A DNA stretch of 56,795 bases from Gemmatimonadota bacterium (GTDB lineage: Bacteria > Latescibacterota > UBA2968 > UBA8231). Under the pieces are notes generated by a model. It did not search any database. It had not been told where the DNA came from and saw nothing but the letters and a program-made list of their open reading frames with translations. The stretch is from positions 1 through 56,795 of the forward strand of contig PATE01000084.1 of NCBI GenBank assembly GCA_002712305.1, read 5' to 3'. This document shows positions 1 through 56,795 of the stretch, one piece after another (the stretch's first letter is position 1; each line of letters opens with the position of its first letter). The translations under genes and the position numbers were made by a program.

Positions 1-78
1 GCGCTGCTGAGCATTCGATTCTCCACGACATGCGGCGTCGATGAGTTTGGGCAAGACGTATCTGCTGTAGAGCCCCAT
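1..78 (-). CDS. Class I SAM methyltransferase, N-terminal 26 residues only (cut by window edge)
   Basis: The reverse strand opens with ATG at 78 and runs off the window. It encodes a peptide that begins MGLYSRYVLPKLID. Small class I SAM-dependent methyltransferases (the group that goes on to an LEIGxGxG SAM motif) characteristically open with MGLYxRYVLPxLID. The ATG follows the SGNH hydrolase stop at 81-83 by 2 bases, so the two are probably co-transcribed. No catalytic motif is inside the window, so the family call rests on the N-terminus alone. Confidence 0.55.
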   Translation of the reverse strand, partial: MGLYSRYVLPKLIDAACRGESNAQQR

Positions 79-80
79 GA

Positions 81-778
81 TCAGATCAGCCCCTCAACGA
101 TGGGATGCAGGCGCTGTGCAATCCGCGCGTGACCCAGTTCGTTGGGATGCAGACCATCGCCGCTCAGTCCATCCGAATCTTCCACGCCCAACAGTTCCTC
201 CCCTCGACCAGCAAAACAGACCCATCCGTCGCTGCAAGTGCTTCGACCGACTCGCGTACGACGGCTCGCGTGTGCTGGGAAAGGTGCCGATAGTCGTCAC
301 CCACCTCCTTCGATGAGAAAATCGGCGTCATACAGATGAGGGGAGCGCCGGTATGCACCGATCGCAGATGTTTCAGCATGGCCAGATAGGCATCAGCCGA
401 CTGCAAGCCATATGACTTGCCCAGATCGAGCAGATAACAGCAGGCCTCGACCTGGCCAACCCGTTCCACGACCTGGCCCTCCGCCTTGCCGGCGCCACCG
501 AAGCCCAGGTTGACGACCTCCATGTCCAGTGACCGGCCGAGGATGGACGAATACCCCATACCCGGACGCCCCGCGCCGATCCCCTGCGCCACAGACGATC
601 CGTACACCACCAGCACGCCGCTGATGGCGTGCGGCTTGTGAGGAGCAATCTCAGCATCGTCATCGACGCTGTATGCGGTGATCTGCACTTCGTGTCGCAT
701 GGGCAGCAAAGCTGCGAGAATCGCCACACTCCACGTGGACTGCGACCGCCTACCTGTCTGCAAACTATTGGTCAGCAT
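81..778 (-). pseudogene. SGNH/GDSL-type hydrolase with one frameshift
   Basis: This is a small SGNH-fold esterase or lipase. Block I is the GSSVAQG segment with the nucleophile serine, followed by NLGFGGAGK (Gly block). Block V, DGLHPNELGHARIA, carries the Asp-x-x-His pair. Block V lies in a different frame from blocks I and II. The break is near 198-202, where a run of four G (minus strand) needs a fifth G to join VEG to EELLG. After that correction the protein ends at the TGA at 81-83, about 232 residues, without the beta-sandwich domain that many relatives carry in front. The likely ATG at 776-778 overlaps the upstream GNAT stop (ATGCTGA). The frameshift may be a sequencing error, since both halves look fully conserved. 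Confidence 0.7.
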
Positions 779-1481
779 CTGATCCTTCCTTTGCCACCTT
801 CCACTCGCACGGCGTCGTCGTCGACAGGATATAGAAACTCGAGTCGCTCCAGGATCGGACGACTGGTGGGCAGAGCATCCACCTGCAGATACTGCGCCCC
901 GAAGTCGACCGCATCCCGCGCACGCTTGCTCACCAGACTTCGATAGACACCCCGTCCGCGGTACTCGGGCAACACGCATCCACCCCACAAACTGCAGAAG
1001 ACACTGTCGGCCATGAAGACGCCGCGTGCGCCTCCGACGGGTTTTCGTCCTCATAGGCGACGTAGACCCCGATCGAGTCTGGCTCTGTGCGCATCGTCTC
1101 GGCCGTTCGCGTCCCGCTGCCGCCAGGCCATATCTGCGAACTGACGGAATGATAGTCCTGCAACTGGTCGGGGTCCGTCAGGCGTTCTACCCGAAATGCG
1201 GGTGCCGCGTGGCCCAGCACAGTATCGACGGATGCCACCACGACGGCCTCCGGGGGACCGATCTCGAATCCTGCGTGCCGCAGTCGCTCCACCAGAACAG
1301 GGGGCGAATCGTGGGAATAGGTTTTCCACTCGAAATCGTGCCCTAACTCGGTGAAGAACTCGATCTCACGAACGATGACATCAGCCAGAGCGTCGGCCGT
1401 ATGCGATGAATAGGCGATCGTGCTCTGTTGGCTGTAGCGACCAACGTGGCGCACCACCGATCCTGCCGTCTGCAGGATCAC
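772..1481 (-). pseudogene. GNAT-family N-acetyltransferase with one frameshift
   Basis: The N-terminal two thirds read in one frame from GTG 1481. The acetyl-CoA-binding core reads in another: LWGGCVLPEYRGRGVYRSLV is motif A with its RGRG pyrophosphate loop, followed by VDALPTSRPILERLEF near the end. The frames meet near 1037-1041. One extra base in the CCCG run there restores ENPVGGARGVFMADSVF without a break, giving a protein of about 236 residues. The GTG start overlaps the previous gene's stop as GTGA, which implies translational coupling. The acceptor substrate is unknown. A single lost base with both halves well conserved points to recent damage or a base-calling error. Confidence 0.72.
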
Positions 1482-2060
1482 GCCCGGAACTCAAGGCGAC
1501 GACGGTCATTGTCGAATTGCTGCAGGATCTCTGCCAGGTCCATACCGTCGTCTATGAGGTCAGGAGTCTCAGGCACTTCTCGGCGAGCACCTCTTCAGAG
1601 GTGATACGGCTCACGTCGATCGATGGCAACCCGAAGTTTTGGACGGTATCTCGATGACCGTCGGATCGGCGAGGAGCCAGATAGCGGAGACCGATTCGAG
1701 ATCAAGCGTCGCGACCAGTTCGGGTAGCAAAGCCGAACCCACCAGGATCAGTCCGCCTGTCGAAACATCCTTCGCCTGTCCGGTCACGATGGGAAGCACG
1801 AGAGGCCACACATTGTCCGTGTAGTGACGCAGCACATCGTCCATCAACTCCTCCACCGACAGAGACAGGTAGTGGCTGGCCACATGTTCGGGCACTTGGC
1901 CGCCCGGTTCCTGTGCCCACGGACGCCCCGGGTGCCGTGCAAGTTTGTCCGTCGACCTGTACTGCCATTCAAGTTGCGATGCCAGCGCCTGTGCAAGCGT
2001 CGACTTTCCCGCGTGGGATGTGCCGCCAATGAGATGAACTCTGAATCTCGTCTCATCCAC
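1478..2060 (-). pseudogene. P-loop kinase-like protein with two frameshifts
   Basis: The N-terminus carries a clean Walker A, GGTSHAGKST, at about residues 12-21, then STDKLARHPGRPW, typical of small nucleotide-dependent kinases of the 2-phosphoglycerate kinase/AAA-like group. The open frame stops at 1611. The conserved continuation (FGLPSIDVSRITSEEVLAEK, then VPETPDLIDDGMDLAEILQQ) resumes in two successive other frames, needing one extra base near 1646-1653 and another near 1576-1581. The corrected product is about 194 residues and ends in TGA overlapping the GTG start of the GNAT gene. The substrate is unknown. Confidence 0.6.
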
Positions 2061-2065
2061 AACTC

Positions 2066-3238
2066 CTAGTCGCTTCTCTCGTAGACACGACAGCGGGATC
2101 GGAAACCCCTTTGAGCGAAACTGCGCTCACCGAGAAGCCGCCAGCCGCGCTCGACAACACCTTCGAGAGCGTCGAGAGATCGATGGTCCTGGGTCAGCAC
2201 GACGAACTTTCCTCCACGCCGACAGATCCGATGGGCTTCGGCGAAGGTATCCCGGTAGAGGGAGATGTTTGGCTCGCGCGTCCCAATGCTCTGGCCCCAG
2301 GGCAGATCCGCGCACAACCGGTCAAAACTCGCCTCTGCAAAGGGCAGCGCCCTTGTGTCGGCCCTCAATAGCTTGATGCGATCACGGAGACCAGCGGCTG
2401 TCGAGTTGTGCTTCGATGCGTCCAGAGCCTGCGGAATGTTGTCGACCCCGACCATAATTTTGGCTCGTCCCCACTTGAGTCGTTCGATCAGGATCGACCC
2501 GCTGCCGCACATGAGATTGAGGAAACGATCACCCGGCGCCGGACGGGACAACTCCACCAGAGCTGCGGCAACGGTCCCGCTGAGACTTCCCCGATAATTC
2601 ACCTTCCGCCACGCACGGGTCCCGAGGGGTCGAGCGCCGACGCGGCTCAACACTTCCCATCCGGTCTCGCCGGGCCGCAAGGCCAACACGAGATCTCCCG
2701 TGTCGTTAGCAAAAGGCAGGGACAGTTTCTCGGCGATCTGTGAACCGAGTCGCTGCATGGTCGGCGAATCCGAACCCGCTGCGTCCAGGCGAAGGCCGGT
2801 GAATTTTTCAGCCGGAGTCACTTCCATCACGGTTTTCAGGTCGCTAACGATGGCGGCCAGATGTTCCGGCGACAGCAGGGTCCGAGGCCGGGCGACGCGG
2901 AAGTCTCTGCGCAGAGACAATACGTGGCACAGACGCAGGGACAACAAGGCTCGTGAACGACCACCGAAGACGAAGTGGCATTCGCCACCCTTCGAGTGCG
3001 GAACATGGGTGACGTGATCCTTGAAACGCCGATCGAGTTCGCCTTTGAGCAGGTCTTCGAGCCCAGGTAAGGCCGTGCCAACCCAGAGATTGGGCGTACC
3101 ACCAGAAGGGGCACTGCGTTTTGGGCGCCCCTTGTGTTGACCTGACTTCGTCGAGCGTCGCAAGGTCGGGCGCTTCTTCGAGGCTCGAGAGTTGGAGGGC
3201 GGGCCGGTTTGGCGCCGGCTGGGTAGTCGCTTCGCCAT
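2066..3238 (-). CDS. THUMP-type class I RNA methyltransferase (RlmL/Trm14-like)
   Basis: A SAM-dependent methyltransferase that probably modifies a guanosine base in rRNA or tRNA. A lysine/arginine-rich N-terminal extension of about 45 residues precedes a THUMP-like RNA-binding region (about 50-190) and a Rossmann methyltransferase domain. In that domain NLMCGSGSILIE (about 241-252) binds SAM, and DLPWG (about 308-312) corresponds to the (D/N)PP(Y/W) catalytic motif of N2-guanine methyltransferases. The ATG at 3238 is preferred over the upstream start at 3322, which would overlap the ASCH gene and add 28 unconserved residues. The protein is shorter than E. coli RlmL because it lacks the second methyltransferase half. 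The exact target base cannot be read from sequence. Confidence 0.82.
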   Translation of the reverse strand: MAKRLPSRRQTGPPSNSRASKKRPTLRRSTKSGQHKGRPKRSAPSGGTPNLWVGTALPGLEDLLKGELDRRFKDHVTHVPHSKGGECHFVFGGRSRALLSLRLCHVLSLRRDFRVARPRTLLSPEHLAAIVSDLKTVMEVTPAEKFTGLRLDAAGSDSPTMQRLGSQIAEKLSLPFANDTGDLVLALRPGETGWEVLSRVGARPLGTRAWRKVNYRGSLSGTVAAALVELSRPAPGDRFLNLMCGSGSILIERLKWGRAKIMVGVDNIPQALDASKHNSTAAGLRDRIKLLRADTRALPFAEASFDRLCADLPWGQSIGTREPNISLYRDTFAEAHRICRRGGKFVVLTQDHRSLDALEGVVERGWRLLGERSFAQRGFRSRCRVYERSD

Positions 3239-3278
3239 TGAGCTCAGTTGTCGGTTGGGGGCAGATCCAACGCTTTCG

Positions 3279-3842
3279 TCATGCCGGGCCCCTTTCGAGA
3301 TGTTCGAGCACACAGCGGCCACGGGGGGACAGCTCGTATCCCACTTTGAGGCTCTTGGTCAGACCGAACTCTTTCAGTCGACGTACCCGCGGCTTGAATC
3401 GATCGGTTGGCAATCCAAATTCGTCAGCAAGATCCGGAGCACGGCGACCGGGCCAGCGATGGATGAGTCGCAGAACATCGATGGCCCATTTCAGCCGACG
3501 GAGTCGTTGATCGAGCGCGACGAGTTCTTCAGGGGTCGGCTGCTGCTGGGCCAGCGCGGCACGAGGATCTTCACCGGACAGACACAGGGAGATCCGAAAT
3601 ACGGTTCCCTGTCGTCCGCTTAGTCCTTCGAGCAACTCAGAGCGCGACGCGTAGCCCGCGCGACGACTGTCGTCGTCGGTGATCTTCTGACGAGTTGTGG
3701 CCTCGATCGACTCGATGGCGAGCACACCGATCGCCGTGCGCAGCGTGCCTCCCTGCTTGACGGTCGGACGCTTCCAGCATCGGAAGGCCAGGTCTATGTC
3801 GCCCGAAGCGATGCCCTGCAACACGGCTTTCTTGATCAGCAT
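3279..3842 (-). CDS. ASCH-domain protein with C-terminal winged-helix-like region
   Basis: Residues 1-95 (MLIKKAVLQGIASGDIDLAF, then WKRPTVKQGGTL and ARRAGYASRSELL) match the compact ASCH fold, a PUA-related beta-barrel thought to bind RNA or modified nucleotides. Residues 105-187 are helix-rich and end in LVLxRGRCVLEHLE-like spacing typical of a winged helix, so the C-terminus may bind nucleic acid too. The gene sits 40 bases upstream of the THUMP methyltransferase on the same strand, which makes an RNA-related role plausible but unproven. The start ATG gives the full ASCH N-terminus. Confidence 0.75.
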   Translation of the reverse strand: MLIKKAVLQGIASGDIDLAFRCWKRPTVKQGGTLRTAIGVLAIESIEATTRQKITDDDSRRAGYASRSELLEGLSGRQGTVFRISLCLSGEDPRAALAQQQPTPEELVALDQRLRRLKWAIDVLRLIHRWPGRRAPDLADEFGLPTDRFKPRVRRLKEFGLTKSLKVGYELSPRGRCVLEHLERGPA

Positions 3843-3860
3843 GTGGATCTCATTTAGTGG

Positions 3861-4631
3861 CTACGCTTGGGGCTTGGTCCACGTGGGTGCCACCAGCGTC
3901 ATGCCGAAGTGCTTGGCCAGGATCGCGGTGTATCTGTCTTCTTCAACCGGTATTTCCACGGTCTTACGGTCTACGTGCTTTAAGGTGTTTCCGGCCAACG
4001 TGATTCGACCCGTCTCCGTCGCCCGAGTACAGACTCGTTTTCGCACAAATGCGGAATCCGGCGCATGCTGCTGCCACTGGCATCGATCGGCGAACCGGTC
4101 CCAATCCTGGGGTGCTGAATTCAGTTTCAACATCTTCGTCCACTTGCCAGGCTCCATCTGGCGGGAGATCTCGAAGAAGCCTTCGGCCTCTTCGATCTTG
4201 AATCGTGATCGACCGTCGGTCTGTTCGTCCCGGCGATCAAGATCTAGCGGTACCAGGGTGCTGTCGCCGAATCCGATGTCGACCCACCAACGTACGCCAT
4301 CGAGACGAACGAGAGCGCACTGATGATCGAAGGGAGCACCGGGGCCACCGATCACAACACGACCCTCCAGGCGATCGATATCGTATCCCAGAGCCTTGAG
4401 GCACTGGTAGAAACACTCGTTGAGTTCGTAGCAGAAACCGCCGCGATCACCCACAACGATCTTGAGGTAGATGGCCGTGTGATCGAGTAGAATCGGTCGA
4501 CCCAGATGAATGTCCAGATTCTCGAAGGGAAACGACAGAAGTGCCTGACGCTGCAGCCGTTGTAGCGTCTCCAGGGTGGGCTCTGCGTCAGTCACACCGA
4601 GGCGAGCCAACAGGGCAAGCCAGTCGATCAT
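3861..4631 (-). CDS. Arylamine N-acetyltransferase
   Basis: A cytoplasmic NAT-family enzyme that transfers acetyl from acetyl-CoA to arylamines or hydrazines by a ping-pong mechanism. All three catalytic residues are visible: Cys67 in RGGFCYELN, His103 in PFDHQC, and Asp118 in WWVDIGFGD. The length of 256 residues is slightly below the usual 270-280. The conserved FPFENLDIHLGR segment lies at about 34-45. Its ATG overlaps the last 4 bases of the upstream membrane-protein gene. The physiological substrate is not deducible; bacterial NATs range from xenobiotic acetylation to polyketide release. Confidence 0.93.
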   Translation of the reverse strand: MIDWLALLARLGVTDAEPTLETLQRLQRQALLSFPFENLDIHLGRPILLDHTAIYLKIVVGDRGGFCYELNECFYQCLKALGYDIDRLEGRVVIGGPGAPFDHQCALVRLDGVRWWVDIGFGDSTLVPLDLDRRDEQTDGRSRFKIEEAEGFFEISRQMEPGKWTKMLKLNSAPQDWDRFADRCQWQQHAPDSAFVRKRVCTRATETGRITLAGNTLKHVDRKTVEIPVEEDRYTAILAKHFGMTLVAPTWTKPQA

Positions 4632-5386
4632 CGACGCAGCAACCAGCGGATGCGTCGAAATGACAGGACGTGGTGGAGGCCCACCGTGGCCGCGTACCCC
4701 ACAGCCAGATCACCGCGCCCCGTGTCCACCATCGCCCACGTGGCAAAGCCGAAGACACCCAGTTCCACGCCGAGTCTCGCCCAGCCGGGAACCGTGACAG
4801 CCCCCTTGCCTCCTCGACTGGGGTCATTGGGAACGGTGAAGGTCCCCCAGGCACCGGCAGCCGCCGCGGGGACGCCAACCAGTAGACCGTATCGGGCGGC
4901 ACCGTCGGCTTGATCCAACCCCCAGACACCGAGCGAAGTCAGGGCCGCCAATTCCAGACCTAATCTCAGTGCAAGATTGGCGGGGTGCATGCGAGGTGGT
5001 AACCCAGAGACCACATTCGCCACATAGAGTTGAATCTGAGAGACCAGTTGATCTGCCATGGTCGAAGCGTCGGCCACATCAAAGCTCAATTCGTGGCTCG
5101 CTCCACCGGCTGCGGCCGCGTCGCTTGCCTCCAGCTTCAACCGCGCCGTCGACGCATCGAACTCTAACTCGCCCTGCTCGAAGCACCGTTGTTCGGTGCC
5201 GCCCTCCGAGCCCATGGACTTGAACCTCAGTCTCTCGAGCCGGTCGGCGCCGTAGTGATAGAGGAGCCAGTGGTAGACCGTTCCAGGTGATGTTCCTTCC
5301 GGCAGCCCATTGATGCGGACCTCCGCCAGCGTGTGCGTAGGGCTGGCGAAGTGATAGAGGAAGCTGAGATCGAGAGAATCAGGCAT
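4628..5386 (-). CDS. DUF2568 (YrdB-like) membrane protein with an unrecognised soluble N-terminal domain
   Basis: The last ~115 residues match the small DUF2568/YrdB family: NLALRLGLELAALTSLGVWG, then GVPAAAAGAWGTFTVPNDPS and a final LHHVLSFRRIRWLL. They form about four hydrophobic helices. Residues 1-135 are soluble, with a beta-rich pattern and several YH/Y-aromatic pairs (YHWLLYHYGADRLERL), and are not part of typical stand-alone YrdB proteins, which are about 120 residues long. I do not recognise this domain. The gene is co-directional and overlaps the NAT gene by 4 bases. The fusion may be natural or another of the junctions described for this window. Confidence 0.6.
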   Translation of the reverse strand: MPDSLDLSFLYHFASPTHTLAEVRINGLPEGTSPGTVYHWLLYHYGADRLERLRFKSMGSEGGTEQRCFEQGELEFDASTARLKLEASDAAAAGGASHELSFDVADASTMADQLVSQIQLYVANVVSGLPPRMHPANLALRLGLELAALTSLGVWGLDQADGAARYGLLVGVPAAAAGAWGTFTVPNDPSRGGKGAVTVPGWARLGVELGVFGFATWAMVDTGRGDLAVGYAATVGLHHVLSFRRIRWLLRR

Positions 5387-5397
5387 ACGATCTGGCT

Positions 5398-5597
5398 CTA
5401 CAGGAAGGGCATGCAGAGTTGCGGATCGATGAGCCGTAGCAGAAAATGCCCAACCCCGGAGGAGCCGCAGACCAATTCAGGCGAATACAGGCCCGGCTCG
5501 TTTGCTTGCCAACGCTCGCCATCGGCCGTGTCGTGTCGGTAGCTAGCAAACAGATCAACGAACTCGGGAAGCCGCTCGTCCCGCAAGTGTAAGAGGA
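5398..5597 (-). pseudogene. 3' remnant of a LanC-like lanthionine cyclase gene
   Basis: The last ~60 codons of a LanC-like protein are readable. The tail GLYSPELVCGSSGVGHFLLR is the final zinc-ligand/Gly-rich repeat of lanthionine synthetase C and LanC-like glutathione-binding proteins. No upstream half exists. The frame meets a TAA just upstream of 5597, exactly where base composition changes abruptly to AT-rich. The catalytic barrel (six of seven toroidal repeats) is missing, so the fragment cannot be active. It appears to be the trailing end of a gene whose body was replaced by the patch at 5599-5810. Confidence 0.6.
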
Positions 5598-5598
5598 C

Positions 5599-5810
5599 TT
5601 ATTCATTCCCCTCACACATCTCAATACACTCTCCATCTTTCCAAATGTCTTCGTCGGTTATGTTTCCATCCAAATCATACCAAACCAACTTACCTTCTTG
5701 TTTCCCATCCTTGTAGCATTCCTTCTTTTTTACCAAACCATTCTTGTAATACTCAACAAACCTACCATCTTGTTTATCATTCTTGTAGTTTCCTTCTATC
5801 CACCCTTGTC
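5599..5810 (-). other. AT-rich patch encoding MORN/YwqK-type repeats
   Basis: This stretch of about 210 bases is strikingly AT-rich compared with the GC-rich genes on both sides. On the minus strand it encodes two to three MORN-like repeats (GNYKNDKQDGRFVEYYKNG, then KDGKQEGKLVWYDLDG and DGECIEMCEGNE before TAA). Such repeats occur in YwqK-type proteins of AT-rich marine bacteria. No start codon of its own is visible. The frame opens inside the out-of-frame tail of the neighbouring PhyH gene. Codon use is Lys/Asn/Tyr-heavy with AAG, AAT and GGT/GGA. It looks like a foreign insert or a chimeric join. Confidence 0.6.
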
Positions 5811-6737
5811 GTCCCAACTCTTCACGCCGAGGAGCCTTTCTCCCAAGTCGGTCAGTGTCGCCGTCGGTCCGTTGCGTTTCTCCCATTGGCGAGGATCACC
5901 CAGAAATGCGTCGCGCTGCGGATGATCCTGCTCTCGCCAGAGACGAATCCGCTCCGCTCGTTCTGCCTCGTCGTGCCCTGCAGCCGGACTCATCGAGATG
6001 TACTGCGCCATGCGGACGCGATTCTTTGAGCGATTCGGTCGCACGCCGTGCGCGAGCAGACTGTTGAAGATGAGCAGGTCTCCCGCGTCCAGCTCCACGT
6101 GAATGGATTTGAGACCCCTTGTGTCTGGATGCGTGGGGTCACGATCGACGGGCTGAGATTCAGCCCATTTCTCCACATGGAACAACTCCGGTATACAGTG
6201 GAACCCCCCCACCGCTTCATCCTGCTTTGCCAGACTCAGAACACCCTGCACACCGATGGGCAGCGGTCGCAGTGAGGTGTCCACATCCCAGTGGATGAAA
6301 CCCTCCGAACCAGACGGTTCTCGTTCAGGCGGGTTGAGATTGGCACGATCGATGGTGACCCAGAGATCTTCGCGATCCCAGATGTCGACGAAGGCATCGT
6401 ACACATGTCTCTCCTGTCGATGGTCCCACAGATACTGATGATGATAGATCTCCAACATGCCCGTGTTGTTGAGTTCGAGCATTTTGTGCTCACGACGCTG
6501 CGGCGCATACCACGTGGCCGGATCACTCGGATCCTTCTCGTCGAAGGCCCATAGCAGGTTCACAAGACGGTCGACACTCGCAGATGGCACCGCCTGCCGC
6601 ACGATGACGTAACCCTTCGTGATCCAGTGGTCCCAGCCGGCCTCTGACAGAACACGCAGAGGCAGCGTCTTCTCGATGTCCTTCAGCTGTGTCTGACTCT
6701 GTGATGCTACAGGATGTGTGTGTTTCGGGTCGAGCAT
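5796..6737 (-). CDS. Phytanoyl-CoA dioxygenase (PhyH) family protein
   Basis: A non-haem Fe(II)/2-oxoglutarate oxygenase. The 2-His-1-Asp triad is His149-x-Asp151 (GFIHWDVDTSL) and His230, with the 2-oxoglutarate-binding arginine at Arg240 (HGVRPNRSKNR). At 313 residues it is full length. The C-terminus runs to LGERLLGVKSW, a natural end for this group, and the stop codon abuts the AT-rich patch. The substrate is unknown; PhyH paralogues in this type of organism hydroxylate diverse small molecules and are rarely true phytanoyl-CoA hydroxylases. It is transcribed away from the repeat-protein gene region upstream, with a 137-base gap. Confidence 0.87.
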   Translation of the reverse strand: MLDPKHTHPVASQSQTQLKDIEKTLPLRVLSEAGWDHWITKGYVIVRQAVPSASVDRLVNLLWAFDEKDPSDPATWYAPQRREHKMLELNNTGMLEIYHHQYLWDHRQERHVYDAFVDIWDREDLWVTIDRANLNPPEREPSGSEGFIHWDVDTSLRPLPIGVQGVLSLAKQDEAVGGFHCIPELFHVEKWAESQPVDRDPTHPDTRGLKSIHVELDAGDLLIFNSLLAHGVRPNRSKNRVRMAQYISMSPAAGHDEAERAERIRLWREQDHPQRDAFLGDPRQWEKRNGPTATLTDLGERLLGVKSWDDKGG

Positions 6738-6874
6738 GCTTTGTCTGGCAGGCAGTAGATCACGGTATCACGCAGGGATCCGGCGGCGCCCAATGTAACA
6801 CAGAAGGACCCCATCCAACCTGCTGGACAGGGCCCCCAGCAAGCAGCCAGTGCGATTGAGTTCGCGGTGAGGCC

Positions 6875-8056
6875 CTACTTCTCCTGGATCTCCGACTTGA
6901 TCTCGCCCCACGAACTCTCTTCAATGGCCGTGTTCGTCAGCCCCAGAACGGTAAGATCAACCGCTCCGCCTCCGTCCTGCCGGGCGCGGCGTACACGCGC
7001 AGCCAGAGCGTCCGCATCCCAGCCAGCACGTCGGATGGCCGCCTTCAACCCGTCAGACCACTGGTCCGGAGGTGTAGCCATCGCACGTGCAGCTACACCT
7101 TTCTGAAACTCGGTCAGCCCATCCCGGCGATCGCTGTCGCCGATGGCATCGTCTCGATCACGGTCGCCATCGTGATCTGCTCGATCTGTGTTCTGGCCCA
7201 GGGCAGCTGCCAGACGATCTCTAGCCGCCAGAAAACGTTCACGGGCCTGCTCGGCGGTGATCGCGCCGTCGTCCAATGCCGCCTGGATTTCCTGATTGAC
7301 CTTCTCGAAGGCGGCCATCAGACGCTCCCGCTCCTCCAGGCGTTGGCGGGCTGCCTCATAACGCTCGCGGCCCTGCTCGGCAGTGATCGTGCCCGCCGTC
7401 ACAGCGGCGCGAATCTCCTGACCGATCTGCTCCAGCGTCGTGGCAGGGTCTCGGTGATCTCGGAGATCGCCATCGTCATCATCGCCTGCGCCCTGATCAG
7501 CACCCTCTGCCAGCACCGCCTGACGCTGCCGCACACCGTCGGTGAAACGATCCAGGTCCCAGCCCGCCCGAACGATGGCATCCTTCAGTTCCTGTGACCA
7601 CTCTTCTGGAGGTGCAGCCATGGCGGCACCGATGACACGGCGTTGGAGCGTTGCCAGTCGATCATCGTCAGCTTCGTGTTCCGGCCGACTCGCTTGCTCT
7701 CGCTGGTAGTGGCGCACGCGCTCGGTAATTGCCTGCAGATCGTAGCCTGCCGTCTCGATCTGAGCCTTCTGCTCGTCGGTCCAGTCCTCCGGTGCCGTGT
7801 TCTTGATCGATTCCCAGTCGACGCCATCGTCTCTGGATTCGGAGTTGGCCTCAGCATGAGACACCTCTGTCGCGGTGACATCGGTCGTCGCGTCCCTGTC
7901 TTGAGCGACGCCAGACGACGGCAGCATCACAGTAAGGGCCAGCAGCCAGATGGTACCGGCCATGCAGGATCTGCGGGTCACGCGATACGCGCGATCGGAG
8001 AGGGTTGTTTGGATCCTTTGAGCTATATCGGATTCGATCCCAGAAGAGACATTCAT
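6875..8056 (-). CDS. Secreted/anchored protein with two alternating helical repeat types
   Basis: I do not recognise this 393-residue protein. A hydrophobic segment at about 32-51 (AGTIWLLALTVMLPSSGVAQ) ends in a signal-peptidase-like AxA/VAQ site and follows an unusually long n-region. Repeat A occurs three times (about 87-122, 147-182, 336-372): (T/P)PxxWSDxLKAAIxRAGWD, then ARVRxxRQ. Repeat B occurs twice (about 207-244 and 249-284): QEIxAAxxxGxITAEQxRERxxAAR. Acidic Asp-rich linkers separate them. The order is A-A-B-B-A. The ATG at 8056 has AAGG about 12 bases upstream and is preferred over GTG 8110. It is probably periplasmic or surface exposed. Repeat B resembles short helical hairpins that coordinate or scaffold, but no function can be assigned. 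Confidence 0.7.
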   Translation of the reverse strand: MNVSSGIESDIAQRIQTTLSDRAYRVTRRSCMAGTIWLLALTVMLPSSGVAQDRDATTDVTATEVSHAEANSESRDDGVDWESIKNTAPEDWTDEQKAQIETAGYDLQAITERVRHYQREQASRPEHEADDDRLATLQRRVIGAAMAAPPEEWSQELKDAIVRAGWDLDRFTDGVRQRQAVLAEGADQGAGDDDDGDLRDHRDPATTLEQIGQEIRAAVTAGTITAEQGRERYEAARQRLEERERLMAAFEKVNQEIQAALDDGAITAEQARERFLAARDRLAAALGQNTDRADHDGDRDRDDAIGDSDRRDGLTEFQKGVAARAMATPPDQWSDGLKAAIRRAGWDADALAARVRRARQDGGGAVDLTVLGLTNTAIEESSWGEIKSEIQEK

Positions 8057-8184
8057 GAGAACTCGACCTTGAGGTTTTGTTCGGCGTTGCCGGTTCGACG
8101 AGGCTCGCACGCCCGTATTGTCAACCGAAACTATCGGAATAGCAAGGCAAATATGGCTGAGGTTGACCCGACACGCCTTGCATT

Positions 8185-9729
8185 TCAGAGTTCCTCGGCC
8201 TCATCCTGCACAGAATTGAAGTTCACATTGTCGCCATGAACAGTGAGGCCTTGACGTTGACCGAAGGCCCTGAACTCGTACGCCGACCCCGGTATGAGGT
8301 CGGAGATGACGACGCTGAACTCACCCGTCGACCGAAGCTGTTGTTGTTGTGTCGGTTGCCAGGCTTCGTCCGGCTCGGTGAGAAGTTTGCGCAGACGAAA
8401 CTCGAACCCAGACTCCACCGCGTCTCCCTCTCCCAGATCGTCGAGATGGCCCTGCAACCGATAGCCGGCTGATTCCGCATCGGGGATCGCCTCCCCCGTA
8501 CGGATCGCCGGGGGAATTACCCCCACTTGAACGTCAGTCATCTTGAGAACCACAGGGTTCGGCCACCGGCGATTGTTGTAGAGACGCTGCATACGCGCGA
8601 TGCTGATGTGCAGTTGATCGCCATGTTGAGACCACTCGACGGCCGGACCATCAGAGGCTCTTAGATCATCCGCCTGCCCCAGAACGCCGACCTTCGTGTT
8701 GCTACTGGCACGCACCGACGAAAGCACGATCTGTTTCCGTGAATTGAGCGGCCATGGATCGGCCCCCTCGATGCAAGCATAGACTTGCCCTTCCTCGCTT
8801 CTGGCCGTGAACCACACGTCTCCTTCACGTGGGATACGCCAGGGCCCAATGCCATGGACCGCCTCGCCATTCACAAAATGCCACAGAGCAATTTCACGCA
8901 GCAGGCCTTCCTGCTCGATAGGCAGTTCGCCATTGGGCTTGGGCCCCACGTTGAGCAGCAGGTTGCCCCCCTTTGCGCGCGTCTCGACCAACAACTCGAT
9001 CAACCGCGTACCCGACTTGTAGCTCTCATTGGTCGGCTTGAACTGCCAGCCCGTGCCCATCGTTACGCAGGCCTCCCACGGATCAGCAGACTGCAGACCG
9101 GGAATGTGCTGCTCCGGCGTCGGCATGGCCCCGCGCGTCACCACCGTCTCGGGATCGATCTCCCAACACTGCTCTCGTAGTCCGTCAGAATTCCCGTCGA
9201 AGAAGACGAGATCGATCTTGCCGTAACGGGTGAGCAGTTCCTGCATCTGCGCCTTGTTGTAGTCGAGCAACCCCTCGCAGTCTGCGTCGAGCACGCCTCT
9301 TCGAACGGGCATGCCTTTTCCGTGAAGGAAGTAGAAGTCGTCGGGCGAGAAGTACAGGCCGATGGCGATGCCCTGCTCTCGAAAGGCAGTGATCAGTTCC
9401 CCCGTGATATCCCGCTGAAAGGGTGTATTTGAGATACTGAAGGGTGTCGTCTCCGTGTGGAACATGCAGAAACCGGAGTGATGTTTCGTCGTGAAAACGA
9501 CGTATCGCATGCCTGCCAGCTTTGCCAGTACCGCCCACTCACGGGCGTCGAACCTCGTCGGGTTGAAGGTCGACGGCAGATCGTGAATGAATCGGTGCAG
9601 GTAATCGTCGGAGGCAGACGCCATGGAATGCCCGATCACCGAACCGAGTTGGCTGTCCATGCTCCAGTGGATGAACAGGCCGAAGCCGAGGTCATTGAAC
9701 CACTGCAGCCGTTCCGGCTTGTTGCTCAT
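8185..9729 (-). CDS. GH29 alpha-L-fucosidase, cytoplasmic
   Basis: A retaining exo-alpha-L-fucosidase of family GH29. The TIM barrel has the FGLFIHWSMD start, the VFTTKHHSGFCMF strand, and the nucleophile Asp178 in KIDLVFFDGN. GGNLLLNVGPKPNGELP marks the end of the barrel. A C-terminal beta-sandwich follows, with a fibronectin-like tail (about 400-514: SAYEFRAFGQR). There is no signal peptide, so it should act on imported fucosides, unlike the secreted GH29 at 41175. It overlaps no neighbour and starts 3 bases after the stop of the co-directional PhyH gene at 9733, so the PhyH/sialidase-like/GH29 trio forms one transcription unit. Confidence 0.92.
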   Translation of the reverse strand: MSNKPERLQWFNDLGFGLFIHWSMDSQLGSVIGHSMASASDDYLHRFIHDLPSTFNPTRFDAREWAVLAKLAGMRYVVFTTKHHSGFCMFHTETTPFSISNTPFQRDITGELITAFREQGIAIGLYFSPDDFYFLHGKGMPVRRGVLDADCEGLLDYNKAQMQELLTRYGKIDLVFFDGNSDGLREQCWEIDPETVVTRGAMPTPEQHIPGLQSADPWEACVTMGTGWQFKPTNESYKSGTRLIELLVETRAKGGNLLLNVGPKPNGELPIEQEGLLREIALWHFVNGEAVHGIGPWRIPREGDVWFTARSEEGQVYACIEGADPWPLNSRKQIVLSSVRASSNTKVGVLGQADDLRASDGPAVEWSQHGDQLHISIARMQRLYNNRRWPNPVVLKMTDVQVGVIPPAIRTGEAIPDAESAGYRLQGHLDDLGEGDAVESGFEFRLRKLLTEPDEAWQPTQQQQLRSTGEFSVVISDLIPGSAYEFRAFGQRQGLTVHGDNVNFNSVQDEAEEL

Positions 9730-9732
9730 GCG

Positions 9733-10611
9733 TCAACCCGCGACGTCAGGAAGACCGTGGTAGTCGTTGCTGGCCTTGGGACGGCGTGAATGGTGACTGG
9801 GGAGCAGCAGCGCTGCTTGCTGAGCCTCGGTGAGGTCGTCCCAGTAGTCGGGCGCAGGACCACCAAGCCCACCACCACCCCAGGACATGTGGCCTGCATT
9901 GTATTTATACAGAATTGCTCGTCGTTGATGGTCCCCCGTCCACGGCAGGGTTCCGTGAGTGCAGGCCTCGGCGAAGATGACGGCATCCCCCGCCTCGGCG
10001 TGAACTTCAGTCACAAACTCCTGATACTGTTCCCAGCGGAGCATCTTCTGTGGGCATTTCAGATTGGCTTTATGGCTGCCGGCCACAACCGAAATCCCGC
10101 CGTCACCGGGCCCCTCGTCTGCCAGCAGATACTCGATCACACACAGACCGGTGAAGATCTTACCCTCGCGATAGAAGTAGGGCGCATTGTCGAAGTTGCC
10201 GTGCAGCATACCACCCGAGCACCCCTTGTCCATAGCGATCAGTCCAGGACCGTGATCAAGACGCCACCCCTCGCCCAGGATGGTGTTGAGATGGGGCGTG
10301 GTCTTGGGGTGCGCCAGCATTTCGCGAAAGGGATCGCAATGTGGCTTCGACAGGTCCAGAAGACCGGTGGTGCTCCCCAGGCGAGTCGAGGAGTTCTCTC
10401 CTTTCAGGGTCTGAGAGTCGCCGAAATACTCGGGGCTCTGCGACAACTCCAAGGAATCGATGGCCTCATTGGCGAGCTTCAACTGATCGGGACTCACCAC
10501 ATTCTTGACGACGAGATAGCCGGTGAGGTCGAACAGGAATTTCTCATCGGAGGACATTTCGATCGTGTCTTCCGTGATCGAACGCGATGTGTTGGCGAGC
10601 GCGTCACTCAT
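9733..10611 (-). CDS. PhyH-family dioxygenase with an unusual HxN in place of HxD
   Basis: The fold signature is clear: FDLTGYLVVKNVVSPDQLKL at the N-terminus, LAMxKG-like core, then GDGGISVVAGSHKANL and EACTHGTLPW with the distal His. In the position of the metal-binding His-x-Asp, the sequence reads GGMLHGNFDNAP, that is His137-Gly-Asn139. Members of this subgroup commonly lack the Asp, so it may bind iron through two His and another ligand, or use a halide or water. The ATG at 10611 has AAAGGA nine bases upstream and overlaps the stop of the sialidase-like gene (ATGA). It lies in the same operon as GH29. Confidence 0.82.
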   Translation of the reverse strand: MSDALANTSRSITEDTIEMSSDEKFLFDLTGYLVVKNVVSPDQLKLANEAIDSLELSQSPEYFGDSQTLKGENSSTRLGSTTGLLDLSKPHCDPFREMLAHPKTTPHLNTILGEGWRLDHGPGLIAMDKGCSGGMLHGNFDNAPYFYREGKIFTGLCVIEYLLADEGPGDGGISVVAGSHKANLKCPQKMLRWEQYQEFVTEVHAEAGDAVIFAEACTHGTLPWTGDHQRRAILYKYNAGHMSWGGGGLGGPAPDYWDDLTEAQQAALLLPSHHSRRPKASNDYHGLPDVAG

Positions 10612-11609
10612 GGTGGTGATCCTTTCGATTGCAGGGGTACACGGCTGAGAAGAAGATCCGCCGCGTCTTTTGCTTGGTGATCTCCCGCGAACTCGTGGGC
10701 GGCGCGATGATAGACAATCAGCATCTCATCGTCATCTCTCACGGCGGCCGGATAGGAGCTGTCATGATTGCCGGCCAGGGGGCCCAGCCGACAGTAGGGG
10801 TGGAGTTGGCCTTCGTCGTAGGTGTAGATGATCGTCGCCTGATGGAGGGACCTGCCGGCAAGATCGGCCCGCAGTGTGGCCGGTTCGGCCGTCGGCTCGT
10901 AGGCCAGAAGTCGACCCATCAGATAGGTCACTCCCTCGAACGTGTATACCGCATGCCCCGACAGATGCACACCTGCGGGGCGTTCGCTCCAACGGGTATA
11001 GGGTGGCTCGGACTCGAGGATTGCCCCGCCGAGGGTGACCTCCGATCGCAGGAAGGCCGTCAATTTTCCGTGAGGTCCAAAGAGCAAGGTCGTTTCGCTC
11101 TCTCCCTGGCCAGCTCGAATCGTTGAGATCTTCTCCCACGAGATCCCATCCTCTGATGTCACCAGGTGGGCCTCGCGATGCTCGGCGGGTCCGGGACGAT
11201 GGGCGGCGGCATAATAGCGCCCCTCATGGATGAGGGGTTTCCACAGGATGTAACCTGTCTCGTAGATGGGTTGTGGATTGCTCCAGCGAAGGCCGTCTTC
11301 TGTGAAGACCACAGAAACCTTAAAAACGCCGTCATTCAGACTGTTGATATAGAGAAGCAGACGCCCTTCGGTAGGTAACAGCTGGGCGTCGCGATCGTCG
11401 CCGGATACGTCCAGCGTAAGATTCGGCTCCCAGCGTTCCGTATCTGTAGATTGCTGTACGACCATATCGCCATCGCGCGCGATGTGGCCGGAGCCCCTGC
11501 GGAAGGCCAGCCAGTAGCGATCGCTCCACCGAACGAACGCGACGAAAGCATTGTGATGACCGTCGGCGACGATCTTCCGACAGCTCGAAGGTTCTACGGA
11601 AGTTTCCAT
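10608..11609 (-). CDS. Sialidase/BNR-like five-bladed propeller protein
   Basis: A 333-residue protein without a signal peptide. Asp-box-like repeats recur (STDTERWEPNLTLD, TEDGLRWSNPQP, TSEDGISWEKIS), each of the S/T-x-D-G-x-x-W type that marks sialidase/BNR propellers. The N-terminal HHNAFVAFVRWSDRYWLAFR resembles uncharacterised glycoside-related propellers. Catalytic Arg triad, Tyr and Glu residues typical of true neuraminidases cannot be identified with confidence, so activity on sialic acid is not claimed. Its end overlaps the PhyH start by 4 bases, placing it first in a three-gene operon with PhyH and GH29. Confidence 0.72.
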   Translation of the reverse strand: METSVEPSSCRKIVADGHHNAFVAFVRWSDRYWLAFRRGSGHIARDGDMVVQQSTDTERWEPNLTLDVSGDDRDAQLLPTEGRLLLYINSLNDGVFKVSVVFTEDGLRWSNPQPIYETGYILWKPLIHEGRYYAAAHRPGPAEHREAHLVTSEDGISWEKISTIRAGQGESETTLLFGPHGKLTAFLRSEVTLGGAILESEPPYTRWSERPAGVHLSGHAVYTFEGVTYLMGRLLAYEPTAEPATLRADLAGRSLHQATIIYTYDEGQLHPYCRLGPLAGNHDSSYPAAVRDDDEMLIVYHRAAHEFAGDHQAKDAADLLLSRVPLQSKGSPP

Positions 11610-11663
11610 GGCGTGTGAATCTGAGGCCTTTCGCTATGGATCCTGGCATCCGATGATCAGGGT

Positions 11664-12383
11664 ATGATGCGATTCAGAAACGATGAGTTCATCCGCACCC
11701 TCGACCCGGACATCTTCTCTCACGGCCGGCTCCTGCGACGTTTTCCCGGATCGGATGCGTGTCGATTCTCAGCCAAGGTCGCGCTGAATCTATTGGAAAG
11801 AGTCGACGACCGCCCGCGGGGGTCACGACCCAGAATTCTATGGGACCCCTTCTGTGGCGCGGGCATGATTCCTTGTGTGGCCCTGGCTGCCTTCCCTGGA
11901 AAGTTCGACGTCGTCGTCGCCTCAGACATCAACGGCGAGGCCGTCGCCTGTGCGCTCGGAAATCTGAACATCGTCTGTGATTCCGCAGCATTCGCTGCCC
12001 GGCGCGCCCAGATCCACAAAAGTCGGGGAATGAATCAGGGCATGGACCGACGGGGAGCGATCATCGAAGCCTACATGGCCGAGCTTGAGCCGATCCTGAT
12101 GACCAACCCGGCGACGGTCACGATCGGCGCCCTCAGGGGCGACGCTTTTCGTCTTCCTGCAGTCTCTGGCGACGTACATTTCGTGGCCGACCTTCCCCAT
12201 GAAAACCAGTCCCAGTTGCTCGGGGGCCCACTGTCTGAACTGCTGCCGTCACTGCGCAGCGCTTTCCCGGACGCCACGGCCACGTTTGTGACGACGAGAG
12301 ATGCCGTCGAGCAACTATGTCACTCAACCCCAGGCGTTCAACTCCGGGATCTTGCCCATGGACGGGTTGTGGTTCGCCTGTGA
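11664..12383 (+). CDS. AviRa-like rRNA methyltransferase
   Basis: A lone plus-strand gene between two minus-strand blocks. The SAM-binding motif reads LWDPFCGAGMIPCVALAAF at about 60-78, followed by VVASDINGEAVACALGNLNI (acidic loop), a layout typical of AviRa, the 23S rRNA G2535 methyltransferase. The catalytic motif is VADLPHENQSQLLG (about 172-185), in the place of DLPYGE in AviRa. The substitution of His for Tyr/Gly there means target and activity are uncertain. It could also be a general (D/N)PP(Y/W)-type RNA methyltransferase. ATG codons at 11664 and 11667 are both possible starts. Confidence 0.62.
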   Translation: MMRFRNDEFIRTLDPDIFSHGRLLRRFPGSDACRFSAKVALNLLERVDDRPRGSRPRILWDPFCGAGMIPCVALAAFPGKFDVVVASDINGEAVACALGNLNIVCDSAAFAARRAQIHKSRGMNQGMDRRGAIIEAYMAELEPILMTNPATVTIGALRGDAFRLPAVSGDVHFVADLPHENQSQLLGGPLSELLPSLRSAFPDATATFVTTRDAVEQLCHSTPGVQLRDLAHGRVVVRL

Positions 12384-12431
12384 TGGGCAACTCGCATCCG
12401 TCATTTCCTGCGGCGGAAACGACGTCTGCGG

Positions 12432-14009
12432 CTAGTCATCTGCAGACCCGATCGCGCGCCGAGCCCGATCCGTCATTTGTTCTGGTGACCATGCGGGATC
12501 GTGCACCAGTTGGATCTCGACCCGTCCAACGCCACCCAGACGAGCCTCGAACTGCTCCCTGATTCGATCCGAGAACCAATCGAACCAGGTTTCGCGTCCT
12601 GCGTAGGGCATGACCAGGTCGATCTGGACATCGTTGCCGTCGACGTGGACACGGCTGACGATGCCGATATCGATGAAACTGAGTTGCCGCTGCCCCCACG
12701 GAGACCCCTCCAGGTAGAGTTCGAACTCATTGGTGCCTCGCAGAGCGTCGAGGACGCTTTCGGTGGTGACCGCCTGAGGGATCTGTGTGAGTTCCACCTG
12801 TGTGAGCGGATTCAGCAGTCGTTGCTGACGCTCGACCAGTTCGGCGAAACCGCCGTGGTCGACATGTTCATCAAAGTGGTAGGCCACGTAGGCGTTCTTC
12901 TCATACACATGGTCGCCCGCCTGCATGTTCGCGTGATGCACGGGCGATCGAACCCACACACCGGTACGAGAAAATCCTGACCCATCGGGCTCCGTGAAGT
13001 TCGGGTTCGTGTTCTCAAACTCCAGATGGACACTGCCGAATCCTTCGCCCGTCTCGGGATTGAAGTATGACATCCAACCCGGGTCTGCCTTGTCCCAGCC
13101 CACGGCGCCGATTCCGATCTCCCCATCCGGCGCCATCCAGGCTCGTTCGGGCAGCTGCTCACCGATCACGAATTCGTCGTTGCGACAGTCGCGGAATCGC
13201 ACATCCTCGAACACATCGAGTTTGGATTCCATGATGACATAGGGTTGGCCTGCCCAGAAGGAGTACGTCACCGTCGCCATCACCTTATGGGGGCGGCCCA
13301 CCGTGGGCCCGAGTGACAGGATCGGATGCCCTCGACGCCGAAGACGCAGACACACGGGCCCGCGAATCACGTCATACTCGAACATCTGTGGACCATCCCA
13401 ACTGGTGATCCGATAACGACCCACGCGCTCCTCGCTCCAATCTGGTCCCCAGTGAATCGTGCCCTCCACACCATGGCCACCGCCACTGTCGAGCGTTGCC
13501 TCCCACCCCTTCGGAAAGTGGCACTTCCAGTTGCCGCTCAGGTGCGAAAGGGTCGCTCGGTAGTGGGCATTCTCGACTTCCAGCGGATAGTCCTCATCGC
13601 TGAAAGAGAGATCCGTGTCGTGGATAGGCGCGGGTGCATCGGGGTTGCCATAGAACACGACATAGGTGCGGGTCGAATCCCTCGGCACGCTGGCCAGAAA
13701 GAACAGACGACAGCGCAGAGTCGAATCCTCCTGGGCGACTAGATGGACCTGACTGGGAATTCCTTCGAGCCGTCCGCCCCCGCCGCTGGTGGCAGCTACG
13801 CGGACCTCGCGCTCCAGATCAGTGATGTGTCGGCCGTGGAAATCGACATCCACCTCGATCGGTTCCAGATGCCGATCAAGCTCGGTGGTATTGGACAGGA
13901 TGAGACGTTTGGCGAATTGCCAACCGGCCGGAGATTGCCACTCGGAAGGCAGATTGGCGGCGTGATCCCAGTCTTGAACTGGGATGTAGATCGAAGCGTC
14001 ACCGTGCAT
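12432..14009 (-). CDS. Large beta-rich protein fused to a divergent MIP18/DUF59 domain
   Basis: The ATG at 14009 is fixed by AAGGAG nine bases upstream, giving 526 residues; the longer frame to 14234 is ignored. Residues 1-~400 are beta-rich and unrecognised (VVFYGNPDAPAP, EVENAHYRATLSHLSGNWKC, FWAGQPYVIMESKLDVFEDV), resembling non-catalytic carbohydrate-active or DUF2341-like sandwiches. Residues ~415-524 match MIP18/DUF59 iron-sulfur assembly factors: VTTESVLDALRGTNEF, then GNDVQIDLVMPYAGRETWF and VEIQLVHDPAWSPEQMTD. The conserved Cys of the PGCP loop is absent (YAGRE), so iron-sulfur binding is unlikely. The gene overlaps the upstream TolB-like gene by 11 bases. Confidence 0.7.
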   Translation of the reverse strand: MHGDASIYIPVQDWDHAANLPSEWQSPAGWQFAKRLILSNTTELDRHLEPIEVDVDFHGRHITDLEREVRVAATSGGGGRLEGIPSQVHLVAQEDSTLRCRLFFLASVPRDSTRTYVVFYGNPDAPAPIHDTDLSFSDEDYPLEVENAHYRATLSHLSGNWKCHFPKGWEATLDSGGGHGVEGTIHWGPDWSEERVGRYRITSWDGPQMFEYDVIRGPVCLRLRRRGHPILSLGPTVGRPHKVMATVTYSFWAGQPYVIMESKLDVFEDVRFRDCRNDEFVIGEQLPERAWMAPDGEIGIGAVGWDKADPGWMSYFNPETGEGFGSVHLEFENTNPNFTEPDGSGFSRTGVWVRSPVHHANMQAGDHVYEKNAYVAYHFDEHVDHGGFAELVERQQRLLNPLTQVELTQIPQAVTTESVLDALRGTNEFELYLEGSPWGQRQLSFIDIGIVSRVHVDGNDVQIDLVMPYAGRETWFDWFSDRIREQFEARLGGVGRVEIQLVHDPAWSPEQMTDRARRAIGSADD

Positions 14010-14736
14010 GAATAGAAACTCCTTGTTGTGCGCGATGCGGGTTGGCGCACAGTGGTCTGTTACGAGGACAGTTCCGGCCCCCAGTGGCAGCGAATTCATC
14101 GGCGTGCTCGCCGGATAGATTGACCAAACCCGATCCGTCTGCGTTGATACGATGCAGTTGGAGCGTGTCACCAACGTGGGCCGTGAACACAAGCTGTGAT
14201 GCGTCCGGAGAGAACGACGCCTGCCAGGAGACAAACCCCTCCGGTGTCACCCTGCGCGCCTGGGTGCCATCTGCGCGCATGATATAGATCGCAGTCTCTC
14301 CGTCGCGCTGCGAAGTGCACGGAAGCCACTGACCATCGGGCGAGAACGCAGAATCATCGCCACCTGCGTCCGAGGCCTCGAGCGGTCGCTGATCCGATCC
14401 ATCACGCCCCATGGCGTGAATATCGGCCTGACCCGTACGATCGCTCGCAAAGAGAATCGTCTGCCCATCCCACGAAAAGTGAGGGCGCAGGTCGGGCAGA
14501 TCGTTTTCGGTGACCCGACTCAACGAATTGCCCTCGGGATCCATGAGATAGATCTCTCCCTTGCCGTGGCGGCGCGAACAGAAGGCGATCATCCCATCCG
14601 GTGACCAGGCTGGATGGTCTTCCTCCCAGTCGGGCGTCTGCGTGAGGTTGCGTCGATCCGAGCCATCGGGTCGCATCGTCCAGATATCCATCTCGCCCGC
14701 CGTGGTGCTAACGAAGACGATCCTCGATGAAGTCAT
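13999..14736 (-). CDS. TolB-like beta-propeller (WD40/PD40 repeat) protein, cytoplasmic
   Basis: About 245 residues with at least five PD40 repeats: MRPDGSDRRNLTQTPDWEED, AWSPDGMIAFCSRR, DIHAMGRDGSDQRPLEAS and SFSPDASQLVFTA. These build a TolB-like propeller. The ATG at 14736 is chosen because AGGAG lies six bases upstream, and it follows the LysE gene stop (14751) by 14 bases. No signal peptide is seen, so unlike TolB it probably stays in the cytoplasm. The reading frame continues past the last blade into a Gly/Arg/Pro-rich tail with no propeller pattern, which may be a frameshift into a missing blade. Function unknown; protein-protein interaction is likely. Confidence 0.7.
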   Translation of the reverse strand: MTSSRIVFVSTTAGEMDIWTMRPDGSDRRNLTQTPDWEEDHPAWSPDGMIAFCSRRHGKGEIYLMDPEGNSLSRVTENDLPDLRPHFSWDGQTILFASDRTGQADIHAMGRDGSDQRPLEASDAGGDDSAFSPDGQWLPCTSQRDGETAIYIMRADGTQARRVTPEGFVSWQASFSPDASQLVFTAHVGDTLQLHRINADGSGLVNLSGEHADEFAATGGRNCPRNRPLCANPHRAQQGVSIHAR

Positions 14737-14750
14737 CCTCTGCTCCTGGT

Positions 14751-15372
14751 TCATCTGCGGGAGAGCGCCGTGCTCAAACCCAATCGGATATAGACGACGC
14801 CACTGGCTACTTGCGGCAGGCGCCCCGCGGTCAGTCGTCCTGTGAACAGTCGCCTCAGACGACTCGCCAGAAGGACATAAACACTGTCCGTGACCAGCGC
14901 CAAACCCACGTAGAGCAGGCCGAGGAACATCACCTAGCTCGGACCGGGCCCTGGCTCGGATCGACGAACTGAGGCAGGAAGGCAAGGGACCGCGATCTTT
15001 GGATTGAGCACGCTCACAACCACGCCGTCGATAAAGAGTCGACGAAGCGAACGAGGCAATGGTGCGCCTACATCAGTGGTCTCGTCTCGAGCCAGAATGG
15101 CGCGAACACCCAGATAGATGAGATAACCGGCACCGAAGGTCTTGACGAATCCGAATGCCGTCGCCGACGTGAGCAGAATCGCCGAGAGTCCTGCCGTCGC
15201 GGCGCTGACGTGCACGAGGGCGCCCACCGACAGGCCGACGACGGACACAAGGCCGGCACGCTGCCCCTGTCCGAGACTGCGAGCGACCATGTAGCAGGAC
15301 ACTGGGTCCTGGAATCAGCAAGACCACGAGGGCCGCCGCCGCGAATCCCAACAGAAGCGTATCACCGGGCAT
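14751..15372 (-). pseudogene. LysE/RhtB-family amino-acid exporter with at least two frameshifts
   Basis: Pieces of a LysE-type exporter read in three frames. They run in order: MPGDTLLLGFAAAALVVLLI-PGPS (N-terminal helix), then YMVARSLGQGQRAGLVSVVG and FGAGYLIYLGVRAIL with VVSVLNPKIA, then LAFLPQFVDPSQG, then MFLGLLYVGLALVTDSVYVL to the stop at 14751. All family landmarks (PGPxxL, GAxYLxYLG, NPK, FLPQFV) are present, so the gene was whole until recently. An extra C sits near 15294 and another in the CCC run near 14990. A base is missing near 14940. The corrected protein would be about 205 residues and export amino acids or derivatives. It overlaps the amidase gene by 11 bases. Confidence 0.72.
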
Positions 15373-16813
15373 TGGATTCCCCTTCGCCTTCCACTTCGGG
15401 GTGTTTCATGTGCCACTTGGTGGCCTGCTCGAATACGTGCCCCGCCCGGCAGAGAATGCCCTCGCTGAGGGGCGGTCCGGCGAATTGCACGCTGAGAGGC
15501 ATGCCATCATCTGATGAGCCGCAGGGCAGGCACAAGGTTGGATAACCGTTGTAGTTCCAGATCTTTGTGAAGCACTCACTGGCCTCATACCACTCAAGGG
15601 GAATCCCGCAGGATGTGCCGCGCGCCTCGTCCAGGCCACCGTAGGCGTCGTTCGATTCGTAGCGAAAGGTCTCCGCCGCCACGGTAGGACACACGAGCAG
15701 ATCGATATGCTCGAAGACAGGCATCATCCGTTTCACCGCACGCTCGCGGGCCAGGTAGGCATCGGCCCTTTCGACGTCTGTGATCTTGTGCGCTTTGGTC
15801 AACAGCCCTCGAAAGTTCTCGCCATAGTCGCTAGCTCTTGATGGAAAGGTCTCTTGGTGGACGACGGCCGCTTCCGCCGACGCGATGGTCCGCCACGCGA
15901 CAGTCTCGTCGACGGTGGGAACGGCGACCTCGACGATCTCGGTGCCGGCATCGGACAACTCCTCGACCACCGATCGAACTGCCTTGAATACGTGTGGTGC
16001 TGCGCGGCCGGCATACTTCTCATCCCAGCCGATACGCAGTCCTGCCACGCCTTGATCGAGAGCGGCTTCGAAATCCACGTCTGCGGATCGAAGGGTCGTG
16101 GGATCGTCGTCGTCATAACCGGAGATCACGCTGAGCATTCGAGCGGCATCTCGCACCGTACGGGCCATCGGTCCCACGTGATCGAGGGTCGGCGCCAGAT
16201 CTAGCACCCCAGAACGACTCACACGTCCCCATGTGGGTTTCAGACCCACAATCCCGTTGGCAGACGAGGGGTATCGAATCGACCCGCCCGTATCGGTACC
16301 GAGCGAACCGAAGCAGAGCCCTGCTGCAGTCGCCACACCGGGACCACTGGAAGAGACCCCCGGCCAGCGATCGGTTGCCCATGGGTTGCGCGGGATCTCG
16401 AAATCGGGGTGATACCCCGCCATTGCGCCCTCGGTGGTGGCCAACTTGCCGAGAATGATCGCTCCCGAAGCCTGCAGTCGCTGGACGACGGTGGCATTCG
16501 ACTCGTCGATCAGATTCTTGCGAAAGCTGTGACCGCCCGTCGTCGCCGTGCCCCTCATCATGCACAGATCCTTGATGGCGATAGGCACGCCGTGCAGGGG
16601 GCCGAGTTCCTCACCCCGATCTCTGGCCACGTCTGCAGCACGAGCTTCCTGCTGAGCTCGCTCGGCCGTAACCTCAGTGAAGGCGTGAAGGTGCGGCTCG
16701 AGTCGTTCGATGCGAGCTACCAAGTGCCCCGTCACACCGACCGAGTCGAGGTTCCCACTGGCGATTCGCACAGCGACATCACACAGACTGGCATAGTGAA
16801 GATCTACCGTCAT
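15362..16813 (-). CDS. Amidase of the amidase-signature (GatA-like) family
   Basis: A serine amidase that hydrolyses carboxamides through a Ser-cis-Ser-Lys triad. Lys81 lies in GVPIAIKDL, the cis-Ser in GVSSSGPG (154-156), and the nucleophile Ser178 in GTDTGGSIR. The intact 483 residues cover the full family length. It is a stand-alone paralogue rather than GatA, since no gatB/gatC genes are adjacent. It overlaps the LysE-type exporter, which suggests release and export of an amino compound. Substrate unknown. Confidence 0.9.
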   Translation of the reverse strand: MTVDLHYASLCDVAVRIASGNLDSVGVTGHLVARIERLEPHLHAFTEVTAERAQQEARAADVARDRGEELGPLHGVPIAIKDLCMMRGTATTGGHSFRKNLIDESNATVVQRLQASGAIILGKLATTEGAMAGYHPDFEIPRNPWATDRWPGVSSSGPGVATAAGLCFGSLGTDTGGSIRYPSSANGIVGLKPTWGRVSRSGVLDLAPTLDHVGPMARTVRDAARMLSVISGYDDDDPTTLRSADVDFEAALDQGVAGLRIGWDEKYAGRAAPHVFKAVRSVVEELSDAGTEIVEVAVPTVDETVAWRTIASAEAAVVHQETFPSRASDYGENFRGLLTKAHKITDVERADAYLARERAVKRMMPVFEHIDLLVCPTVAAETFRYESNDAYGGLDEARGTSCGIPLEWYEASECFTKIWNYNGYPTLCLPCGSSDDGMPLSVQFAGPPLSEGILCRAGHVFEQATKWHMKHPEVEGEGESNAR

Positions 16814-16853
16814 ATGGCCAACGCTGGATGGCGAGGAGGCTTGTCTTCGATGA

Positions 16854-17396
16854 TCAGGCCAACTCTTCGATCTGATCGGGCTCGGGCATTTCCTCGAACT
16901 GAACTGCGAGGATCGTCTTGCGTCCGTCGAGCAGGGCTCGAGCTAGCCTGTGTCCTCCGTCCATGAGGCGGCCATTGGCATTGATGATCACAGGCAGGGT
17001 CGTGTCTACCTCGTTGATCCGTCGACAGTGGCCTGCGACCTGCCGGATCGTCGGTGCGGGATCCCCCCGAAACCAGCAGTCCACATCGAGTTCGTCGAAC
17101 CCTTCCACGTCACAGGTCGGCTCGACCAGCGCCTCGGCGAAGCTGACGATCGGCTCCATGTCGGAGAGAGACAGATTCGCTGCGCTCGTCTCGAACATAC
17201 GCGGGTGCAATTGAATCTGACTGCCCCCTGTACGTGGTGGCTCATCTCGCAACACATCATTAAGATCCTCGCGCAGTGTAGCCACCGTCTCCGCCGGCAA
17301 TACCCCCTCCAGAAACAGATACCCCCGCCGGTGGAACTGCTCCACCCAATCCTCAATCTGTTCCGCTGAGGCCACCTCGTGCGCCCGAACCGTCAT
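16854..17396 (-). CDS. Chimera: PhyH N-terminus joined to a ParB/sulfiredoxin-like C-terminus
   Basis: Residues 1-~93 are a normal PhyH start (QFHRRGYLFLEGVLPAETVA, then IQLHPRMFETSAANLSLSDM). PhyH then breaks off before its iron-binding core. From about residue 97 the protein reads as a ParB-nuclease-like family, DVDCWFRGDPAPTIRQVAGH, then LMDGGHRLARALLDGRKTI, where GGHRxxxA is the nucleotide-binding loop. No relative is expected to have this half-and-half architecture, and a PhyH lacking its His-x-Asp cannot bind iron. The start ATG 17396 has GGGAG seven bases upstream. The junction lies near 17110-17120. It is either a novel fusion or a deletion that removed the PhyH 3' part and the ParB gene's 5' part. 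Confidence 0.6.
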   Translation of the reverse strand: MTVRAHEVASAEQIEDWVEQFHRRGYLFLEGVLPAETVATLREDLNDVLRDEPPRTGGSQIQLHPRMFETSAANLSLSDMEPIVSFAEALVEPTCDVEGFDELDVDCWFRGDPAPTIRQVAGHCRRINEVDTTLPVIINANGRLMDGGHRLARALLDGRKTILAVQFEEMPEPDQIEELA

Positions 17397-17869
17397 GACG
17401 AGCTCCCGTTGATTGCAGACCACAGAAATCCGCGTACTCACTGAACGAGTAAATCAGCCTGTGCAGATCCTCGTCGTCAAAGGAAAGACGCGGCCTCAAA
17501 GACGTGTGCCCGACTGTCTCGCCGACCGCCAAATGTCCGGTCCCCCTCCTTTCAGTTCCCCTCTCACAGAGAAAGAGGAGTCAGCGCCGCCCTTTGGGTT
17601 CGGCGAGGGAAAGGAGGGCGATTCACGTCGCACTCAATTCCCAGACAGAAAGTCGCGCACCCAGGACTCGACGAAGTCGAGGCCGGCCAATCTGGAGAAC
17701 CACCACCCGGTAGTGATTCAGCGCCCGAACCCCAAGACGTGCGCCCGACGCCCGCGCCGAACCCAAGGGGGGCAGCCCCACTCCCACCTCACACCCTTGG
17801 CGTCCATCGCCCCCCTGCCCCATCTTACTCGCCACTCGATTCAGGGCCCCAAAACCGAAGGCACGACTC
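17397..17869. other. 473-base divergent intergenic region with a 10-bp inverted repeat
   Basis: No convincing gene is visible in either direction. The two flanking genes diverge, so both promoters should lie here. The arms CCCTCCTTTC (17544-17553) and GAAAGGAGGG (17609-17618) are a perfect 10-bp inverted repeat. Between them lie a CTCTCACAGAGAAAGAGG purine/pyrimidine stretch and a possible small hairpin (GCCGCCC-TTT-GGG-TTCGGC). The remaining sequence is Pro/Arg-coding-like GC-rich DNA with no frame supported by conservation. The inverted repeat could be an operator or a transcript structure. Confidence 0.45.
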
Positions 17870-19597
17870 GTGGCACAAGACAGCGACAAATTGCGCAGTA
17901 AGGACTGGTTTCGTGGCGATCCGAAGACCTCCTTCATCCATCGCAGCTGGATGAAGATCGAAGGTGTTCCCGACCACGAATTCAATGGCAAACCCGTCAT
18001 CGGCATCTGCAATACGTGGTCGGAACTGACCCCCTGCAACGCTCACTTCCGGGAACTGGCCGAGATGGTCAAACGAGGGATCTTCGAGGCGGGTGGTTTC
18101 CCCGTCGAGTTTCCCGTCATGTCCTTGGGCGAACCGATCATGCGTCCCACGACCATGCTTTTCCGCAATCTCGTCTCTATGGATGTAGAAGAATCGATCC
18201 GAGCCAACCCGATGGACGGTGTCGTCCTGCTCGCCGGCTGCGACAAGACCACCCCATCCACGATGATGGGCGCCATCAGTTGTGACCTTCCTACGTTGGT
18301 TGTCAGCGGGGGGCCCATGCTCAATGGCAAGTTCCGTGGCGAGGATATCGGCTCCGGCACCGATGTGTGGCGATTCTCTGAGGACCTGCGCGCCGGCAAG
18401 ATGACGGAGCACGAATTCGCTGAGGCCGAAGCGTGTATGTCACGTTCGGCGGGTCACTGTATGACCATGGGTACCGCGTCGACGATGGCTTGCATGGTCG
18501 AGGCCCTCGGTATGACCCTGTCGGGGGGCGCCGCGATTCCGGCCGCTGATTCTCGTCGCAAAGCGCTGGCGCAGATCGCCGGCAATCGCATCGTCGAGAT
18601 GGTGGCCGAGGACATTCGCCCTTCACAGATCCTCACACGAGAGGCTTTTGAAAACTCCATCATGGTGAATGCTGCCGTCGGCGGATCGACGAATCTCGTG
18701 GTTCATCTGCTCGCGCTGGCCGGACGCTGCGGGATCGAACTGACCCTCGAGGATTTCGACAAACTCGGCAGCCATCTGCCCTTGCTCGTGAATCTGATGC
18801 CGTCGGGCGAATACCTGATGGAGGATTTCTACTACGCCGGCGGTCTGCCAGTGGTGATTCAGGAGCTCAAGCACCTTCTGCACATGGATGCGCTGACCAT
18901 CAATGGCCGCACCCATGCAGAAAACACGGAAGGCGCCGAGTGTTTCAATCGCGATGTCATTGCCACCTTCGATGAGCCTGTGCAGAAGGAAGTGGGCATC
19001 GCCGTTCTTCGTGGCAACCTTGCCGAGGATGGAGCCATCATCAAACCGTCCGCCGCCACGCCGGAATTGCTGACCCACAAGGGCCGTGCCGTCGTCTTCG
19101 AGGACATCGAAGATCTGCACGCCCGCATCGACGATCCGAATCTCGATGTCGACGAGAGTTGTGTGCTGGTCCTGAAGGGCGCCGGCCCTCGTGGTTACCC
19201 GGGTATGGCCGAGGTAGGTAACATGCCCATGCCGCAGAAGATGGTCGAGAAGGGTGTGCGGGACATGGTTCGCATCAGCGACGGTCGCATGTCCGGAACC
19301 GCCTATGGGACGGTCGTGCTTCACACGTCTCCTGAGTCTGCCATCGGTGGGGCGCTGGCTCTAGTGCAGAATGACGACATCATCGAACTCGACGTGCCGA
19401 ACCGGCGGATTCATCTCGAGGTCTCCAACGAGGAACTTGAGAAACGCCGCGCCGCGTGGACGCCGACACCCGCACCGCTGACGGAGCGTGGTTATGCGAG
19501 GATGTATGTCGAGCACGTGCAGCAGGCACACCTGGGTGTGGACTTCGACTTTCTGGTTGGAAAATCCGGCACCAAGGTGACACGGGAGGCCCACTGA
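17870..19597 (+). CDS. IlvD/Edd-family dehydratase, probable sugar-acid (arabinonate-type) dehydratase
   Basis: The Fe-S dehydratase family includes dihydroxy-acid dehydratase (IlvD) and sugar-acid dehydratases. Cluster cysteines are visible at Cys47 (GICNTW), Cys124 (LAGCDKTTP) and Cys197 (GHCMTMGTAST). The opening WFRGDPKTSFIHRSWMKIEG and the ICNTWSELTPCNAHFRELAE segment are characteristic of the arabinonate/xylonate/galactonate branch rather than true IlvD. It removes water from an aldonate to form a 2-keto-3-deoxy sugar acid. The GTG start has AAGG about eight bases upstream. In context, with GH51, uronate dehydrogenase-like and RraA-like proteins, sugar-acid catabolism is likelier than valine synthesis, though the latter is not excluded. 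Confidence 0.85.
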   Translation: MAQDSDKLRSKDWFRGDPKTSFIHRSWMKIEGVPDHEFNGKPVIGICNTWSELTPCNAHFRELAEMVKRGIFEAGGFPVEFPVMSLGEPIMRPTTMLFRNLVSMDVEESIRANPMDGVVLLAGCDKTTPSTMMGAISCDLPTLVVSGGPMLNGKFRGEDIGSGTDVWRFSEDLRAGKMTEHEFAEAEACMSRSAGHCMTMGTASTMACMVEALGMTLSGGAAIPAADSRRKALAQIAGNRIVEMVAEDIRPSQILTREAFENSIMVNAAVGGSTNLVVHLLALAGRCGIELTLEDFDKLGSHLPLLVNLMPSGEYLMEDFYYAGGLPVVIQELKHLLHMDALTINGRTHAENTEGAECFNRDVIATFDEPVQKEVGIAVLRGNLAEDGAIIKPSAATPELLTHKGRAVVFEDIEDLHARIDDPNLDVDESCVLVLKGAGPRGYPGMAEVGNMPMPQKMVEKGVRDMVRISDGRMSGTAYGTVVLHTSPESAIGGALALVQNDDIIELDVPNRRIHLEVSNEELEKRRAAWTPTPAPLTERGYARMYVEHVQQAHLGVDFDFLVGKSGTKVTREAH

Positions 19598-19626
19598 TTG
19601 TTCTCCTTGCCGATGGGCAAAAGGTT

Positions 19627-19645
19627 GACTAAGCTAAACTAAGTC
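19627..19645. promoter_or_regulatory. Imperfect 19-bp palindrome, likely antitoxin operator
   Basis: The sequence GACTAAGCTAAACTAAGTC pairs at seven of nine positions around its centre. It overlaps a TTGACT (19625-19630) that could serve as a -35 element and stands 22 bases before the antitoxin ATG. An AGAGGA ribosome site is at 19655-19660. Phd/YefM-family antitoxins autoregulate by binding palindromes at this spot, so this is probably the operator. No good -10 hexamer is obvious at 16-18 bases from TTGACT. Confidence 0.55.
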
Positions 19646-19666
19646 CACTTCCCCAGAGGAACCCTT

Positions 19667-19915
19667 ATGGAAATCATCAATGTTCACGAGGCGAAGACCC
19701 ACCTCTCGCGTCTCCTGCAGCGAGTCGAAGCGGGCGAGGAAATCGTCATCGGTCGGGCAGGACAACCGGCGGCGAGGTTGGTACCCTACGAATCGAAGCG
19801 CGAGAAACGACGGGGAGGGCAGTGGAAGGGCAAGGTCTGGATCTCACCGGACTTCGACTCTCCGGATCCCGAGTTGGAAAAGCTGTTCCATGACGGGGAC
19901 ATCTTCCCAAGATGA
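19667..19915 (+). CDS. Phd/YefM-family antitoxin
   Basis: An 82-residue antitoxin whose N-terminal domain reads MEIINVHEAKTHLSRLLQRV, then EAGEEIVIGRAGQPAARLVP, the standard Phd/YefM dimerising DNA-binding fold. The C-terminal tail (DSPDPELEKLFHDGDIFP) is the usual acidic segment that wraps and blocks the PIN toxin. It overlaps the toxin start by 4 bases (ATGA), so they are translationally coupled. An imperfect palindrome lies just upstream for autoregulation. Vap-type naming is avoided because the antitoxin is Phd-type, not AbrB. Confidence 0.92.
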   Translation: MEIINVHEAKTHLSRLLQRVEAGEEIVIGRAGQPAARLVPYESKREKRRGGQWKGKVWISPDFDSPDPELEKLFHDGDIFPR

Positions 19916-20292
19916 ATGGTTTGCTCCTGGATACCCACGTGGCGATCTGGTGGTTCGAGGAATCTGCCCGGTTGTCCCATGACGTACGCGTCACGATCGA
20001 GGAGGGGACCTTCGATGTGTTCGTCAGTGCTGCGACTGCATGGGAAATCGTGATCAAGTCGGCAAAGGGACATCTCAAGACACCGGACGACTTTGAGGAG
20101 ACCGCTGTGGACGCCGGTTTCAGATTCCTGTCGATGACTGTTCCACACGCTTTGGCAATACGCGACCTCGAGCGCCATCACAATGACCCCTTCGATCGCA
20201 TGCTCGTTGCCCAGGCCCGCGTAGAGGGCCTGACACTTGTAACCAACGACCCCTGGATTCAGCGTTACGACGTGTCGGTGATGGCCGCGTAG
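19912..20292 (+). CDS. PIN-domain ribonuclease toxin
   Basis: A 126-residue PIN toxin that probably cleaves tRNA or rRNA with Mg2+. The acidic metal site is readable: LLLDTHVAIWW carries the first Asp (residue 7), ATAWEIVIK the conserved Glu, and HHNDPFDRMLVAQA plus TLVTNDPWI the remaining Asp residues. Intact length matches the family. Its start overlaps the Phd antitoxin by 4 bases, and it ends 6 bases before the FG-GAP gene. A second, less similar pair is at 43591-44239. Confidence 0.93.
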   Translation: MNGLLLDTHVAIWWFEESARLSHDVRVTIEEGTFDVFVSAATAWEIVIKSAKGHLKTPDDFEETAVDAGFRFLSMTVPHALAIRDLERHHNDPFDRMLVAQARVEGLTLVTNDPWIQRYDVSVMAA

Positions 20293-20298
20293 TCGGTT

Positions 20299-22572
20299 AT
20301 GCGTTACGCCGTTCCCTTCTCCATCACCAGCACCCTGCCTGCTGACCTGGGCCATATTCCGATCTCGGCGGACATCGATTTCGCCGAACTGGTGCAGAAG
20401 GCCGAGGGCGAGGGTCGTCTCAATCCTGCGTCGATTCAGCTCGTCGACTGCGCAGACGGCAGCGTCATCCGCCATGGCCTGAGTGAGGACCTGGCGCACG
20501 CGGACTTTGGTCGCATCGAGTTCCCTATTCGCGATGTGACCCGCCGCGACTACGAGATCCGATTTGAGACGCTCATGCCGGGCGAACGGCGGCCACACCT
20601 TGCGCCGCCGAAGGTTCCCCTGGTGGGTGTCGGAGACCTGTTGCGCGCCAATGACGACGCGCCCCATCCCGTGACACTGCACAGTTTCGATCTGCGCGAT
20701 CTCGACGGCGACGGCCGTGCCGATCTGATCGGCACTTGGAACTACTATCACCGTCCCGGCACGCCGATCAGCGGCGTGATCGCTTACCCCCGCATCGGCA
20801 CCGAAGATGAGTTTCGCGTGGGGGATCTGGTGCGGTTGCGCTATCGCGATCCGGGTTCGTCCACGCTGCACTACTTCCCCGGCACCTATCTGGAGGCCGC
20901 CTTCGGTGATCTGACCGGCGATGGCCGTCTCGATTTGTGTGTGGCCGAATGGAGTCGTGAGGGTGTGTGGTTCTTCCGCAACACGGGTGATGTCGATGGC
21001 GGTGGCTGGCCGATCTACGAACGACACCCGGATCCGATCGACGTGGGTGGAAGGCTGGCCAGCATTCACAGTCTGCAGATGGTCGACGTGGACGGTGACG
21101 GCCTCGTCGACCTGGTCATCAATGGCCAGTGGATTCGCAACCACAACCCTTTTGGATGGCCTTTCGAGCCTGATCCCCCCCTTGATCTGGGGAGCGGTGA
21201 ACAAGTTGCCCTGGTCGAACTCACAGGGGATGGCCGCCTCGATCTCATCAGTCTCACCGAGAATCCCTCTGCTCACACGCCCATGCCCGATTCACCAGGT
21301 GCGTCACCGGGACATACCGCCCACTGGCGCCCCCGACTCGACGAGGCATGGCCGCAGTTTGGTGATCCACGACCGTTGAGCGGACTCCCACCCTCTACCA
21401 CGCGTGTCGCCGCCATTCACTCTGGCCCTGAAGGCCAGCCCGGGCTTCTGGTCCAACACAATGTGTGGCAGGCGATCTCGCTGTTTGATCTTGGTCTCGG
21501 CCCCGACGGTCAACTCGCCACCCATGAGTGGGGCCGGGCCGAGGCGGACTGTGGCCCTCTGATCCATAGCGATCAGGGCTGGCCCTGTGTGTGCGACTGG
21601 GATGGCGACGGGGGGCGCGATCTGCTGATCGGCGGCGGTTATGGTTGGCCGCGAATCGTCCACGACCTGGGAGAGGACGAGACCGATCCCACCTATTCAG
21701 AGCCGGAGCTGATCTTCGCCGAAGGGGAGCAGGCCATCCGGCTGCGACGCGATGAGATTCTCGGTGGAGACCATTGGCACAACATGGGATACCCCTATCC
21801 GGCCTACATCGACTGGGATGGCGATGGGCTTCCCGATCTGATGTTCCCGAACGAGACGAATCGAATCTTCTGGTATCGGAATGTCGGCACGCGCGAGCAG
21901 CCTGAGTTCGGACCGCGTCAACAGCTGATTGTCGACGGGTATCCGGATGACGCCGCGAAACGCGCTCGTGTGGCAGAACGGGCCCTGGACAAGGAGTTAC
22001 CCAACCATCCCTATCCCTTCGACGAGACGTCTCCTTTCTTCTGGCGCACGGGAGGCGCCTTCGCCGACTGGAATGGAGATGGTCTGTGCGATCTGGCGAT
22101 CCACGACGAAGAGCGCAAGCTGACTCTGTTCGTCCAGGTTGATGACGATGGCACACGGCGACTGCGCAAGGAACGGCGTCTGCTGCTGACCGATGGGCGC
22201 GAGATCGATGACAGCATCGTCGGCCGCGAGAAACACTGGACCGAGTCCTTTCGCGCCATCGACTGGACGGGCGACGGCCGTCTCGACCTGATCTACAACA
22301 CAGCGGGTACTGGACACATCTACCTGCTGTTGAACGCAGGCACAGACACGGACCCCGTCTTCGACCTGCCCAGGCAGTTGTGCTGCTACGGCGAACCTAT
22401 CTCCTTCACGATCCACGGTCCCAATGCGTGGCCCGGTGACCTGGATGGCGACGGCAAGCCCGACCTTCTCGGGTGCGTCGAGTGGAGTGTCTATCCTTTC
22501 TACGCGCATGCGGCTCTCGAAATGGAGCGCCATCCCGACTGGGAACTCGGCGAGCCACGAGCGATGGAGTGA
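20299..22572 (+). CDS. FG-GAP/VCBS repeat protein (calcium-loop propeller), no signal peptide
   Basis: A 757-residue protein containing about seven DxDGDGxxD/DLxGDGRxDL calcium-binding loops, for example [57 protein letters not shown] and [12 protein letters not shown]. These place it in the FG-GAP propeller group seen in integrin alpha chains and secreted bacterial proteins. Unusually for the family, there is no signal peptide. A soluble N-terminal part (about 1-95) precedes the first blade. The end TGA overlaps the GTG of the small downstream protein. Paired with GH51 in the same run of genes, a carbohydrate-binding or scaffolding role is a guess. Confidence 0.85.
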
Positions 22573-22733
22573 GCAAACCGAGAGATCTGGCCGATCCCTG
22601 TTGTCTCAGGTATCTGAAAAAGAAGAAGGCCTGCAAAGACTGCCCCCTCACCGAGGGACTGTCGAAGAAGAAACGAAAGAAGCTGCTGAAAAGACTCCGT
22701 CAGGAAGAGGAAATAGGACGAAACCCACCATGA
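22569..22733 (+). CDS. 54-residue Cys- and Lys-rich protein between FG-GAP and GH51 genes
   Basis: The small frame GTG 22569 to TGA 22733 gives [20 protein letters not shown], then [18 protein letters not shown] and [11 protein letters not shown]. Two cysteine pairs, CC and CxxC, could make a zinc or Fe-S knuckle, followed by a strongly basic helix. The GTG overlaps the FG-GAP stop (GTGA) and the TGA overlaps the GH51 start (ATGA), so both junctions are translation-coupled. That tight packing is my main evidence that it is a real gene, not a shadow. I do not recognise the family. A nucleic-acid-binding or metal-binding accessory factor is possible. Confidence 0.6.
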
Positions 22734-24202
22734 CCCGGATCTCGATTACGACCGATGTTGATGCAGGCACGATCTCGCGCCACATCTACGGGCACTTCGC
22801 CGAACATCTCGGCCGCTGCATCTACGATGGGATCTTTGTCGGCGAAGACTCGACGATCCCCCATGTGCGGGGCATCCGCACCAACATCGTCGAGGCCCTC
22901 AAGGGAATACGCATTCCGAATCTCCGCTGGCCCGGGGGTTGTTTTGCCGATGACTACCACTGGATGGATGGCATCGGCCCGCGCAGCGAGCGACCCAAAC
23001 TGGTGAACCATCACTGGGGTCGCGTCGTAGAGGACAACTCCTTCGGCACGCACGAGTTCATGGACTTGTGTGACCAACTCGACACCGAACCTTACATCTG
23101 CGGCAATGTCGGCTCGGGCTCACCCCACGAGATGCAGCAGTGGGTGCAGTATCTGACGGCGCCAGAGGGCCCCATGGCCGATCTTCGCGCCGCCAATGGA
23201 CGTGCCGAGCCCTGGAAGGTGCGCATGTGGGGTGTGGGCAATGAGAATTGGGCCTGCGGTGGATACATGCGCCCTGAATTCTACGCGGATCTGTACCGGC
23301 AACACGTCACCTATCTGCGCAATCTCGGCGAGAATCGTCTCTACAAAGTGGCCTGTGGCCCCTATGGCGACGATCTCCATTGGACGGATGTGCTCATGCG
23401 CGAGACCCAGCCGCGAAGGTTAATGCACGGTCTGGGCATGCACTTCTACTGTGGCTCCGGCCGCGAGAAACAGCTGGCCACCGATGGCACCGAGGATGAT
23501 TGGTATTTCCTGTTGAACACGGCGAATCGTATGGACAGCCTGCTCAAGCAGCAGATCGCCGTCATGGACCGATGGGATCCCGAGGATCGCGTCGGCATGC
23601 TCGTCGACGAGTGGGGCACGTGGCACGAGGTCGAGACCGACACGAATCCGGGATTCCTCTATCAGCAGAACACGATTCGCGATGCCCTCGCCGCCTCCCT
23701 GACCCTCGACATCTTCAATCGGCACTGCCGTCGAGTGCACGGCGCCAACATCGCTCAGACGGTCAACGTGTTGCAGGCGATGATTCTCACCGAGCAGGAG
23801 AAGATGCTCCTCACGCCGACCTATCACGTATTCGAGATGTACGTGCCGCACCACGACGCCACGTGCCTTCCCTGTTACGTAGAGGCTGGCACCCTCGGCG
23901 AAGGTGACACACAGGTTCCGGCCATCAGCACTTCGGCGAGTCGAGCCGACGACGGCAGTGTGCACGTGACGATGACGAATCTGAGTGCCACCGAATCCAT
24001 CGACGTCGCCGTGGCACTGCACGGCGTGCAGGGCAATGACTGCACCGCCCGCATATTGACCGGTGATGCCCTCAACAGCCACAACACCTTCGATGCGCCA
24101 GACACGGTCAGACCGGTCGATTTCGACGGCGTGCGGCTACACGGTTCGACCGCAGATGTCGCGATGCCCCCGCGTTCCATCGTTTCCTTCACTGTGAAGT
24201 AG
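22730..24202 (+). CDS. GH51 alpha-L-arabinofuranosidase
   Basis: A retaining exo-arabinofuranosidase (490 residues, the usual GH51 length). The acid/base Glu172 is in MWGVGNENW and the nucleophile Glu294 in [10 protein letters not shown]. The opening [20 protein letters not shown], the [12 protein letters not shown] loop and the C-terminal beta-sandwich are diagnostic. No signal peptide is present, so it acts on imported arabino-oligosaccharides. The ATG at 22730 overlaps the small Cys/Lys-rich gene; the longer frame to 22424 is rejected because it enters the FG-GAP gene. Arabinose released here could feed aldonate metabolism by the dehydratase at 17870. Confidence 0.95.
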
Positions 24203-24208
24203 GGCAAG

Positions 24209-26041
24209 ATGACCACCCTTTCTCTCGGCGATCTACCAACTCTGAAGGCCACACAAAAGACCTCGCCTCCTACCTGGGCCGTCCTCGAGCGTCGGCTCAT
24301 CGATGCCATCGACGAAGCGGCACCCGTATTCCTCGAGAAATACACGCGGCCTGGCGGGGCCCTGATCTGGCAGGAGGAGTATCCGGGTGACGGCGTGTGG
24401 GCGGACGATCTCTACGAAGCCTTCTTCAACTGGCCCCACTATCACGCCCTCGGCGGCAGCGACTACTGTGGTGAGAAGTCGATCGTCGAATGGAATGCGA
24501 TCACACGGCAACTGGCCGTCGACTACGGTCGCGTCACTGACGAATTCGTCAACGATGACGATTGGTTCCACAATGCCGAGAACTACATCTACTTCTATGC
24601 GCTGGGGATGGTCGATCCCACAATACGAGACAATGTCGATCGGGCTCGACGCTTTGCCGGATACTACATCGGCGACAATGCCGATGTAGACAACTATGAT
24701 CCGGCGGCACGGATCATTCGCTCACCGTTCTCGGGCAGCAGAGGACCCCTGTTTCACGCCCGTTTCGACGACGTGCGCTACAATCTCGAACACGGACATA
24801 CGACACTTGGGCCTGACGGCCCCGATCTACCTGAGAACTGGTGGGAAGACGCGCCCCTTCGTCAGCAGATTCACGAGAGGTTCGATCAGGTGGTCATGCA
24901 TTCAGACGTGGTCGTGAATCTTGGCACCGTTCCCCTCGCCGCGACGGCTTTCATGTACACCGGTGAAGAACGTTATCGTCGCTGGATCGTCGACTATGTC
25001 GGGGCCTGGATCGAACGCACTCGAGACAACGACGGCATTCTTCCCGACAACATCGGACCCGCCGGCGAAGTCGGTGAACGTCGCGGCGGCCAGTGGTGGG
25101 GCGGCCACTACGGATGGACTGGACTCTACGGCCATCAGATGATGGGGTGTGCCCTGACGATTGCCGCCGAAGCCGCACAATTGGTCACCGGTGATGCAGC
25201 GTATCTCGACCTGCCCCGTCAGTGGCTCGATCTGCTGGCCGACAAAGCGCAGTGTGGTGACGACGGCCAACTGCTCGTCCCCCACAATCACACCGACGAG
25301 GGTTGGACAAACCACGCCCCCGTGCACGCCCACCACCCCATTCATTTGTGGGCCGCATCGATGGCAAAGGAAGATTGGGCACGCGTCGAGCGATTCAGGA
25401 ATGGCGCTGAAGAAGGTTGGGCGACCGTCTCGTCGCGCGGCCCCAGAGCGCCTGATGATCGCGCCTGGACTCGCTGGCTCGCCGGAGATCTGCCTGACTA
25501 TCCGGAACAGATTCTGCAGGCCAACTACCAGGAAGTCTGCCGCCGTACCGAGGCGGTCATGGCCGATGAGCAGGATCTGACGAAGATGGATGTCCACCAC
25601 TGGCAGCAGGTGAACCCCGTCCTCACCGAAGCCCTCGTGCACTTGACCACCGGAGGGCCGCAGACGGTGTATTGGGGCGGACTTGCCGTGGGCCGCCTAC
25701 GCTACTATGACGCGGAGCGAGGCAGAGCGGGACTTCCCGCCGACGTGGCGGCCCTCGTGCGCCGCCTCGACGCGACCTCAGCATCGATTAGTCTGGTGAA
25801 TCTGTCCGTCCGAGATACGCGCGAACTCGTCATCGGCGCCGGCAGCTTCGGTGAACACCGCTTTACAAGCATGCACGAGTCGTCAGCGGATTCGGCAGTG
25901 CCCAAAGAGATCTCCAGCCCCTGGCTGCGTATCACCATGCCCCCCGGAACCGAGATCGATCTGGAGCTGGGAACAAAGAGATACTGCCGCGAACCCAGTT
26001 TCGCGTTTCCGTGGCATGGGGAAGCCATTCCCATACGCTGA
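24209..26041 (+). CDS. 610-residue protein of unknown family, probable alpha-helical barrel glycan enzyme
   Basis: I do not recognise this protein. The N-terminal ~480 residues are helix-dominated with regularly spaced aromatic/His clusters (FFNWPHYHALGGSDY, WFHNAENYIYFYALGM, RGGQWWGGHYGWTGLYGH, LVPHNHTDEGWTNHAPVHAHH), reminiscent of (alpha/alpha)6 toroids such as those in glycoside hydrolases and polysaccharide lyases. A short beta-rich tail follows (VNLSVRDTRELVIG, IDLELGTKRY). No signal peptide is seen. It begins 6 bases after the GH51 stop, so the two are probably co-expressed. Conserved Asp, His and Trp residues make a sugar-active role likely, but no catalytic pair can be named. Confidence 0.6.
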   Translation: MTTLSLGDLPTLKATQKTSPPTWAVLERRLIDAIDEAAPVFLEKYTRPGGALIWQEEYPGDGVWADDLYEAFFNWPHYHALGGSDYCGEKSIVEWNAITRQLAVDYGRVTDEFVNDDDWFHNAENYIYFYALGMVDPTIRDNVDRARRFAGYYIGDNADVDNYDPAARIIRSPFSGSRGPLFHARFDDVRYNLEHGHTTLGPDGPDLPENWWEDAPLRQQIHERFDQVVMHSDVVVNLGTVPLAATAFMYTGEERYRRWIVDYVGAWIERTRDNDGILPDNIGPAGEVGERRGGQWWGGHYGWTGLYGHQMMGCALTIAAEAAQLVTGDAAYLDLPRQWLDLLADKAQCGDDGQLLVPHNHTDEGWTNHAPVHAHHPIHLWAASMAKEDWARVERFRNGAEEGWATVSSRGPRAPDDRAWTRWLAGDLPDYPEQILQANYQEVCRRTEAVMADEQDLTKMDVHHWQQVNPVLTEALVHLTTGGPQTVYWGGLAVGRLRYYDAERGRAGLPADVAALVRRLDATSASISLVNLSVRDTRELVIGAGSFGEHRFTSMHESSADSAVPKEISSPWLRITMPPGTEIDLELGTKRYCREPSFAFPWHGEAIPIR

Positions 26042-26063
26042 GTCTCGATCGCAAAGACACACC

Positions 26064-26125
26064 TGCCGCAGGATGCGGCACTTGGAGGGTCACTCCCTGT
26101 AGAAGCGAGCGCAGCGAGCTTCTAC
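26064..26125 (+). terminator. Tandem hairpins after the 610-residue gene
   Basis: TGCCGCA-GGA-TGCGGCA (26064-26080) is a perfect 7-bp hairpin with a 3-base loop, starting 23 bases after the stop codon. A second hairpin pairs GTAGAAGC (26099-26106) with GCTTCTAC (26118-26125) around an 11-base loop. Neither is followed by a clear T-run, so they may be processing or convergent-transcription barriers rather than classic intrinsic terminators. The convergent gene on the other strand ends at 26142, so the same elements could terminate both. Confidence 0.5.
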
Positions 26126-26141
26126 AAACGACAGGATGTCG

Positions 26142-26666
26142 TCATGTGATAGGCAGCTCCTCGACCACTGCTCGCACACCCATCAGATCGTAACGCCCCA
26201 TCATCTGCTGCAGGTGAACGGCCAGAGCGTGCTGCTCATCGCCGGTCTCGGCGAGTTGGCCGATGAGGGCATTCATATCGGTGATCGAGTGATGCCGAGC
26301 GGCTTATAGCAGAGCCACCCGCAGCGTTTCGGGAATTGCCGTTGCCGTCAGGTCGGTACCATCTCCTTCTTCCGCAACGTCATCTGCCAGATCGAAGGCA
26401 ACGCCAAGTTGGTGTCCAATGGTGGCATAGAGCTGCTCGGCTCGCACAGGCTTGAGCAGGAAGGCAGAGAACCCCTCGTCCAGATCGGCGTAGAGCCCGG
26501 AGGCGGAGATCGTCTCGGGCACATCCCCATTCACCAGATCGATGAGGAGGCTCGTGTTCGGCACGCGGGTTTCGATACCCACGGGAGATTGTGCGCGGAG
26601 CGTGCCAGAGGTGAGGATCAGGCAGAAACAGAGAGTTCGTAGTGAGATGATTCGTCGCGTTCGCAT
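26142..26666 (-). pseudogene. Chimeric remnant: secreted cytochrome-like 5' end joined to response-regulator 3' end, with an internal stop
   Basis: From 26666 a signal peptide (LRTLCFCLILTSGTLRAQ) leads into VPNTSLLIDLVNGDVPETIS-ASGLYADL, a segment typical of secreted SO2930-like/c-type cytochrome-related proteins. At ADL the text changes to DEGFSAFLLKPVRAEQLYAT, the end of a response-regulator receiver with the conserved Lys-Pro, and a hybrid-kinase C-terminal linker. The frame stops at TAA (26304-26306). The same frame continues with AARHHSITDMNALIGQLAET to TGA at 26142-26144, so the stop is most simply a Glu codon changed to TAA. Both an internal junction and a nonsense change mark it as dead. 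Confidence 0.65.
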
Positions 26667-26790
26667 CTATGATCGAGGCTACGCGTCGATGTAGACATCG
26701 TCAACCGGGACAAAGCTGGCGCAGGACGCGGCTCTTGGAATACTACTGGCAGAGAATGCGCAGCATTCTCAAATGCACAGGAAGTTGCCC

Positions 26791-27819
26791 TCAGTGCCAG
26801 GCGGCGGCCCAACCTGACGTGTGCACATCCGAGCGGATTCGCCAGTCCCGCAGCTCGTCGAGCAGTTCCTGCTTCTTGGTCGCAGCTGCCGGATCGTGCC
26901 AGAGATTGTGGGTCTCAGCAGAGTCGGCGACCAGATCGAAGAGCTGGCCGTCGGGCCAATCGACGAAATGCACCAGTTTCCACTGTTCAGCACGAACCAT
27001 GGTCATGAAATCCGTCTCCTGCAGGATTCCATCGCGCCCGTGTTCGGCAAAGACAACCTCTCGCGGCGTCCACGCCTCGCCGTTCAAGGCAGGCAACAGC
27101 AACTCGGCCTCCATCGTCGGCGCCACATCGACACCGGCCAGTTCGAGAAGGGCGGGGCCGATGTCCATCTGCTGACACAACCCTGCAACCCGCCGATCAC
27201 CCTGGAAGCGGCCCGGCGACGAGACGATGAGAGGCATGTTCGTGATCGTGTCATACATCGTCCACTTCCGCGAGTGACCATGGTCGGTGAGACAGTCACC
27301 GTGGTCGGAGGTGAAGATGACGACGGCATTGTCGAGGTATCCCTTCTCCTCAAGCGCGTCGAGAATCTCCCCCACCTTCTTGTCGATCATCTCCACGTTC
27401 GCCATGTAGTGGGCACGCTGTCGATGTCGCTGCTCATCGGTGGGGTCGAGCAGATGCACCACCGAATCGTGATCGACTTCCGCATTGTGCACCCTCATCC
27501 GTTTGTAGACCTCAGGCTGGGAGTCCAGCTCTTGCGGGGTCACGTCCTGGAGGGGCAGATCGCGCTCCATGTACTTCTGCGCCATCTCTGGTGTCGGGTC
27601 GTATGGCGGATGGGGTCCGGGGAAGCCGATCTCGAGAAACAGCGGACGTTCCTCGTCTTTCGGCTTGGTGCGAATCCAGTGCGTCGCCATGTCGCCGACG
27701 AAGACGTCTGGATGAGTGTCCTCGGGCAGGTCCCATGTGAAGGCACCGAGGGCACGGATCGTGTCGAAACGCTGCTGATCGGTGATGATGAAGATGATGT
27801 GAGGTCGATCGCCAGCCAT
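26791..27819 (-). CDS. Sulfatase-family protein lacking its catalytic CxPSR core
   Basis: The C-terminal ~315 residues are a standard type I sulfatase (FLEIGFPGPHPPYDPTPEMA, VVIFTSDHGDCLTDHGHSRK, GPALLELAGV). The first 25 residues (HIIFIITDQQRFDTIRALG) are its first strand, with the metal Asp. The roughly 150 residues between, which in the family carry the formylglycine cysteine motif C-x-P-S-R and the metal-binding pocket, are missing. The strand runs from IRALG directly into AFTWDLPEDTHPDVF. The frame is open across the join. As written it cannot form formylglycine and should be inactive. The deletion could be real or an assembly collapse. Confidence 0.8.
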   Translation of the reverse strand: MAGDRPHIIFIITDQQRFDTIRALGAFTWDLPEDTHPDVFVGDMATHWIRTKPKDEERPLFLEIGFPGPHPPYDPTPEMAQKYMERDLPLQDVTPQELDSQPEVYKRMRVHNAEVDHDSVVHLLDPTDEQRHRQRAHYMANVEMIDKKVGEILDALEEKGYLDNAVVIFTSDHGDCLTDHGHSRKWTMYDTITNMPLIVSSPGRFQGDRRVAGLCQQMDIGPALLELAGVDVAPTMEAELLLPALNGEAWTPREVVFAEHGRDGILQETDFMTMVRAEQWKLVHFVDWPDGQLFDLVADSAETHNLWHDPAAATKKQELLDELRDWRIRSDVHTSGWAAAWH

Positions 27820-27823
27820 CTGG

Positions 27824-28903
27824 TCAGGTTCGCTTGAGGATCTCGCTCAACTGAGGAAACAGCGGCCGCTGGAAATCACGGCGAATCTGCTTGCCGTGAA
27901 AGTGAACGTCGACGAAATCCAGCAGGGCCTCGTAGTCACTCGGATGGTGTGAGTGTCCACCTTCGCGGATGGCCCAACCGATCCCGTCGGTTGCACCGAG
28001 CAGATCGAACACGGGACGCGCCGCTTGAGCAGCCAGATACGTGCCCGGCGGATTGGCCCCGGGGTCCTCATAGGCTTCGGTGAGAAGCAGCTTTCGCGGC
28101 GCAACCAGCGCGTGCAGGAAGTGCTGATCATACGGCAGCTCTGCATCGCGATGGCGCAGGTCGGCGAAGGCCTTTCCAAACCAGAAGATGTTCCTCGAGC
28201 CGAAGAAGCTGTCCACCTCTTCAGAGCCCGCACTCTTCCAGTGATTCAGACCCGCCCCACCGATTCCCGAGTCATTTGGATTCACGATGGCGATGCGCTC
28301 ATCCGTCGCCCCCGCCAGCAACACGGTCTTGCCACCCCGTGAATGACCGGTGATGGCGATCTGATCTGCGCGAGCCTGGTCGATTTGCTCGAGGGCGTCC
28401 ACACATCGATGGAACCCCCATGCCCAGGTCGACAGTACGCCGAACTCGGCATCTGGAAACAGCCGATACAATCCGGTTTCGCGATAGTTGTCCGCATTGT
28501 CGGCGGCCGCTTCGGTGCGATCGAAAGAAGCGGCGATACAGCCTCGTGCGAGCACCTTCTGAACCACATGGTCGTCGAAATAACGCCAGCACCCATCCCC
28601 ATCGAGAATTACGGGGAAGGGCCCGTCACCCGGTGGTACCCAGAGAGACAGTGTCAGAGACAGTTCCTGGCCATCGTCGAAGCGGGTTCTCACTTCGAAG
28701 GTGAAGTAGCGCACCCCGGGCCAGGGTTTGACGGATGACACATTCGAGCGTCGCAGGGCCGTCGTCTCGGCCCCGCACGGTGGCAAGCCGCCGTATTCGT
28801 GCGGGACGATGGCGTCGGACAACTCCTGGCGCCGCCGAGGCCAGCCTTCGAGATCGACGGTTGTCCCGTCGGCAAAGGTCAGAAGGTCAGGCGTGACATC
28901 CAT
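27824..28903 (-). CDS. CE15-like glucuronoyl esterase family alpha/beta hydrolase
   Basis: A 359-residue alpha/beta hydrolase. The nucleophile elbow is GHSRGGK, close to the G-C/H-S-R-x-G-K signature of CE15 glucuronoyl esterases. The catalytic His is likely in GGHSHHPSDYEALL. DERIAIVNPNDSGIGGAG resembles the substrate-loop segment of CE15. No signal peptide is present, so cytoplasmic action on imported uronate esters is implied, unlike most characterised secreted enzymes. It is separated by 4 bases from the sulfatase-like gene and 3 bases from the RraA-like gene, suggesting one operon. Confidence 0.82.
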   Translation of the reverse strand: MDVTPDLLTFADGTTVDLEGWPRRRQELSDAIVPHEYGGLPPCGAETTALRRSNVSSVKPWPGVRYFTFEVRTRFDDGQELSLTLSLWVPPGDGPFPVILDGDGCWRYFDDHVVQKVLARGCIAASFDRTEAAADNADNYRETGLYRLFPDAEFGVLSTWAWGFHRCVDALEQIDQARADQIAITGHSRGGKTVLLAGATDERIAIVNPNDSGIGGAGLNHWKSAGSEEVDSFFGSRNIFWFGKAFADLRHRDAELPYDQHFLHALVAPRKLLLTEAYEDPGANPPGTYLAAQAARPVFDLLGATDGIGWAIREGGHSHHPSDYEALLDFVDVHFHGKQIRRDFQRPLFPQLSEILKRT

Positions 28904-28906
28904 GCG

Positions 28907-29797
28907 TTAGAGCGTCGTGCCCGCATCGGACTGGGCCTGGTCATCGGGTTTGTCCTCTTCCCATTCCAGATGCTGAAAGTCTTCGGGCGTGCTCGTCTGC
29001 CGCCACTGCTTGAAGTCTTCCTTGATCTCGTCGGACCATCCCGAGTCCATCTGAAAAGAGTTGTAGACCCCTTCATGGATTCTCTGGAACTGGAAGATCT
29101 CTCGCAGCTGTACGCGCTCGGCGTTCTCACAGCATTGCTCCGCCAGATGAGGCGGCACGAAGAGGATGCCCGCCTTCGTACCCAACACGACATCGCCGGG
29201 CATGCAGATGGCATTGCCGATGCGGCACGGCACATTGATCCCCGTGAGTGTCACGTCGCCGATCGCCGTGGGATCGTTGCCACGGTGATAGGTGACCAGT
29301 TCCTCCATCTCCATGATCTGTTCCAGATCACGGACACCACACCACAGCACCTGACCATTGGCGCCACGAGCAGCGATGGCATTGGTCAGGTTGCCACCGG
29401 AGTAGGTCCCTTGGAACACTTTGTCGAACATATCGATGACGATGATGTCATCCTTCTCCAGAATCTCGATGACCCACGAGTTGAAGAATCCGACACGCCC
29501 CTCCTCCTTCTGACCAAGCTCAAGGAGCGTGTCGTGGAGATCGGGCCGTTGTGGCACCATGACGCCAGTGACCGCGCGACCCGCAAGGGTTTTGCCCTTG
29601 GGATTGATCATCTGCCACTCGCCCTGGAACTGATGTTTGTAGCCCTGCCCCCAGCAGACACCCCACGCTTCCTCGATGGCGATTTTCGAGATCCGCGTCA
29701 GGATGCTGTCGGGCACACGAGGTCGACCATTGTCGAATCGCTCGCCCTCCCACTTGGGAGTCAGCTGGCGAATATCTTCGGGATTGTCGAAACGCAT
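28907..29797 (-). CDS. RraA/HMG-aldolase family protein
   Basis: The 296-residue protein carries the RraA-like core: GRAVTGVMVPQRPDLHD, IIVIDMFDKVFQGTYSGGNL, AARGANGQVLWCGVRDL and ICMPGDVVLGTKAGILFVPP. Relatives include regulator of RNase E RraA, which has no enzyme activity, and 4-hydroxy-4-methyl-2-oxoglutarate/oxaloacetate aldolases that use a divalent metal. Active-site Gly/Arg/Asp loops (RGANGQV, the DxxG pair) favour the aldolase branch. Beside a CE15-like esterase, it could cleave a keto-deoxy sugar acid, but this is inference. Confidence 0.8.
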   Translation of the reverse strand: MRFDNPEDIRQLTPKWEGERFDNGRPRVPDSILTRISKIAIEEAWGVCWGQGYKHQFQGEWQMINPKGKTLAGRAVTGVMVPQRPDLHDTLLELGQKEEGRVGFFNSWVIEILEKDDIIVIDMFDKVFQGTYSGGNLTNAIAARGANGQVLWCGVRDLEQIMEMEELVTYHRGNDPTAIGDVTLTGINVPCRIGNAICMPGDVVLGTKAGILFVPPHLAEQCCENAERVQLREIFQFQRIHEGVYNSFQMDSGWSDEIKEDFKQWRQTSTPEDFQHLEWEEDKPDDQAQSDAGTTL

Positions 29798-30207
29798 GGT
29801 CGTCGGCTTTCGGCTGGAGGGAAGTCAGATTTGCTCGCACATGGTGGTCACTGACAGCTTTTGTGTCAATGTGGGGAGATGGAAAGCGCAGTGGACAGGA
29901 CCGAAGACGTTGTGCATATCCATGACTCTGGCTCCCTGAGTGGGTAGGCGTTGATGTCTGCCCGTCCTGTTGCAAGGGTGGTGCCACGATCCATGCAGCA
30001 CTTCAAGAATGTGTCGCAAGTAATTGTTTTTGCTTCTCCTACGAAACACTTCATGTGACCGCCCCATCACCGACGGTATCACCTGGATACACCCGGATCG
30101 TATCGATCGGATACATCGCCACACTGGAAATCCTATACTTCGCAAATCCAGATGCTTCGCATTGAGTAGATGGCATCCGAACCACGGGAACAGAGGAGGA
30201 GGTGGGC
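29798..30207. other. 410-base divergent intergenic region with promoter elements
   Basis: No gene is supported here. The region lies between the divergent RraA-like and M42 peptidase genes. It holds two tandem GTATC-N5-GATAC dyads (30076-30114) and a TATACT hexamer at 30134-30139. The 29820-29960 stretch on either strand codes only frames without conservation. The GGAGGA ribosome site for the peptidase ATG is at 30195-30200. Confidence 0.45.
30076..30139 (+). promoter_or_regulatory. Tandem GTATC-N5-GATAC dyads overlapping a promoter for the M42 peptidase gene
   Basis: GTATC-acctg-GATAC (30076-30090) and GTATC-gatcg-GATAC (30100-30114) are two copies of the same 15-bp dyad, with starts 24 bases apart. 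A TATACT box follows at 30134-30139, one mismatch from the -10 consensus. The second dyad covers the place where a -35 element would lie. This arrangement suits repression, but the binding protein is unknown. Confidence 0.5.
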
Positions 30208-31275
30208 ATGGAACTGTTGAAGGAGTTGTGCGAATGCTCGGGGATTCCCGGACGCGAGCAGCGTCTGCGGGAGATCGCCCGACGCGAACTGGAACCGGTC
30301 GCCGACGAGATCACCGTCGACGCTCTGGGCAACCTCATCGCCCGCAAGGCGGCGTCACCCCCGAAGGGCAAGAAGAAGGCGAAGAGTGCGAAAAAGCTGA
30401 TGATCGCCGCCCACATGGACGAGATCGGGTTCGTTGTCTCCCATATCGACGACAAGGGCTGGATCCGGCTTGTCCCGCTCGGGGGCCACAACACACGCAA
30501 CATGGTGGCACAGCGTGTGATCGTCTGTGGAACGAAGCGTGATCTGCCGGGCCTGCTCTATCCCGGTGTGCGCCCACCCCACATCGCCACACCGGAGGAT
30601 CTGAAGAAGGATCTGCAGATCTCCGACTTCTTCGTCGATCTTTGCCTACCCGCGAAGAAGGTGAAGGAGGAGGTAGAAGTGGGCGCCATGGTCGTCATCG
30701 ACCGACAGTTTGCCGAAATCGGTGACGGCGTCAGCTGCAAGGCCCTCGACAATCGTGTCTCCATGTATGTGATGATCAAGGCCATGCAGGCGGCCAGCGG
30801 CTTCGGCTTCGAGACCTACGCCGTGGCCACGACCCAGGAGGAGGTCGGCCTGCGCGGCGCCACGACGAGTGCCTTCGACGTATCACCCGATGTGGGAATC
30901 GCCCTCGATCTGACCCTGGCCGTCGACATCCCCGGTGTGCCGGATCACGAGAAAGTGACCGATCTGGGTGGCGGAGCCGCCATCAAGATCCAGGACAGCT
31001 CCTTCATCTCCCATCCGGGGCTTGTGGCCTGCTTCAAGGATCTGGCGAAGAAGCGGAAGATCAAACATCAGATGGAGATTCTGCCACGCGGTGGCACCGA
31101 CGCAGGCGGCATTCAACGCATCCGGGGCGGCGTTCCGGCCATCACCTTGTCGATCCCGTCACGTTATGTGCACACGTCCATCGAGCTGGTGCATCGCAAG
31201 GATGTGGAGGCCGTCGTCAAACTGTTGACCGCCTTTATCGAGGAGGGTGACACGGCGGATCTGCAGTTGGTCTGA
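30208..31275 (+). CDS. M42-family aminopeptidase (glutamyl aminopeptidase/endoglucanase family)
   Basis: A dinuclear-metal peptidase of the M42 family, 356 residues. The metal ligands are His in AHMDEIG, Asp in KALDNRVS, Glu in TQEEVGLRGA (the general base), Asp in DLTLAVD and His in YVHTSIEL. The ATG at 30208 is preferred over GTG 30202 because GGAGGAGG ends 7 bases upstream of it. A lysine-rich insert (PPKGKKKAKSAKK) replaces a loop after the first strand. M42 proteins form dodecamers that trim peptides in the cytoplasm. Divergent from the RraA-like operon. Confidence 0.93.
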   Translation: MELLKELCECSGIPGREQRLREIARRELEPVADEITVDALGNLIARKAASPPKGKKKAKSAKKLMIAAHMDEIGFVVSHIDDKGWIRLVPLGGHNTRNMVAQRVIVCGTKRDLPGLLYPGVRPPHIATPEDLKKDLQISDFFVDLCLPAKKVKEEVEVGAMVVIDRQFAEIGDGVSCKALDNRVSMYVMIKAMQAASGFGFETYAVATTQEEVGLRGATTSAFDVSPDVGIALDLTLAVDIPGVPDHEKVTDLGGGAAIKIQDSSFISHPGLVACFKDLAKKRKIKHQMEILPRGGTDAGGIQRIRGGVPAITLSIPSRYVHTSIELVHRKDVEAVVKLLTAFIEEGDTADLQLV

Positions 31276-31315
31276 CGCGACCGTTGGGTGGGCGGCTGCC
31301 GCGGGTAGGACGAGC

Positions 31316-32317
31316 CTACGATCCTTGGGCCGATCCGTTTGAGCCTGATCCACCGCCACGCCACGTCTTGCCCGTCAGAAACTTCTCGGGCGGCTTCTCC
31401 AGGGCGATGGTGTAGTCGCGGGTCTCGGCAGGTGGATGCCCGCCCAGACCGTAACTCCCCTCCGCCGTCGATTCGTGTTCCAGCGGAATGAAGGTGTCGC
31501 GAATGCCGTCGTCGTCGACGTCGAAGCGATAGAAGCCCAGTCGCGCGTCTGCGTCGGGCCAGGCATCGGGCTGCTGCGGCATGGCGATGCCAGCCGCCCG
31601 ATAAAACCGGATGCCGTCGACGACCTGCTCGGGTCGGCGCACGTGGATGTGACCGCTGAGAACGATCTCCACCTTCGCCTTCTTGAAGGCCTCGAAGATT
31701 CGTGCGCGATGCGGCTCGTCGATCGTGAAATACCAACGGTAATACTCGTCGGCATTGGTCAGATCCCACGTGGGTTCGTCAGGCTGATTAAAAAAAAGCA
31801 TGTAGTGCATCGTCATCACGTGATGACGGGTCGGTGGCAGAGAAGGTAGGACCGTCTCCAACCAGTCCCACATCCGGCCCTCGTGTGGAAAGCCGCTGCC
31901 GGCGACGGCGGCGTAGAATCCTGAGAATCGCACGTCCTTGTGCACGAAAGACCAGGGCATCTCGCCGAAGTATCGGCTGAAATTGTCCAGTTGGGCGGGC
32001 TCCATCATCAGAGCGGGATCGTCTCGTCCTGTTCCGCCTGGCCCGGGTGCCCACTTGTTGCCCGTGTCCATGTTGCCGGGAATCGCGTAGTGCGCATACG
32101 GAAGCGCGTCGAGCTGTGCCTTGGCTTCCTCCAGTTCGAAGTCGTGGATGGAGCCGTCGCGGGTGAGGTCTCCGCCGACGAGCAGCAGATCCGCGTCGCT
32201 CATCGACTGCAATTGGCGATAGGCCGTCTGCGCGTTCTCGACGAAACGTGGATTGCAGCGAAAGGACCGATGCGACCCCGGCTGCAGATCGCACGCATGC
32301 AGGAAGTACCAGCTCAT
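31316..32317 (-). CDS. Calcineurin-like metallophosphoesterase
   Basis: A 333-residue phosphoesterase. The metal motifs are ACDLQPG (DxH variant with Gln), VGGDLTRDG, IPGNMDTG (GNxD), MHYMLFF and SGHIHVRR. The protein resembles cyclic-nucleotide or UDP-diacylglucosamine-type phosphoesterases of the CpdA branch. No signal peptide is visible, so it is cytoplasmic. The first motif has Asp-x-Gln rather than the usual Asp-x-His, which may change metal preference. Convergent with the M42 gene, 40 bases apart. Confidence 0.82.
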   Translation of the reverse strand: MSWYFLHACDLQPGSHRSFRCNPRFVENAQTAYRQLQSMSDADLLLVGGDLTRDGSIHDFELEEAKAQLDALPYAHYAIPGNMDTGNKWAPGPGGTGRDDPALMMEPAQLDNFSRYFGEMPWSFVHKDVRFSGFYAAVAGSGFPHEGRMWDWLETVLPSLPPTRHHVMTMHYMLFFNQPDEPTWDLTNADEYYRWYFTIDEPHRARIFEAFKKAKVEIVLSGHIHVRRPEQVVDGIRFYRAAGIAMPQQPDAWPDADARLGFYRFDVDDDGIRDTFIPLEHESTAEGSYGLGGHPPAETRDYTIALEKPPEKFLTGKTWRGGGSGSNGSAQGS

Positions 32318-32371
32318 ATAGGTGACTCTGCGGAGGAATCTGGTTCGGTCTGACCAGTCAACAGTGAATGA

Positions 32372-33109
32372 CTAGTCGGCGAATCGATGGGCATGGTCAC
32401 GGATCAGATTGTCCTCGGGTTCATACCCGAGGATCTGTCTTGCATCGGTGAGGTCGAGCCAGCTGATCTGGTGACCACTGTGATTGCCGGATGTGCCGTA
32501 GGTGATGAGGAACTTCACCGGCCCCTCATAGTCGATGGCCTTGGTAAACAACTGCAGACTGTCGCGAGGCGTCATCAGTGTCGTGCACTGGCGATGGTCC
32601 TGCGGTTCGCTGCCGCCGGTAAAGGTGCCGATCCGGATGCTGACAAAACGAATCTCCTCTCGCGCCGACAGATACTTGCCAGCCATCTCGGCCATGCACT
32701 TCTGCGCCCCATACCAACCAGCGGGCCGAAACATGTCTCCCGTCGAGTGCAGTGGCGGTGAACGCTTGAATTCGTTCATACCGATCGCCGCATTCGAACT
32801 GGCATAGATGATCGTGTGCACACCGGCAGCGCTCGCTGCCTCGAATAGCTGCATGGCGACGCCGATGTCGGTCACATCGGCGAGTGGTTTGTGTGGGATG
32901 TAGGCCAGGTGCACGAGCACATCCTGGCCTTCGCACAAGCTCGTCACCAGATCACGGTCGGCGATGTCGCCGACCTCAACACGCGAGGTGCTGCCCTCAA
33001 TCGGACGATGGTCCGTAAGGGTCAACTCATAACACTTCGCCTCCTCCCACCCCTTCCACAGATTGGTTCCTACGGAGCCGGCAGCGCCGGTGACAAGGAC
33101 TCGTTTCAT
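32372..33109 (-). CDS. Extended SDR, uronate dehydrogenase-like
   Basis: A 245-residue NAD(P)-binding SDR: GxxGxxG motif in VLVTGAAGSVGTNLW, and a Tyr/Lys pair in GWYGAQKCMAEMAG. Sequence layout, including VSIRIGTFTGG and the ending SGNHSGHQISWLDLTDARQI with LGYEPEDN, parallels uronate dehydrogenases that oxidise glucuronate/galacturonate to aldarate. If so, it links glucuronate released by the CE15-like esterase to the aldonate/aldarate dehydratase step. Other NDP-sugar epimerase-like roles remain possible. It is closely followed by the lipoprotein gene upstream with a 3-base gap. Confidence 0.7.
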   Translation of the reverse strand: MKRVLVTGAAGSVGTNLWKGWEEAKCYELTLTDHRPIEGSTSRVEVGDIADRDLVTSLCEGQDVLVHLAYIPHKPLADVTDIGVAMQLFEAASAAGVHTIIYASSNAAIGMNEFKRSPPLHSTGDMFRPAGWYGAQKCMAEMAGKYLSAREEIRFVSIRIGTFTGGSEPQDHRQCTTLMTPRDSLQLFTKAIDYEGPVKFLITYGTSGNHSGHQISWLDLTDARQILGYEPEDNLIRDHAHRFAD

Positions 33110-33112
33110 CGG

Positions 33113-33757
33113 TTAGCGAGCTGCCCGTCTCTTGACTGCGTCGGCATGTGCGCCCTCTGGATACCGTTTCAGATATGCGGCGTACGCCTCGGGCGTATCT
33201 GCCTTTCGTGCCTGCTTGTACTCGAGTAGTTCGAGCGCAGTTCTTGCTCGCTCTGCAATCGGACCCTCCGGATACTCCTTCAGAAACTCTTCGAAAGCCG
33301 CGACATCTCCACTGATCTGGATCTGCGTGAGCTTCAGCGGCGCGATCTGCTCACGTGCCTGGTCGACGAATCTGCTCTCGGGGAACTCCTCGATGAAAGC
33401 CTCTATCGCTTCTACATTCTTCGCTTTCTGCGCCTTTGCCCACAACAGAAGCTCGATGGCTTTGTGAGCGTCCTCGGCATTCTCCCCATCCGGAAAGCGC
33501 TCCAGGAAGGCGCGGAATGCCTCCAGCGTGTTGTCCATCCGCGTCTTTTTGTAGAGCAGGGTCTCCTGCCCTTTTCGCGCGTTCTTCGCAAACTTGCCAT
33601 CTGGATACAGCTCCAGATACCGCGCATAACCCTCGTCCGTGTTCTCGCTCTTGGCGGTCTGCCAGTCGCTTCCTTCGCTGTCACAGGCTGCGATGAGCAT
33701 CATCGACAGGAGTAGGAGTGCCCGCGTTCCAAATCGGAGGATGGTCTTGGTGCACAT
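33113..33757 (-). CDS. TPR-like outer-membrane lipoprotein
   Basis: The ATG at 33757 has AAGGAG seven bases upstream, giving 214 residues. The N-terminus is a lipoprotein signal with lipobox LIAAC (about residues 19-23). Five to six 35-residue helical repeats follow, each ending in (R/K)YP(E/D)G, for example ARYLELYPDGKFAKNARKG, FLERFPDGENAEDAHKA, FIEEFPESRFVDQAREQ and FLKEYPEGPIAERARTA. This resembles Tol-Pal YbgF/BamD-like repeats. Probably anchored in a membrane and binding a partner protein. No function assigned. Confidence 0.78.
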   Translation of the reverse strand: MCTKTILRFGTRALLLLSMMLIAACDSEGSDWQTAKSENTDEGYARYLELYPDGKFAKNARKGQETLLYKKTRMDNTLEAFRAFLERFPDGENAEDAHKAIELLLWAKAQKAKNVEAIEAFIEEFPESRFVDQAREQIAPLKLTQIQISGDVAAFEEFLKEYPEGPIAERARTALELLEYKQARKADTPEAYAAYLKRYPEGAHADAVKRRAAR

Positions 33758-33823
33758 GGTTCGACTCCTTAACGAGTGATATTTGCTCACTGCAAGCCGC
33801 AGCGATCGGTTCTGAGTTTCATG

Positions 33824-34096
33824 TCAAATGAATGAATCGTCCGCATCTCCACGGACGATGGTGATCTGCCCCTGTTCTTCCAGTTGCCGCACGAGCTGCA
33901 CGATACGCAACTGAACTTCCTCGACTTCTCTCAGCCTCATAGGGCCAAGGAAGTTCCGGTGACCGATTGCTCAGCATAGGTCAGAGCATCTTCCAACGGA
34001 GATCTTCGCTCTGCCCAATTCGACGGTCATTGTCAGGCCGACCTCTTGGGACTCAGCGGTGAGCGTCTCTCTCTTTTCTGTCTTTGATGCCGACAT
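33824..34096 (-). pseudogene. Flagellar motor-switch remnant: FliN 5' end joined to FliG 3' end
   Basis: The ATG at 34096 is preceded by AGGAGG. It opens QEVGLTMTVELGRAKISV, the first strand of a SpoA/FliN domain, then goes out of frame; TGA at 33971-33973 ends it. The same frame resumes as FLGPMRLREVEEVQLRIVQL, then VRQLEEQGQITIVRGDADD, which is the C-terminal end of FliG. The middle of fliN and most of fliG are gone. A one-base shift between the two halves reads EDALTYAEQSVTG, continuing FliN. No other flagellar gene is in the window. It looks like a dead trace of a lost flagellar operon. Confidence 0.6.
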
Positions 34097-34126
34097 AGAA
34101 CCTCCTGATCGTGGCGCCGTGGGTGG

Positions 34127-34870
34127 TTAGCGACGATCGCGCAGTTTGGCCAGAAGTCGAAGAATCTCGATGTAGAGCCACACGAGGGTGACCACGAGTC
34201 CGAACGCGGCGTACCACTCCATGTACTTCGGTGCCTGTGCTTCGACTGCATTCTCGATGAAATCGAAATCCAGGACGAGATTGAGAGCGGCGATGATGAC
34301 GACGAAGAGACTGAAGCCGATGCCGAGAAGACCACTTTCATGGATGAAGGGCATCTGAATGCCGAAGAATCCGAGCAGCATCGTCGCCATGTAGACGAAG
34401 AAGATGCCCCCCGTCGCGGCGGCGACGCCGAGTTTGAAGTTCTCCGTGGCCCGGATGAGACGCGACGTGTAGGCGAACAGCAGGGCGAACATGGTGCCGA
34501 ACGTGAGTGCCGTCGCCTGAATCACGATTCCCGGGTACCGTGCTTCGAACGTCGACGAGAGGCCGCCGAGGAAAAGCCCCTGGCAGAGGGCGTAGAGTGG
34601 TGCCGTGAAAGCGGCCCACGTCTTCTTGAAGGCGGTAATCAGGCCGATCACCAGGCCGCCGATGGCGCCGCCGATCATCCAGGGGAACACGAGGGCCTGG
34701 TCTTCGAAATCGAAGTACATACTCCACGTCCACGACGCGGCCACCAGAACACCGAGCAAAAGGAAGAGGGTCTTGTTGACGGTACCCTGGACGGACATCG
34801 AATCGACGCCAGCCGGCGCCAGGTCACGAAAGGTCTTTTCGCCGAGCACGGGATTGGAAGAGCGCATCAT
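34127..34870 (-). CDS. Bax inhibitor-1/YccA family membrane protein
   Basis: A seven-helix membrane protein of 247 residues. Family landmarks are visible: TVNKTLFLLLGVLVAASWTW, GLVIGLITAFKKTW, the loop ALCQGLFLGGLSSTFEARYP, and EAQAPKYMEWYAAFGLVVTL with Asp-rich ALNLVLDFDFIE. The short cytoplasmic C-terminus ends RLLAKLRDRR. The ATG at 34870 has AAGGAG seven bases upstream. Related to BI-1 and YetJ calcium leak channels, whose paired Asp in the C-terminal half form a pH-sensitive latch. Role in the cell is unknown. Confidence 0.92.
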   Translation of the reverse strand: MMRSSNPVLGEKTFRDLAPAGVDSMSVQGTVNKTLFLLLGVLVAASWTWSMYFDFEDQALVFPWMIGGAIGGLVIGLITAFKKTWAAFTAPLYALCQGLFLGGLSSTFEARYPGIVIQATALTFGTMFALLFAYTSRLIRATENFKLGVAAATGGIFFVYMATMLLGFFGIQMPFIHESGLLGIGFSLFVVIIAALNLVLDFDFIENAVEAQAPKYMEWYAAFGLVVTLVWLYIEILRLLAKLRDRR

Positions 34871-34915
34871 CTGGGACTCCTTCGGTGGTGCTTTCGAGGT
34901 CTGTCGGAGCGAATC

Positions 34916-35740
34916 TTAGGAGGATGGGCCGGGGTCGGCCAGCTTTGAGGGGTCGTGGCGCTCTGGATATGCACGATGCACCGGCTTGTCGCCATGGCGA
35001 TCCTCGTCGCTGTCCAACGCTTCGGCATCGTAGCCAGAGCGGATGCCAACCACAGTGACCAGCTTCCCCGCGCCATCGACCGTGTAGTCCAATCTCCAGG
35101 TTCGATACGCGATGCTATAGGTGTCAGGCCCTGTCGAAGTGATCCGTTTGCGCTCGGCGTCAGTGGGGTCTGACATCAGCTGAACCCGGGCGAAATTTAC
35201 ACAGTCCAGACCACCGTGCTCCAGAATCCAAGCCGCATCTGTGGTCGCGTCCGGCGTGAAATCGATGTCGAATCGGGTCGAGATCACCTCGTCGAGCCAG
35301 CCCGAACCGGCCTCGGCAAAGGCATCCGCATACGGTACATAGGGCTTGAGATCCCACACCGGTGTGCGATCGAGCAGATCGTGGCCAGCCACAGTCAGTT
35401 GCAGACCGTCGATCGACAGCAGTCGCACGCAGCTGAGACCGATACGATTCGGCCGGTGAGGTGAACGGGTGGCGAACACACCTCGACGTGGTTCGCCCTC
35501 TCGAGGGGGCTGCACCCGGGGTTGCCAGCTCTCATTCAGGTGGAATTCGAAGATCACCCAGATGCGCTCGAAACCCTCCAGCCCATCGAGAGCACTTTCA
35601 AAGTCGCAACCATCACGCAGTTGGATGACGGCCTCGGTTTCGGGCAGCAGCACGCCCTGGCGCGGCGCTTCATACCGATAGCGCTGGGGACAGGAAACCC
35701 AGCCGATGGGCTCGAGGGTGCTCAGCGGTCCCCTAGGCAC
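34916..35740 (-). CDS. trmO: tRNA N6-threonylcarbamoyladenosine methyltransferase TrmO
   Basis: The TrmO (TsaA/YaeB) beta-barrel methylates N6 of the t6A modification at tRNA position 37 using SAM. Recognisable motifs are GWVSCPQRYRYEAPRQG, LEGFERIWVIFEFHLNE, GVFATRSPHRPNRIGLS (the conserved TRSPxRPNxIG signature) and GHDLLDRTPVWDLKPYVPYAD. The 274-residue length exceeds the usual 150-240 because of a C-terminal domain seen in the longer TrmO subfamily. It overlaps the desaturase gene by 8 bases. Confidence 0.92.
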   Translation of the reverse strand: MPRGPLSTLEPIGWVSCPQRYRYEAPRQGVLLPETEAVIQLRDGCDFESALDGLEGFERIWVIFEFHLNESWQPRVQPPREGEPRRGVFATRSPHRPNRIGLSCVRLLSIDGLQLTVAGHDLLDRTPVWDLKPYVPYADAFAEAGSGWLDEVISTRFDIDFTPDATTDAAWILEHGGLDCVNFARVQLMSDPTDAERKRITSTGPDTYSIAYRTWRLDYTVDGAGKLVTVVGIRSGYDAEALDSDEDRHGDKPVHRAYPERHDPSKLADPGPSS

Positions 35741-36764
35741 CTGCTGCCGCGGGCGAGGCGGCGGGCAATTCTGGAATGAACTCGTAGTCCGATTCGGTTT
35801 CCTGCCGCTTCATGATCGCGATGATCTCGCGCCACGTCGCCCAGAGACCCCTTGGTGACTCGGGCAATTCATGACGAATCATCCGATGCAGTCGGCCGAG
35901 ATTGTAACACGGCACGGCGGCATACATATGGTGCTCAATGTGATAGTTCATGTGCCAGTAAAGAAACTGCGTCAGCGGGCTGAGCAGGACAGTTCGTGTA
36001 CAGAGACGGAAATCGGGCACATCATCCTGTAGCCCCGTGTGCTGCGTGTGGTTGCACAGGAATCGCAGCCAGCCGCCGTAGAACGAGCCGAAGGTCGTGA
36101 GCACCGGTATGAGCCACAGCCCCAGATAGAGGCTGCCCGCCACGATCAGCGAATGCCCCACGAGGAGCAGCCTCGCCCAGTTCGCCAATACGCGCCGCCT
36201 TTCAGGTTCATTAGCCGGAAACAGGTGCGACTCCCACTCCCCCTCAACTCGACCCAGCGCATGAAGGACCGTCTTACGCAACGTGGCGTAGAAAACACGT
36301 GGGTCGAGCACGGTGACGCGAAGAAAATCTGCCAGGGTTAGCCGGCGTGGCAGCGTGACTTCGAGATCATCGGGGGCGTGCAGCGTGTATTTGTGATGCT
36401 CTGCGTGACTGGCCCAGAACATGTGATGATTGCGCCACACAAAGAAACAGAATACGCGGGTGAAGAAGCGGTTGAGCCACCGGGTTCGGAAGACGGTGCC
36501 GTGAGTCAGTTCGTGGGTGGCGTTGAAGAGGAAGACGTAAACCGTGCCGTGCAGAAACAATACGGGCAGCAGTAGCGCGGCCTGATCCCGGACAAACCAC
36601 GCCGCCGTCGCCGTCAGAGCGATCAGACTCAGGTGGGCAAGGATCTGCAGCGCCGCCTTGAAATCGCTGCATTGGTTGAGGGACCTCAGTTCCTCTCGGG
36701 GAATGGAAGTGCGATACCAGTGGATGGTCCGTGATGCTGTGTCGGGTGCGGTTTGCTCTTCCAT
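35733..36764 (-). CDS. Membrane fatty-acid desaturase
   Basis: A 343-residue integral membrane di-iron desaturase. The His boxes are HELTH at 84-88, SHAEHHKYT (about 119-126) and NYHIEHHMYAAVPCYNL near 270-280. Two hydrophobic segments precede the first box (LAHLSLIALTATAAWF, ALLLPVLFLHGTVYVF). Compatible with acyl-CoA or acyl-lipid desaturases and related beta-carotene hydroxylases. The C-terminal Ala-rich tail overlaps TrmO. Target fatty acid is unknown. Confidence 0.92.
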   Translation of the reverse strand: MEEQTAPDTASRTIHWYRTSIPREELRSLNQCSDFKAALQILAHLSLIALTATAAWFVRDQAALLLPVLFLHGTVYVFLFNATHELTHGTVFRTRWLNRFFTRVFCFFVWRNHHMFWASHAEHHKYTLHAPDDLEVTLPRRLTLADFLRVTVLDPRVFYATLRKTVLHALGRVEGEWESHLFPANEPERRRVLANWARLLLVGHSLIVAGSLYLGLWLIPVLTTFGSFYGGWLRFLCNHTQHTGLQDDVPDFRLCTRTVLLSPLTQFLYWHMNYHIEHHMYAAVPCYNLGRLHRMIRHELPESPRGLWATWREIIAIMKRQETESDYEFIPELPAASPAAAGA

Positions 36765-36882
36765 ATCTCGGATCAGTCGAGGTCAGGTTCCTGTTTGATC
36801 GTTGCCCATCCACGTGGTGAGATGGCCGTATCGGTGGGCGGCAGTGCGAAACAGTAATAGAGCCCATCGCCTCCAGTATTCC

Positions 36883-37071
36883 TCAAATCGCTCTGGCTGC
36901 AGCCACGCGATGCGTGGGCGGAATTCCAGGACGTCGGATTGGCGCCGCCGCCGGTTCGATCGTGATGGCCCACTTGAGATCCAGCGCGTCCGTGCCGATC
37001 CACTCGTTGCCATTGCGGCCGAGGTAATCGTAGCGGAAGGTGTCGCTTACCAGGACGATGATGTTCATCAT
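36883..37071 (-). pseudogene. 5' remnant of a sulfatase gene joined to unrelated sequence
   Basis: The first ~30 codons, MMNIIVLVSDTFRYDYLG, then NGNEWIGTDALD, are the first strand and metal-binding Asp of a sulfatase of the SDTFRxDxLG type. The expected next part (nucleophile loop CxPSR) is absent and the frame carries on as LKWAITIEPAAAPIR to a stop. A neighbouring frame (36783-36960) contains EFRPRIAWLQPERFEEYWRR-W, an ordered but unrecognised segment that may be the tail of a different gene. It lies 7 bases upstream of the dipeptidase stop. The gene appears truncated by a deletion-type junction near 36980. Confidence 0.55.
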
Positions 37072-37077
37072 CAGGCC

Positions 37078-38133
37078 CTACGGAAGATGTTTGCGGAAGA
37101 ACTCGAACCAGTTGCCATGCATCACCCGTTTCACATCCTCATCACTGAAACCACGATCGGCGAGCAGAGGCCCCACCTTCTGCAGATCGGCGATCGTGTC
37201 CAGATCGCGTGGCGTCTGCTCGGTGCCATAGCCACCATCCAGATCTGATCCGATACCGATGTGGTGGGTATTGCCCGCCAGATCACAGATGTGAACCATG
37301 TGATCCACCAACGCGTCGAGACCCAGCACATCGGGTTTGGTTTCGCCTCTGATCCACCCCGTTTGTAGCATCCAGGCGTCGAGAGCACCGCCGATGACAC
37401 CACCACGGGCGATGATCGCCTTGATCTGATCGTCATCGAATTGGCGCGGATCCGGCACCAGCGCCCGGCAGTTGCTGTGACTGGCCAGCACAGCACCACC
37501 GAAGGCGTCGAGAGCTTCCCAGAAGGCCTTGTCCGCCAGGTGCGTGAGATCGAGGATCATCCCCGCTTTCTCCATCGCCGCCAGCAGCGATCGCCCCCGA
37601 TCGGTCAGGCCGCCCACCATGTCGTGGCCGTAGGCATAGGCGCTGAACCCGTAGTGTGACAGGCCCACTGCTCGCAGACCGTCGTCCCACCAGGACGCCA
37701 CGTGATCGGGATCGATGATCGGATCGGCACCCTCCATACTGAGGATGTATCCCAGCGGCGTGGAGGCGCTGTCTTGTTCCCACTGCTTGATATGAGCGTC
37801 GAGACCGGTGCGATCAGAGACCTGCCGCATAACCCCCTCCGCTTCGAGGGCACGATAGTAGGCCAACTGACCCTGTGCCTTGCCGTAGGCAATCTTCTGA
37901 TTGGCGGCGCCCGTGGCCGGCGACCCGGGCCAGGCGACACGACAGATCACGGTGGCGACGGACAGAGCGATCTCGCCCTTACGCATCTCGGGCAGCGTCG
38001 TCGTGCCGCAAGCACGCCCCTTCTGCTCCATCCCCTCTTCCTGCTTGCGAATCTCGAACACGTCCAGTTCGAGATCGCGGTCCCAGTTGATGGCATTCAT
38101 CGAGAGATCGAGGTGGGCATCGACGAGAATCAT
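37078..38133 (-). CDS. M19-family membrane dipeptidase
   Basis: A zinc dipeptidase of the amidohydrolase superfamily (renal dipeptidase family), 351 residues. Metal ligands are His/Asp in VDAHLDLS, Glu in ILSMEGADP, His in MILDLTHLAD and His in LASHSNCRAL. The C-terminal GIGSDLDGGYG holds the last Asp. Bacterial members hydrolyse a range of dipeptides, often with D-amino acids. The ATG has GAAGGAG six bases upstream. No signal peptide, so cytoplasmic. Upstream gene direction matches, with a 42-base gap to the HEAT-repeat lipoprotein. Confidence 0.93.
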   Translation of the reverse strand: MILVDAHLDLSMNAINWDRDLELDVFEIRKQEEGMEQKGRACGTTTLPEMRKGEIALSVATVICRVAWPGSPATGAANQKIAYGKAQGQLAYYRALEAEGVMRQVSDRTGLDAHIKQWEQDSASTPLGYILSMEGADPIIDPDHVASWWDDGLRAVGLSHYGFSAYAYGHDMVGGLTDRGRSLLAAMEKAGMILDLTHLADKAFWEALDAFGGAVLASHSNCRALVPDPRQFDDDQIKAIIARGGVIGGALDAWMLQTGWIRGETKPDVLGLDALVDHMVHICDLAGNTHHIGIGSDLDGGYGTEQTPRDLDTIADLQKVGPLLADRGFSDEDVKRVMHGNWFEFFRKHLP

Positions 38134-38174
38134 GAAGACTCCTTCAGGAGGGATAACACTGGGTGATGGCGGGG

Positions 38175-39536
38175 CTACATGAAACGCAAGAAGCCGAAAT
38201 CATCGGGCGAGTGGGCATTCCCGTAGGTTCGAACCCACTGAGCGAATTCGGCACCACGATACGTGCGGACGAAATTGAAACCCCACAACGTCCCCGACTG
38301 TGGGGCCGGCAATTGGGGATCGGCGAAACGCAGGGCGATCTCCACCGACCAGCGATCGTCACCGACGTAGCTGCTCCACTGCACGTCGGCATCCCAGTCG
38401 GTATCACGACTCTCAAGGCCACCCTCGTGCCAGGCATCCTCCTTCATGCCGTCGGAGGTCACGCCGAGATGCATATAGCTACGATGATCGAGATTGGCGT
38501 CGAGAAAAACCTCGACCAGGTCGTTCTGCCAGATGAGCATGTCTTCGCCCGAACTCGACCGAACCAGCTTCGCCGTCTCTTCATCATACCCGACGAAACC
38601 GAGATACAAACGCTCGTCGTCGTGGCCGAGATAGAGCTCCGATTCAACATCGGAAGGCAGGGCTGCCTGGTGGGACGAGACGAACTGGTAGAACGCATCC
38701 GCTCTGATCGCTGATTGCCAACTGTCTTCGTCGACGCGACCATCGATGAGGGGTCGTGTCGTCAGCCGTGGCACATCCATCAGCATCCCGTGTTCACGCA
38801 ATCGCTGCAGGCCGGCCGAGACGTCGCCCCGATCGAGACTCAGTCGCGCCAGACGATAGTTGGCCCGTTTGCTCATCGGCACACGCCGCAGCACCTCGCG
38901 ATAGGCCGAATCGGCCTCATCCTCCTGTGCCTGCAGCTGCAGCGTGCGCGCCTCGTCGAGACGCTCGCCCACCAGTTCCTCGGCACGAATCGCGGCTTCG
39001 CCCCGAACGCCCTTGTGTGGGTCATCGAGAAGTTGCGCCGCCCGTTGACGTACCGGGTCCAGTTCTTCTGACGGCACCTTTCCTGCCAGCAGCCGCAAGG
39101 CGTGGAGCGAATGGTGTCTCACATCCCCATGTTCGTCGTAGGTGCCCACGTCCAGCAGGGCTCCATACAGATCGACGAGGTGATAGTAGCCGGCGGCGAT
39201 AGCCACAGCTGAACGAACCGCGGGGTCAGGATCGGACTGCAGAAGTTGGGTCAGGGTTTCCGGAATTCGAGGGTCGGACACGCGGGCCACGAGACTGGCC
39301 ATGGCGTGAACGAGGCGGGGTCGCGAGGCGGTTCGATCGGGATCGGCGAGGGCCTCTACCATGGGACCGACGGCACGATCCTTGGCCAACAGCAGTTCGA
39401 GCATCGCCGCTTCACCGGCGGCGTCCTCGCGCGCCAGATCGTCCATGGCATCGTCCATGGATGGACCACAGGAGATCAACAGGGCCGACAGCATGATGAA
39501 GACGTGGGGCCCGGCGTACGGGTATGGGTTCTTCAA
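38175..39536 (-). CDS. Lipoprotein with HEAT/TPR-like repeats and C-terminal CBM9-like domain
   Basis: A 453-residue secreted lipoprotein; the likely start is TTG 39536, which gives a lipobox LLISC at about 19-23. Residues ~45-185 form HEAT repeats (RLVHAMASLVARVSDPRIPE, TLTQLLQSDPDPAVRSAVAI). Residues ~190-250 are TPR-like (LQAQEDEADSAYREVLRRVP). Residues ~260-453 match the CBM9-like fold of endo-xylanase accessory modules: RVDEDSWQSAIRADAFYQF, DDERLYLGFVGYDE, IWQNDLVEVFLDANLDHRSY and a final FGFLRF. It probably binds polysaccharide or protein at the cell surface. Confidence 0.8.
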   Translation of the reverse strand: MKNPYPYAGPHVFIMLSALLISCGPSMDDAMDDLAREDAAGEAAMLELLLAKDRAVGPMVEALADPDRTASRPRLVHAMASLVARVSDPRIPETLTQLLQSDPDPAVRSAVAIAAGYYHLVDLYGALLDVGTYDEHGDVRHHSLHALRLLAGKVPSEELDPVRQRAAQLLDDPHKGVRGEAAIRAEELVGERLDEARTLQLQAQEDEADSAYREVLRRVPMSKRANYRLARLSLDRGDVSAGLQRLREHGMLMDVPRLTTRPLIDGRVDEDSWQSAIRADAFYQFVSSHQAALPSDVESELYLGHDDERLYLGFVGYDEETAKLVRSSSGEDMLIWQNDLVEVFLDANLDHRSYMHLGVTSDGMKEDAWHEGGLESRDTDWDADVQWSSYVGDDRWSVEIALRFADPQLPAPQSGTLWGFNFVRTYRGAEFAQWVRTYGNAHSPDDFGFLRFM

Positions 39537-39632
39537 ACGACGGTTCTCTCAGATGCAGGCTGGTTAGAGGGCAGCAGTTCGTGGATAGAAATCGCGATGG
39601 GATTGCTCCGGCGCTCGCTGAATCTTGCTGAA

Positions 39633-40379
39633 TCAATACGTCGCGCGGCCTCCGCTGATATCGAGGCAAGCGCCGGTGGTGAAGGTAGACTCGTCGGACG
39701 CCAGAAACAGCACCGTCGCCGCGACCTCTTCGGGTCGTCCCAGTCTGCCCATGGGGATCTTCGACGTCAAGAACTCGACGCGGTCTGCCTCCATGCCGTC
39801 CAGCAGGGGCGAATTGATCAGTGCTGGCGCCAGGCAGTTGACGCGGATCCCGTAATCAAGCATCTCCTTGGCCAGCGTCTTTGTGAAACAGATGACGCCT
39901 GCCTTTGACACCGAATAGGGCGCCATGTTGGCGTTGCCCTCTTTGCCAGAGATGGACGCCATGGAGACGATAACACCTGACTTCTGCGGAATCATGTGAC
40001 GGACGGCGGCGCGCGAGCACAGATACGTGCCCTTCAGATTGATGTCGAGGACGCGATCCCAGTCGGCCACCTGCAGATCGTGCACGGGCGTGTCCGTGCC
40101 GACGATCCCGGCGTTGTTGACGAGAATATCGAGACCGCCGAACTCGTCGATCACCTGCGCAAAAGCGCGGTCGACTTCTTCTTCCTGTGAGATATCTGCC
40201 GTGATCGCCAGAGCGTGACCTCCGATCTCTGCGACGGCTCTCGATGCTCCTGTTCCATCGACATCGATGATGGCAACACGGGCACCCTCGATGGCCAATC
40301 GTTGGGCGATCGCATGGCCGATGCCGCGTGCAGCACCGGTGACGATCGCCTTGCGGCCTTTCAGGGGTTGCGGGTCCAT
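39633..40379 (-). CDS. Classical SDR (FabG-like) oxidoreductase
   Basis: A 248-residue NAD(P)H-dependent SDR. Cofactor motif TGAARGIGHAIAQRL, the NNAG motif in LDILVNNAGI, and catalytic Ser/Tyr/Lys in SMASISG and YSVSKAG. The C-terminal PLLDGMEAD and SGGRATY ends are typical of FabG/sugar SDRs. It could be 3-oxoacyl-ACP reductase, but no fatty-acid synthesis genes are adjacent; in this genome many such SDRs act on sugars. Separated from hicB by about 140 bases holding two hairpins. Confidence 0.9.
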   Translation of the reverse strand: MDPQPLKGRKAIVTGAARGIGHAIAQRLAIEGARVAIIDVDGTGASRAVAEIGGHALAITADISQEEEVDRAFAQVIDEFGGLDILVNNAGIVGTDTPVHDLQVADWDRVLDINLKGTYLCSRAAVRHMIPQKSGVIVSMASISGKEGNANMAPYSVSKAGVICFTKTLAKEMLDYGIRVNCLAPALINSPLLDGMEADRVEFLTSKIPMGRLGRPEEVAATVLFLASDESTFTTGACLDISGGRATY

Positions 40380-40417
40380 GACCGGCGGTCTCCATTGGGG
40401 GTGGAAAGCTGACCAGG

Positions 40418-40436
40418 ACGGTCAGCGGGCCGGAGT
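40418..40436. repeat. Perfect 7-bp hairpin GCTGACC-AGGAC-GGTCAGC
   Basis: Arms at 40418-40424 and 40430-40436, loop of 5. It stands 39 bases upstream of the SDR start (minus strand), fitting an operator or leader hairpin, or a barrier after hicB. Another hairpin, TCCGGG-AGA-CCCGGA (40506-40520), lies directly downstream of the corrected hicB stop and could stop its transcript, though no T-run follows. Confidence 0.4.
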
Positions 40437-40521
40437 ATGGGTCGGATCGCTCTGCGCCGCAAGCAGAATGCTACCGGCGGCTGATCTGGCTACGGGTTGC
40501 TGGCGTCCGGGAGACCCGGAA

Positions 40522-40735
40522 TCAGGCGGGAATCTCTACGTATGAGGAGTAGGACTTCAGATCTGGCGGCTGCAGGCCCTCCTCCCGGAGACCCTGCAGG
40601 TTGGAACTCAATCGCTTGCCCCATCTCGCGTTCAACCTCAGCTCGATCCGCGCCCGTTGCGATACACCCAGGTAGATCGGGTGAGTATGCTGAGAATCCC
40701 GTGTCCATTGTCTCCACGATGATGAGGTATTTCAT
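40522..40735 (-). pseudogene. hicB: HicB antitoxin gene with a frameshift
   Basis: The N-terminal partial RNase-H-like HicB fold reads MKYLIIVETMDTGFSAYSPD, then LPGCIATGADRAEVEREM. After GQAIEF the frame shifts. With one C removed from the run near 40610 the sequence continues NLQGLREEGLQPPDLKSYSS-YVEIPA, the standard HicB end, stopping at 40522. The ATG overlaps the hicA stop (ATGA). As read, the antitoxin would carry a wrong tail, which would be hazardous if the toxin is active, so a base-calling error is the easier explanation. Confidence 0.75.
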
Positions 40736-40920
40736 GGCCGGAGTCCCGCCTGCTTGAGTATGCTGTTTGCCGTCCCGGTAGCAAGGTCGTTGCTCGGCTT
40801 GCCTGCAACTGTCACTCGTCCTGGTTTTGCATCGTGAGCGGACTGTCGATGAGACCCGCGTTGGCGGATGACGTACCAACCGTCGTCCGTGAGTATTCTG
40901 ATGGCTTCGCGCACCTTCAT
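40732..40920 (-). CDS. hicA: HicA-family mRNA interferase toxin
   Basis: A 62-residue dsRBD-like toxin: MKVREAIRILTDDGWYVIRQ, then RGSHRQSAHDAKPGRVTVAG and NSILKQAGLRP. The GSHR with its catalytic His is conserved, so the protein should cut mRNA or tmRNA. The ATG at 40920 gives the standard N-terminus, though an ATG 12 bases upstream is possible. It overlaps the HicB start by 4 bases. HicB follows, in the usual hicAB order. Confidence 0.88.
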   Translation of the reverse strand: MKVREAIRILTDDGWYVIRQRGSHRQSAHDAKPGRVTVAGKPSNDLATGTANSILKQAGLRP

Positions 40921-41174
40921 AGAAGGTAGCAATGCACAAAGGGCAGACCAACGATCTCTCGACTGCTCGAATCAGATTTGCTCTTTCTGCTGACCCAGTT
41001 CCGACACAACCTTGTGTCGCTTTTGAATCGAAAATGTCGAGCACATTGCCCTGCCCGGAGCGGGCTTACCGCCGACTGTGGCCGACCCGCTCCGCGACGG
41101 TCTTGATGGAAGCCTCTGTCAGAGACGACATTCCAGCGTCGTCGACCGATCCTCCTCAATGACGGAAACAGTCC

Positions 41175-42479
41175 ATGCTCTTTGCTCGTCGTCTGATCCT
41201 GCTCGCCCTTTCCCTGGTTCTACCCGTGGCGATCTTCGCCGAGGAGCCCAAACAAGACGATCGTCTATCGTGGTTCCGTCACGCACGCCTCGGCATCTTC
41301 ATCCACTGGGGCATCTACACCGTAGAGGGCATCGACGAGTCGTGGTCCTTCTTCAATGGCTACGTCAGCTACGACGACTACATGGCACAGCTCGATGGGT
41401 TCACGGCAGATCGCTACAAGCCGAAGGACTGGGCGAAGTTGATCGAGCAATCGGGTGCTCGATATGCCGTGCTCACGACAAAGCACCACGATGGTGTGGC
41501 CCTGTGGGACACGCAGGAGAACGATCTGTCCACTGTGAAGGCCACGCCGGCGGGTCGTGATCTGGTGAAACCCTTCGTGCGTGCTCTACGCAAACGCGAT
41601 CTGCGTGTGGGGCTCTACTATTCCCATTTGGACTGGTCCCATCCCGACTATCCAATTCAGACGCGCACGGAGCGACGCTACGACGAAGACCCTGAACGCT
41701 GGCAGCGTTTTCTCGACTTTCGCGAGGGCCAACTACGCGAACTGACGACGCAGTTCGAACCAGATCTGCTGTGGTTCGATGGCGACTGGGAAGTGGGTGG
41801 CTCCGACGTATGGAAATCGGCTGCTCTGCGTGACAGCCTGCTCACGTGGCAGCCGGAGGTGATCCTCAACTCCCGCATCAACGGCCACGGCGACTACGCT
41901 ACGCCCGAGCAGGGTCTTCCCGTGACCCCACCCGAGGGTGCGTGGGAGCTGTGCATGACCATGAACGATTCGTGGGGATACCAGGACAACGACCACAACT
42001 ACAAGACGCCCTATCAGATCATCCGCATCTTCGCCGATGTGTTGGCTGGTGGTGGCAATCTGCTCCTCGACATCGGTCCACGTGCGGATGGCACGATCCC
42101 GGAAGAGCAGGTGGCCATTCTCGAGAAACTTGGCCGCTGGACCTCCGCGAATTCTGAGGCCATCTATGGCACCACCGCCGGCATTCCTGCAGGTCACTTT
42201 TATGGCCCAACAACGCTGTCGAAAGATCAAGAGACGTTGTATCTGTTCCTGCCTCATCAGCCGAGTGGTCCCATCGTGATCAAGGGGCTGAAGAATGCGA
42301 TCAATCGCATCCGCATCGTCGGCAATGGGACCAAGCTGCCGCATCAGATTCTCGGTAAGGCGTATTGGAGCCAGGTTCCGGGCATCGTCTACATCGACGT
42401 GCCGGAAGCCGAGGTGGATCCGATGATGACGGTCATCGCCCTGCAGTTGAAGGGTCCCGTCGATCTGCATCGGGACTGA
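41175..42479 (+). CDS. Secreted GH29 alpha-L-fucosidase
   Basis: A signal peptide (FARRLILLALSLVLPVAIFA, cleaved near residue 22) leads a 434-residue GH29 enzyme. Barrel landmarks are GIFIHWGIYTVEG, VLTTKHHDGVALW and LLWFDGDWEVGG with nucleophile Asp202. GGNLLLDIGPRADGTIPEEQ closes the barrel; a short beta-sandwich follows. Being exported, it complements the cytoplasmic GH29 at 8185. A 254-base gap with no convincing gene separates it from HicA on the other strand. That gap contains an 8-bp inverted repeat GGAGCGGG/CCCGCTCC (41057-41064 and 41086-41093). Confidence 0.93.
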   Translation: MLFARRLILLALSLVLPVAIFAEEPKQDDRLSWFRHARLGIFIHWGIYTVEGIDESWSFFNGYVSYDDYMAQLDGFTADRYKPKDWAKLIEQSGARYAVLTTKHHDGVALWDTQENDLSTVKATPAGRDLVKPFVRALRKRDLRVGLYYSHLDWSHPDYPIQTRTERRYDEDPERWQRFLDFREGQLRELTTQFEPDLLWFDGDWEVGGSDVWKSAALRDSLLTWQPEVILNSRINGHGDYATPEQGLPVTPPEGAWELCMTMNDSWGYQDNDHNYKTPYQIIRIFADVLAGGGNLLLDIGPRADGTIPEEQVAILEKLGRWTSANSEAIYGTTAGIPAGHFYGPTTLSKDQETLYLFLPHQPSGPIVIKGLKNAINRIRIVGNGTKLPHQILGKAYWSQVPGIVYIDVPEAEVDPMMTVIALQLKGPVDLHRD

Positions 42480-42554
42480 GCCTCGGTTCCGAGGTGTTGC
42501 CTGTCCGACGCGCATCGCTTTCTCCGTCCACGCAGCTCAGATCTGGATCATCCA

Positions 42555-43532
42555 ATGAATGTGCCCGCTGAAGATGCCACCCGTGTATCAGTCGAGTCTC
42601 TTCGTTCCTTTCTGATCGAACTGTTTGGCAAGGTGGCGATCCCTGATGAACACGCCGAACTGGTGGCCGATCTGCTCATCGACACGGATCTGCGGGGCGT
42701 CGTGTCACACGGTGTCATGCAGGTCGAACGCTACGTGCGTGGCTGGCAGGAGGGCACCTGCAATCGAACCCCGGAAATCGAGATCCTCAAGGAGGGTCCC
42801 GCCACGGCGGCGCTCAATGGCGACGGCGGGCTTGGGTATATCGTCGCCACGCGTGCCATGGAGATGGCCATCGAACGCGCCGAGTCCATCGGCGTCGGCG
42901 TGGTGACCACGACCTATCACGATCACGTCGGCAGTACGGGCAAGTATGTGCGCATGGCCCTTCGACGCGGGTTGATTGGTGTTGGGCTGTCGGGACGCAA
43001 CGCAGCGACCTCATATAGTCGCCAAGCAACCATCGATGGTTCGATTCAGGGCAGCCCGCCCTTCTGCGTCGGTATGCCCTCGGGCCCGGATCAACCACCG
43101 TTCATGCTCGACATGTCCACGAAGATCCCATGGGAAGAGGACGTCTTCGCCAGAATGCCTGAGGTCTATCTGAAGGCGATCGGCATTTCACACATTGCCA
43201 ACATCCTTTCAGGCACCCTCGGCGGTCAGATGCAGCCTCGGTTCGATCGGGACCAGATCGCCTTTTCAGGCGCAAATCAGTCCGGCTTCTTCATGGCCCT
43301 GCAGATCGATCGCTTCGTGGATCCGGCCGCTTTTCTCGGTGACATGGATCATCTCATGGCCGAAATCAGTCAGATGCGCCCCCTGCCCGGCTTTGATCGG
43401 GCGGATCTTCCAGGTGGACCGGAATGGCGACGAGAGAAGGCTTTCCGCGAGGATGGGATCCCGCTGCACCCACAGGCACAGGAGCAGATGGAAGGACTGG
43501 CCAGGGAATATCAGGTGAAGGTGCCCTGGTAG
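42555..43532 (+). CDS. Ldh_2-family (malate/L-lactate-type) NAD(P) dehydrogenase
   Basis: A 325-residue member of the Ldh_2/type-2 malate/L-lactate dehydrogenase family. Conserved stretches are ADLLIDTDLRGVVSHGVMQV (SHG motif), GLGYIVATRAMEMAIERA, VVTTTYHDHVGSTGKYVRMA and ANILSGTLGGQMQPRFDR. These enzymes oxidise 2-hydroxy acids including sugar-derived acids (ureidoglycolate, 2,3-diketogulonate). The substrate cannot be told from sequence. It follows the secreted fucosidase by 75 bases in the same direction. A plausible later step in sugar-acid breakdown. Confidence 0.85.
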   Translation: MNVPAEDATRVSVESLRSFLIELFGKVAIPDEHAELVADLLIDTDLRGVVSHGVMQVERYVRGWQEGTCNRTPEIEILKEGPATAALNGDGGLGYIVATRAMEMAIERAESIGVGVVTTTYHDHVGSTGKYVRMALRRGLIGVGLSGRNAATSYSRQATIDGSIQGSPPFCVGMPSGPDQPPFMLDMSTKIPWEEDVFARMPEVYLKAIGISHIANILSGTLGGQMQPRFDRDQIAFSGANQSGFFMALQIDRFVDPAAFLGDMDHLMAEISQMRPLPGFDRADLPGGPEWRREKAFREDGIPLHPQAQEQMEGLAREYQVKVPW

Positions 43533-43554
43533 ATCGGTTGCTCTCTGATATTAT

Positions 43555-43598
43555 TATGGTCATATTACTATGGTCATAACGAGAGGGACTATGGTCAT
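43555..43598 (+). promoter_or_regulatory. Three direct repeats TATGGTCAT before the second antitoxin gene
   Basis: TATGGTCAT occurs at 43555-43563, 43569-43577 and 43590-43598, the last overlapping the antitoxin ATG. The first two are spaced 14 bases and the last two 21 bases. AGAGGG (43582-43587) is the ribosome site. A GATATTATT stretch just before the first copy could be a -10 box. Repeated sites over the start codon suggest autorepression by the Phd-type antitoxin. Confidence 0.5.
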
Positions 43599-43818
43599 CG
43601 CAGCAGGAAAATTCAAGGCGATCTGTCTGAAGTTGATGGACGAGGTTAATCACACGGGCGAAGAGGTGGTTATTACCAAACACGGAAAGCCGGTGGCAAA
43701 GCTCGTCCCGATCAACGCCGAAACCCGGCGTCATTCCTTTGGTCTCCTGTCGGATCAGACGGTTGTGTACGGCGATCTCATTGAGCCAATTGAGGAAGAT
43801 TGGGAGGCCGATGGCTGA
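43591..43818 (+). CDS. Phd/YefM-family antitoxin (second pair)
   Basis: A 75-residue antitoxin: MVIAAGKFKAICLKLMDEVN, then GEEVVITKHGKPVAKLVPIN, the standard Phd/YefM DNA-binding fold. The C-terminal acidic tail (YGDLIEPIEEDWEADG) is the toxin-binding part. Of two in-frame ATGs, 43591 is chosen because AGAGGG is three bases away, while 43570 has no ribosome site. It overlaps the PIN toxin by 8 bases. Sequence differs from the pair at 19667, so cross-talk is not expected. Confidence 0.88.
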   Translation: MVIAAGKFKAICLKLMDEVNHTGEEVVITKHGKPVAKLVPINAETRRHSFGLLSDQTVVYGDLIEPIEEDWEADG

Positions 43819-44239
43819 GCGGCGAACGGCCTACCTGTTAGACACACACATCTGGATCTGGTGGATGATCGGGGCAGATCCCCTGCGCTCCTCTCCAGCC
43901 AGAGAACGGATCGCCAGGGCCATCGATGAGGAATCCGCTCGCGTGTCTGTCATTTCGCTATGGGAAGTCGGCATGCTCGAGGCACACAAGCGGATCAGTC
44001 TCACCGTGGACGTCGAGACCTGGACTCGGCAAGCCCTCAGCTCTCCGGGTTTGTCCCTCGCTCCCCTCACGCCCGACATCGCTCTGGCCAGTTCACGTCT
44101 TCCCGGCGAGATCCACGGGGATCCAGCCGATCGGATGCTGATCGCCACGGCGCGCAGTCTCGGGGCGACGCTCGTGACACGTGATCGCAGAATTCTGGAA
44201 TATTCCCAGGCAGGACATGTGACAACCCTCGCAGTTTGA
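43811..44239 (+). CDS. PIN-domain toxin (second pair)
   Basis: A 142-residue PIN toxin: AYLLDTHIWIWWMIGADPLR with the first Asp, SLWEVGMLEAHKRISL with the conserved Glu, PADRMLIATARSLGATLVTRD with the last acidic residues. Intact length. The start ATG 43811 gives the usual N-terminus. It is overlapped by its antitoxin, so the pair is coupled. The 88-base gap to the next gene contains the ribosome site for a short leader frame at 44330. Confidence 0.92.
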   Translation: MAERRTAYLLDTHIWIWWMIGADPLRSSPARERIARAIDEESARVSVISLWEVGMLEAHKRISLTVDVETWTRQALSSPGLSLAPLTPDIALASSRLPGEIHGDPADRMLIATARSLGATLVTRDRRILEYSQAGHVTTLAV

Positions 44240-44329
44240 CCGCGGGCGGCTCGATGCGGGATTCCTCTGCCCCCGGTTGAAGCAATCCACCCAATCGATC
44301 ACCTTTGCCATCCCCAAGCCGGAGGAGTG

Positions 44330-44386
44330 ATGCGCCCCCCTCCCCGGTGGCTCTCGTCTCGGGCGTCGGACTGCGAACCCTCTTGA
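44330..44386 (+). CDS. Possible 18-residue leader peptide coupled to the Gfo/Idh/MocA gene
   Basis: ATG 44330 has a strong GGAGGAG three bases upstream and opens MRPPPRWLSSRASDCEPS, stopping at TGA 44384-44386. The stop overlaps TTG 44383, the probable start of the oxidoreductase (TTGA). The main gene itself has no ribosome site before the TTG, so its translation may depend on this frame. A frameshift in the C-run (44334-44340) is an alternative explanation, making this the true N-terminus. Confidence 0.4.
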   Translation: MRPPPRWLSSRASDCEPS

Positions 44387-45666
44387 GTTCCCCCGTCACA
44401 CTCGCCGTGGTCGGTGCCGGTGGCCGCGGCAGTGGCTACGCCCGATTTGCCGAAGAGTTGCCTGACCGCGCCAAGGTCGTCGCCGTCGCCGAGCCACGCG
44501 ACGTATATCGCCAGCGCCTCGCCGATACCCATCACATTCCTGCCGATCAGGTTTTCACCGACTGGCGCGACCTGGTCTCAGCGCCAAATCGGGCCGACGC
44601 CGTCCTCATCTGCACGCAGGACGCGATGCATGTCGAACCTGCCATCGCTTTCGCCGAGGCCGGGTATCACATCCTGCTCGAGAAGCCGATGGCCCCCGAC
44701 GCGGAAGGTTGTCGGCAGATCGTCGAGGCCATCGAAAAGGCGGGCGTCATGTTTGCCGTCGCCCACGTCTCCCGCTACACGACCTTCAGTCAGCAGGTGA
44801 AGTCGATGCTCAACGACGGTCTCATCGGCGACATCGTCTCGCTGCAACGACTCGAGCCTGTGGGCTACTGGCACCAGGCCCATTCCTTCGTGCGCGGCAA
44901 CTGGCGCAACGAGACCGAGTCTTCCTTCATGCTGCTGGCCAAATCCTGTCACGATATCGACTGGATCCGCTACATGATGGGTGTCGAATGTGCCGCCGTG
45001 TCCTCCTTTGGTTCGCTGCGACACTTTCGTCCAGATCAGGCACCGGAAGGCGCCACCGAGCGTTGTCTGGATTGCCCCGTCGAAGCCCAGTGCCCCTATT
45101 CAGCGAAGAAGATCTACCTCGGCCGCCTCGCCGACGGACAGGCGGGCTGGCCGGTTGATGTGCTCACGCCGAAGCCGACGGTCGAGTCTGTTACCCAGGC
45201 CCTGCGTGACGGGCCCTATGGTCGCTGTGTGTATGCCTGCAACAACGACGTCGTCGATCATCAGGTCGTGAACATGCGTTTCGCCGACGACTCGACGGCG
45301 GCCTTCACCATGACCGCCTTTACTGAAGCCGCGGGTCGACGCACGAACATCTTCGGCACACGCGGCCACATCTACGGCGATGGACAGCACATCCATCACT
45401 TCGATTTTCTCACCGACAAGACCCAGACCATCGATACTGCGACGGGCGATCCCTCGATCCTGGGCGGCCACGGCGGTGGCGACGGAGACCTGATGGACGG
45501 ATTCGTGCGTGCCGTTGCCACCGGCGATTCGTCATCGATCCTGTCGGGCGCGCAGGAAACCCTCGAGTCGCACCTGATGGTCTTCGCCGCCGAAACGGCG
45601 CGTCGCGAAGATCGTGTCGTTCCTGTCCGCCTCGATCCCTGTCAACCTCGATCGACGACCGGGTGA
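44383..45666 (+). CDS. Gfo/Idh/MocA-family oxidoreductase
   Basis: The frame is open from TTG 44305, but the Rossmann fold begins at SSPVTLAVVGAGGRGSGYAR. TTG 44383 therefore gives a clean start. Other landmarks are EPRDVYRQRLADTHHIPADQ, ILLEKPMAPDAEGC (the EKP motif), and KSCHDIDWIRYMMGVE. A Cys-rich insert (ERCLDCPVEAQCPYSAKK) is atypical and may bind metal, as in some inositol/sugar dehydrogenase relatives. At about 427 residues it is slightly long. Such enzymes oxidise or reduce sugars and sugar acids with NAD(P). It overlaps the MFS gene by 4 bases, suggesting a transported substrate. Confidence 0.87.
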   Translation: MSSPVTLAVVGAGGRGSGYARFAEELPDRAKVVAVAEPRDVYRQRLADTHHIPADQVFTDWRDLVSAPNRADAVLICTQDAMHVEPAIAFAEAGYHILLEKPMAPDAEGCRQIVEAIEKAGVMFAVAHVSRYTTFSQQVKSMLNDGLIGDIVSLQRLEPVGYWHQAHSFVRGNWRNETESSFMLLAKSCHDIDWIRYMMGVECAAVSSFGSLRHFRPDQAPEGATERCLDCPVEAQCPYSAKKIYLGRLADGQAGWPVDVLTPKPTVESVTQALRDGPYGRCVYACNNDVVDHQVVNMRFADDSTAAFTMTAFTEAAGRRTNIFGTRGHIYGDGQHIHHFDFLTDKTQTIDTATGDPSILGGHGGGDGDLMDGFVRAVATGDSSSILSGAQETLESHLMVFAAETARREDRVVPVRLDPCQPRSTTG

Positions 45667-46928
45667 GTGACGCCCCCACATCTGCGCCCGGCGAATCCGT
45701 CACGGACGGACGGATGAAGGTCCTGTTCGTGTTGTCCCTGGCCGAATTGCTGGGCATGGCCCTGTGGTTTTCAGCGACGGCCGTCGTCCCTGCTCTCACC
45801 CAGGAATGGCAGTTGACCGACTCCGGGCGTTCCTGGCTGACCATGTCCGTGCAGATCGGGTTCGTCGTGGGTACCCTGCTCAGTGCCCTGGCTAACCTCC
45901 CCGACATCGTGAACTCGCGTCGCCTGTTCACCATCTGTGCCCTGCTCGGAGCGCTGTGCAATGCGTCGATCGGCTGGTGGGTGAATGCCATCGAGCCCGC
46001 CATCGTCCTGCGCTTCCTCACCGGTGTCTGTCTGGCGGGGGTCTATCCACCGGGCATGAAGATCATGGCCACCTGGTTTCGTGAGGGACGAGGCATGGCC
46101 ATCGGCATGCTGGTCGGTGCCCTCACCATCGGCTCCGCCTCGCCCCATCTGCTGCACGCACTCGCGGGCGAGGCTGACTGGCGACAACTCATGTTCCTCG
46201 CCTCTGCCTCGGCCGTAGGGGCGGCGATCCTGTGCGCTCTGTTCGTCAGCGATGGCCCTTATGCAACGGGGGGAGCGCGCTTTGATTGGCGCGCCGCCGG
46301 ACGAGCCTTCGGCGACCGCGCGGTACGACTGGCCAACTTCGGTTACCTCGGCCATCAGTGGGAACTCTACGCCATGTGGACATGGATCCCCATGTTTCTG
46401 CGCGCCAGCATCGAGATCTCCGATCCCTCGCTGGTCCCCTGGACGGGGGTGGCTGCCTTCAGTGTCATCGCCGTCGGTGGCATCGGATGCGTGATGGCCG
46501 GCATGATCGCCGATCGGGTCGGCCGCACCCGCGTGACCATCGTCTCTATGGCGGTCAGTGGAACCTGCTGCCTGCTCGCCGGTCCTCTGTTTGGAGGGCC
46601 TCCCATCCTGCTTCTGGCACTGTGTCTCGTCTGGGGATTCGCCATCGTCGCCGACTCCGCCCAGTTTTCGGCGAGCATCACCGAGTTGTGTGATCCGCAG
46701 TATGTGGGAACGGCCCTCACCCTGCAGACATGCCTCGGTTTCTTGCTGACCTTGGCGTCGATCCGCATCGTACCCTGGTTGGTGGGTCCCTTCGGCTGGG
46801 AGATGGTCTTTGCCTTCCTCGCCATCGGACCTGTCTTCGGCATCATCTCTATGGCCCGCCTGCGCCGCCTACCGGAGGCAGCCAAGATCGGCGGCGAAAC
46901 GTTCATCGATCGGAGTTCGGCGTCATGA
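45663..46928 (+). CDS. Major facilitator superfamily transporter
   Basis: A 421-residue protein with about 12 hydrophobic helices. MFS loops are present: PPGMKIMATWFREGRGMAIG between helices 4 and 5 and GMIADRVGRTRVTIVSM (D-R-x-G-R-x). The GTG start overlaps the oxidoreductase stop. The end overlaps the ATG of the large glycosidase-like gene. Placed between an NAD(P) sugar oxidoreductase and a glycosidase-like gene, a sugar or uronate substrate is plausible, but no specificity motif is seen. Confidence 0.92.
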   Translation: MSDAPTSAPGESVTDGRMKVLFVLSLAELLGMALWFSATAVVPALTQEWQLTDSGRSWLTMSVQIGFVVGTLLSALANLPDIVNSRRLFTICALLGALCNASIGWWVNAIEPAIVLRFLTGVCLAGVYPPGMKIMATWFREGRGMAIGMLVGALTIGSASPHLLHALAGEADWRQLMFLASASAVGAAILCALFVSDGPYATGGARFDWRAAGRAFGDRAVRLANFGYLGHQWELYAMWTWIPMFLRASIEISDPSLVPWTGVAAFSVIAVGGIGCVMAGMIADRVGRTRVTIVSMAVSGTCCLLAGPLFGGPPILLLALCLVWGFAIVADSAQFSASITELCDPQYVGTALTLQTCLGFLLTLASIRIVPWLVGPFGWEMVFAFLAIGPVFGIISMARLRRLPEAAKIGGETFIDRSSAS

Positions 46929-49705
46929 TTCTGTCCAGAGCGCGAGAAGTCACGCGTGCCCTAATCGTGTGTTTGATGATCTTTGGCGCCATGGCCGTGT
47001 CGGCCGTCGACGCGTATGAGGCCCTGCCTGGCCGCAGCTTCTATACGGACGAAGCGGTCGGCCACCTCGTCTTCCTCGACCTGGACGAGTCACAAGACCT
47101 GACGGCTCCTCTCACGGCCGATGTCCTTCTTCAGGGTCGTCTGCTCGTGGAAGGTGCACCCGTGATACGGGGGCGTCAGTGGAGTGTCGCCTTCCCTCTC
47201 GCATCGCTGCCGCAGGGTGAAACGGAAGTGACGAGTCGGGTCTTTGTGGAAGACCGCACTCTCGGCCAGGTCAGCACGAGGATCCGTCGACTACCCCCTA
47301 ACCCGCGGGCGGTGAAAATCGATCGACTTACGGGCGGCCTGGTTGTCGATGGTCTGCCGCTGCTGCCCGTCGGGTTCTACTGCTACTCGCCGGTGCAACC
47401 GACCCTGGCCGAAGAAGAAGTCGTGCGGGGCTTCAACGTCATGAGTCCCTACCAGAGCAATGATCCGGCGACTCGCGACGAGCGACGCGCCTATATGGAT
47501 CGGGCCGCCGAACTGGGCATGAAGGTCCACTATCAACTGCTGCGCGTCGCCGGTGGCGGCGGCGTTTCCCTCGGGACTCCGGCAGATACATCCTCGGTGC
47601 GGCGCGAAGCCTGGTTGCGTGAAGAGGTGGAAGCCTTCCGCGACCATCCGGCCCTGCTCGCCTGGTATATCTCCGACGAACCGACCGGGCACGGTGCCAC
47701 CCCCGAACAGCTGCAGCGTTCCTACGATCTGGTTCACGAACTCGACCCCTATCACCCCATCACGATCGTCTTCGTCAATCCGGGAAAGGCCATCGACTTC
47801 GCGGGCGCCATGGATCTGGCAATGGTCGATCCCTACCCGATTCCCAATGGAGCACCTGGCAGTGTCGTCGGCGCCGTGCGCACCCTCGTGCAGGACCTGT
47901 CACCCCGCATTCCGGTCTGGATGGTGCCCCAGGCATTCGGCGGTAGCGAGTGGTGGACACGAGAACCGATCGGCCCGGAGCTGCGACTCATGTCATGGCT
48001 CGGACTCATCGAGGGGGCGACGGGCATTCAGTATTTCATCCGTCATGGGCTCAGCCGTTTCCCCAAGTCGCCTGTGACCTGGTCTGCCGCCAGTCAGGTC
48101 GCGCTCGAAGCGTCGGCGCTGACGCCCGCCCTGCTGTCGACGGAAGCGCCACCTACGGTGATCACCGAACAGAACAGTGGGATCCGCGCCACAGCCTGGC
48201 GTCACGAAGGTCAGGTGATCGTGGTCGCTGCGAACACCGAGAATCGTCCCGTGCCCATGCAATTGGAGCTGCCCGATCTGACGATTCAGGGAGACGCGGA
48301 AGTATTGTATGAGGAGCGGAGTCTCGCGTTCGACACAGGCTCGGGCACGCCGAATCCTCTCGATTTGCTGTCGGTCCCTTTGGGATTGGTCACGGGTATC
48401 CTTCGACGACAGCCCGAAGCCCCGGAACCGACCACAGCGGCGATCACCTCCGGCGTCGTCCTCGAGGAATCGATGCCACCCTATGGTGTCCGTCTGTATC
48501 GGCTGCACGAAGTCGGGGAAGCTGAAGATCAACTGAGTGTGAGCCCGCTCAATCGTACGATCGACCCGAGCTTCGAGTGGGATGCGTCGGCCTCGGTTCC
48601 CTCGGCACTCTATGCCAGCACGGGCAAGGGACGGGGTGCCACCTATTTCGTCGACGACCGCGTCGCCTACCACGGTCGGCGCTCGATACGCCTGCATACA
48701 CCGCGGGCCGGTGAGGGTGTCACCCTGGGGCCCTACTCTCCGCGCGTCGATCCACTGCGGAGCTATCGACTCTCCGTGTGGGCAAAGGCCGCTGAAGGTC
48801 CTGAGCCACCGACCCTGCAGCTGGCCACCAGCATGGGCCGAACCGATTCGATCCGCCATGAACTGACCACACAGTGGAAGCGCTACAGTCTGGATGCGAT
48901 GGCTGTAGATGGTGCCGCCGCCCGCGCAGGACTCCGGTTGTCTTTGGTCACGCCGGGAACGGCATGGCTCGATCTGCTTGAGTTCTACGACATCTCTCCC
49001 CACATCGTGAGCAATCCCTCTCCGGATGGAGAGCTCCATGTCTCCATGGAGAGTTTCGTGCGAGATGCGGAGTTGCGGTACGCCATCGACACCGAGGTCA
49101 CCGCCGATTCGCCACTCTACACAGGTCTGGTCAAGCTGGGCGGATCATCTGAGGTTCGTGCGGGGTTGTTCCGGGATGGCCAGGCGCTGTCGACGGCGAC
49201 ACTGGCTCTTCATAACCACTCGGCAGTCGGGCGGTTTGTCGACCTGGGTCAGGAACCGTCGCCGCGTTATCCGGGTCACGGGGCCCGGACCTTGACGGAT
49301 GCCGTTTTGGGAGGTGCCCAGTTCAACGACCCGCGCTGGCTCGGTTTTGAAGGCACCGACGTGGTGGCCGTCGTCGACCTGGGTGAGACCATCGCCATCG
49401 ATCGGGTGGCTGCTCGTTTCTTCCACAATGCCGCCTCCTGGATCTGGCTTCCGCGCCGACTTCAGGTCGAGGTTTCCGCCGACGGTGAACGGTTCGCCTC
49501 TTTCGGGGGTACCGTGCACGATGTGGACGATCGTGCCTCGGGCAGCTTTGCCCGGGAGATGATCGTCGAGGGAGACCCTGTCATCGCTCGGTATGTCCGT
49601 GTCTACGCAGAGGGAATTCGGCAGTGCCCCGAATGGCATCCAGGGGCTGGCGGTCCTGCGTGGGTCTTTATGGATGAGATCCGCGTGAATCCGGAGGGAA
49701 TGTAG
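46925..49705 (+). CDS. Secreted multidomain glycosidase-like protein (TIM barrel, beta-sandwiches, discoidin-like C-terminus)
   Basis: A 926-residue protein. A signal peptide (VCLMIFGAMAVSAVDA) is followed by a GH2/GH39-like TIM-barrel region with HPALLAWYISDEPTGHGATP. Its Glu (DEP) stands where GH5/GH39-clan enzymes have their acid/base. A later strand carries WMVPQAFGGSEWWT. C-terminal to this come a beta-sandwich (GEGVTLGPYSPRVDPLRSYR) and a discoidin-like/chitobiase-type module (AVLGGAQFNDPRWLGFEGTD, VEVSADGERFASF). Substrate not known. The ATG overlaps the MFS stop (ATGA). The C-terminus abuts the PhyH gene ATG. Confidence 0.78.
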   Translation: MILSRAREVTRALIVCLMIFGAMAVSAVDAYEALPGRSFYTDEAVGHLVFLDLDESQDLTAPLTADVLLQGRLLVEGAPVIRGRQWSVAFPLASLPQGETEVTSRVFVEDRTLGQVSTRIRRLPPNPRAVKIDRLTGGLVVDGLPLLPVGFYCYSPVQPTLAEEEVVRGFNVMSPYQSNDPATRDERRAYMDRAAELGMKVHYQLLRVAGGGGVSLGTPADTSSVRREAWLREEVEAFRDHPALLAWYISDEPTGHGATPEQLQRSYDLVHELDPYHPITIVFVNPGKAIDFAGAMDLAMVDPYPIPNGAPGSVVGAVRTLVQDLSPRIPVWMVPQAFGGSEWWTREPIGPELRLMSWLGLIEGATGIQYFIRHGLSRFPKSPVTWSAASQVALEASALTPALLSTEAPPTVITEQNSGIRATAWRHEGQVIVVAANTENRPVPMQLELPDLTIQGDAEVLYEERSLAFDTGSGTPNPLDLLSVPLGLVTGILRRQPEAPEPTTAAITSGVVLEESMPPYGVRLYRLHEVGEAEDQLSVSPLNRTIDPSFEWDASASVPSALYASTGKGRGATYFVDDRVAYHGRRSIRLHTPRAGEGVTLGPYSPRVDPLRSYRLSVWAKAAEGPEPPTLQLATSMGRTDSIRHELTTQWKRYSLDAMAVDGAAARAGLRLSLVTPGTAWLDLLEFYDISPHIVSNPSPDGELHVSMESFVRDAELRYAIDTEVTADSPLYTGLVKLGGSSEVRAGLFRDGQALSTATLALHNHSAVGRFVDLGQEPSPRYPGHGARTLTDAVLGGAQFNDPRWLGFEGTDVVAVVDLGETIAIDRVAARFFHNAASWIWLPRRLQVEVSADGERFASFGGTVHDVDDRASGSFAREMIVEGDPVIARYVRVYAEGIRQCPEWHPGAGGPAWVFMDEIRVNPEGM

Positions 49706-50587
49706 ATGAACGTGTCGCCAGATCAGATCACGAAACGTGACCTCCCGTATCGGAGCGAATTCCGCCCTGACGAGTTGACCGAGATTCGTGCGTGCACCGA
49801 GACTCATGGGTTTGCCATCGTCAAGGGACTGCTGCCCGACCACATCGTAGAGATGCTGCAGCGCGAGGTTCAGCGCGTCGTCGATCCGGACAAGACCATC
49901 GGACCGGGAGAGAGCCGGACACACCTGTCCTTCATCGAGACTGCCTATGACGCGTGGGTGCTGTTCGAATACGAACCCTTCATGAATCTGCACCGCGCGT
50001 TGATCGGTACCGACGAGCTTTGTGTGCATCGGTCGGCGGCCATCATCCGCAAGACCGGCTCGAAGGTCGTGAACTGGCATTCCGATTGGGGCGGGTATCT
50101 CGAAGGACCGCCGAAGAACACGGGAGACGTGCTCAACCGTGGATTGTGGCCTTCGGGCAAGTGGTTCTACATCACCGGTTCGCGTCCAACCCACGGTGGA
50201 CTGTGTGTGATCGAGGACTCACACGTGGAGGGCTGGCATGGCCCCGAAGGATTCAAGCTCACCGCCGATCGACGTTCCTTCTATCGAGACGACGGCAGGG
50301 ATGAATCCCGCTACGATCATTTCGACATCCCCGGCCTCGTCCCCCTCATCACCGACCCGGGTGATTGTCTCGTCTTCGCCCACCGCACTCAACACGGCGC
50401 CTTCTCCAACCAGGAAGAAGAGGACCGGCTCTCGTGCGCCGTCGGCTTCCGCGACCGAGCCCATCGTATCGATGCCCCCTGGGACCTGCCGGCGTCGGCT
50501 CGCAAGTTCGCCAGCGAACTGCCCGACCACCTCAAGAGGTACGCCGACGGGTATGTCGGGATCGATCCCGGATGGAAGGGCGCCTGA
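49706..50587 (+). CDS. Phytanoyl-CoA dioxygenase (PhyH) family protein
   Basis: A 293-residue Fe(II)/2-oxoglutarate oxygenase. The iron motif is NWHSDWGG (His-x-Asp), and the distal His is in HRTQHGAFSN with a following Arg (EEEDRLSCAVGF). The N-terminal part CTETHGFAIVKGLLPDHIVE is standard for the family. It begins directly after the glycosidase-like stop, so the two are co-expressed. Substrate unknown. Followed by a 134-base gap with no gene. Confidence 0.88.
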   Translation: MNVSPDQITKRDLPYRSEFRPDELTEIRACTETHGFAIVKGLLPDHIVEMLQREVQRVVDPDKTIGPGESRTHLSFIETAYDAWVLFEYEPFMNLHRALIGTDELCVHRSAAIIRKTGSKVVNWHSDWGGYLEGPPKNTGDVLNRGLWPSGKWFYITGSRPTHGGLCVIEDSHVEGWHGPEGFKLTADRRSFYRDDGRDESRYDHFDIPGLVPLITDPGDCLVFAHRTQHGAFSNQEEEDRLSCAVGFRDRAHRIDAPWDLPASARKFASELPDHLKRYADGYVGIDPGWKGA

Positions 50588-50721
50588 GTCTGGACGCGTA
50601 TCTGTGCGGCGAGTTGACGTCGCGACAATGACCCACCGGCCCAACCGGACGAGACTGTATCCGCACCGCCGGACGATGTAGTTTTCCGGCTCCTTCTCCC
50701 CCGATCGCGCTTCGGAGCCCA

Positions 50722-51720
50722 ATGACCCGGCCCCTTGTCTACGTGAAGTCTGATCTCGAGCAGGCCCATCTGGGCTCACCGGAACGTGCCGCTGCCCTCG
50801 GCAGACTCAAGGAAGTGGCCGAGATCGTCTACTACGATGGCGTCCTCGACGGTGACCGTGCTGACGAGAATCTGATCGCCATCCTCGCCGCTGGTCAGTG
50901 GATCGAGCCAGAATTCTACGCCGCCTGCTCCCAACTGAGACTGGTTGCACGATGGGGTGTCGGTTTCGAAAAGACACGGATGGAGGTGGCCACCGAACAC
51001 GGCGTCCTGGTCACGACCTCTCCCGTGCACATGAACACGGTCGCCGAATACGCCCTCACACAGTGGCTGGCGACGCTGAAGCGGATCCACACCCTGAATC
51101 GAAATGCCCACGCGGGCGACACGGCGATCATGACCACTTACGAAGCGGAGGGGTCGTGCCTGGGGCTCTACGGATTCGGTCGCATCGGCCAGGAGATGGC
51201 CAAACGAGCGCGTCCACTGCTCGGGGACAGCGGCCGACTTCTCGTCTATGATGTGCGGCCCGCTATCGGCGAATTGGCGTCCCGATTCGGCGCCGAGGCC
51301 GTATCTGATCCGGTCGAGCTGTTCCGCCAGTGTGATTGCGTCTCTCTGCACATGTCCGGCGATGAACCGCTCGTCTTCTATGAACAGCTTGTCGAGATGC
51401 AGCCCCACGCGTCCCTCATCAACCCCTCTCGCGGCAATCTTGTCCTCGATGCAGATGTAAAGCGGGCGCTGGATGAGGACCGGTTCGCCCACTATGTCAT
51501 CGACGACCCCTTGACCGACACGCGCACCATCTACATCGACCATCCCAAGGTGATTGCCACCAATCACAATGCGGGAATCACCGGCGCGTCCATGGCCCGC
51601 CTCGACGGCTGCACGGTAGACCAGATTCTCGATGTCATCGAGGGCCGAGAACCGCCACACATCCTCAATCCGGATGCCCTGCAGCACCCGCGTGTGCAGG
51701 GCTGGTTTACAGCCTCGTGA
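50722..51720 (+). CDS. D-isomer-specific 2-hydroxyacid dehydrogenase
   Basis: A 332-residue NAD-dependent dehydrogenase. The nucleotide motif is GLYGFGRIGQEMAKR, and the VARWGVGFEKTRMEVATEHG segment is the family's first signature. Catalytic Arg is in NPSRGNLVLDADVKRALD, and the Glu/His pair is in the VIDDPLTDTR and TNHNAGITG segments. The His is retained in NHNAG. It would reduce a 2-keto acid or oxidise a 2-hydroxy acid. The end overlaps the thioesterase-like gene by 4 bases. A role in sugar-acid metabolism is reasonable. Confidence 0.9.
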   Translation: MTRPLVYVKSDLEQAHLGSPERAAALGRLKEVAEIVYYDGVLDGDRADENLIAILAAGQWIEPEFYAACSQLRLVARWGVGFEKTRMEVATEHGVLVTTSPVHMNTVAEYALTQWLATLKRIHTLNRNAHAGDTAIMTTYEAEGSCLGLYGFGRIGQEMAKRARPLLGDSGRLLVYDVRPAIGELASRFGAEAVSDPVELFRQCDCVSLHMSGDEPLVFYEQLVEMQPHASLINPSRGNLVLDADVKRALDEDRFAHYVIDDPLTDTRTIYIDHPKVIATNHNAGITGASMARLDGCTVDQILDVIEGREPPHILNPDALQHPRVQGWFTAS

Positions 51721-52157
51721 CGGCCGCCGATGTGGAAGCCTATCTGCACGAACACATTCCCCAGTCGATCTCGATGGGTGTGCGTGTGGCGAGTCTCGAT
51801 GAGCGGGGCGTGCGACTGACGGCGCCCCTCTCCCCCAATATCAACCACAGGGGTACCGTCTTTGGGGGCAGTGCCGCTGCCGTGGCCATGCTCGCCGGCT
51901 GGGCGCTCGTTCACGCGCACCTAGCTGGACGACCGGGTGTCCGCCTGGTCATCCGGCGGCAACAGATGGAATTCGATGCACCCATCGATGGCGACTTTGA
52001 CGCGGTTTGCGAAGATCCGGGAGACGAGGGGTGGGCGCAGTTCGAACGCGGCCTGGAGCACATGGGAAAGGGACGCGTTCAGTTGCGCGTCCGACTAAAC
52101 CGTGGCGCAGCCGACCTGGCCACCTTTGACGGTGTGTACGTCGCCGTGAGCGCGTGA
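51717..52157 (+). CDS. YiiD C-terminal-like thioesterase (hotdog-fold) protein
   Basis: The 146-residue protein carries MGVRVASLDERGVRLTAPLS, then PNINHRGTVFGGSAAAVAML and AGWALVHAHLA, typical of the YiiD_C putative-thioesterase hotdog fold. No GNAT domain is fused in front, as it is in E. coli YiiD. The GTG start overlaps the dehydrogenase stop. Substrate is probably an acyl-CoA thioester. It ends 24 bases before the PhyH ATG. Confidence 0.85.
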   Translation: MTAADVEAYLHEHIPQSISMGVRVASLDERGVRLTAPLSPNINHRGTVFGGSAAAVAMLAGWALVHAHLAGRPGVRLVIRRQQMEFDAPIDGDFDAVCEDPGDEGWAQFERGLEHMGKGRVQLRVRLNRGAADLATFDGVYVAVSA

Positions 52158-52181
52158 CGTCACGACAGGAGACGAACGATC

Positions 52182-53048
52182 ATGACGGGACTGAGTAGCG
52201 AGCAGGTGACGAGATTCCGAGAGGATGGGTATCTCCTCCTAGAAGACGCCTTCGATGCAGATGTGCTGGACGGGCTACAGACAGAACTGACCGAACGCAT
52301 CGATCGATGGTGTGAACAGGCCCTCGGCGAGGGCCTGCTGAGCGACCTGCTGCCGGATGCCCCCTTCGACAAGCGGCTGGCTCTCTTGAGCGAGCAACTC
52401 GAAAACCCGGGGCCGTTGCTGGCCGTGGTCGGCGGAAAACTACGCACGGCGGGGATGTTTCAGATTCTCACACACCCCGATCTGCTCGACATCGTCGAGT
52501 CCGTCATCGGCCCCGAAATCCTCGCCCATCCGCAGTTCAATTCGCGCGCCAAACTGCCCCACCAGGACGCCTCGGTCGTGCCCTGGCATCAGGATCTTGG
52601 ATATCTCGAAGCCGACGCAGAAGAGACCTTTATGGTCAATTTCTGGATACCCCTCGTGGATGCGACCGAAGAGAACGGCTGTATGGAGGTGATCTCCGGC
52701 TCTCACAGAGCCCCCCTCATCGCCCACGCGCCGGGGATGGGTCCAGGGGGCAACTTCAAGGGCGTCGACGATGATCAGTTGCCGCCGGGCGACCGGGTCA
52801 TGTGCGCCGTGCGCCGCTGCGGCGTCGTGCTGATTCAGCACAAGACGATCCATCGGTCGGTACCGAATGTGTCTGATCACATTCGCTGGTCTCTCGACCT
52901 GCGGTATTCCGATCCGCGCCAACCCACGGGGCGGGACAACGTGCCGGGGTTCATCGCCCGATCTGCCGAACATCCGGACGAAATCTGTCATTCCGTGGGC
53001 CAGTGGCAGTCGATCGTAGCCGCCGCCGGCGCGCCCTCTGGGACGTAA
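52182..53048 (+). CDS. Phytanoyl-CoA dioxygenase (PhyH) family protein
   Basis: A 288-residue oxygenase. The metal site is VPWHQDLGYLEAD (His-x-Asp) and HKTIHRSVPNVSDHIRWSLD (distal His and Arg). The N-terminal REDGYLLLEDAFDADVLDGL matches the family start. The layout GCMEVISGSHRAPLIAH resembles the PhyH enzymes of polyketide and ectoine-like pathways. It follows a thioesterase-like gene, so the pair may process an acyl or acid metabolite. Substrate unknown. A 190-base gap with operator-like repeats follows. Confidence 0.9.
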   Translation: MTGLSSEQVTRFREDGYLLLEDAFDADVLDGLQTELTERIDRWCEQALGEGLLSDLLPDAPFDKRLALLSEQLENPGPLLAVVGGKLRTAGMFQILTHPDLLDIVESVIGPEILAHPQFNSRAKLPHQDASVVPWHQDLGYLEADAEETFMVNFWIPLVDATEENGCMEVISGSHRAPLIAHAPGMGPGGNFKGVDDDQLPPGDRVMCAVRRCGVVLIQHKTIHRSVPNVSDHIRWSLDLRYSDPRQPTGRDNVPGFIARSAEHPDEICHSVGQWQSIVAAAGAPSGT

Positions 53049-53151
53049 GTTTCCTACTTCCAATTACTTACACCCCTCTATAGCGCTGCGCACCGGCACG
53101 GCGATTTCTGAAAAAACTGGGATGTCTGTGTCCCTTTTGCTGTTTCCTGCA

Positions 53152-53183
53152 TGTCTATTGTGTAGACACGTCTACTGTGTAGA
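53152..53183 (+). promoter_or_regulatory. Two tandem dyads, likely operators before the VOC gene
   Basis: TGTCTA-TTGTG-TAGACA (53152-53168) and TCTAC-TGT-GTAGA (53171-53183) are adjacent inverted repeats. Their starts are 19 bases apart, nearly two helical turns. They sit 55 bases before the VOC gene ATG at 53238. A TetR/GntR/MarR-type regulator binding two sites is plausible. No regulator gene lies nearby. Confidence 0.5.
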
Positions 53184-53237
53184 AGTGACGCATGGCGTCC
53201 TTCAAAACTCACCCCCCTTTTCTCGAGCGAGGACATC

Positions 53238-53611
53238 ATGGAGAAACAATTCTGCCACATGGAGCTACAGACGGGCGACGTCGACAAGGCACGTGATTTC
53301 TATACGGGCCTGTTTGCATGGACGGTTCAAGGATGCCCATGGGCGATTTCACCTACACGATGCTGAAGACGGCCGCCGGCGAAAACGAGATGGGCGGTGG
53401 AATCATGCAGAAGGCGTCCCCGGACATGCCGACGCAGTGGCTCTCGTATGTGCTGGTCGAAGACGTGGATGCGTCTCAGAGCAAGGCGAAGGAATTGGGC
53501 GGCCAGGTGATCGTCGAGAAAACACCGGTGGAGAATATGGGAACCTTCGGTGTTGTGACCGACCCGACGGGCGCTGCCATCGGCCTGTGGCAGCCGGCGA
53601 AGAAGGACTGA
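53238..53611 (+). pseudogene. VOC-family (glyoxalase/extradiol fold) protein with a frameshift
   Basis: The first half reads MEKQFCHMELQTGDVDKARD and FYTGLFAWTV from ATG 53238. The second half reads MPMGDFTYTMLKTAAGENEM, VLVEDVDASQSKAKELGGQV and TDPTGAAIGLWQPAKKD in another frame. The break is near 53330, where one base is missing. The corrected product is about 124 residues with one betaalphabetabetabeta pair, the usual small VOC module. Its role is unknown; it could be a dioxygenase, isomerase or fosfomycin-type resistance protein. Confidence 0.75.
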
Positions 53612-53624
53612 CCGATCTACAGCG

Positions 53625-53747
53625 ATGGTGGGGGGCGGCGCTCGACGCCGGCGATCCCGAGCCTGGTTTGAACGCGCGCGCCAGCTCACCGATTCGCGCT
53701 CCCTCAAGGAACTTCTCGACCGCAAGCTGCGCAGCACCTTCAGCTGA
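53625..53747 (+). CDS. Doubtful 40-residue Arg-rich frame
   Basis: ATG 53625 to TGA 53747 reads MVGGGARRRRSRAWFERARQ, then SRSLKELLDRKLRSTFS. It could be a small basic protein, or the 3' remnant of a larger gene, since the tail AWFERARQLTDSRSLKELLD is an ordered helix. I do not recognise a family. No ribosome site is visible. Confidence 0.2.
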   Translation: MVGGGARRRRSRAWFERARQLTDSRSLKELLDRKLRSTFS

Positions 53748-53880
53748 CGCTCCGCACGGCCCGGCGCTCTTGTAGAGATTTCGATCGCGCTCTACTCTTG
53801 CAATCGCGACTCAATAGCCTCCCGCGGAAAGCCTCGATGCTCGAGATCAGACAGTCCTCCGAAGATGTATTTCCCTCCCG

Positions 53881-54849
53881 ATGAAACAGCTGCAGATCAT
53901 TGCTCCCGGTCAGGCCGAATGGCAGGACGCGGACGTCCCTACGCCCGGTACGGGTGAGGTATTGCTGAAGATCCGCGCCATCACGACGTGCCCCCACTGG
54001 GACCTGCGCCTGATGTCCGGGGACCCCATGTTTCCCGGGGCACGGCTGACCTATCCGATCACACCGGGTCAACCGGGCCACGAATTGGTGGGAGATGTCG
54101 TGGAAGTGGGCCCGGGCGTCGAAGATCTCTACGTAGGAGCTCGAGTGGCCGCCTGGCAGGATCGAGGTGCCGACGTGCGGCTCGGCGGATACGCCCAGTT
54201 CGTGCCCTTCGCCGCCGCCTCTCTGCTGGAAGTCGGCAGCGAGCTTGCGCCAGAGTCGATCGCATCACTCGAACTGGCCATGTGTCTGCAGGTGAGTTTC
54301 GACCGCCTGATCGAGCGCGGCGGTACAGAGGGCAAATCCGTCGCCATCGGCGGACTCGGCCCGGCGGGTATCATCGGTTGTCAGTTGGCCCGGGCCTGGG
54401 GCGCCACGCGCGTCGTGGCCGTCGATCCCGTCGCCGAACGACGCGAACTGGCTCTTTCCGTCGGCGCAGACGCCGCCGTCGAACCAACAGAGGCCGACTT
54501 CGTCTCTTCCGAAGATGGTCCTGTGGACATCTCTGTTGACTGCGCCGGAGCCGCTGCATCCGTCGAGTTTCTCATGGATCACACCAAGGATGCCGTAGCG
54601 CTGTTCGGTGTGTTACGGGATGACGTCGCCTATGGTTGGCGACACTGGCGCGGGCAACTCGACATCATCGGTTATGGACGACACAATCGCGAGGCTGCCG
54701 AGCGCGCCCTGACCCTCATTGAGGACGGACGTCTCGACCTGAAGCCAATCGTGACACACACGCTGCCGCTGTCGAGGTATTCGGATGGGGTGAAACTGCT
54801 GCACTCGCAAGAAGCGCTGAAGGTGTGCTTCCTCCCCTGGGAGGAGTAG
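53881..54849 (+). CDS. MDR-family (zinc-type) alcohol dehydrogenase
   Basis: A 322-residue medium-chain dehydrogenase. The GHE motif is in GQPGHELVGDVVEVGPGVE, and the nucleotide motif in SVAIGGLGPAGIIGCQLARA. The catalytic zinc Cys of ADH is replaced (ITTCPHWDLRLMSGD) and the structural zinc cysteines are absent, so this is likely a sorbitol/threonine-dehydrogenase relative or a zinc-free MDR. It has about 134 bases of non-coding sequence before it. Substrate unknown; sugar alcohols are plausible in this context. Confidence 0.87.
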   Translation: MKQLQIIAPGQAEWQDADVPTPGTGEVLLKIRAITTCPHWDLRLMSGDPMFPGARLTYPITPGQPGHELVGDVVEVGPGVEDLYVGARVAAWQDRGADVRLGGYAQFVPFAAASLLEVGSELAPESIASLELAMCLQVSFDRLIERGGTEGKSVAIGGLGPAGIIGCQLARAWGATRVVAVDPVAERRELALSVGADAAVEPTEADFVSSEDGPVDISVDCAGAAASVEFLMDHTKDAVALFGVLRDDVAYGWRHWRGQLDIIGYGRHNREAAERALTLIEDGRLDLKPIVTHTLPLSRYSDGVKLLHSQEALKVCFLPWEE

Positions 54850-54857
54850 AACGCGAA

Positions 54858-55097
54858 CTACAGCTTGATGGCGGCGATGATCGAGCCGGCCACGAGGCCA
54901 TGGCCGGCGACATTCCACATCATCATCGAGTGGAAGCGAGAGTTCATCTTCTCTTCAAACGCGAGGAACCTCCCGTCCACGGCAGAGAACTTCCAGAAGA
55001 GTCTCTCTTCCACTCCCGAGATCTTGTCTTCCAGGCGCGCAAATCTCTCCTCAACTCGCTCCTCGAAGCGCGTCATTCGGTCTTCGAGTCGGGTCAT
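54858..55097 (-). CDS. Coiled-coil protein with C-terminal membrane segment
   Basis: A 79-residue protein. The N-terminal ~45 residues are a heptad-rich coiled coil (MTRLEDRMTRFEERVEERFA, then KISGVEERLFWKF), and the C-terminus (GHGLVAGSIIAAIKL) is a short membrane helix. It overlaps the small gene at 55094 by 4 bases (ATGA). In the same strand and order, the two together would read like one DUF1640/coiled-coil protein, so they may be a single gene split by a frameshift. Confidence 0.6.
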   Translation of the reverse strand: MTRLEDRMTRFEERVEERFARLEDKISGVEERLFWKFSAVDGRFLAFEEKMNSRFHSMMMWNVAGHGLVAGSIIAAIKL

Positions 55098-55213
55098 CCT
55101 ATGCTCGGAACGGCGATCGCCGTCCGAAGGTCCTGAATATCCTCGCGCAGATATGAGATGCCCCAGTGCATGTCCTGTGTCGCGGGTTCGGGGTTGGATG
55201 GCGTGTCAGACAC
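55094..55213 (-). CDS. Short 39-residue protein, possible first half of the coiled-coil gene
   Basis: GTG 55213 has AAGGAG six bases upstream. It encodes VSDTPSNPEPATQDMHWGIS and YLREDIQDLRTAIAVPSIG. The HWGISYLREDIQDLR stretch is the usual N-terminal start of coiled-coil DUF proteins. A neighbouring frame continues DGDRRSEHRMTRLEDR without a break, suggesting one protein of about 118 residues with a one-base shift. Confidence 0.5.
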   Translation of the reverse strand: MSDTPSNPEPATQDMHWGISYLREDIQDLRTAIAVPSIG

Positions 55214-55354
55214 GGAGTTCTCCTTCAGGGTACCACGGTCCATGATGGAAAGCACGATTCTGCGACTTCTCCTCCGCAATCACCGTACTCGTCGATCGCT
55301 CGACGTCTCACTGGTGTTTGGGAGCGTAGACCGTGTCATCTGGGAGTCACTCGC

Positions 55355-56050
55355 GTGAAAGACTCGACTCAGCTCATCTCGATTCCCGCCGGCGCCTTCC
55401 GTATGGGCGCTCACAACGGCGGGAAAAATGAACAACCTGTCCGCTCCGTCTCTGTAGACGCCTTCTCCATCGCCGCGACGCCGGTCACACGAGACCAGTA
55501 CGCGCGCTTCATCGAAGCCACCGGACACAAACCACCCGACAGCTGGACCGATCCCCGCTTCACCGATCCACAGCAACCCGTGGTCTCCGTAACCTGGTTC
55601 GATGCCACCGCCTACTGCGAATGGCTTAGCGAGCAGATCGAAGGTTCGGTGCGCCTTCCCACCGAGGCTGAACGAGAGAAGGCCGCCCGCGGTGGCGCAG
55701 AAGGCCTGGACTACCCCTGGGGCAACGACCTGTCGGATTGGATGGATCCACATCATCGGGGCGACGACGTTGAGCGACCCAACCGGGTGGGCCAGGATCC
55801 TCCGAATGGCTTCGGACTGCACAACATGGGCGATCTCGTGCACGAATGGTGCAGCGACTGGTATGACGCGAAGTACTACGCCGTCGCACCCAAGACCAAC
55901 CCCCAGGGCCCGGAGACGGGAGTGCGTCGATCATCCCGGGGAGGATCGTGGCGTCACGCGATCAAGGTGACGCGCTGCGCCGCGCGATCCAGTATTCTGC
56001 CCGACCGGCGCCTGGCCGACTACGGATTCCGCCTCGCCGCCGATGGCTGA
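55355..56050 (+). CDS. FGE/SUMF1-family protein lacking the catalytic cysteine pair
   Basis: A 231-residue formylglycine-generating enzyme-like protein: FRMGAHNGGKNEQPVRSVSV at the start, VVSVTWFDATAYCEWLSEQI, RLPTEAEREKAARGG, NMGDLVHEWCSDWYD, and a final RRSSRGGSWRHAIKVTRCAA with DYGFRLAADG. True FGEs carry two cysteines after GGS(Y/W) that bind copper, and here that stretch is WRHAIKVTRC, with only one Cys. It probably does not make formylglycine. The GTG start has GGGAG nine bases upstream. Possible relatives include EgtB-type sulfoxide synthase or unknown enzymes. Confidence 0.8.
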   Translation: MKDSTQLISIPAGAFRMGAHNGGKNEQPVRSVSVDAFSIAATPVTRDQYARFIEATGHKPPDSWTDPRFTDPQQPVVSVTWFDATAYCEWLSEQIEGSVRLPTEAEREKAARGGAEGLDYPWGNDLSDWMDPHHRGDDVERPNRVGQDPPNGFGLHNMGDLVHEWCSDWYDAKYYAVAPKTNPQGPETGVRRSSRGGSWRHAIKVTRCAARSSILPDRRLADYGFRLAADG

Positions 56051-56053
56051 GCT

Positions 56054-56785
56054 TCACGCGCGTAGTGCCCTCCTGGCGAGTTGTTCGTAGAGCGGCTGAC
56101 ATTCCTTCAACAGCGGCCGCAGAGCATCAGGAAAGGGTTCCTTCTTCGGCACATACGGCTGAAAGCCCGTCGATCGGTGCACACTCGCATACCAGTGCGG
56201 CGCCCAGACACCGTCCTCGTCGCGAGGCCCGGCGTCCCACTGCAACATGCTTTCGTCGAAGGTGAGACCGATCCGTTCACACAGCTGTCTCAATACAGAG
56301 GGCGGATCGCGCAGAGTCTCGCGCGAATCGAGCACCGTCGGCTCCTGACCGATCTCGTGCAGCGCCTCGAGAAGCTCGAGGTGCTGGGGATACCCCGTAT
56401 CGCGTAGTGAAGGGGTTTCCACCTGCTGCTGATACGACGGCAGCATGTCCACGGGGTCGCGCGTGAGAATGACATTCATCGTCTTGGCGAGGAATCCGAG
56501 ATCCAATTCGACGAGATGGTGCGTCATCTGTTTCAAAAAGAGCACCTGTCGATCACAGGGGCCGAGAATCACATCGCGGACGACGGCTTCCCCATCGTTG
56601 TCCTGCGAGGCGAGCACCTCATCGGCGGCGGGGTGATACTGTTGCGCAGGCGTGTGAGACAGGTAGTGGGCGTAGAGGGGTTCGTCGACGACGCGGGTAT
56701 CGGGCCGTTGTGCGAAGGAATACATCAAGGCTGTGGAGATGTTTCGTGGACCACTCCAGACGTTGATGCGCAGCACCTGCGTCAC
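56054..56785 (-). CDS. Sulfotransferase-family protein
   Basis: A 243-residue protein whose opening VWSGPRNISTALMYSFAQRP resembles the PAPS 5'-phosphosulfate loop of sulfotransferases. RDPVDMLPSYQQQVE matches the 3'-phosphate loop (Arg and Ser) of the same family. The C-terminal part has no further PAPS motif. The family also covers uncharacterised bacterial enzymes that may act on sugars. The coding region is complete except that only ten bases are left upstream, so no promoter is visible. It converges on the FGE-like gene with a 3-base gap. Confidence 0.8.
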   Translation of the reverse strand: MTQVLRINVWSGPRNISTALMYSFAQRPDTRVVDEPLYAHYLSHTPAQQYHPAADEVLASQDNDGEAVVRDVILGPCDRQVLFLKQMTHHLVELDLGFLAKTMNVILTRDPVDMLPSYQQQVETPSLRDTGYPQHLELLEALHEIGQEPTVLDSRETLRDPPSVLRQLCERIGLTFDESMLQWDAGPRDEDGVWAPHWYASVHRSTGFQPYVPKKEPFPDALRPLLKECQPLYEQLARRALRA

Positions 56786-56795
56786 TGCGTTTTGG

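Follow-up and report, generated by a model that had tools for sequence, protein, structure and literature searches.

Neither deletion between short repeats nor genome erosion is new, and three described systems come closest to the case reported here. In Salmonella, kilobase-size spontaneous deletions end mostly at matches of 6 to 15 bp (19 of 30) and in a minority at matches of 4 bp or less (11 of 30), and they were read as RecA-independent (PMC3386194). The deletions that we describe are similar in these respects; however, those of Salmonella arose in the laboratory in a culturable enteric bacterium and span 2 to 67 kb, whereas ours are natural, mostly 0.2 to 5 kb in size, and come from an uncultured organism. 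As in Burkholderia mallei, a smaller genome is set against that of a larger relative, and strains still differ by loss (PMC2877748). In that species, IS407A or ISBma2 is associated with almost all large deletions, whereas the clean joins described here are free of insertion sequences and DDE_Tnp_1, the single transposase family searched, is absent. In Escherichia coli, DNA between short direct repeats is lost without RecA (PMC5426353), a property that in our case is read from match length; that work followed one island or a plasmid model, whereas we deal with many dispersed sites in one genome. A literature search, which missed most subscription journals, returned no papers on genome reduction in Latescibacterota. 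It is the setting that is new: a natural case in an uncultured and apparently marine organism, with decayed intermediates and a strain-variable deletion.

Genomes compared

The window analyzed here is the entire contig C3 (56,795 nucleotides) of G000, a draft genome of 4.77 Mb in 146 contigs that is 90.9% complete. As the sole close relative, we used G001, a draft genome of the same genus (7.1 Mb, 8% estimated contamination). Its contig C15 matches GenBank JABJJN010000076.1 (isolate SI074_bin69), which is labelled Gemmatimonadetes; other close records carry the label Latescibacterota. From the record names, we take the isolate prefix SI to stand for Saanich Inlet and the habitat of the group to be marine.

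The window is collinear with C15 from end to end, in pieces, at 68 to 84% DNA identity. At the scars, the alignment stops abruptly: almost no G000 sequence drops out, and the G001 bases that lack a counterpart number in the hundreds to thousands. Because the comparison uses a single close relative at ~77% DNA identity, breakpoints are placed to within a few bases only. Fragments were located by six-frame reading of the gap regions, and Pfam scans of the main open reading frames (ORFs) of the window showed that the scars are surrounded mostly by ordinary intact genes.

Six joins in the window

The first-pass annotation had listed six co-oriented joins within the window (LanC/MORN, PhyH/ParB, cytochrome-like/REC, an internal join in a sulfatase, FliN/FliG, and sulfatase/unknown) and had read each as the deletion of an interior. 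Six-frame reading found all six where they had been placed (Table 1), and the gene names were upheld, mostly via intact relatives. Looking for the unbroken genes in a related genome, as had been proposed, revealed intact collinear counterparts in G001, where the LanC, cytochrome-like, hybrid-kinase/REC, sulfatase, and FliN/FliM-FliN-FliG genes are all whole. The reading as interior deletions held for three of the six joins, which are clean relative to G001 (~4.4 kb, 408 bp, and 3.0 kb missing); a fourth lies at a 5.7-kb net loss. The LanC/MORN and PhyH/ParB joins are also real, but they are not simple deletions relative to G001 and sit inside rearranged DNA.

Table 1. Positions of stumps, junctions, and losses in the window
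Feature	Positions	Strand	Basis
C-terminal LanC-like stump, 60 aa	5401..5598	-	83% identical to G001 C15 LanC
MORN_2 repeat stump, AT-rich, between PhyH and LanC stump	5602..5798	-	weak PF07661 match
Fused ORF, PhyH-like N terminus and ParB-like C terminus	16854..17441	-	weak PhyH Pfam match; sequence reading
Stump, REC end and HPt-like tail of hybrid kinase	26130..26474	-	G001 C15:168126-169853, 575 aa
Deletion junction, ~4.4 kb missing vs G001, 9-bp alignment overlap	26475..26483	-	alignment to G001
Stump, first ~63 codons of cytochrome-like gene	26484..26666	-	G001 C15:164919-166334, 471 aa
Sulfatase with in-frame 136-codon deletion	26791..27819	-	342 aa vs 478 aa in G001 C15:163448-164884
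~7.6-kb loss vs G001 (Reg_prop histidine kinase, sigma-54 response regulator, small ORFs)	29870..30204	.	alignment
Stump, last ~44 codons of FliM-FliN-FliG gene	33824..33951	-	G001 C15:147422-150196
Deletion junction FliN front/FliG tail, ~3.0 kb missing	33952..33956	-	alignment to G001
Stump, start of FliN-like gene, outer end approximate	33957..34105	-	alignment; G001 reading frame
Sulfatase N-terminus fragment, ~30 residues, beside 5.7-kb net loss	36970..37078	-	G001 alignment

At the cytochrome-like/REC join, the fused ORF (26304-26666, minus strand) combines a signal peptide and cytochrome-like start with the REC end of the hybrid kinase, and it ends at 26304 owing to a new in-frame stop in the REC/HPt stump. 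At the sulfatase junction (27742-27751), 408 bp are missing in frame with a 10-bp overlap, and the CAPSR active-site motif is gone; the Pfam match of the shortened protein begins only at profile position 149 of 301, while its ORF stays intact over 320 codons. The G001 gene related to the FliG tail encodes 924 aa with FliM, FliN, and FliG domains, and the FliN-like stump across the junction carries a +1 frameshift relative to G001. At 36978-37078, ~100 bp stand in place of 5.7 kb that in G001 encode a DUF6785 protein, a minus-strand ORF, and an MFS transporter. The source of the sulfatase piece found there does not lie in the G001 segment missing at this site, as judged from the available G001 sequence. 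The comparison also revealed a further loss (29870-30204), which was absent from the earlier list of six because no fused ORF is left there.

The LanC body lies in G001 at the place where G000 carries the PhyH gene (scar 5401-5798). The G001 LanC is intact, with 387 aa near full length for PF05147, whereas a whole-genome search of G000 with this family gave no match because the stump is too short. Relatives of the MORN_2 stump are found at C8:36-230 of G000 and on C73 of G001. The PhyH/ParB ORF lies within a block (10612-17790) rearranged relative to G001, with pieces from five G001 places. Its ParB-like tail of ~100 aa is 69% identical to G001 C91:14645-14950, and the ParB assignment comes from reading the sequence, with no Pfam match to this tail.

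The open reading frames across three joins (16854-17441, 26304-26666, and 26791-27819), together with the shortened sulfatase ORF intact over 320 codons, might suggest that these are new fusion genes maintained by selection. However, about one third of joins would be in frame by expectation, and in-frame joining was rejected as a sign of function, as it is near chance. Moreover, a stop interrupts the REC/HPt part, the FliN part is frameshifted, and the sulfatase lacks its active-site motif. Elsewhere in G000, joins fuse oppositely oriented genes, so the proposed co-orientation does not hold as a pattern, and the co-oriented in-frame joins are simply those that a reader notices. We therefore regard selected fusion as highly improbable and the fused ORFs as wreckage.

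Deletions and short matches across the genome

For a wider comparison, sampled stretches of G000 (890 kb) were aligned to 1.5 Mb of G001, which gave 233 kb of collinear DNA. A deletion was called tight when at most 60 bp lay between the flanks in one genome and at least 150 bp were missing from it. By this definition, G000 carries 17 tight deletions, which correspond to 15 distinct events after counting the overlap of contigs C58 and C133 once, while G001 carries 6. They were found on several G000 contigs beyond the window. The loss is patchy: C133 retains about half of the corresponding G001 span, whereas the 80-kb contig C4 shows none.

A look for short direct repeats at the breakpoints had been proposed, and matches of 5 to 11 bp are indeed present in 6 of 12 tight joins. 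In these joins, 12 distinct events whose flanks lie no more than 5 bp apart, the alignment overlaps are 9, 10, 5, 8, 9, 11, 1, 0, -1, -4, 3, and -1 bp. As compared to joins simulated at the same divergence, the matches are longer than expected by chance: overlaps of at least 8 bp between the aligned segments (HSPs) occur in 5 of 12 observed joins versus 4.3% of simulated ones (P = 9e-5; Mann-Whitney P = 0.006). The shared letters are directly visible in local alignments at three window scars. The spectrum of match lengths in G000 resembles that of spontaneous deletions in Salmonella (PMC3386194).

The clean joins are without insertion sequences. Insertion sequences or other mobile elements, since vanished, could have mediated the deletions, as they usually do in pathogens at an early stage of host restriction such as B. 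mallei (PMC2877748); however, at the three clean joins read directly, no element sequence lies between the flanks. The shared matches have lengths in keeping with RecA-independent deletion, a strain-variable deletion (see below) sits between plain 10-bp repeats, and the search with DDE_Tnp_1, covering this one transposase family, found no copy in G000 or G001. A vanished mobile element is thus a very improbable cause.

Stump decay, direction, and age

The stumps at tight joins have decayed. Over 1875 codons they contain 14 frameshifts and stops, a ~9-fold excess over the 23 counted in 28,541 codons of control pieces taken from intact genes and matched in length (Poisson P = 9e-10, an approximate value because the control pieces resample 51 genes). 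In stumps, pN/pS is 0.10/0.54 and 0.086/0.55 in intact genes. This divergence near the level of intact genes implies that most of it predates the deletions, so the deletions are recent relative to the split between G000 and G001.

The genes are truncated on both sides of the joins and whole in the relative, so the direction is loss in G000. The opposite polarity, in which G001 gained DNA and the G000 arrangement is ancestral, would agree with the larger size of G001 (7.1 versus 4.77 Mb) and with the six tight gaps that run the opposite way, where sequence is absent from G001. However, the genes cut by the G000 joins are not only whole in G001 but full length for their families, one join takes the interior out of a sulfatase along with the active-site motif, and two truncated and decayed genes are not expected from an insertion. 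Gain in G001 is therefore extremely unlikely.

A deletion that differs between probable sister strains

Contigs C58 and C133 share a 3078-bp overlap at their ends. It is 99.38% identical, differing by 17 substitutions and a 2-base gap, which suggests that the two contigs come from sister strains. Two scars, of ~740 and ~220 bp, are common to both contigs. A third site differs: 199 bp between perfect GACGAAGGGC repeats (10 bp; C58 28857 and 29056) are kept in C58 and absent from C133, and G001 is collinear with the undeleted C58 form. This comparison covers the scars on C58 and C133 and not those of the window itself; when G000 was searched against itself, neither a further copy of the window region nor a sister copy of C133:20001-40000 turned up.

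These contigs bear on the other explanation offered by the first-pass annotation, a systematic assembly collapse, and on chimeric joining as a source of the scars. G000 is indeed a draft of 146 contigs, and some of them are mosaic relative to G001; the window block 10612-17790 draws on five G001 places. However, the matches at the joins (0 to 11 bp) are far below the k-mers used by assemblers, and matches so short cannot lead such a program astray. Intact genes joined in assembly would keep clean frames, whereas the stumps are decayed; the sister-strain contigs have their scars in common apart from one deletion at a 10-bp repeat; and the losses lie in collinear order with both flanks retained. 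Assembly error is thus very unlikely. The microhomology, the decay of the stumps, the sister-strain deletion, and the presence of deletions on several contigs favor instead the alternative put forward at the same time, genome reduction by short-repeat recombination.

Discussion

The scars are very probably true chromosomal deletions in a lineage with ongoing erosion of its genome, presumably made by a RecA-independent short-repeat route. DNA between short matches (~5 to 11 bp, sometimes 0 to 3 bp) would be lost by such a route, with replication slippage or annealing, or microhomology end joining, as candidates. This would fuse two cut genes, or two parts of a single gene; the deletion would persist where losing the DNA is not strongly selected against, and the remaining stumps would then accumulate frameshifts and stop codons.

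We infer the enzymatic route, and RecA independence in particular, from match length. Annealing or slippage explains the longer matches more readily than classical end joining does, while the joins with little or no match are perhaps products of end joining. Ku is present in both genomes; LigD adjoins it in G001, whereas in G000, Ku lies at the start of a contig and LigD was not seen there. Relaxed selection, a small population, or altered repair may be the cause of the loss, and the deletions may drive the difference in genome size.

The FliN/FliG, sulfatase, LanC, and hybrid kinase genes are broken in the organism itself, and no functions should be credited to it from their stumps, nor should the gene fusions in the window be taken as new proteins. 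More tentatively, the genome could represent a marine, possibly free-living lineage in an early and active phase of erosion free of insertion sequences, in which strains still differ and loss is regionally concentrated. Because strain polymorphism and decayed intermediates are both present, the rate and the cause of gene loss are testable in existing metagenomes.

Gene order and a toxin-antitoxin pair

Relative to the same-genus relative G001, gene order is rearranged in the first block of the window listed below, which carries a truncated LysE-like ORF. At the spot that corresponds to the toxin-antitoxin pair, the relative has only 6 bp.

Features of the window and their matches or setting
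Feature	Window position	Match in G001 or setting
Pieces of the rearranged block	10612-17790	C29 near 20, 103 and 279 kb; C44 near 18 kb; C91 near 14.7 kb
Truncated LysE-like ORF	14934-15302	within the rearranged block
Phd-type antitoxin and PIN-domain toxin pair	19667-20292	between IlvD and FG-GAP gene

Elsewhere in the draft genome under study (G000), adjacent pieces of C9:1-20000, mostly 0.4-1.5 kb long, match the far-apart G001 contigs C20, C95, C73, and C44. Either gene order is strongly scrambled here, or the contig itself is doubtful.

Flagellar switch gene in the relative

We found that C15:147422-150196 of G001 is a single ORF of 924 aa with FliM, FliMN_C, FliG_N, FliG_M, and FliG_C domains. 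One gene is a fusion of all three flagellar switch proteins; a separate FliN-like gene lies immediately upstream.

Strain-level variation and deletion bias

Within G000, C16:10746-15534 and C67:11415-16203 share 99.85% identity over 4789 bp, and the two contigs diverge abruptly at CACGGTGACC, directly after this near-identical stretch. The divergence point is a second strain-level structural variant in this genome.

The G000 contig C4:1-80000 is collinear with G001 C50 throughout its 80 kb and carries zero large deletions, in contrast to C3 (the window), C133, and C7. Among the frame-breaking indels in the stumps, the gene remnants that flank the tight deletion joins, eight of nine are losses in G000 (1, 10, 11, and 109 bp). 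Deletion bias is also present at the small scale, in agreement with the large-scale bias.

Follow-up and report, generated by a model that had tools for sequence, protein, structure and literature searches.

A protein of 525 amino acids from a member of the Latescibacterota joins a large beta-rich part to a C-terminal domain of the DUF59/MIP18 fold, in which the cysteine characteristic of this fold is replaced by an arginine that is invariant in C-terminal copies throughout a multi-phylum protein family. The gene lies in a stretch of 56,795 nucleotides (contig PATE01000084.1 of assembly GCA_002712305.1; hereafter the window). On balance, we favour the view that the family comprises carbohydrate-active proteins, probably enzymes, into which a fold of iron-sulfur (Fe-S) assembly helpers was recruited and its pocket rebuilt around the arginine. 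As profile searches find only the DUF59 domain, family proteins risk being labelled as Fe-S assembly factors, a label that is very likely wrong; we found no function assigned to the multi-phylum family. The family lets one ask which roles the DUF59 fold can fill once its cysteine is gone, and this question is directly testable owing to a single fusion event, natural controls lacking DUF59, a diagnostic Cys-to-Arg residue and the presence of the fusion in isolates.

Domain organisation of the fusion protein

The fusion gene is a single open reading frame on the minus strand (12432–14009, stop codon at 12432–12434). Its ATG start codon, at 14009, is preceded at a distance of 9 nt by an AAGGAG ribosome-binding site (14019–14024, minus strand). 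Full-length homologues in sister genomes share 64–71% identity with the window protein. An open reading frame for a PD40/TolB-like beta-propeller (13999–14985), on the strand of the fusion gene, runs 11 nt into the start of that gene, an arrangement that is suggestive of translational coupling as judged from the sequence and that was not seen in the relatives inspected. A gene for an AviRa-like rRNA methyltransferase (PF11599, E 3.8e-9; 11664–12383) is convergent with the fusion gene. The AviRa-like family is best known for avilamycin resistance.

A beta-rich part of about 400 residues, described in the first-pass annotation from the sequence, is borne out by an AlphaFold2 model built from 72 sequences (pLDDT 88, pTM 0.88), and is predicted to consist of an Ig-like domain followed by a galactose-mutarotase-type super-sandwich. 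The Ig-like beta-sandwich is placed at approximately residues 28–122 (13644–13928, minus strand) by the model, fold matches and conservation, its conserved residues being R67, E68, R70, Q87 and N122. The super-sandwich is placed at approximately residues 133–402 (12804–13613, minus strand) by the model and fold matches, with galactose mutarotase matches beginning at model residue 130–142. In structural comparisons, residues 1–401 matched the GH174 endo-1,3-fucanase 8jd7 (Z 19.6, 265 aligned residues, 3.5 Å), the PL26 exo-rhamnogalacturonan lyase 5xqj (Z 18.3, 341 aligned residues), the beta half of GH38 enzymes (Z 17–19) and galactose mutarotases (Z ~16), and also a PBCV-1 capsid protein (Z 18.1). 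These fold relatives share 5–12% identity with the window protein, and sequence and profile searches of the beta part against Pfam, NCBIfam and the PDB gave no match. Across 49 aligned rows, which include relatives lacking DUF59, a near-invariant R-N-D-E motif of the super-sandwich (residues 276–279; 13173–13184, minus strand) stands out as a candidate active-site element carrying an acidic pair (R276 in 49/49, D278 in 46/49 and E279 in 47/49). More broadly, H179, R225, Y249, R276, D278, E279 and R354 are common to almost every row, whether DUF59 is present or not; this set suits sugar chemistry and may be catalytic.

The C-terminal domain spans residues 412–521 (12447–12776, minus strand). 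The DUF59 profile PF01883 scored 25.7 bits against the C-terminal part alone (cut-off 23.5, E 1.4e-5), 21.3 bits and thus under the cut-off when the whole protein was scanned (residues 442–498), and 24.2 bits, over the cut-off, in a genome-wide search; it was found in 67 of the 72 family members (E ≤ 0.01). NCBIfam models associated with PaaD and SUF also matched (E ~1e-6), far under their curated cut-offs (TIGR02159 and NF041868, 29.3 vs 108 bits and 29.6 vs 180 bits), which places the window protein outside PaaD. By phmmer the C-terminal part matched TM0487 (1uwd) at E 3.7e-5, and a profile of the 72 relatives reached the same structure at E 3e-15. When the C-terminal 121 residues were modelled alone (pLDDT 79) and used in a fold search, DUF59 structures ranked first, led by 3lno of Bacillus anthracis (Foldseek E 1.4e-6; VIA Z 12.9 over 99 residues, 2.1 Å) and including 1uwd (Z 10.2), with unrelated folds such as metal-transporter domains reaching only Z 6–7. 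Sequence profiles and fold search therefore agree on the MIP18/DUF59 domain that had been proposed for the C-terminus, and the first-pass claim withstood the fold search that it had itself named as a possible refutation.

An invariant arginine in place of the pocket cysteine

SufT proteins have a pocket of conserved Asp, Glu, Thr and Cys, in which the Cys is required for contacts with SufS and SufU, and in Mtb SufT the conserved Cys serves protein-protein contacts, not iron binding (PMC9045647). A survey of 761 SufT homologues found the Cys in every one of them (PMC4982691). SufT is typified by this single, strictly conserved reactive Cys within T-x-x-x-C-P and by frequent siting in or near the suf operon. 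The window family lacks this Cys, and no suf genes were recognised beside the fusion in the loci inspected. As read in the first-pass annotation, the cysteine is missing and YAGRE is present: the invariant residues and the profile alignment place an M-P-Y-A-G-R-E loop (residues 467–473; 12591–12611, minus strand) where T-x-x-x-C-P is expected, and in the alignment to TM0487, TTHB138, YitW and Rv1466 the Cys column holds Arg472.

Residues M467, P468, G471 and R472 are invariant in all 72 sequences, so that the canonical Thr has become Pro, and the Cys Arg, in each of the 72. At the canonical Asp position stands Asp or Glu, and the place of the Glu of D-P-E is mostly taken by Gln or Met, with a conserved Tyr after it; the pocket has thus changed from D-P-E...T...C to [D/E]-x-[Q/M/E]-[L/F]-Y...P-x-x-G-R. 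Among all family genes of the surveyed loci in which the C-terminal region is present, excluding two copies with DUF59 at the N-terminus, Arg occupies the Cys position in 87 of 87 scored copies. Their loops read PHRGRP (70 + 2), PHKGRP (6), PYAGRE (6), PYAGRA (1), PHPGRP (1) and PHRGRS (1), and the two N-terminal DUF59 copies carry NRGR (L037) and NRGH (L018). An apparent PSAGEV loop in two proteins proved to be a pattern artefact in the linker; both carry PHRGRP. The description of the domain as a divergent copy thus holds for the missing cysteine and fails if taken to mean a one-off, as the family occurs in at least six phyla with the Arg invariant. These alignments indicate that the cysteine was swapped for a specific invariant arginine, which is more than simple loss.

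The domain shows no decay: sequence identity to relatives keeps pace with that of the beta part, both for close relatives (0.63 for DUF59 vs 0.68 for the beta part) and for distant ones (0.30 vs 0.32), and four of its eight invariant residues fall within the six-residue loop that formerly held the Cys (post hoc hypergeometric test, p 2e-4). A lineage-wide loss of the cysteine is ruled out, since both this genome and the phylum also contain DUF59 proteins with the Cys. The window's genome encodes a canonical SufT (TSPACP) beside genes recognised by sequence as sufU, sufS and an Rrf2-type regulator, and in the same phylum DUF59 proteins that stand alone carry TAPGCP.

Distribution and evolution of the family

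Among 60 genomes near that of the window, most members of its GTDB family contain relatives, and many of these are full length. The family alignment, used to scan species genomes, then yielded 79 loci from Latescibacterota (in part deposited under Gemmatimonadota), Poribacteria, Planctomycetota, Verrucomicrobiota, Acidobacteriota, Chloroflexota and Bacteroidota; Daejeonella and Arenibacter isolates are among the sources. The fusion lies in one open frame, with the junction free of stops, at 78 of the 79 loci, the exception (L119) being interrupted by stops. One to six full-length copies were present in each of five genomes counted. Distant members have an extra N-terminal helical segment (RTDSFEEK...), which is also found in a second, distant fusion copy in the window's own genome (G000:C60:4078-5727, L031; 29% identity, PHRGRP loop). 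A simple pattern rule assigns a twin-arginine signal to 28 of the 82 long genes of the family, a Sec-like stretch to two and neither to 52. The twin-arginine (Tat) signal, KRRKFLG followed by a hydrophobic stretch, occurs in Bacteroidota and some Verrucomicrobiota; the window protein has no signal peptide, and cellular location therefore differs between family members.

In a tree of the beta module, all DUF59-bearing rows fall on one side of a branch with 99% support, among them the two proteins with DUF59 at the N-terminus (L018 and L037). The other side holds the relatives lacking DUF59, namely the family f6 copies together with two rows on long branches. By this sequence-based tree, one fusion and one later rearrangement would explain the distribution of DUF59. 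Gain of DUF59 is likely the direction, rather than loss; it is graded no higher because the tree was rooted by midpoint and the two long rows (L023 and L045) make the side of the root unsure. These two rows (L023, 1039–2799, and L045, 1800–3569, G003) are DUF59-less relatives from the window's own family with a different N-terminal domain of ~130 residues. L037 (G009:C676; ORF 1997–4816, minus strand, 939 residues) combines a Gfo/Idh/MocA-like oxidoreductase, an N-terminal DUF59 domain and the beta module; this may reflect a triple fusion or a gene boundary that was overlooked.

Genomic neighbourhood

The genes that accompany the fusion differ between phyla. A SusC-like and SusD-like (PF12741) pair lies upstream at eight Bacteroidota loci, the SusC-like genes being assigned by appearance and position rather than by profile scan, and these Bacteroidota relatives thereby sit in polysaccharide-utilisation loci; no such pair was seen near the window gene. 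In Daejeonella the order runs from sigma-factor/FecR-like, SusC-like and SusD genes to two to five tandem family copies with Tat signals, and on to MFS, SDR dehydrogenase and creatininase-family genes. Five tandem Tat-signal copies at one Daejeonella locus (L067, 3258–13725) possibly represent a specificity series. The creatininase, SDR and M19 genes found nearby do not encode typical carbohydrate-active enzymes (CAZymes).

Sulfatases are frequent near the fusion in Latescibacterota and Chloroflexota, and the window itself contains genes for two GH29-type fucosidases (8185 and 41175), an arabinofuranosidase and a sulfatase. Degradation of algal polymers, sulfated fucans among them, has been described as a likely activity of Latescibacteria (PMC4454575). 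An endo-fucanase as top fold match fits this picture and is not evidence of the substrate, since many fold relatives score almost alike and glycan genes are common; as sugar genes abound in these genomes, we treat the neighbourhood as weak context. A conserved gene of ~456 residues (MKLWMDVMRDLE...GGVDGVVFGPL), without a match in Pfam or the PDB, is found no more than two genes away from the fusion in 13 loci from Latescibacterota and Chloroflexota (for example L054, 11579–12946, and L122, 11616–13505, plus 11 further loci).

Proposed function and alternative explanations

In the explanation that we favour, an ancestral DUF59 domain would have been fused once to an older beta module, after which its pocket was remodelled. 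We infer that family members cleave or isomerise an oligosaccharide, with a putative catalytic site in the super-sandwich groove (H179, R225, Y249, R276, D278/E279 and R354). The DUF59 part would no longer serve Fe-S assembly through a reactive cysteine and may instead form a rigid accessory or subsite module on the substrate side, where the invariant Arg would contact an acidic substrate group such as sulfate or carboxylate, or hold DUF59 against the beta module. As the beta part has no sequence-level match, it is fold and gene neighbourhood that carry the enzyme reading; the protein is placed in no named CAZyme family, and the case for a glycan enzyme draws on its fold, conserved residues and gene context. 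A more specific proposal, in which these are glycan-cleaving or sugar-isomerising enzymes whose active site is completed by DUF59 through a substrate-contacting Arg, is a tentative one; if true, it would be a first recruitment of an Fe-S helper fold into carbohydrate chemistry. The first-pass suggestion of a repurposed fold stands as far as a true DUF59 domain is fused to a beta-rich protein and conserved without its cysteine; on that ground repurposing is probable, and ligand or partner binding by the DUF59 part, given there as an example, fits the evidence.

The main rival to carbohydrate-active enzymes is a non-catalytic glycan-binding, ligand-binding or structural protein in which DUF59 acts as a dimerisation or partner-docking module, an Arg salt bridge replacing the Cys-dependent interaction of SufT. 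The super-sandwich also serves non-catalytic domains, the same folds are found in binding domains, and a PBCV-1 capsid protein is among the matches. Moreover, Mtb SufT is reported to homodimerise, which together with the involvement of the Cys in protein-protein contacts (PMC9045647) makes the fold a known docking module. We nevertheless regard this rival as rather doubtful, because the deeply conserved His/Tyr/Arg/Asp/Glu set exceeds the usual needs of a binding scaffold, and tandem paralogues in uptake loci suit enzymes of differing specificity.

Two further explanations concern the DUF59 domain itself. That the protein is still an assembly or delivery factor for Fe-S or metal cofactors, with the beta part as a client-recognition or export module, would agree with DUF59 membership by sequence and fold, and export by the Tat route in Bacteroidota would be in keeping with a folded protein that bears a cofactor. 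It is very improbable given that the canonical pocket Cys and Thr are replaced in every copy, that the genome has its own SufT in a suf operon and that suf genes went unrecognised beside the fusion in the loci inspected. It is also quite improbable that DUF59 is a passive relic or pseudo-domain on an otherwise active enzyme: DUF59-less relatives in the same phylum do retain the beta-part motifs, but DUF59 is as conserved as the beta part over several phyla, bears a new invariant motif and was retained after its shift to the N-terminus (L018, L037). Finally, the window comes from a fragmented draft genome of 146 contigs, in which an assembly or gene-calling error could join two adjacent genes by chance. 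The same stop-free junction in 78 of 79 independent loci, Daejeonella and Arenibacter isolates included, refutes such an artefact and leaves its probability negligible.

Comparison with known systems

MIP18-type factors had been taken to be normally stand-alone, an expectation contradicted by a survey in which 198 of 761 SufT homologues have extra modules (PMC4982691). The partners in SufT fusions S2–S9 are SufU-like, Rieske ferredoxin, CysE, PaaJ/acetyl-CoA acetyltransferase, P-loop NTPase, DUF1858 and PqqD modules, and the S2 fusion has an N-terminal part without known homology (PMC4982691). These fusions resemble the window family in that DUF59 is attached to other domains and stably retained; they differ in listing no beta-sandwich partner of this type and in keeping the Cys throughout S2–S9. 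The first-pass remark that no such fusion had been described therefore does not apply to DUF59 fusions as such, and stands for fusion to a beta-sandwich of this kind, of which we found none. Among open-licence papers, no link of DUF59 to CAZymes, SusD or Tat export was found, and plasmid records gave just DUF59- or PaaD-sized matches and no annotated fusion. Neither the beta-sandwich–DUF59 fusion nor the invariant Cys-to-Arg change was found in the searchable literature.

Among carbohydrate-active enzymes, GH174 (8jd7, 9k1g) shares the overall fold of residues 1–401, but has 11% identity to the window protein, no sequence-level match and no DUF59; the key residues of the GH174 enzyme Fun174A are D119, E120 and E218 (PMC11943901). 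PL26 (5xqj) shares the Ig-like and super-sandwich folds, again at 11% identity, and runs to 900 residues with additional domains. The beta half of GH38 alpha-mannosidases and the galactose mutarotases share the super-sandwich, with no sequence similarity found. Catalysis in GH38 sits in a domain other than the beta half. The window protein lacks the full domain set and sequence of PL26 or GH38, the fold match being to the beta half only, and its 525 residues leave no room for the other domains.

The likeness to DUF59/MIP18 proteins (PF01883; SufT, TM0487, YitW, PaaD and CIAO2) extends to both fold and sequence profile, and the window family mostly keeps the D of the D-P-E motif, as well as P-x-W of the C-terminal W-x-P-x-W. 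It differs from them in that the domain is fused to ~400–530 residues, lies outside the suf operon and is exported in some phyla.
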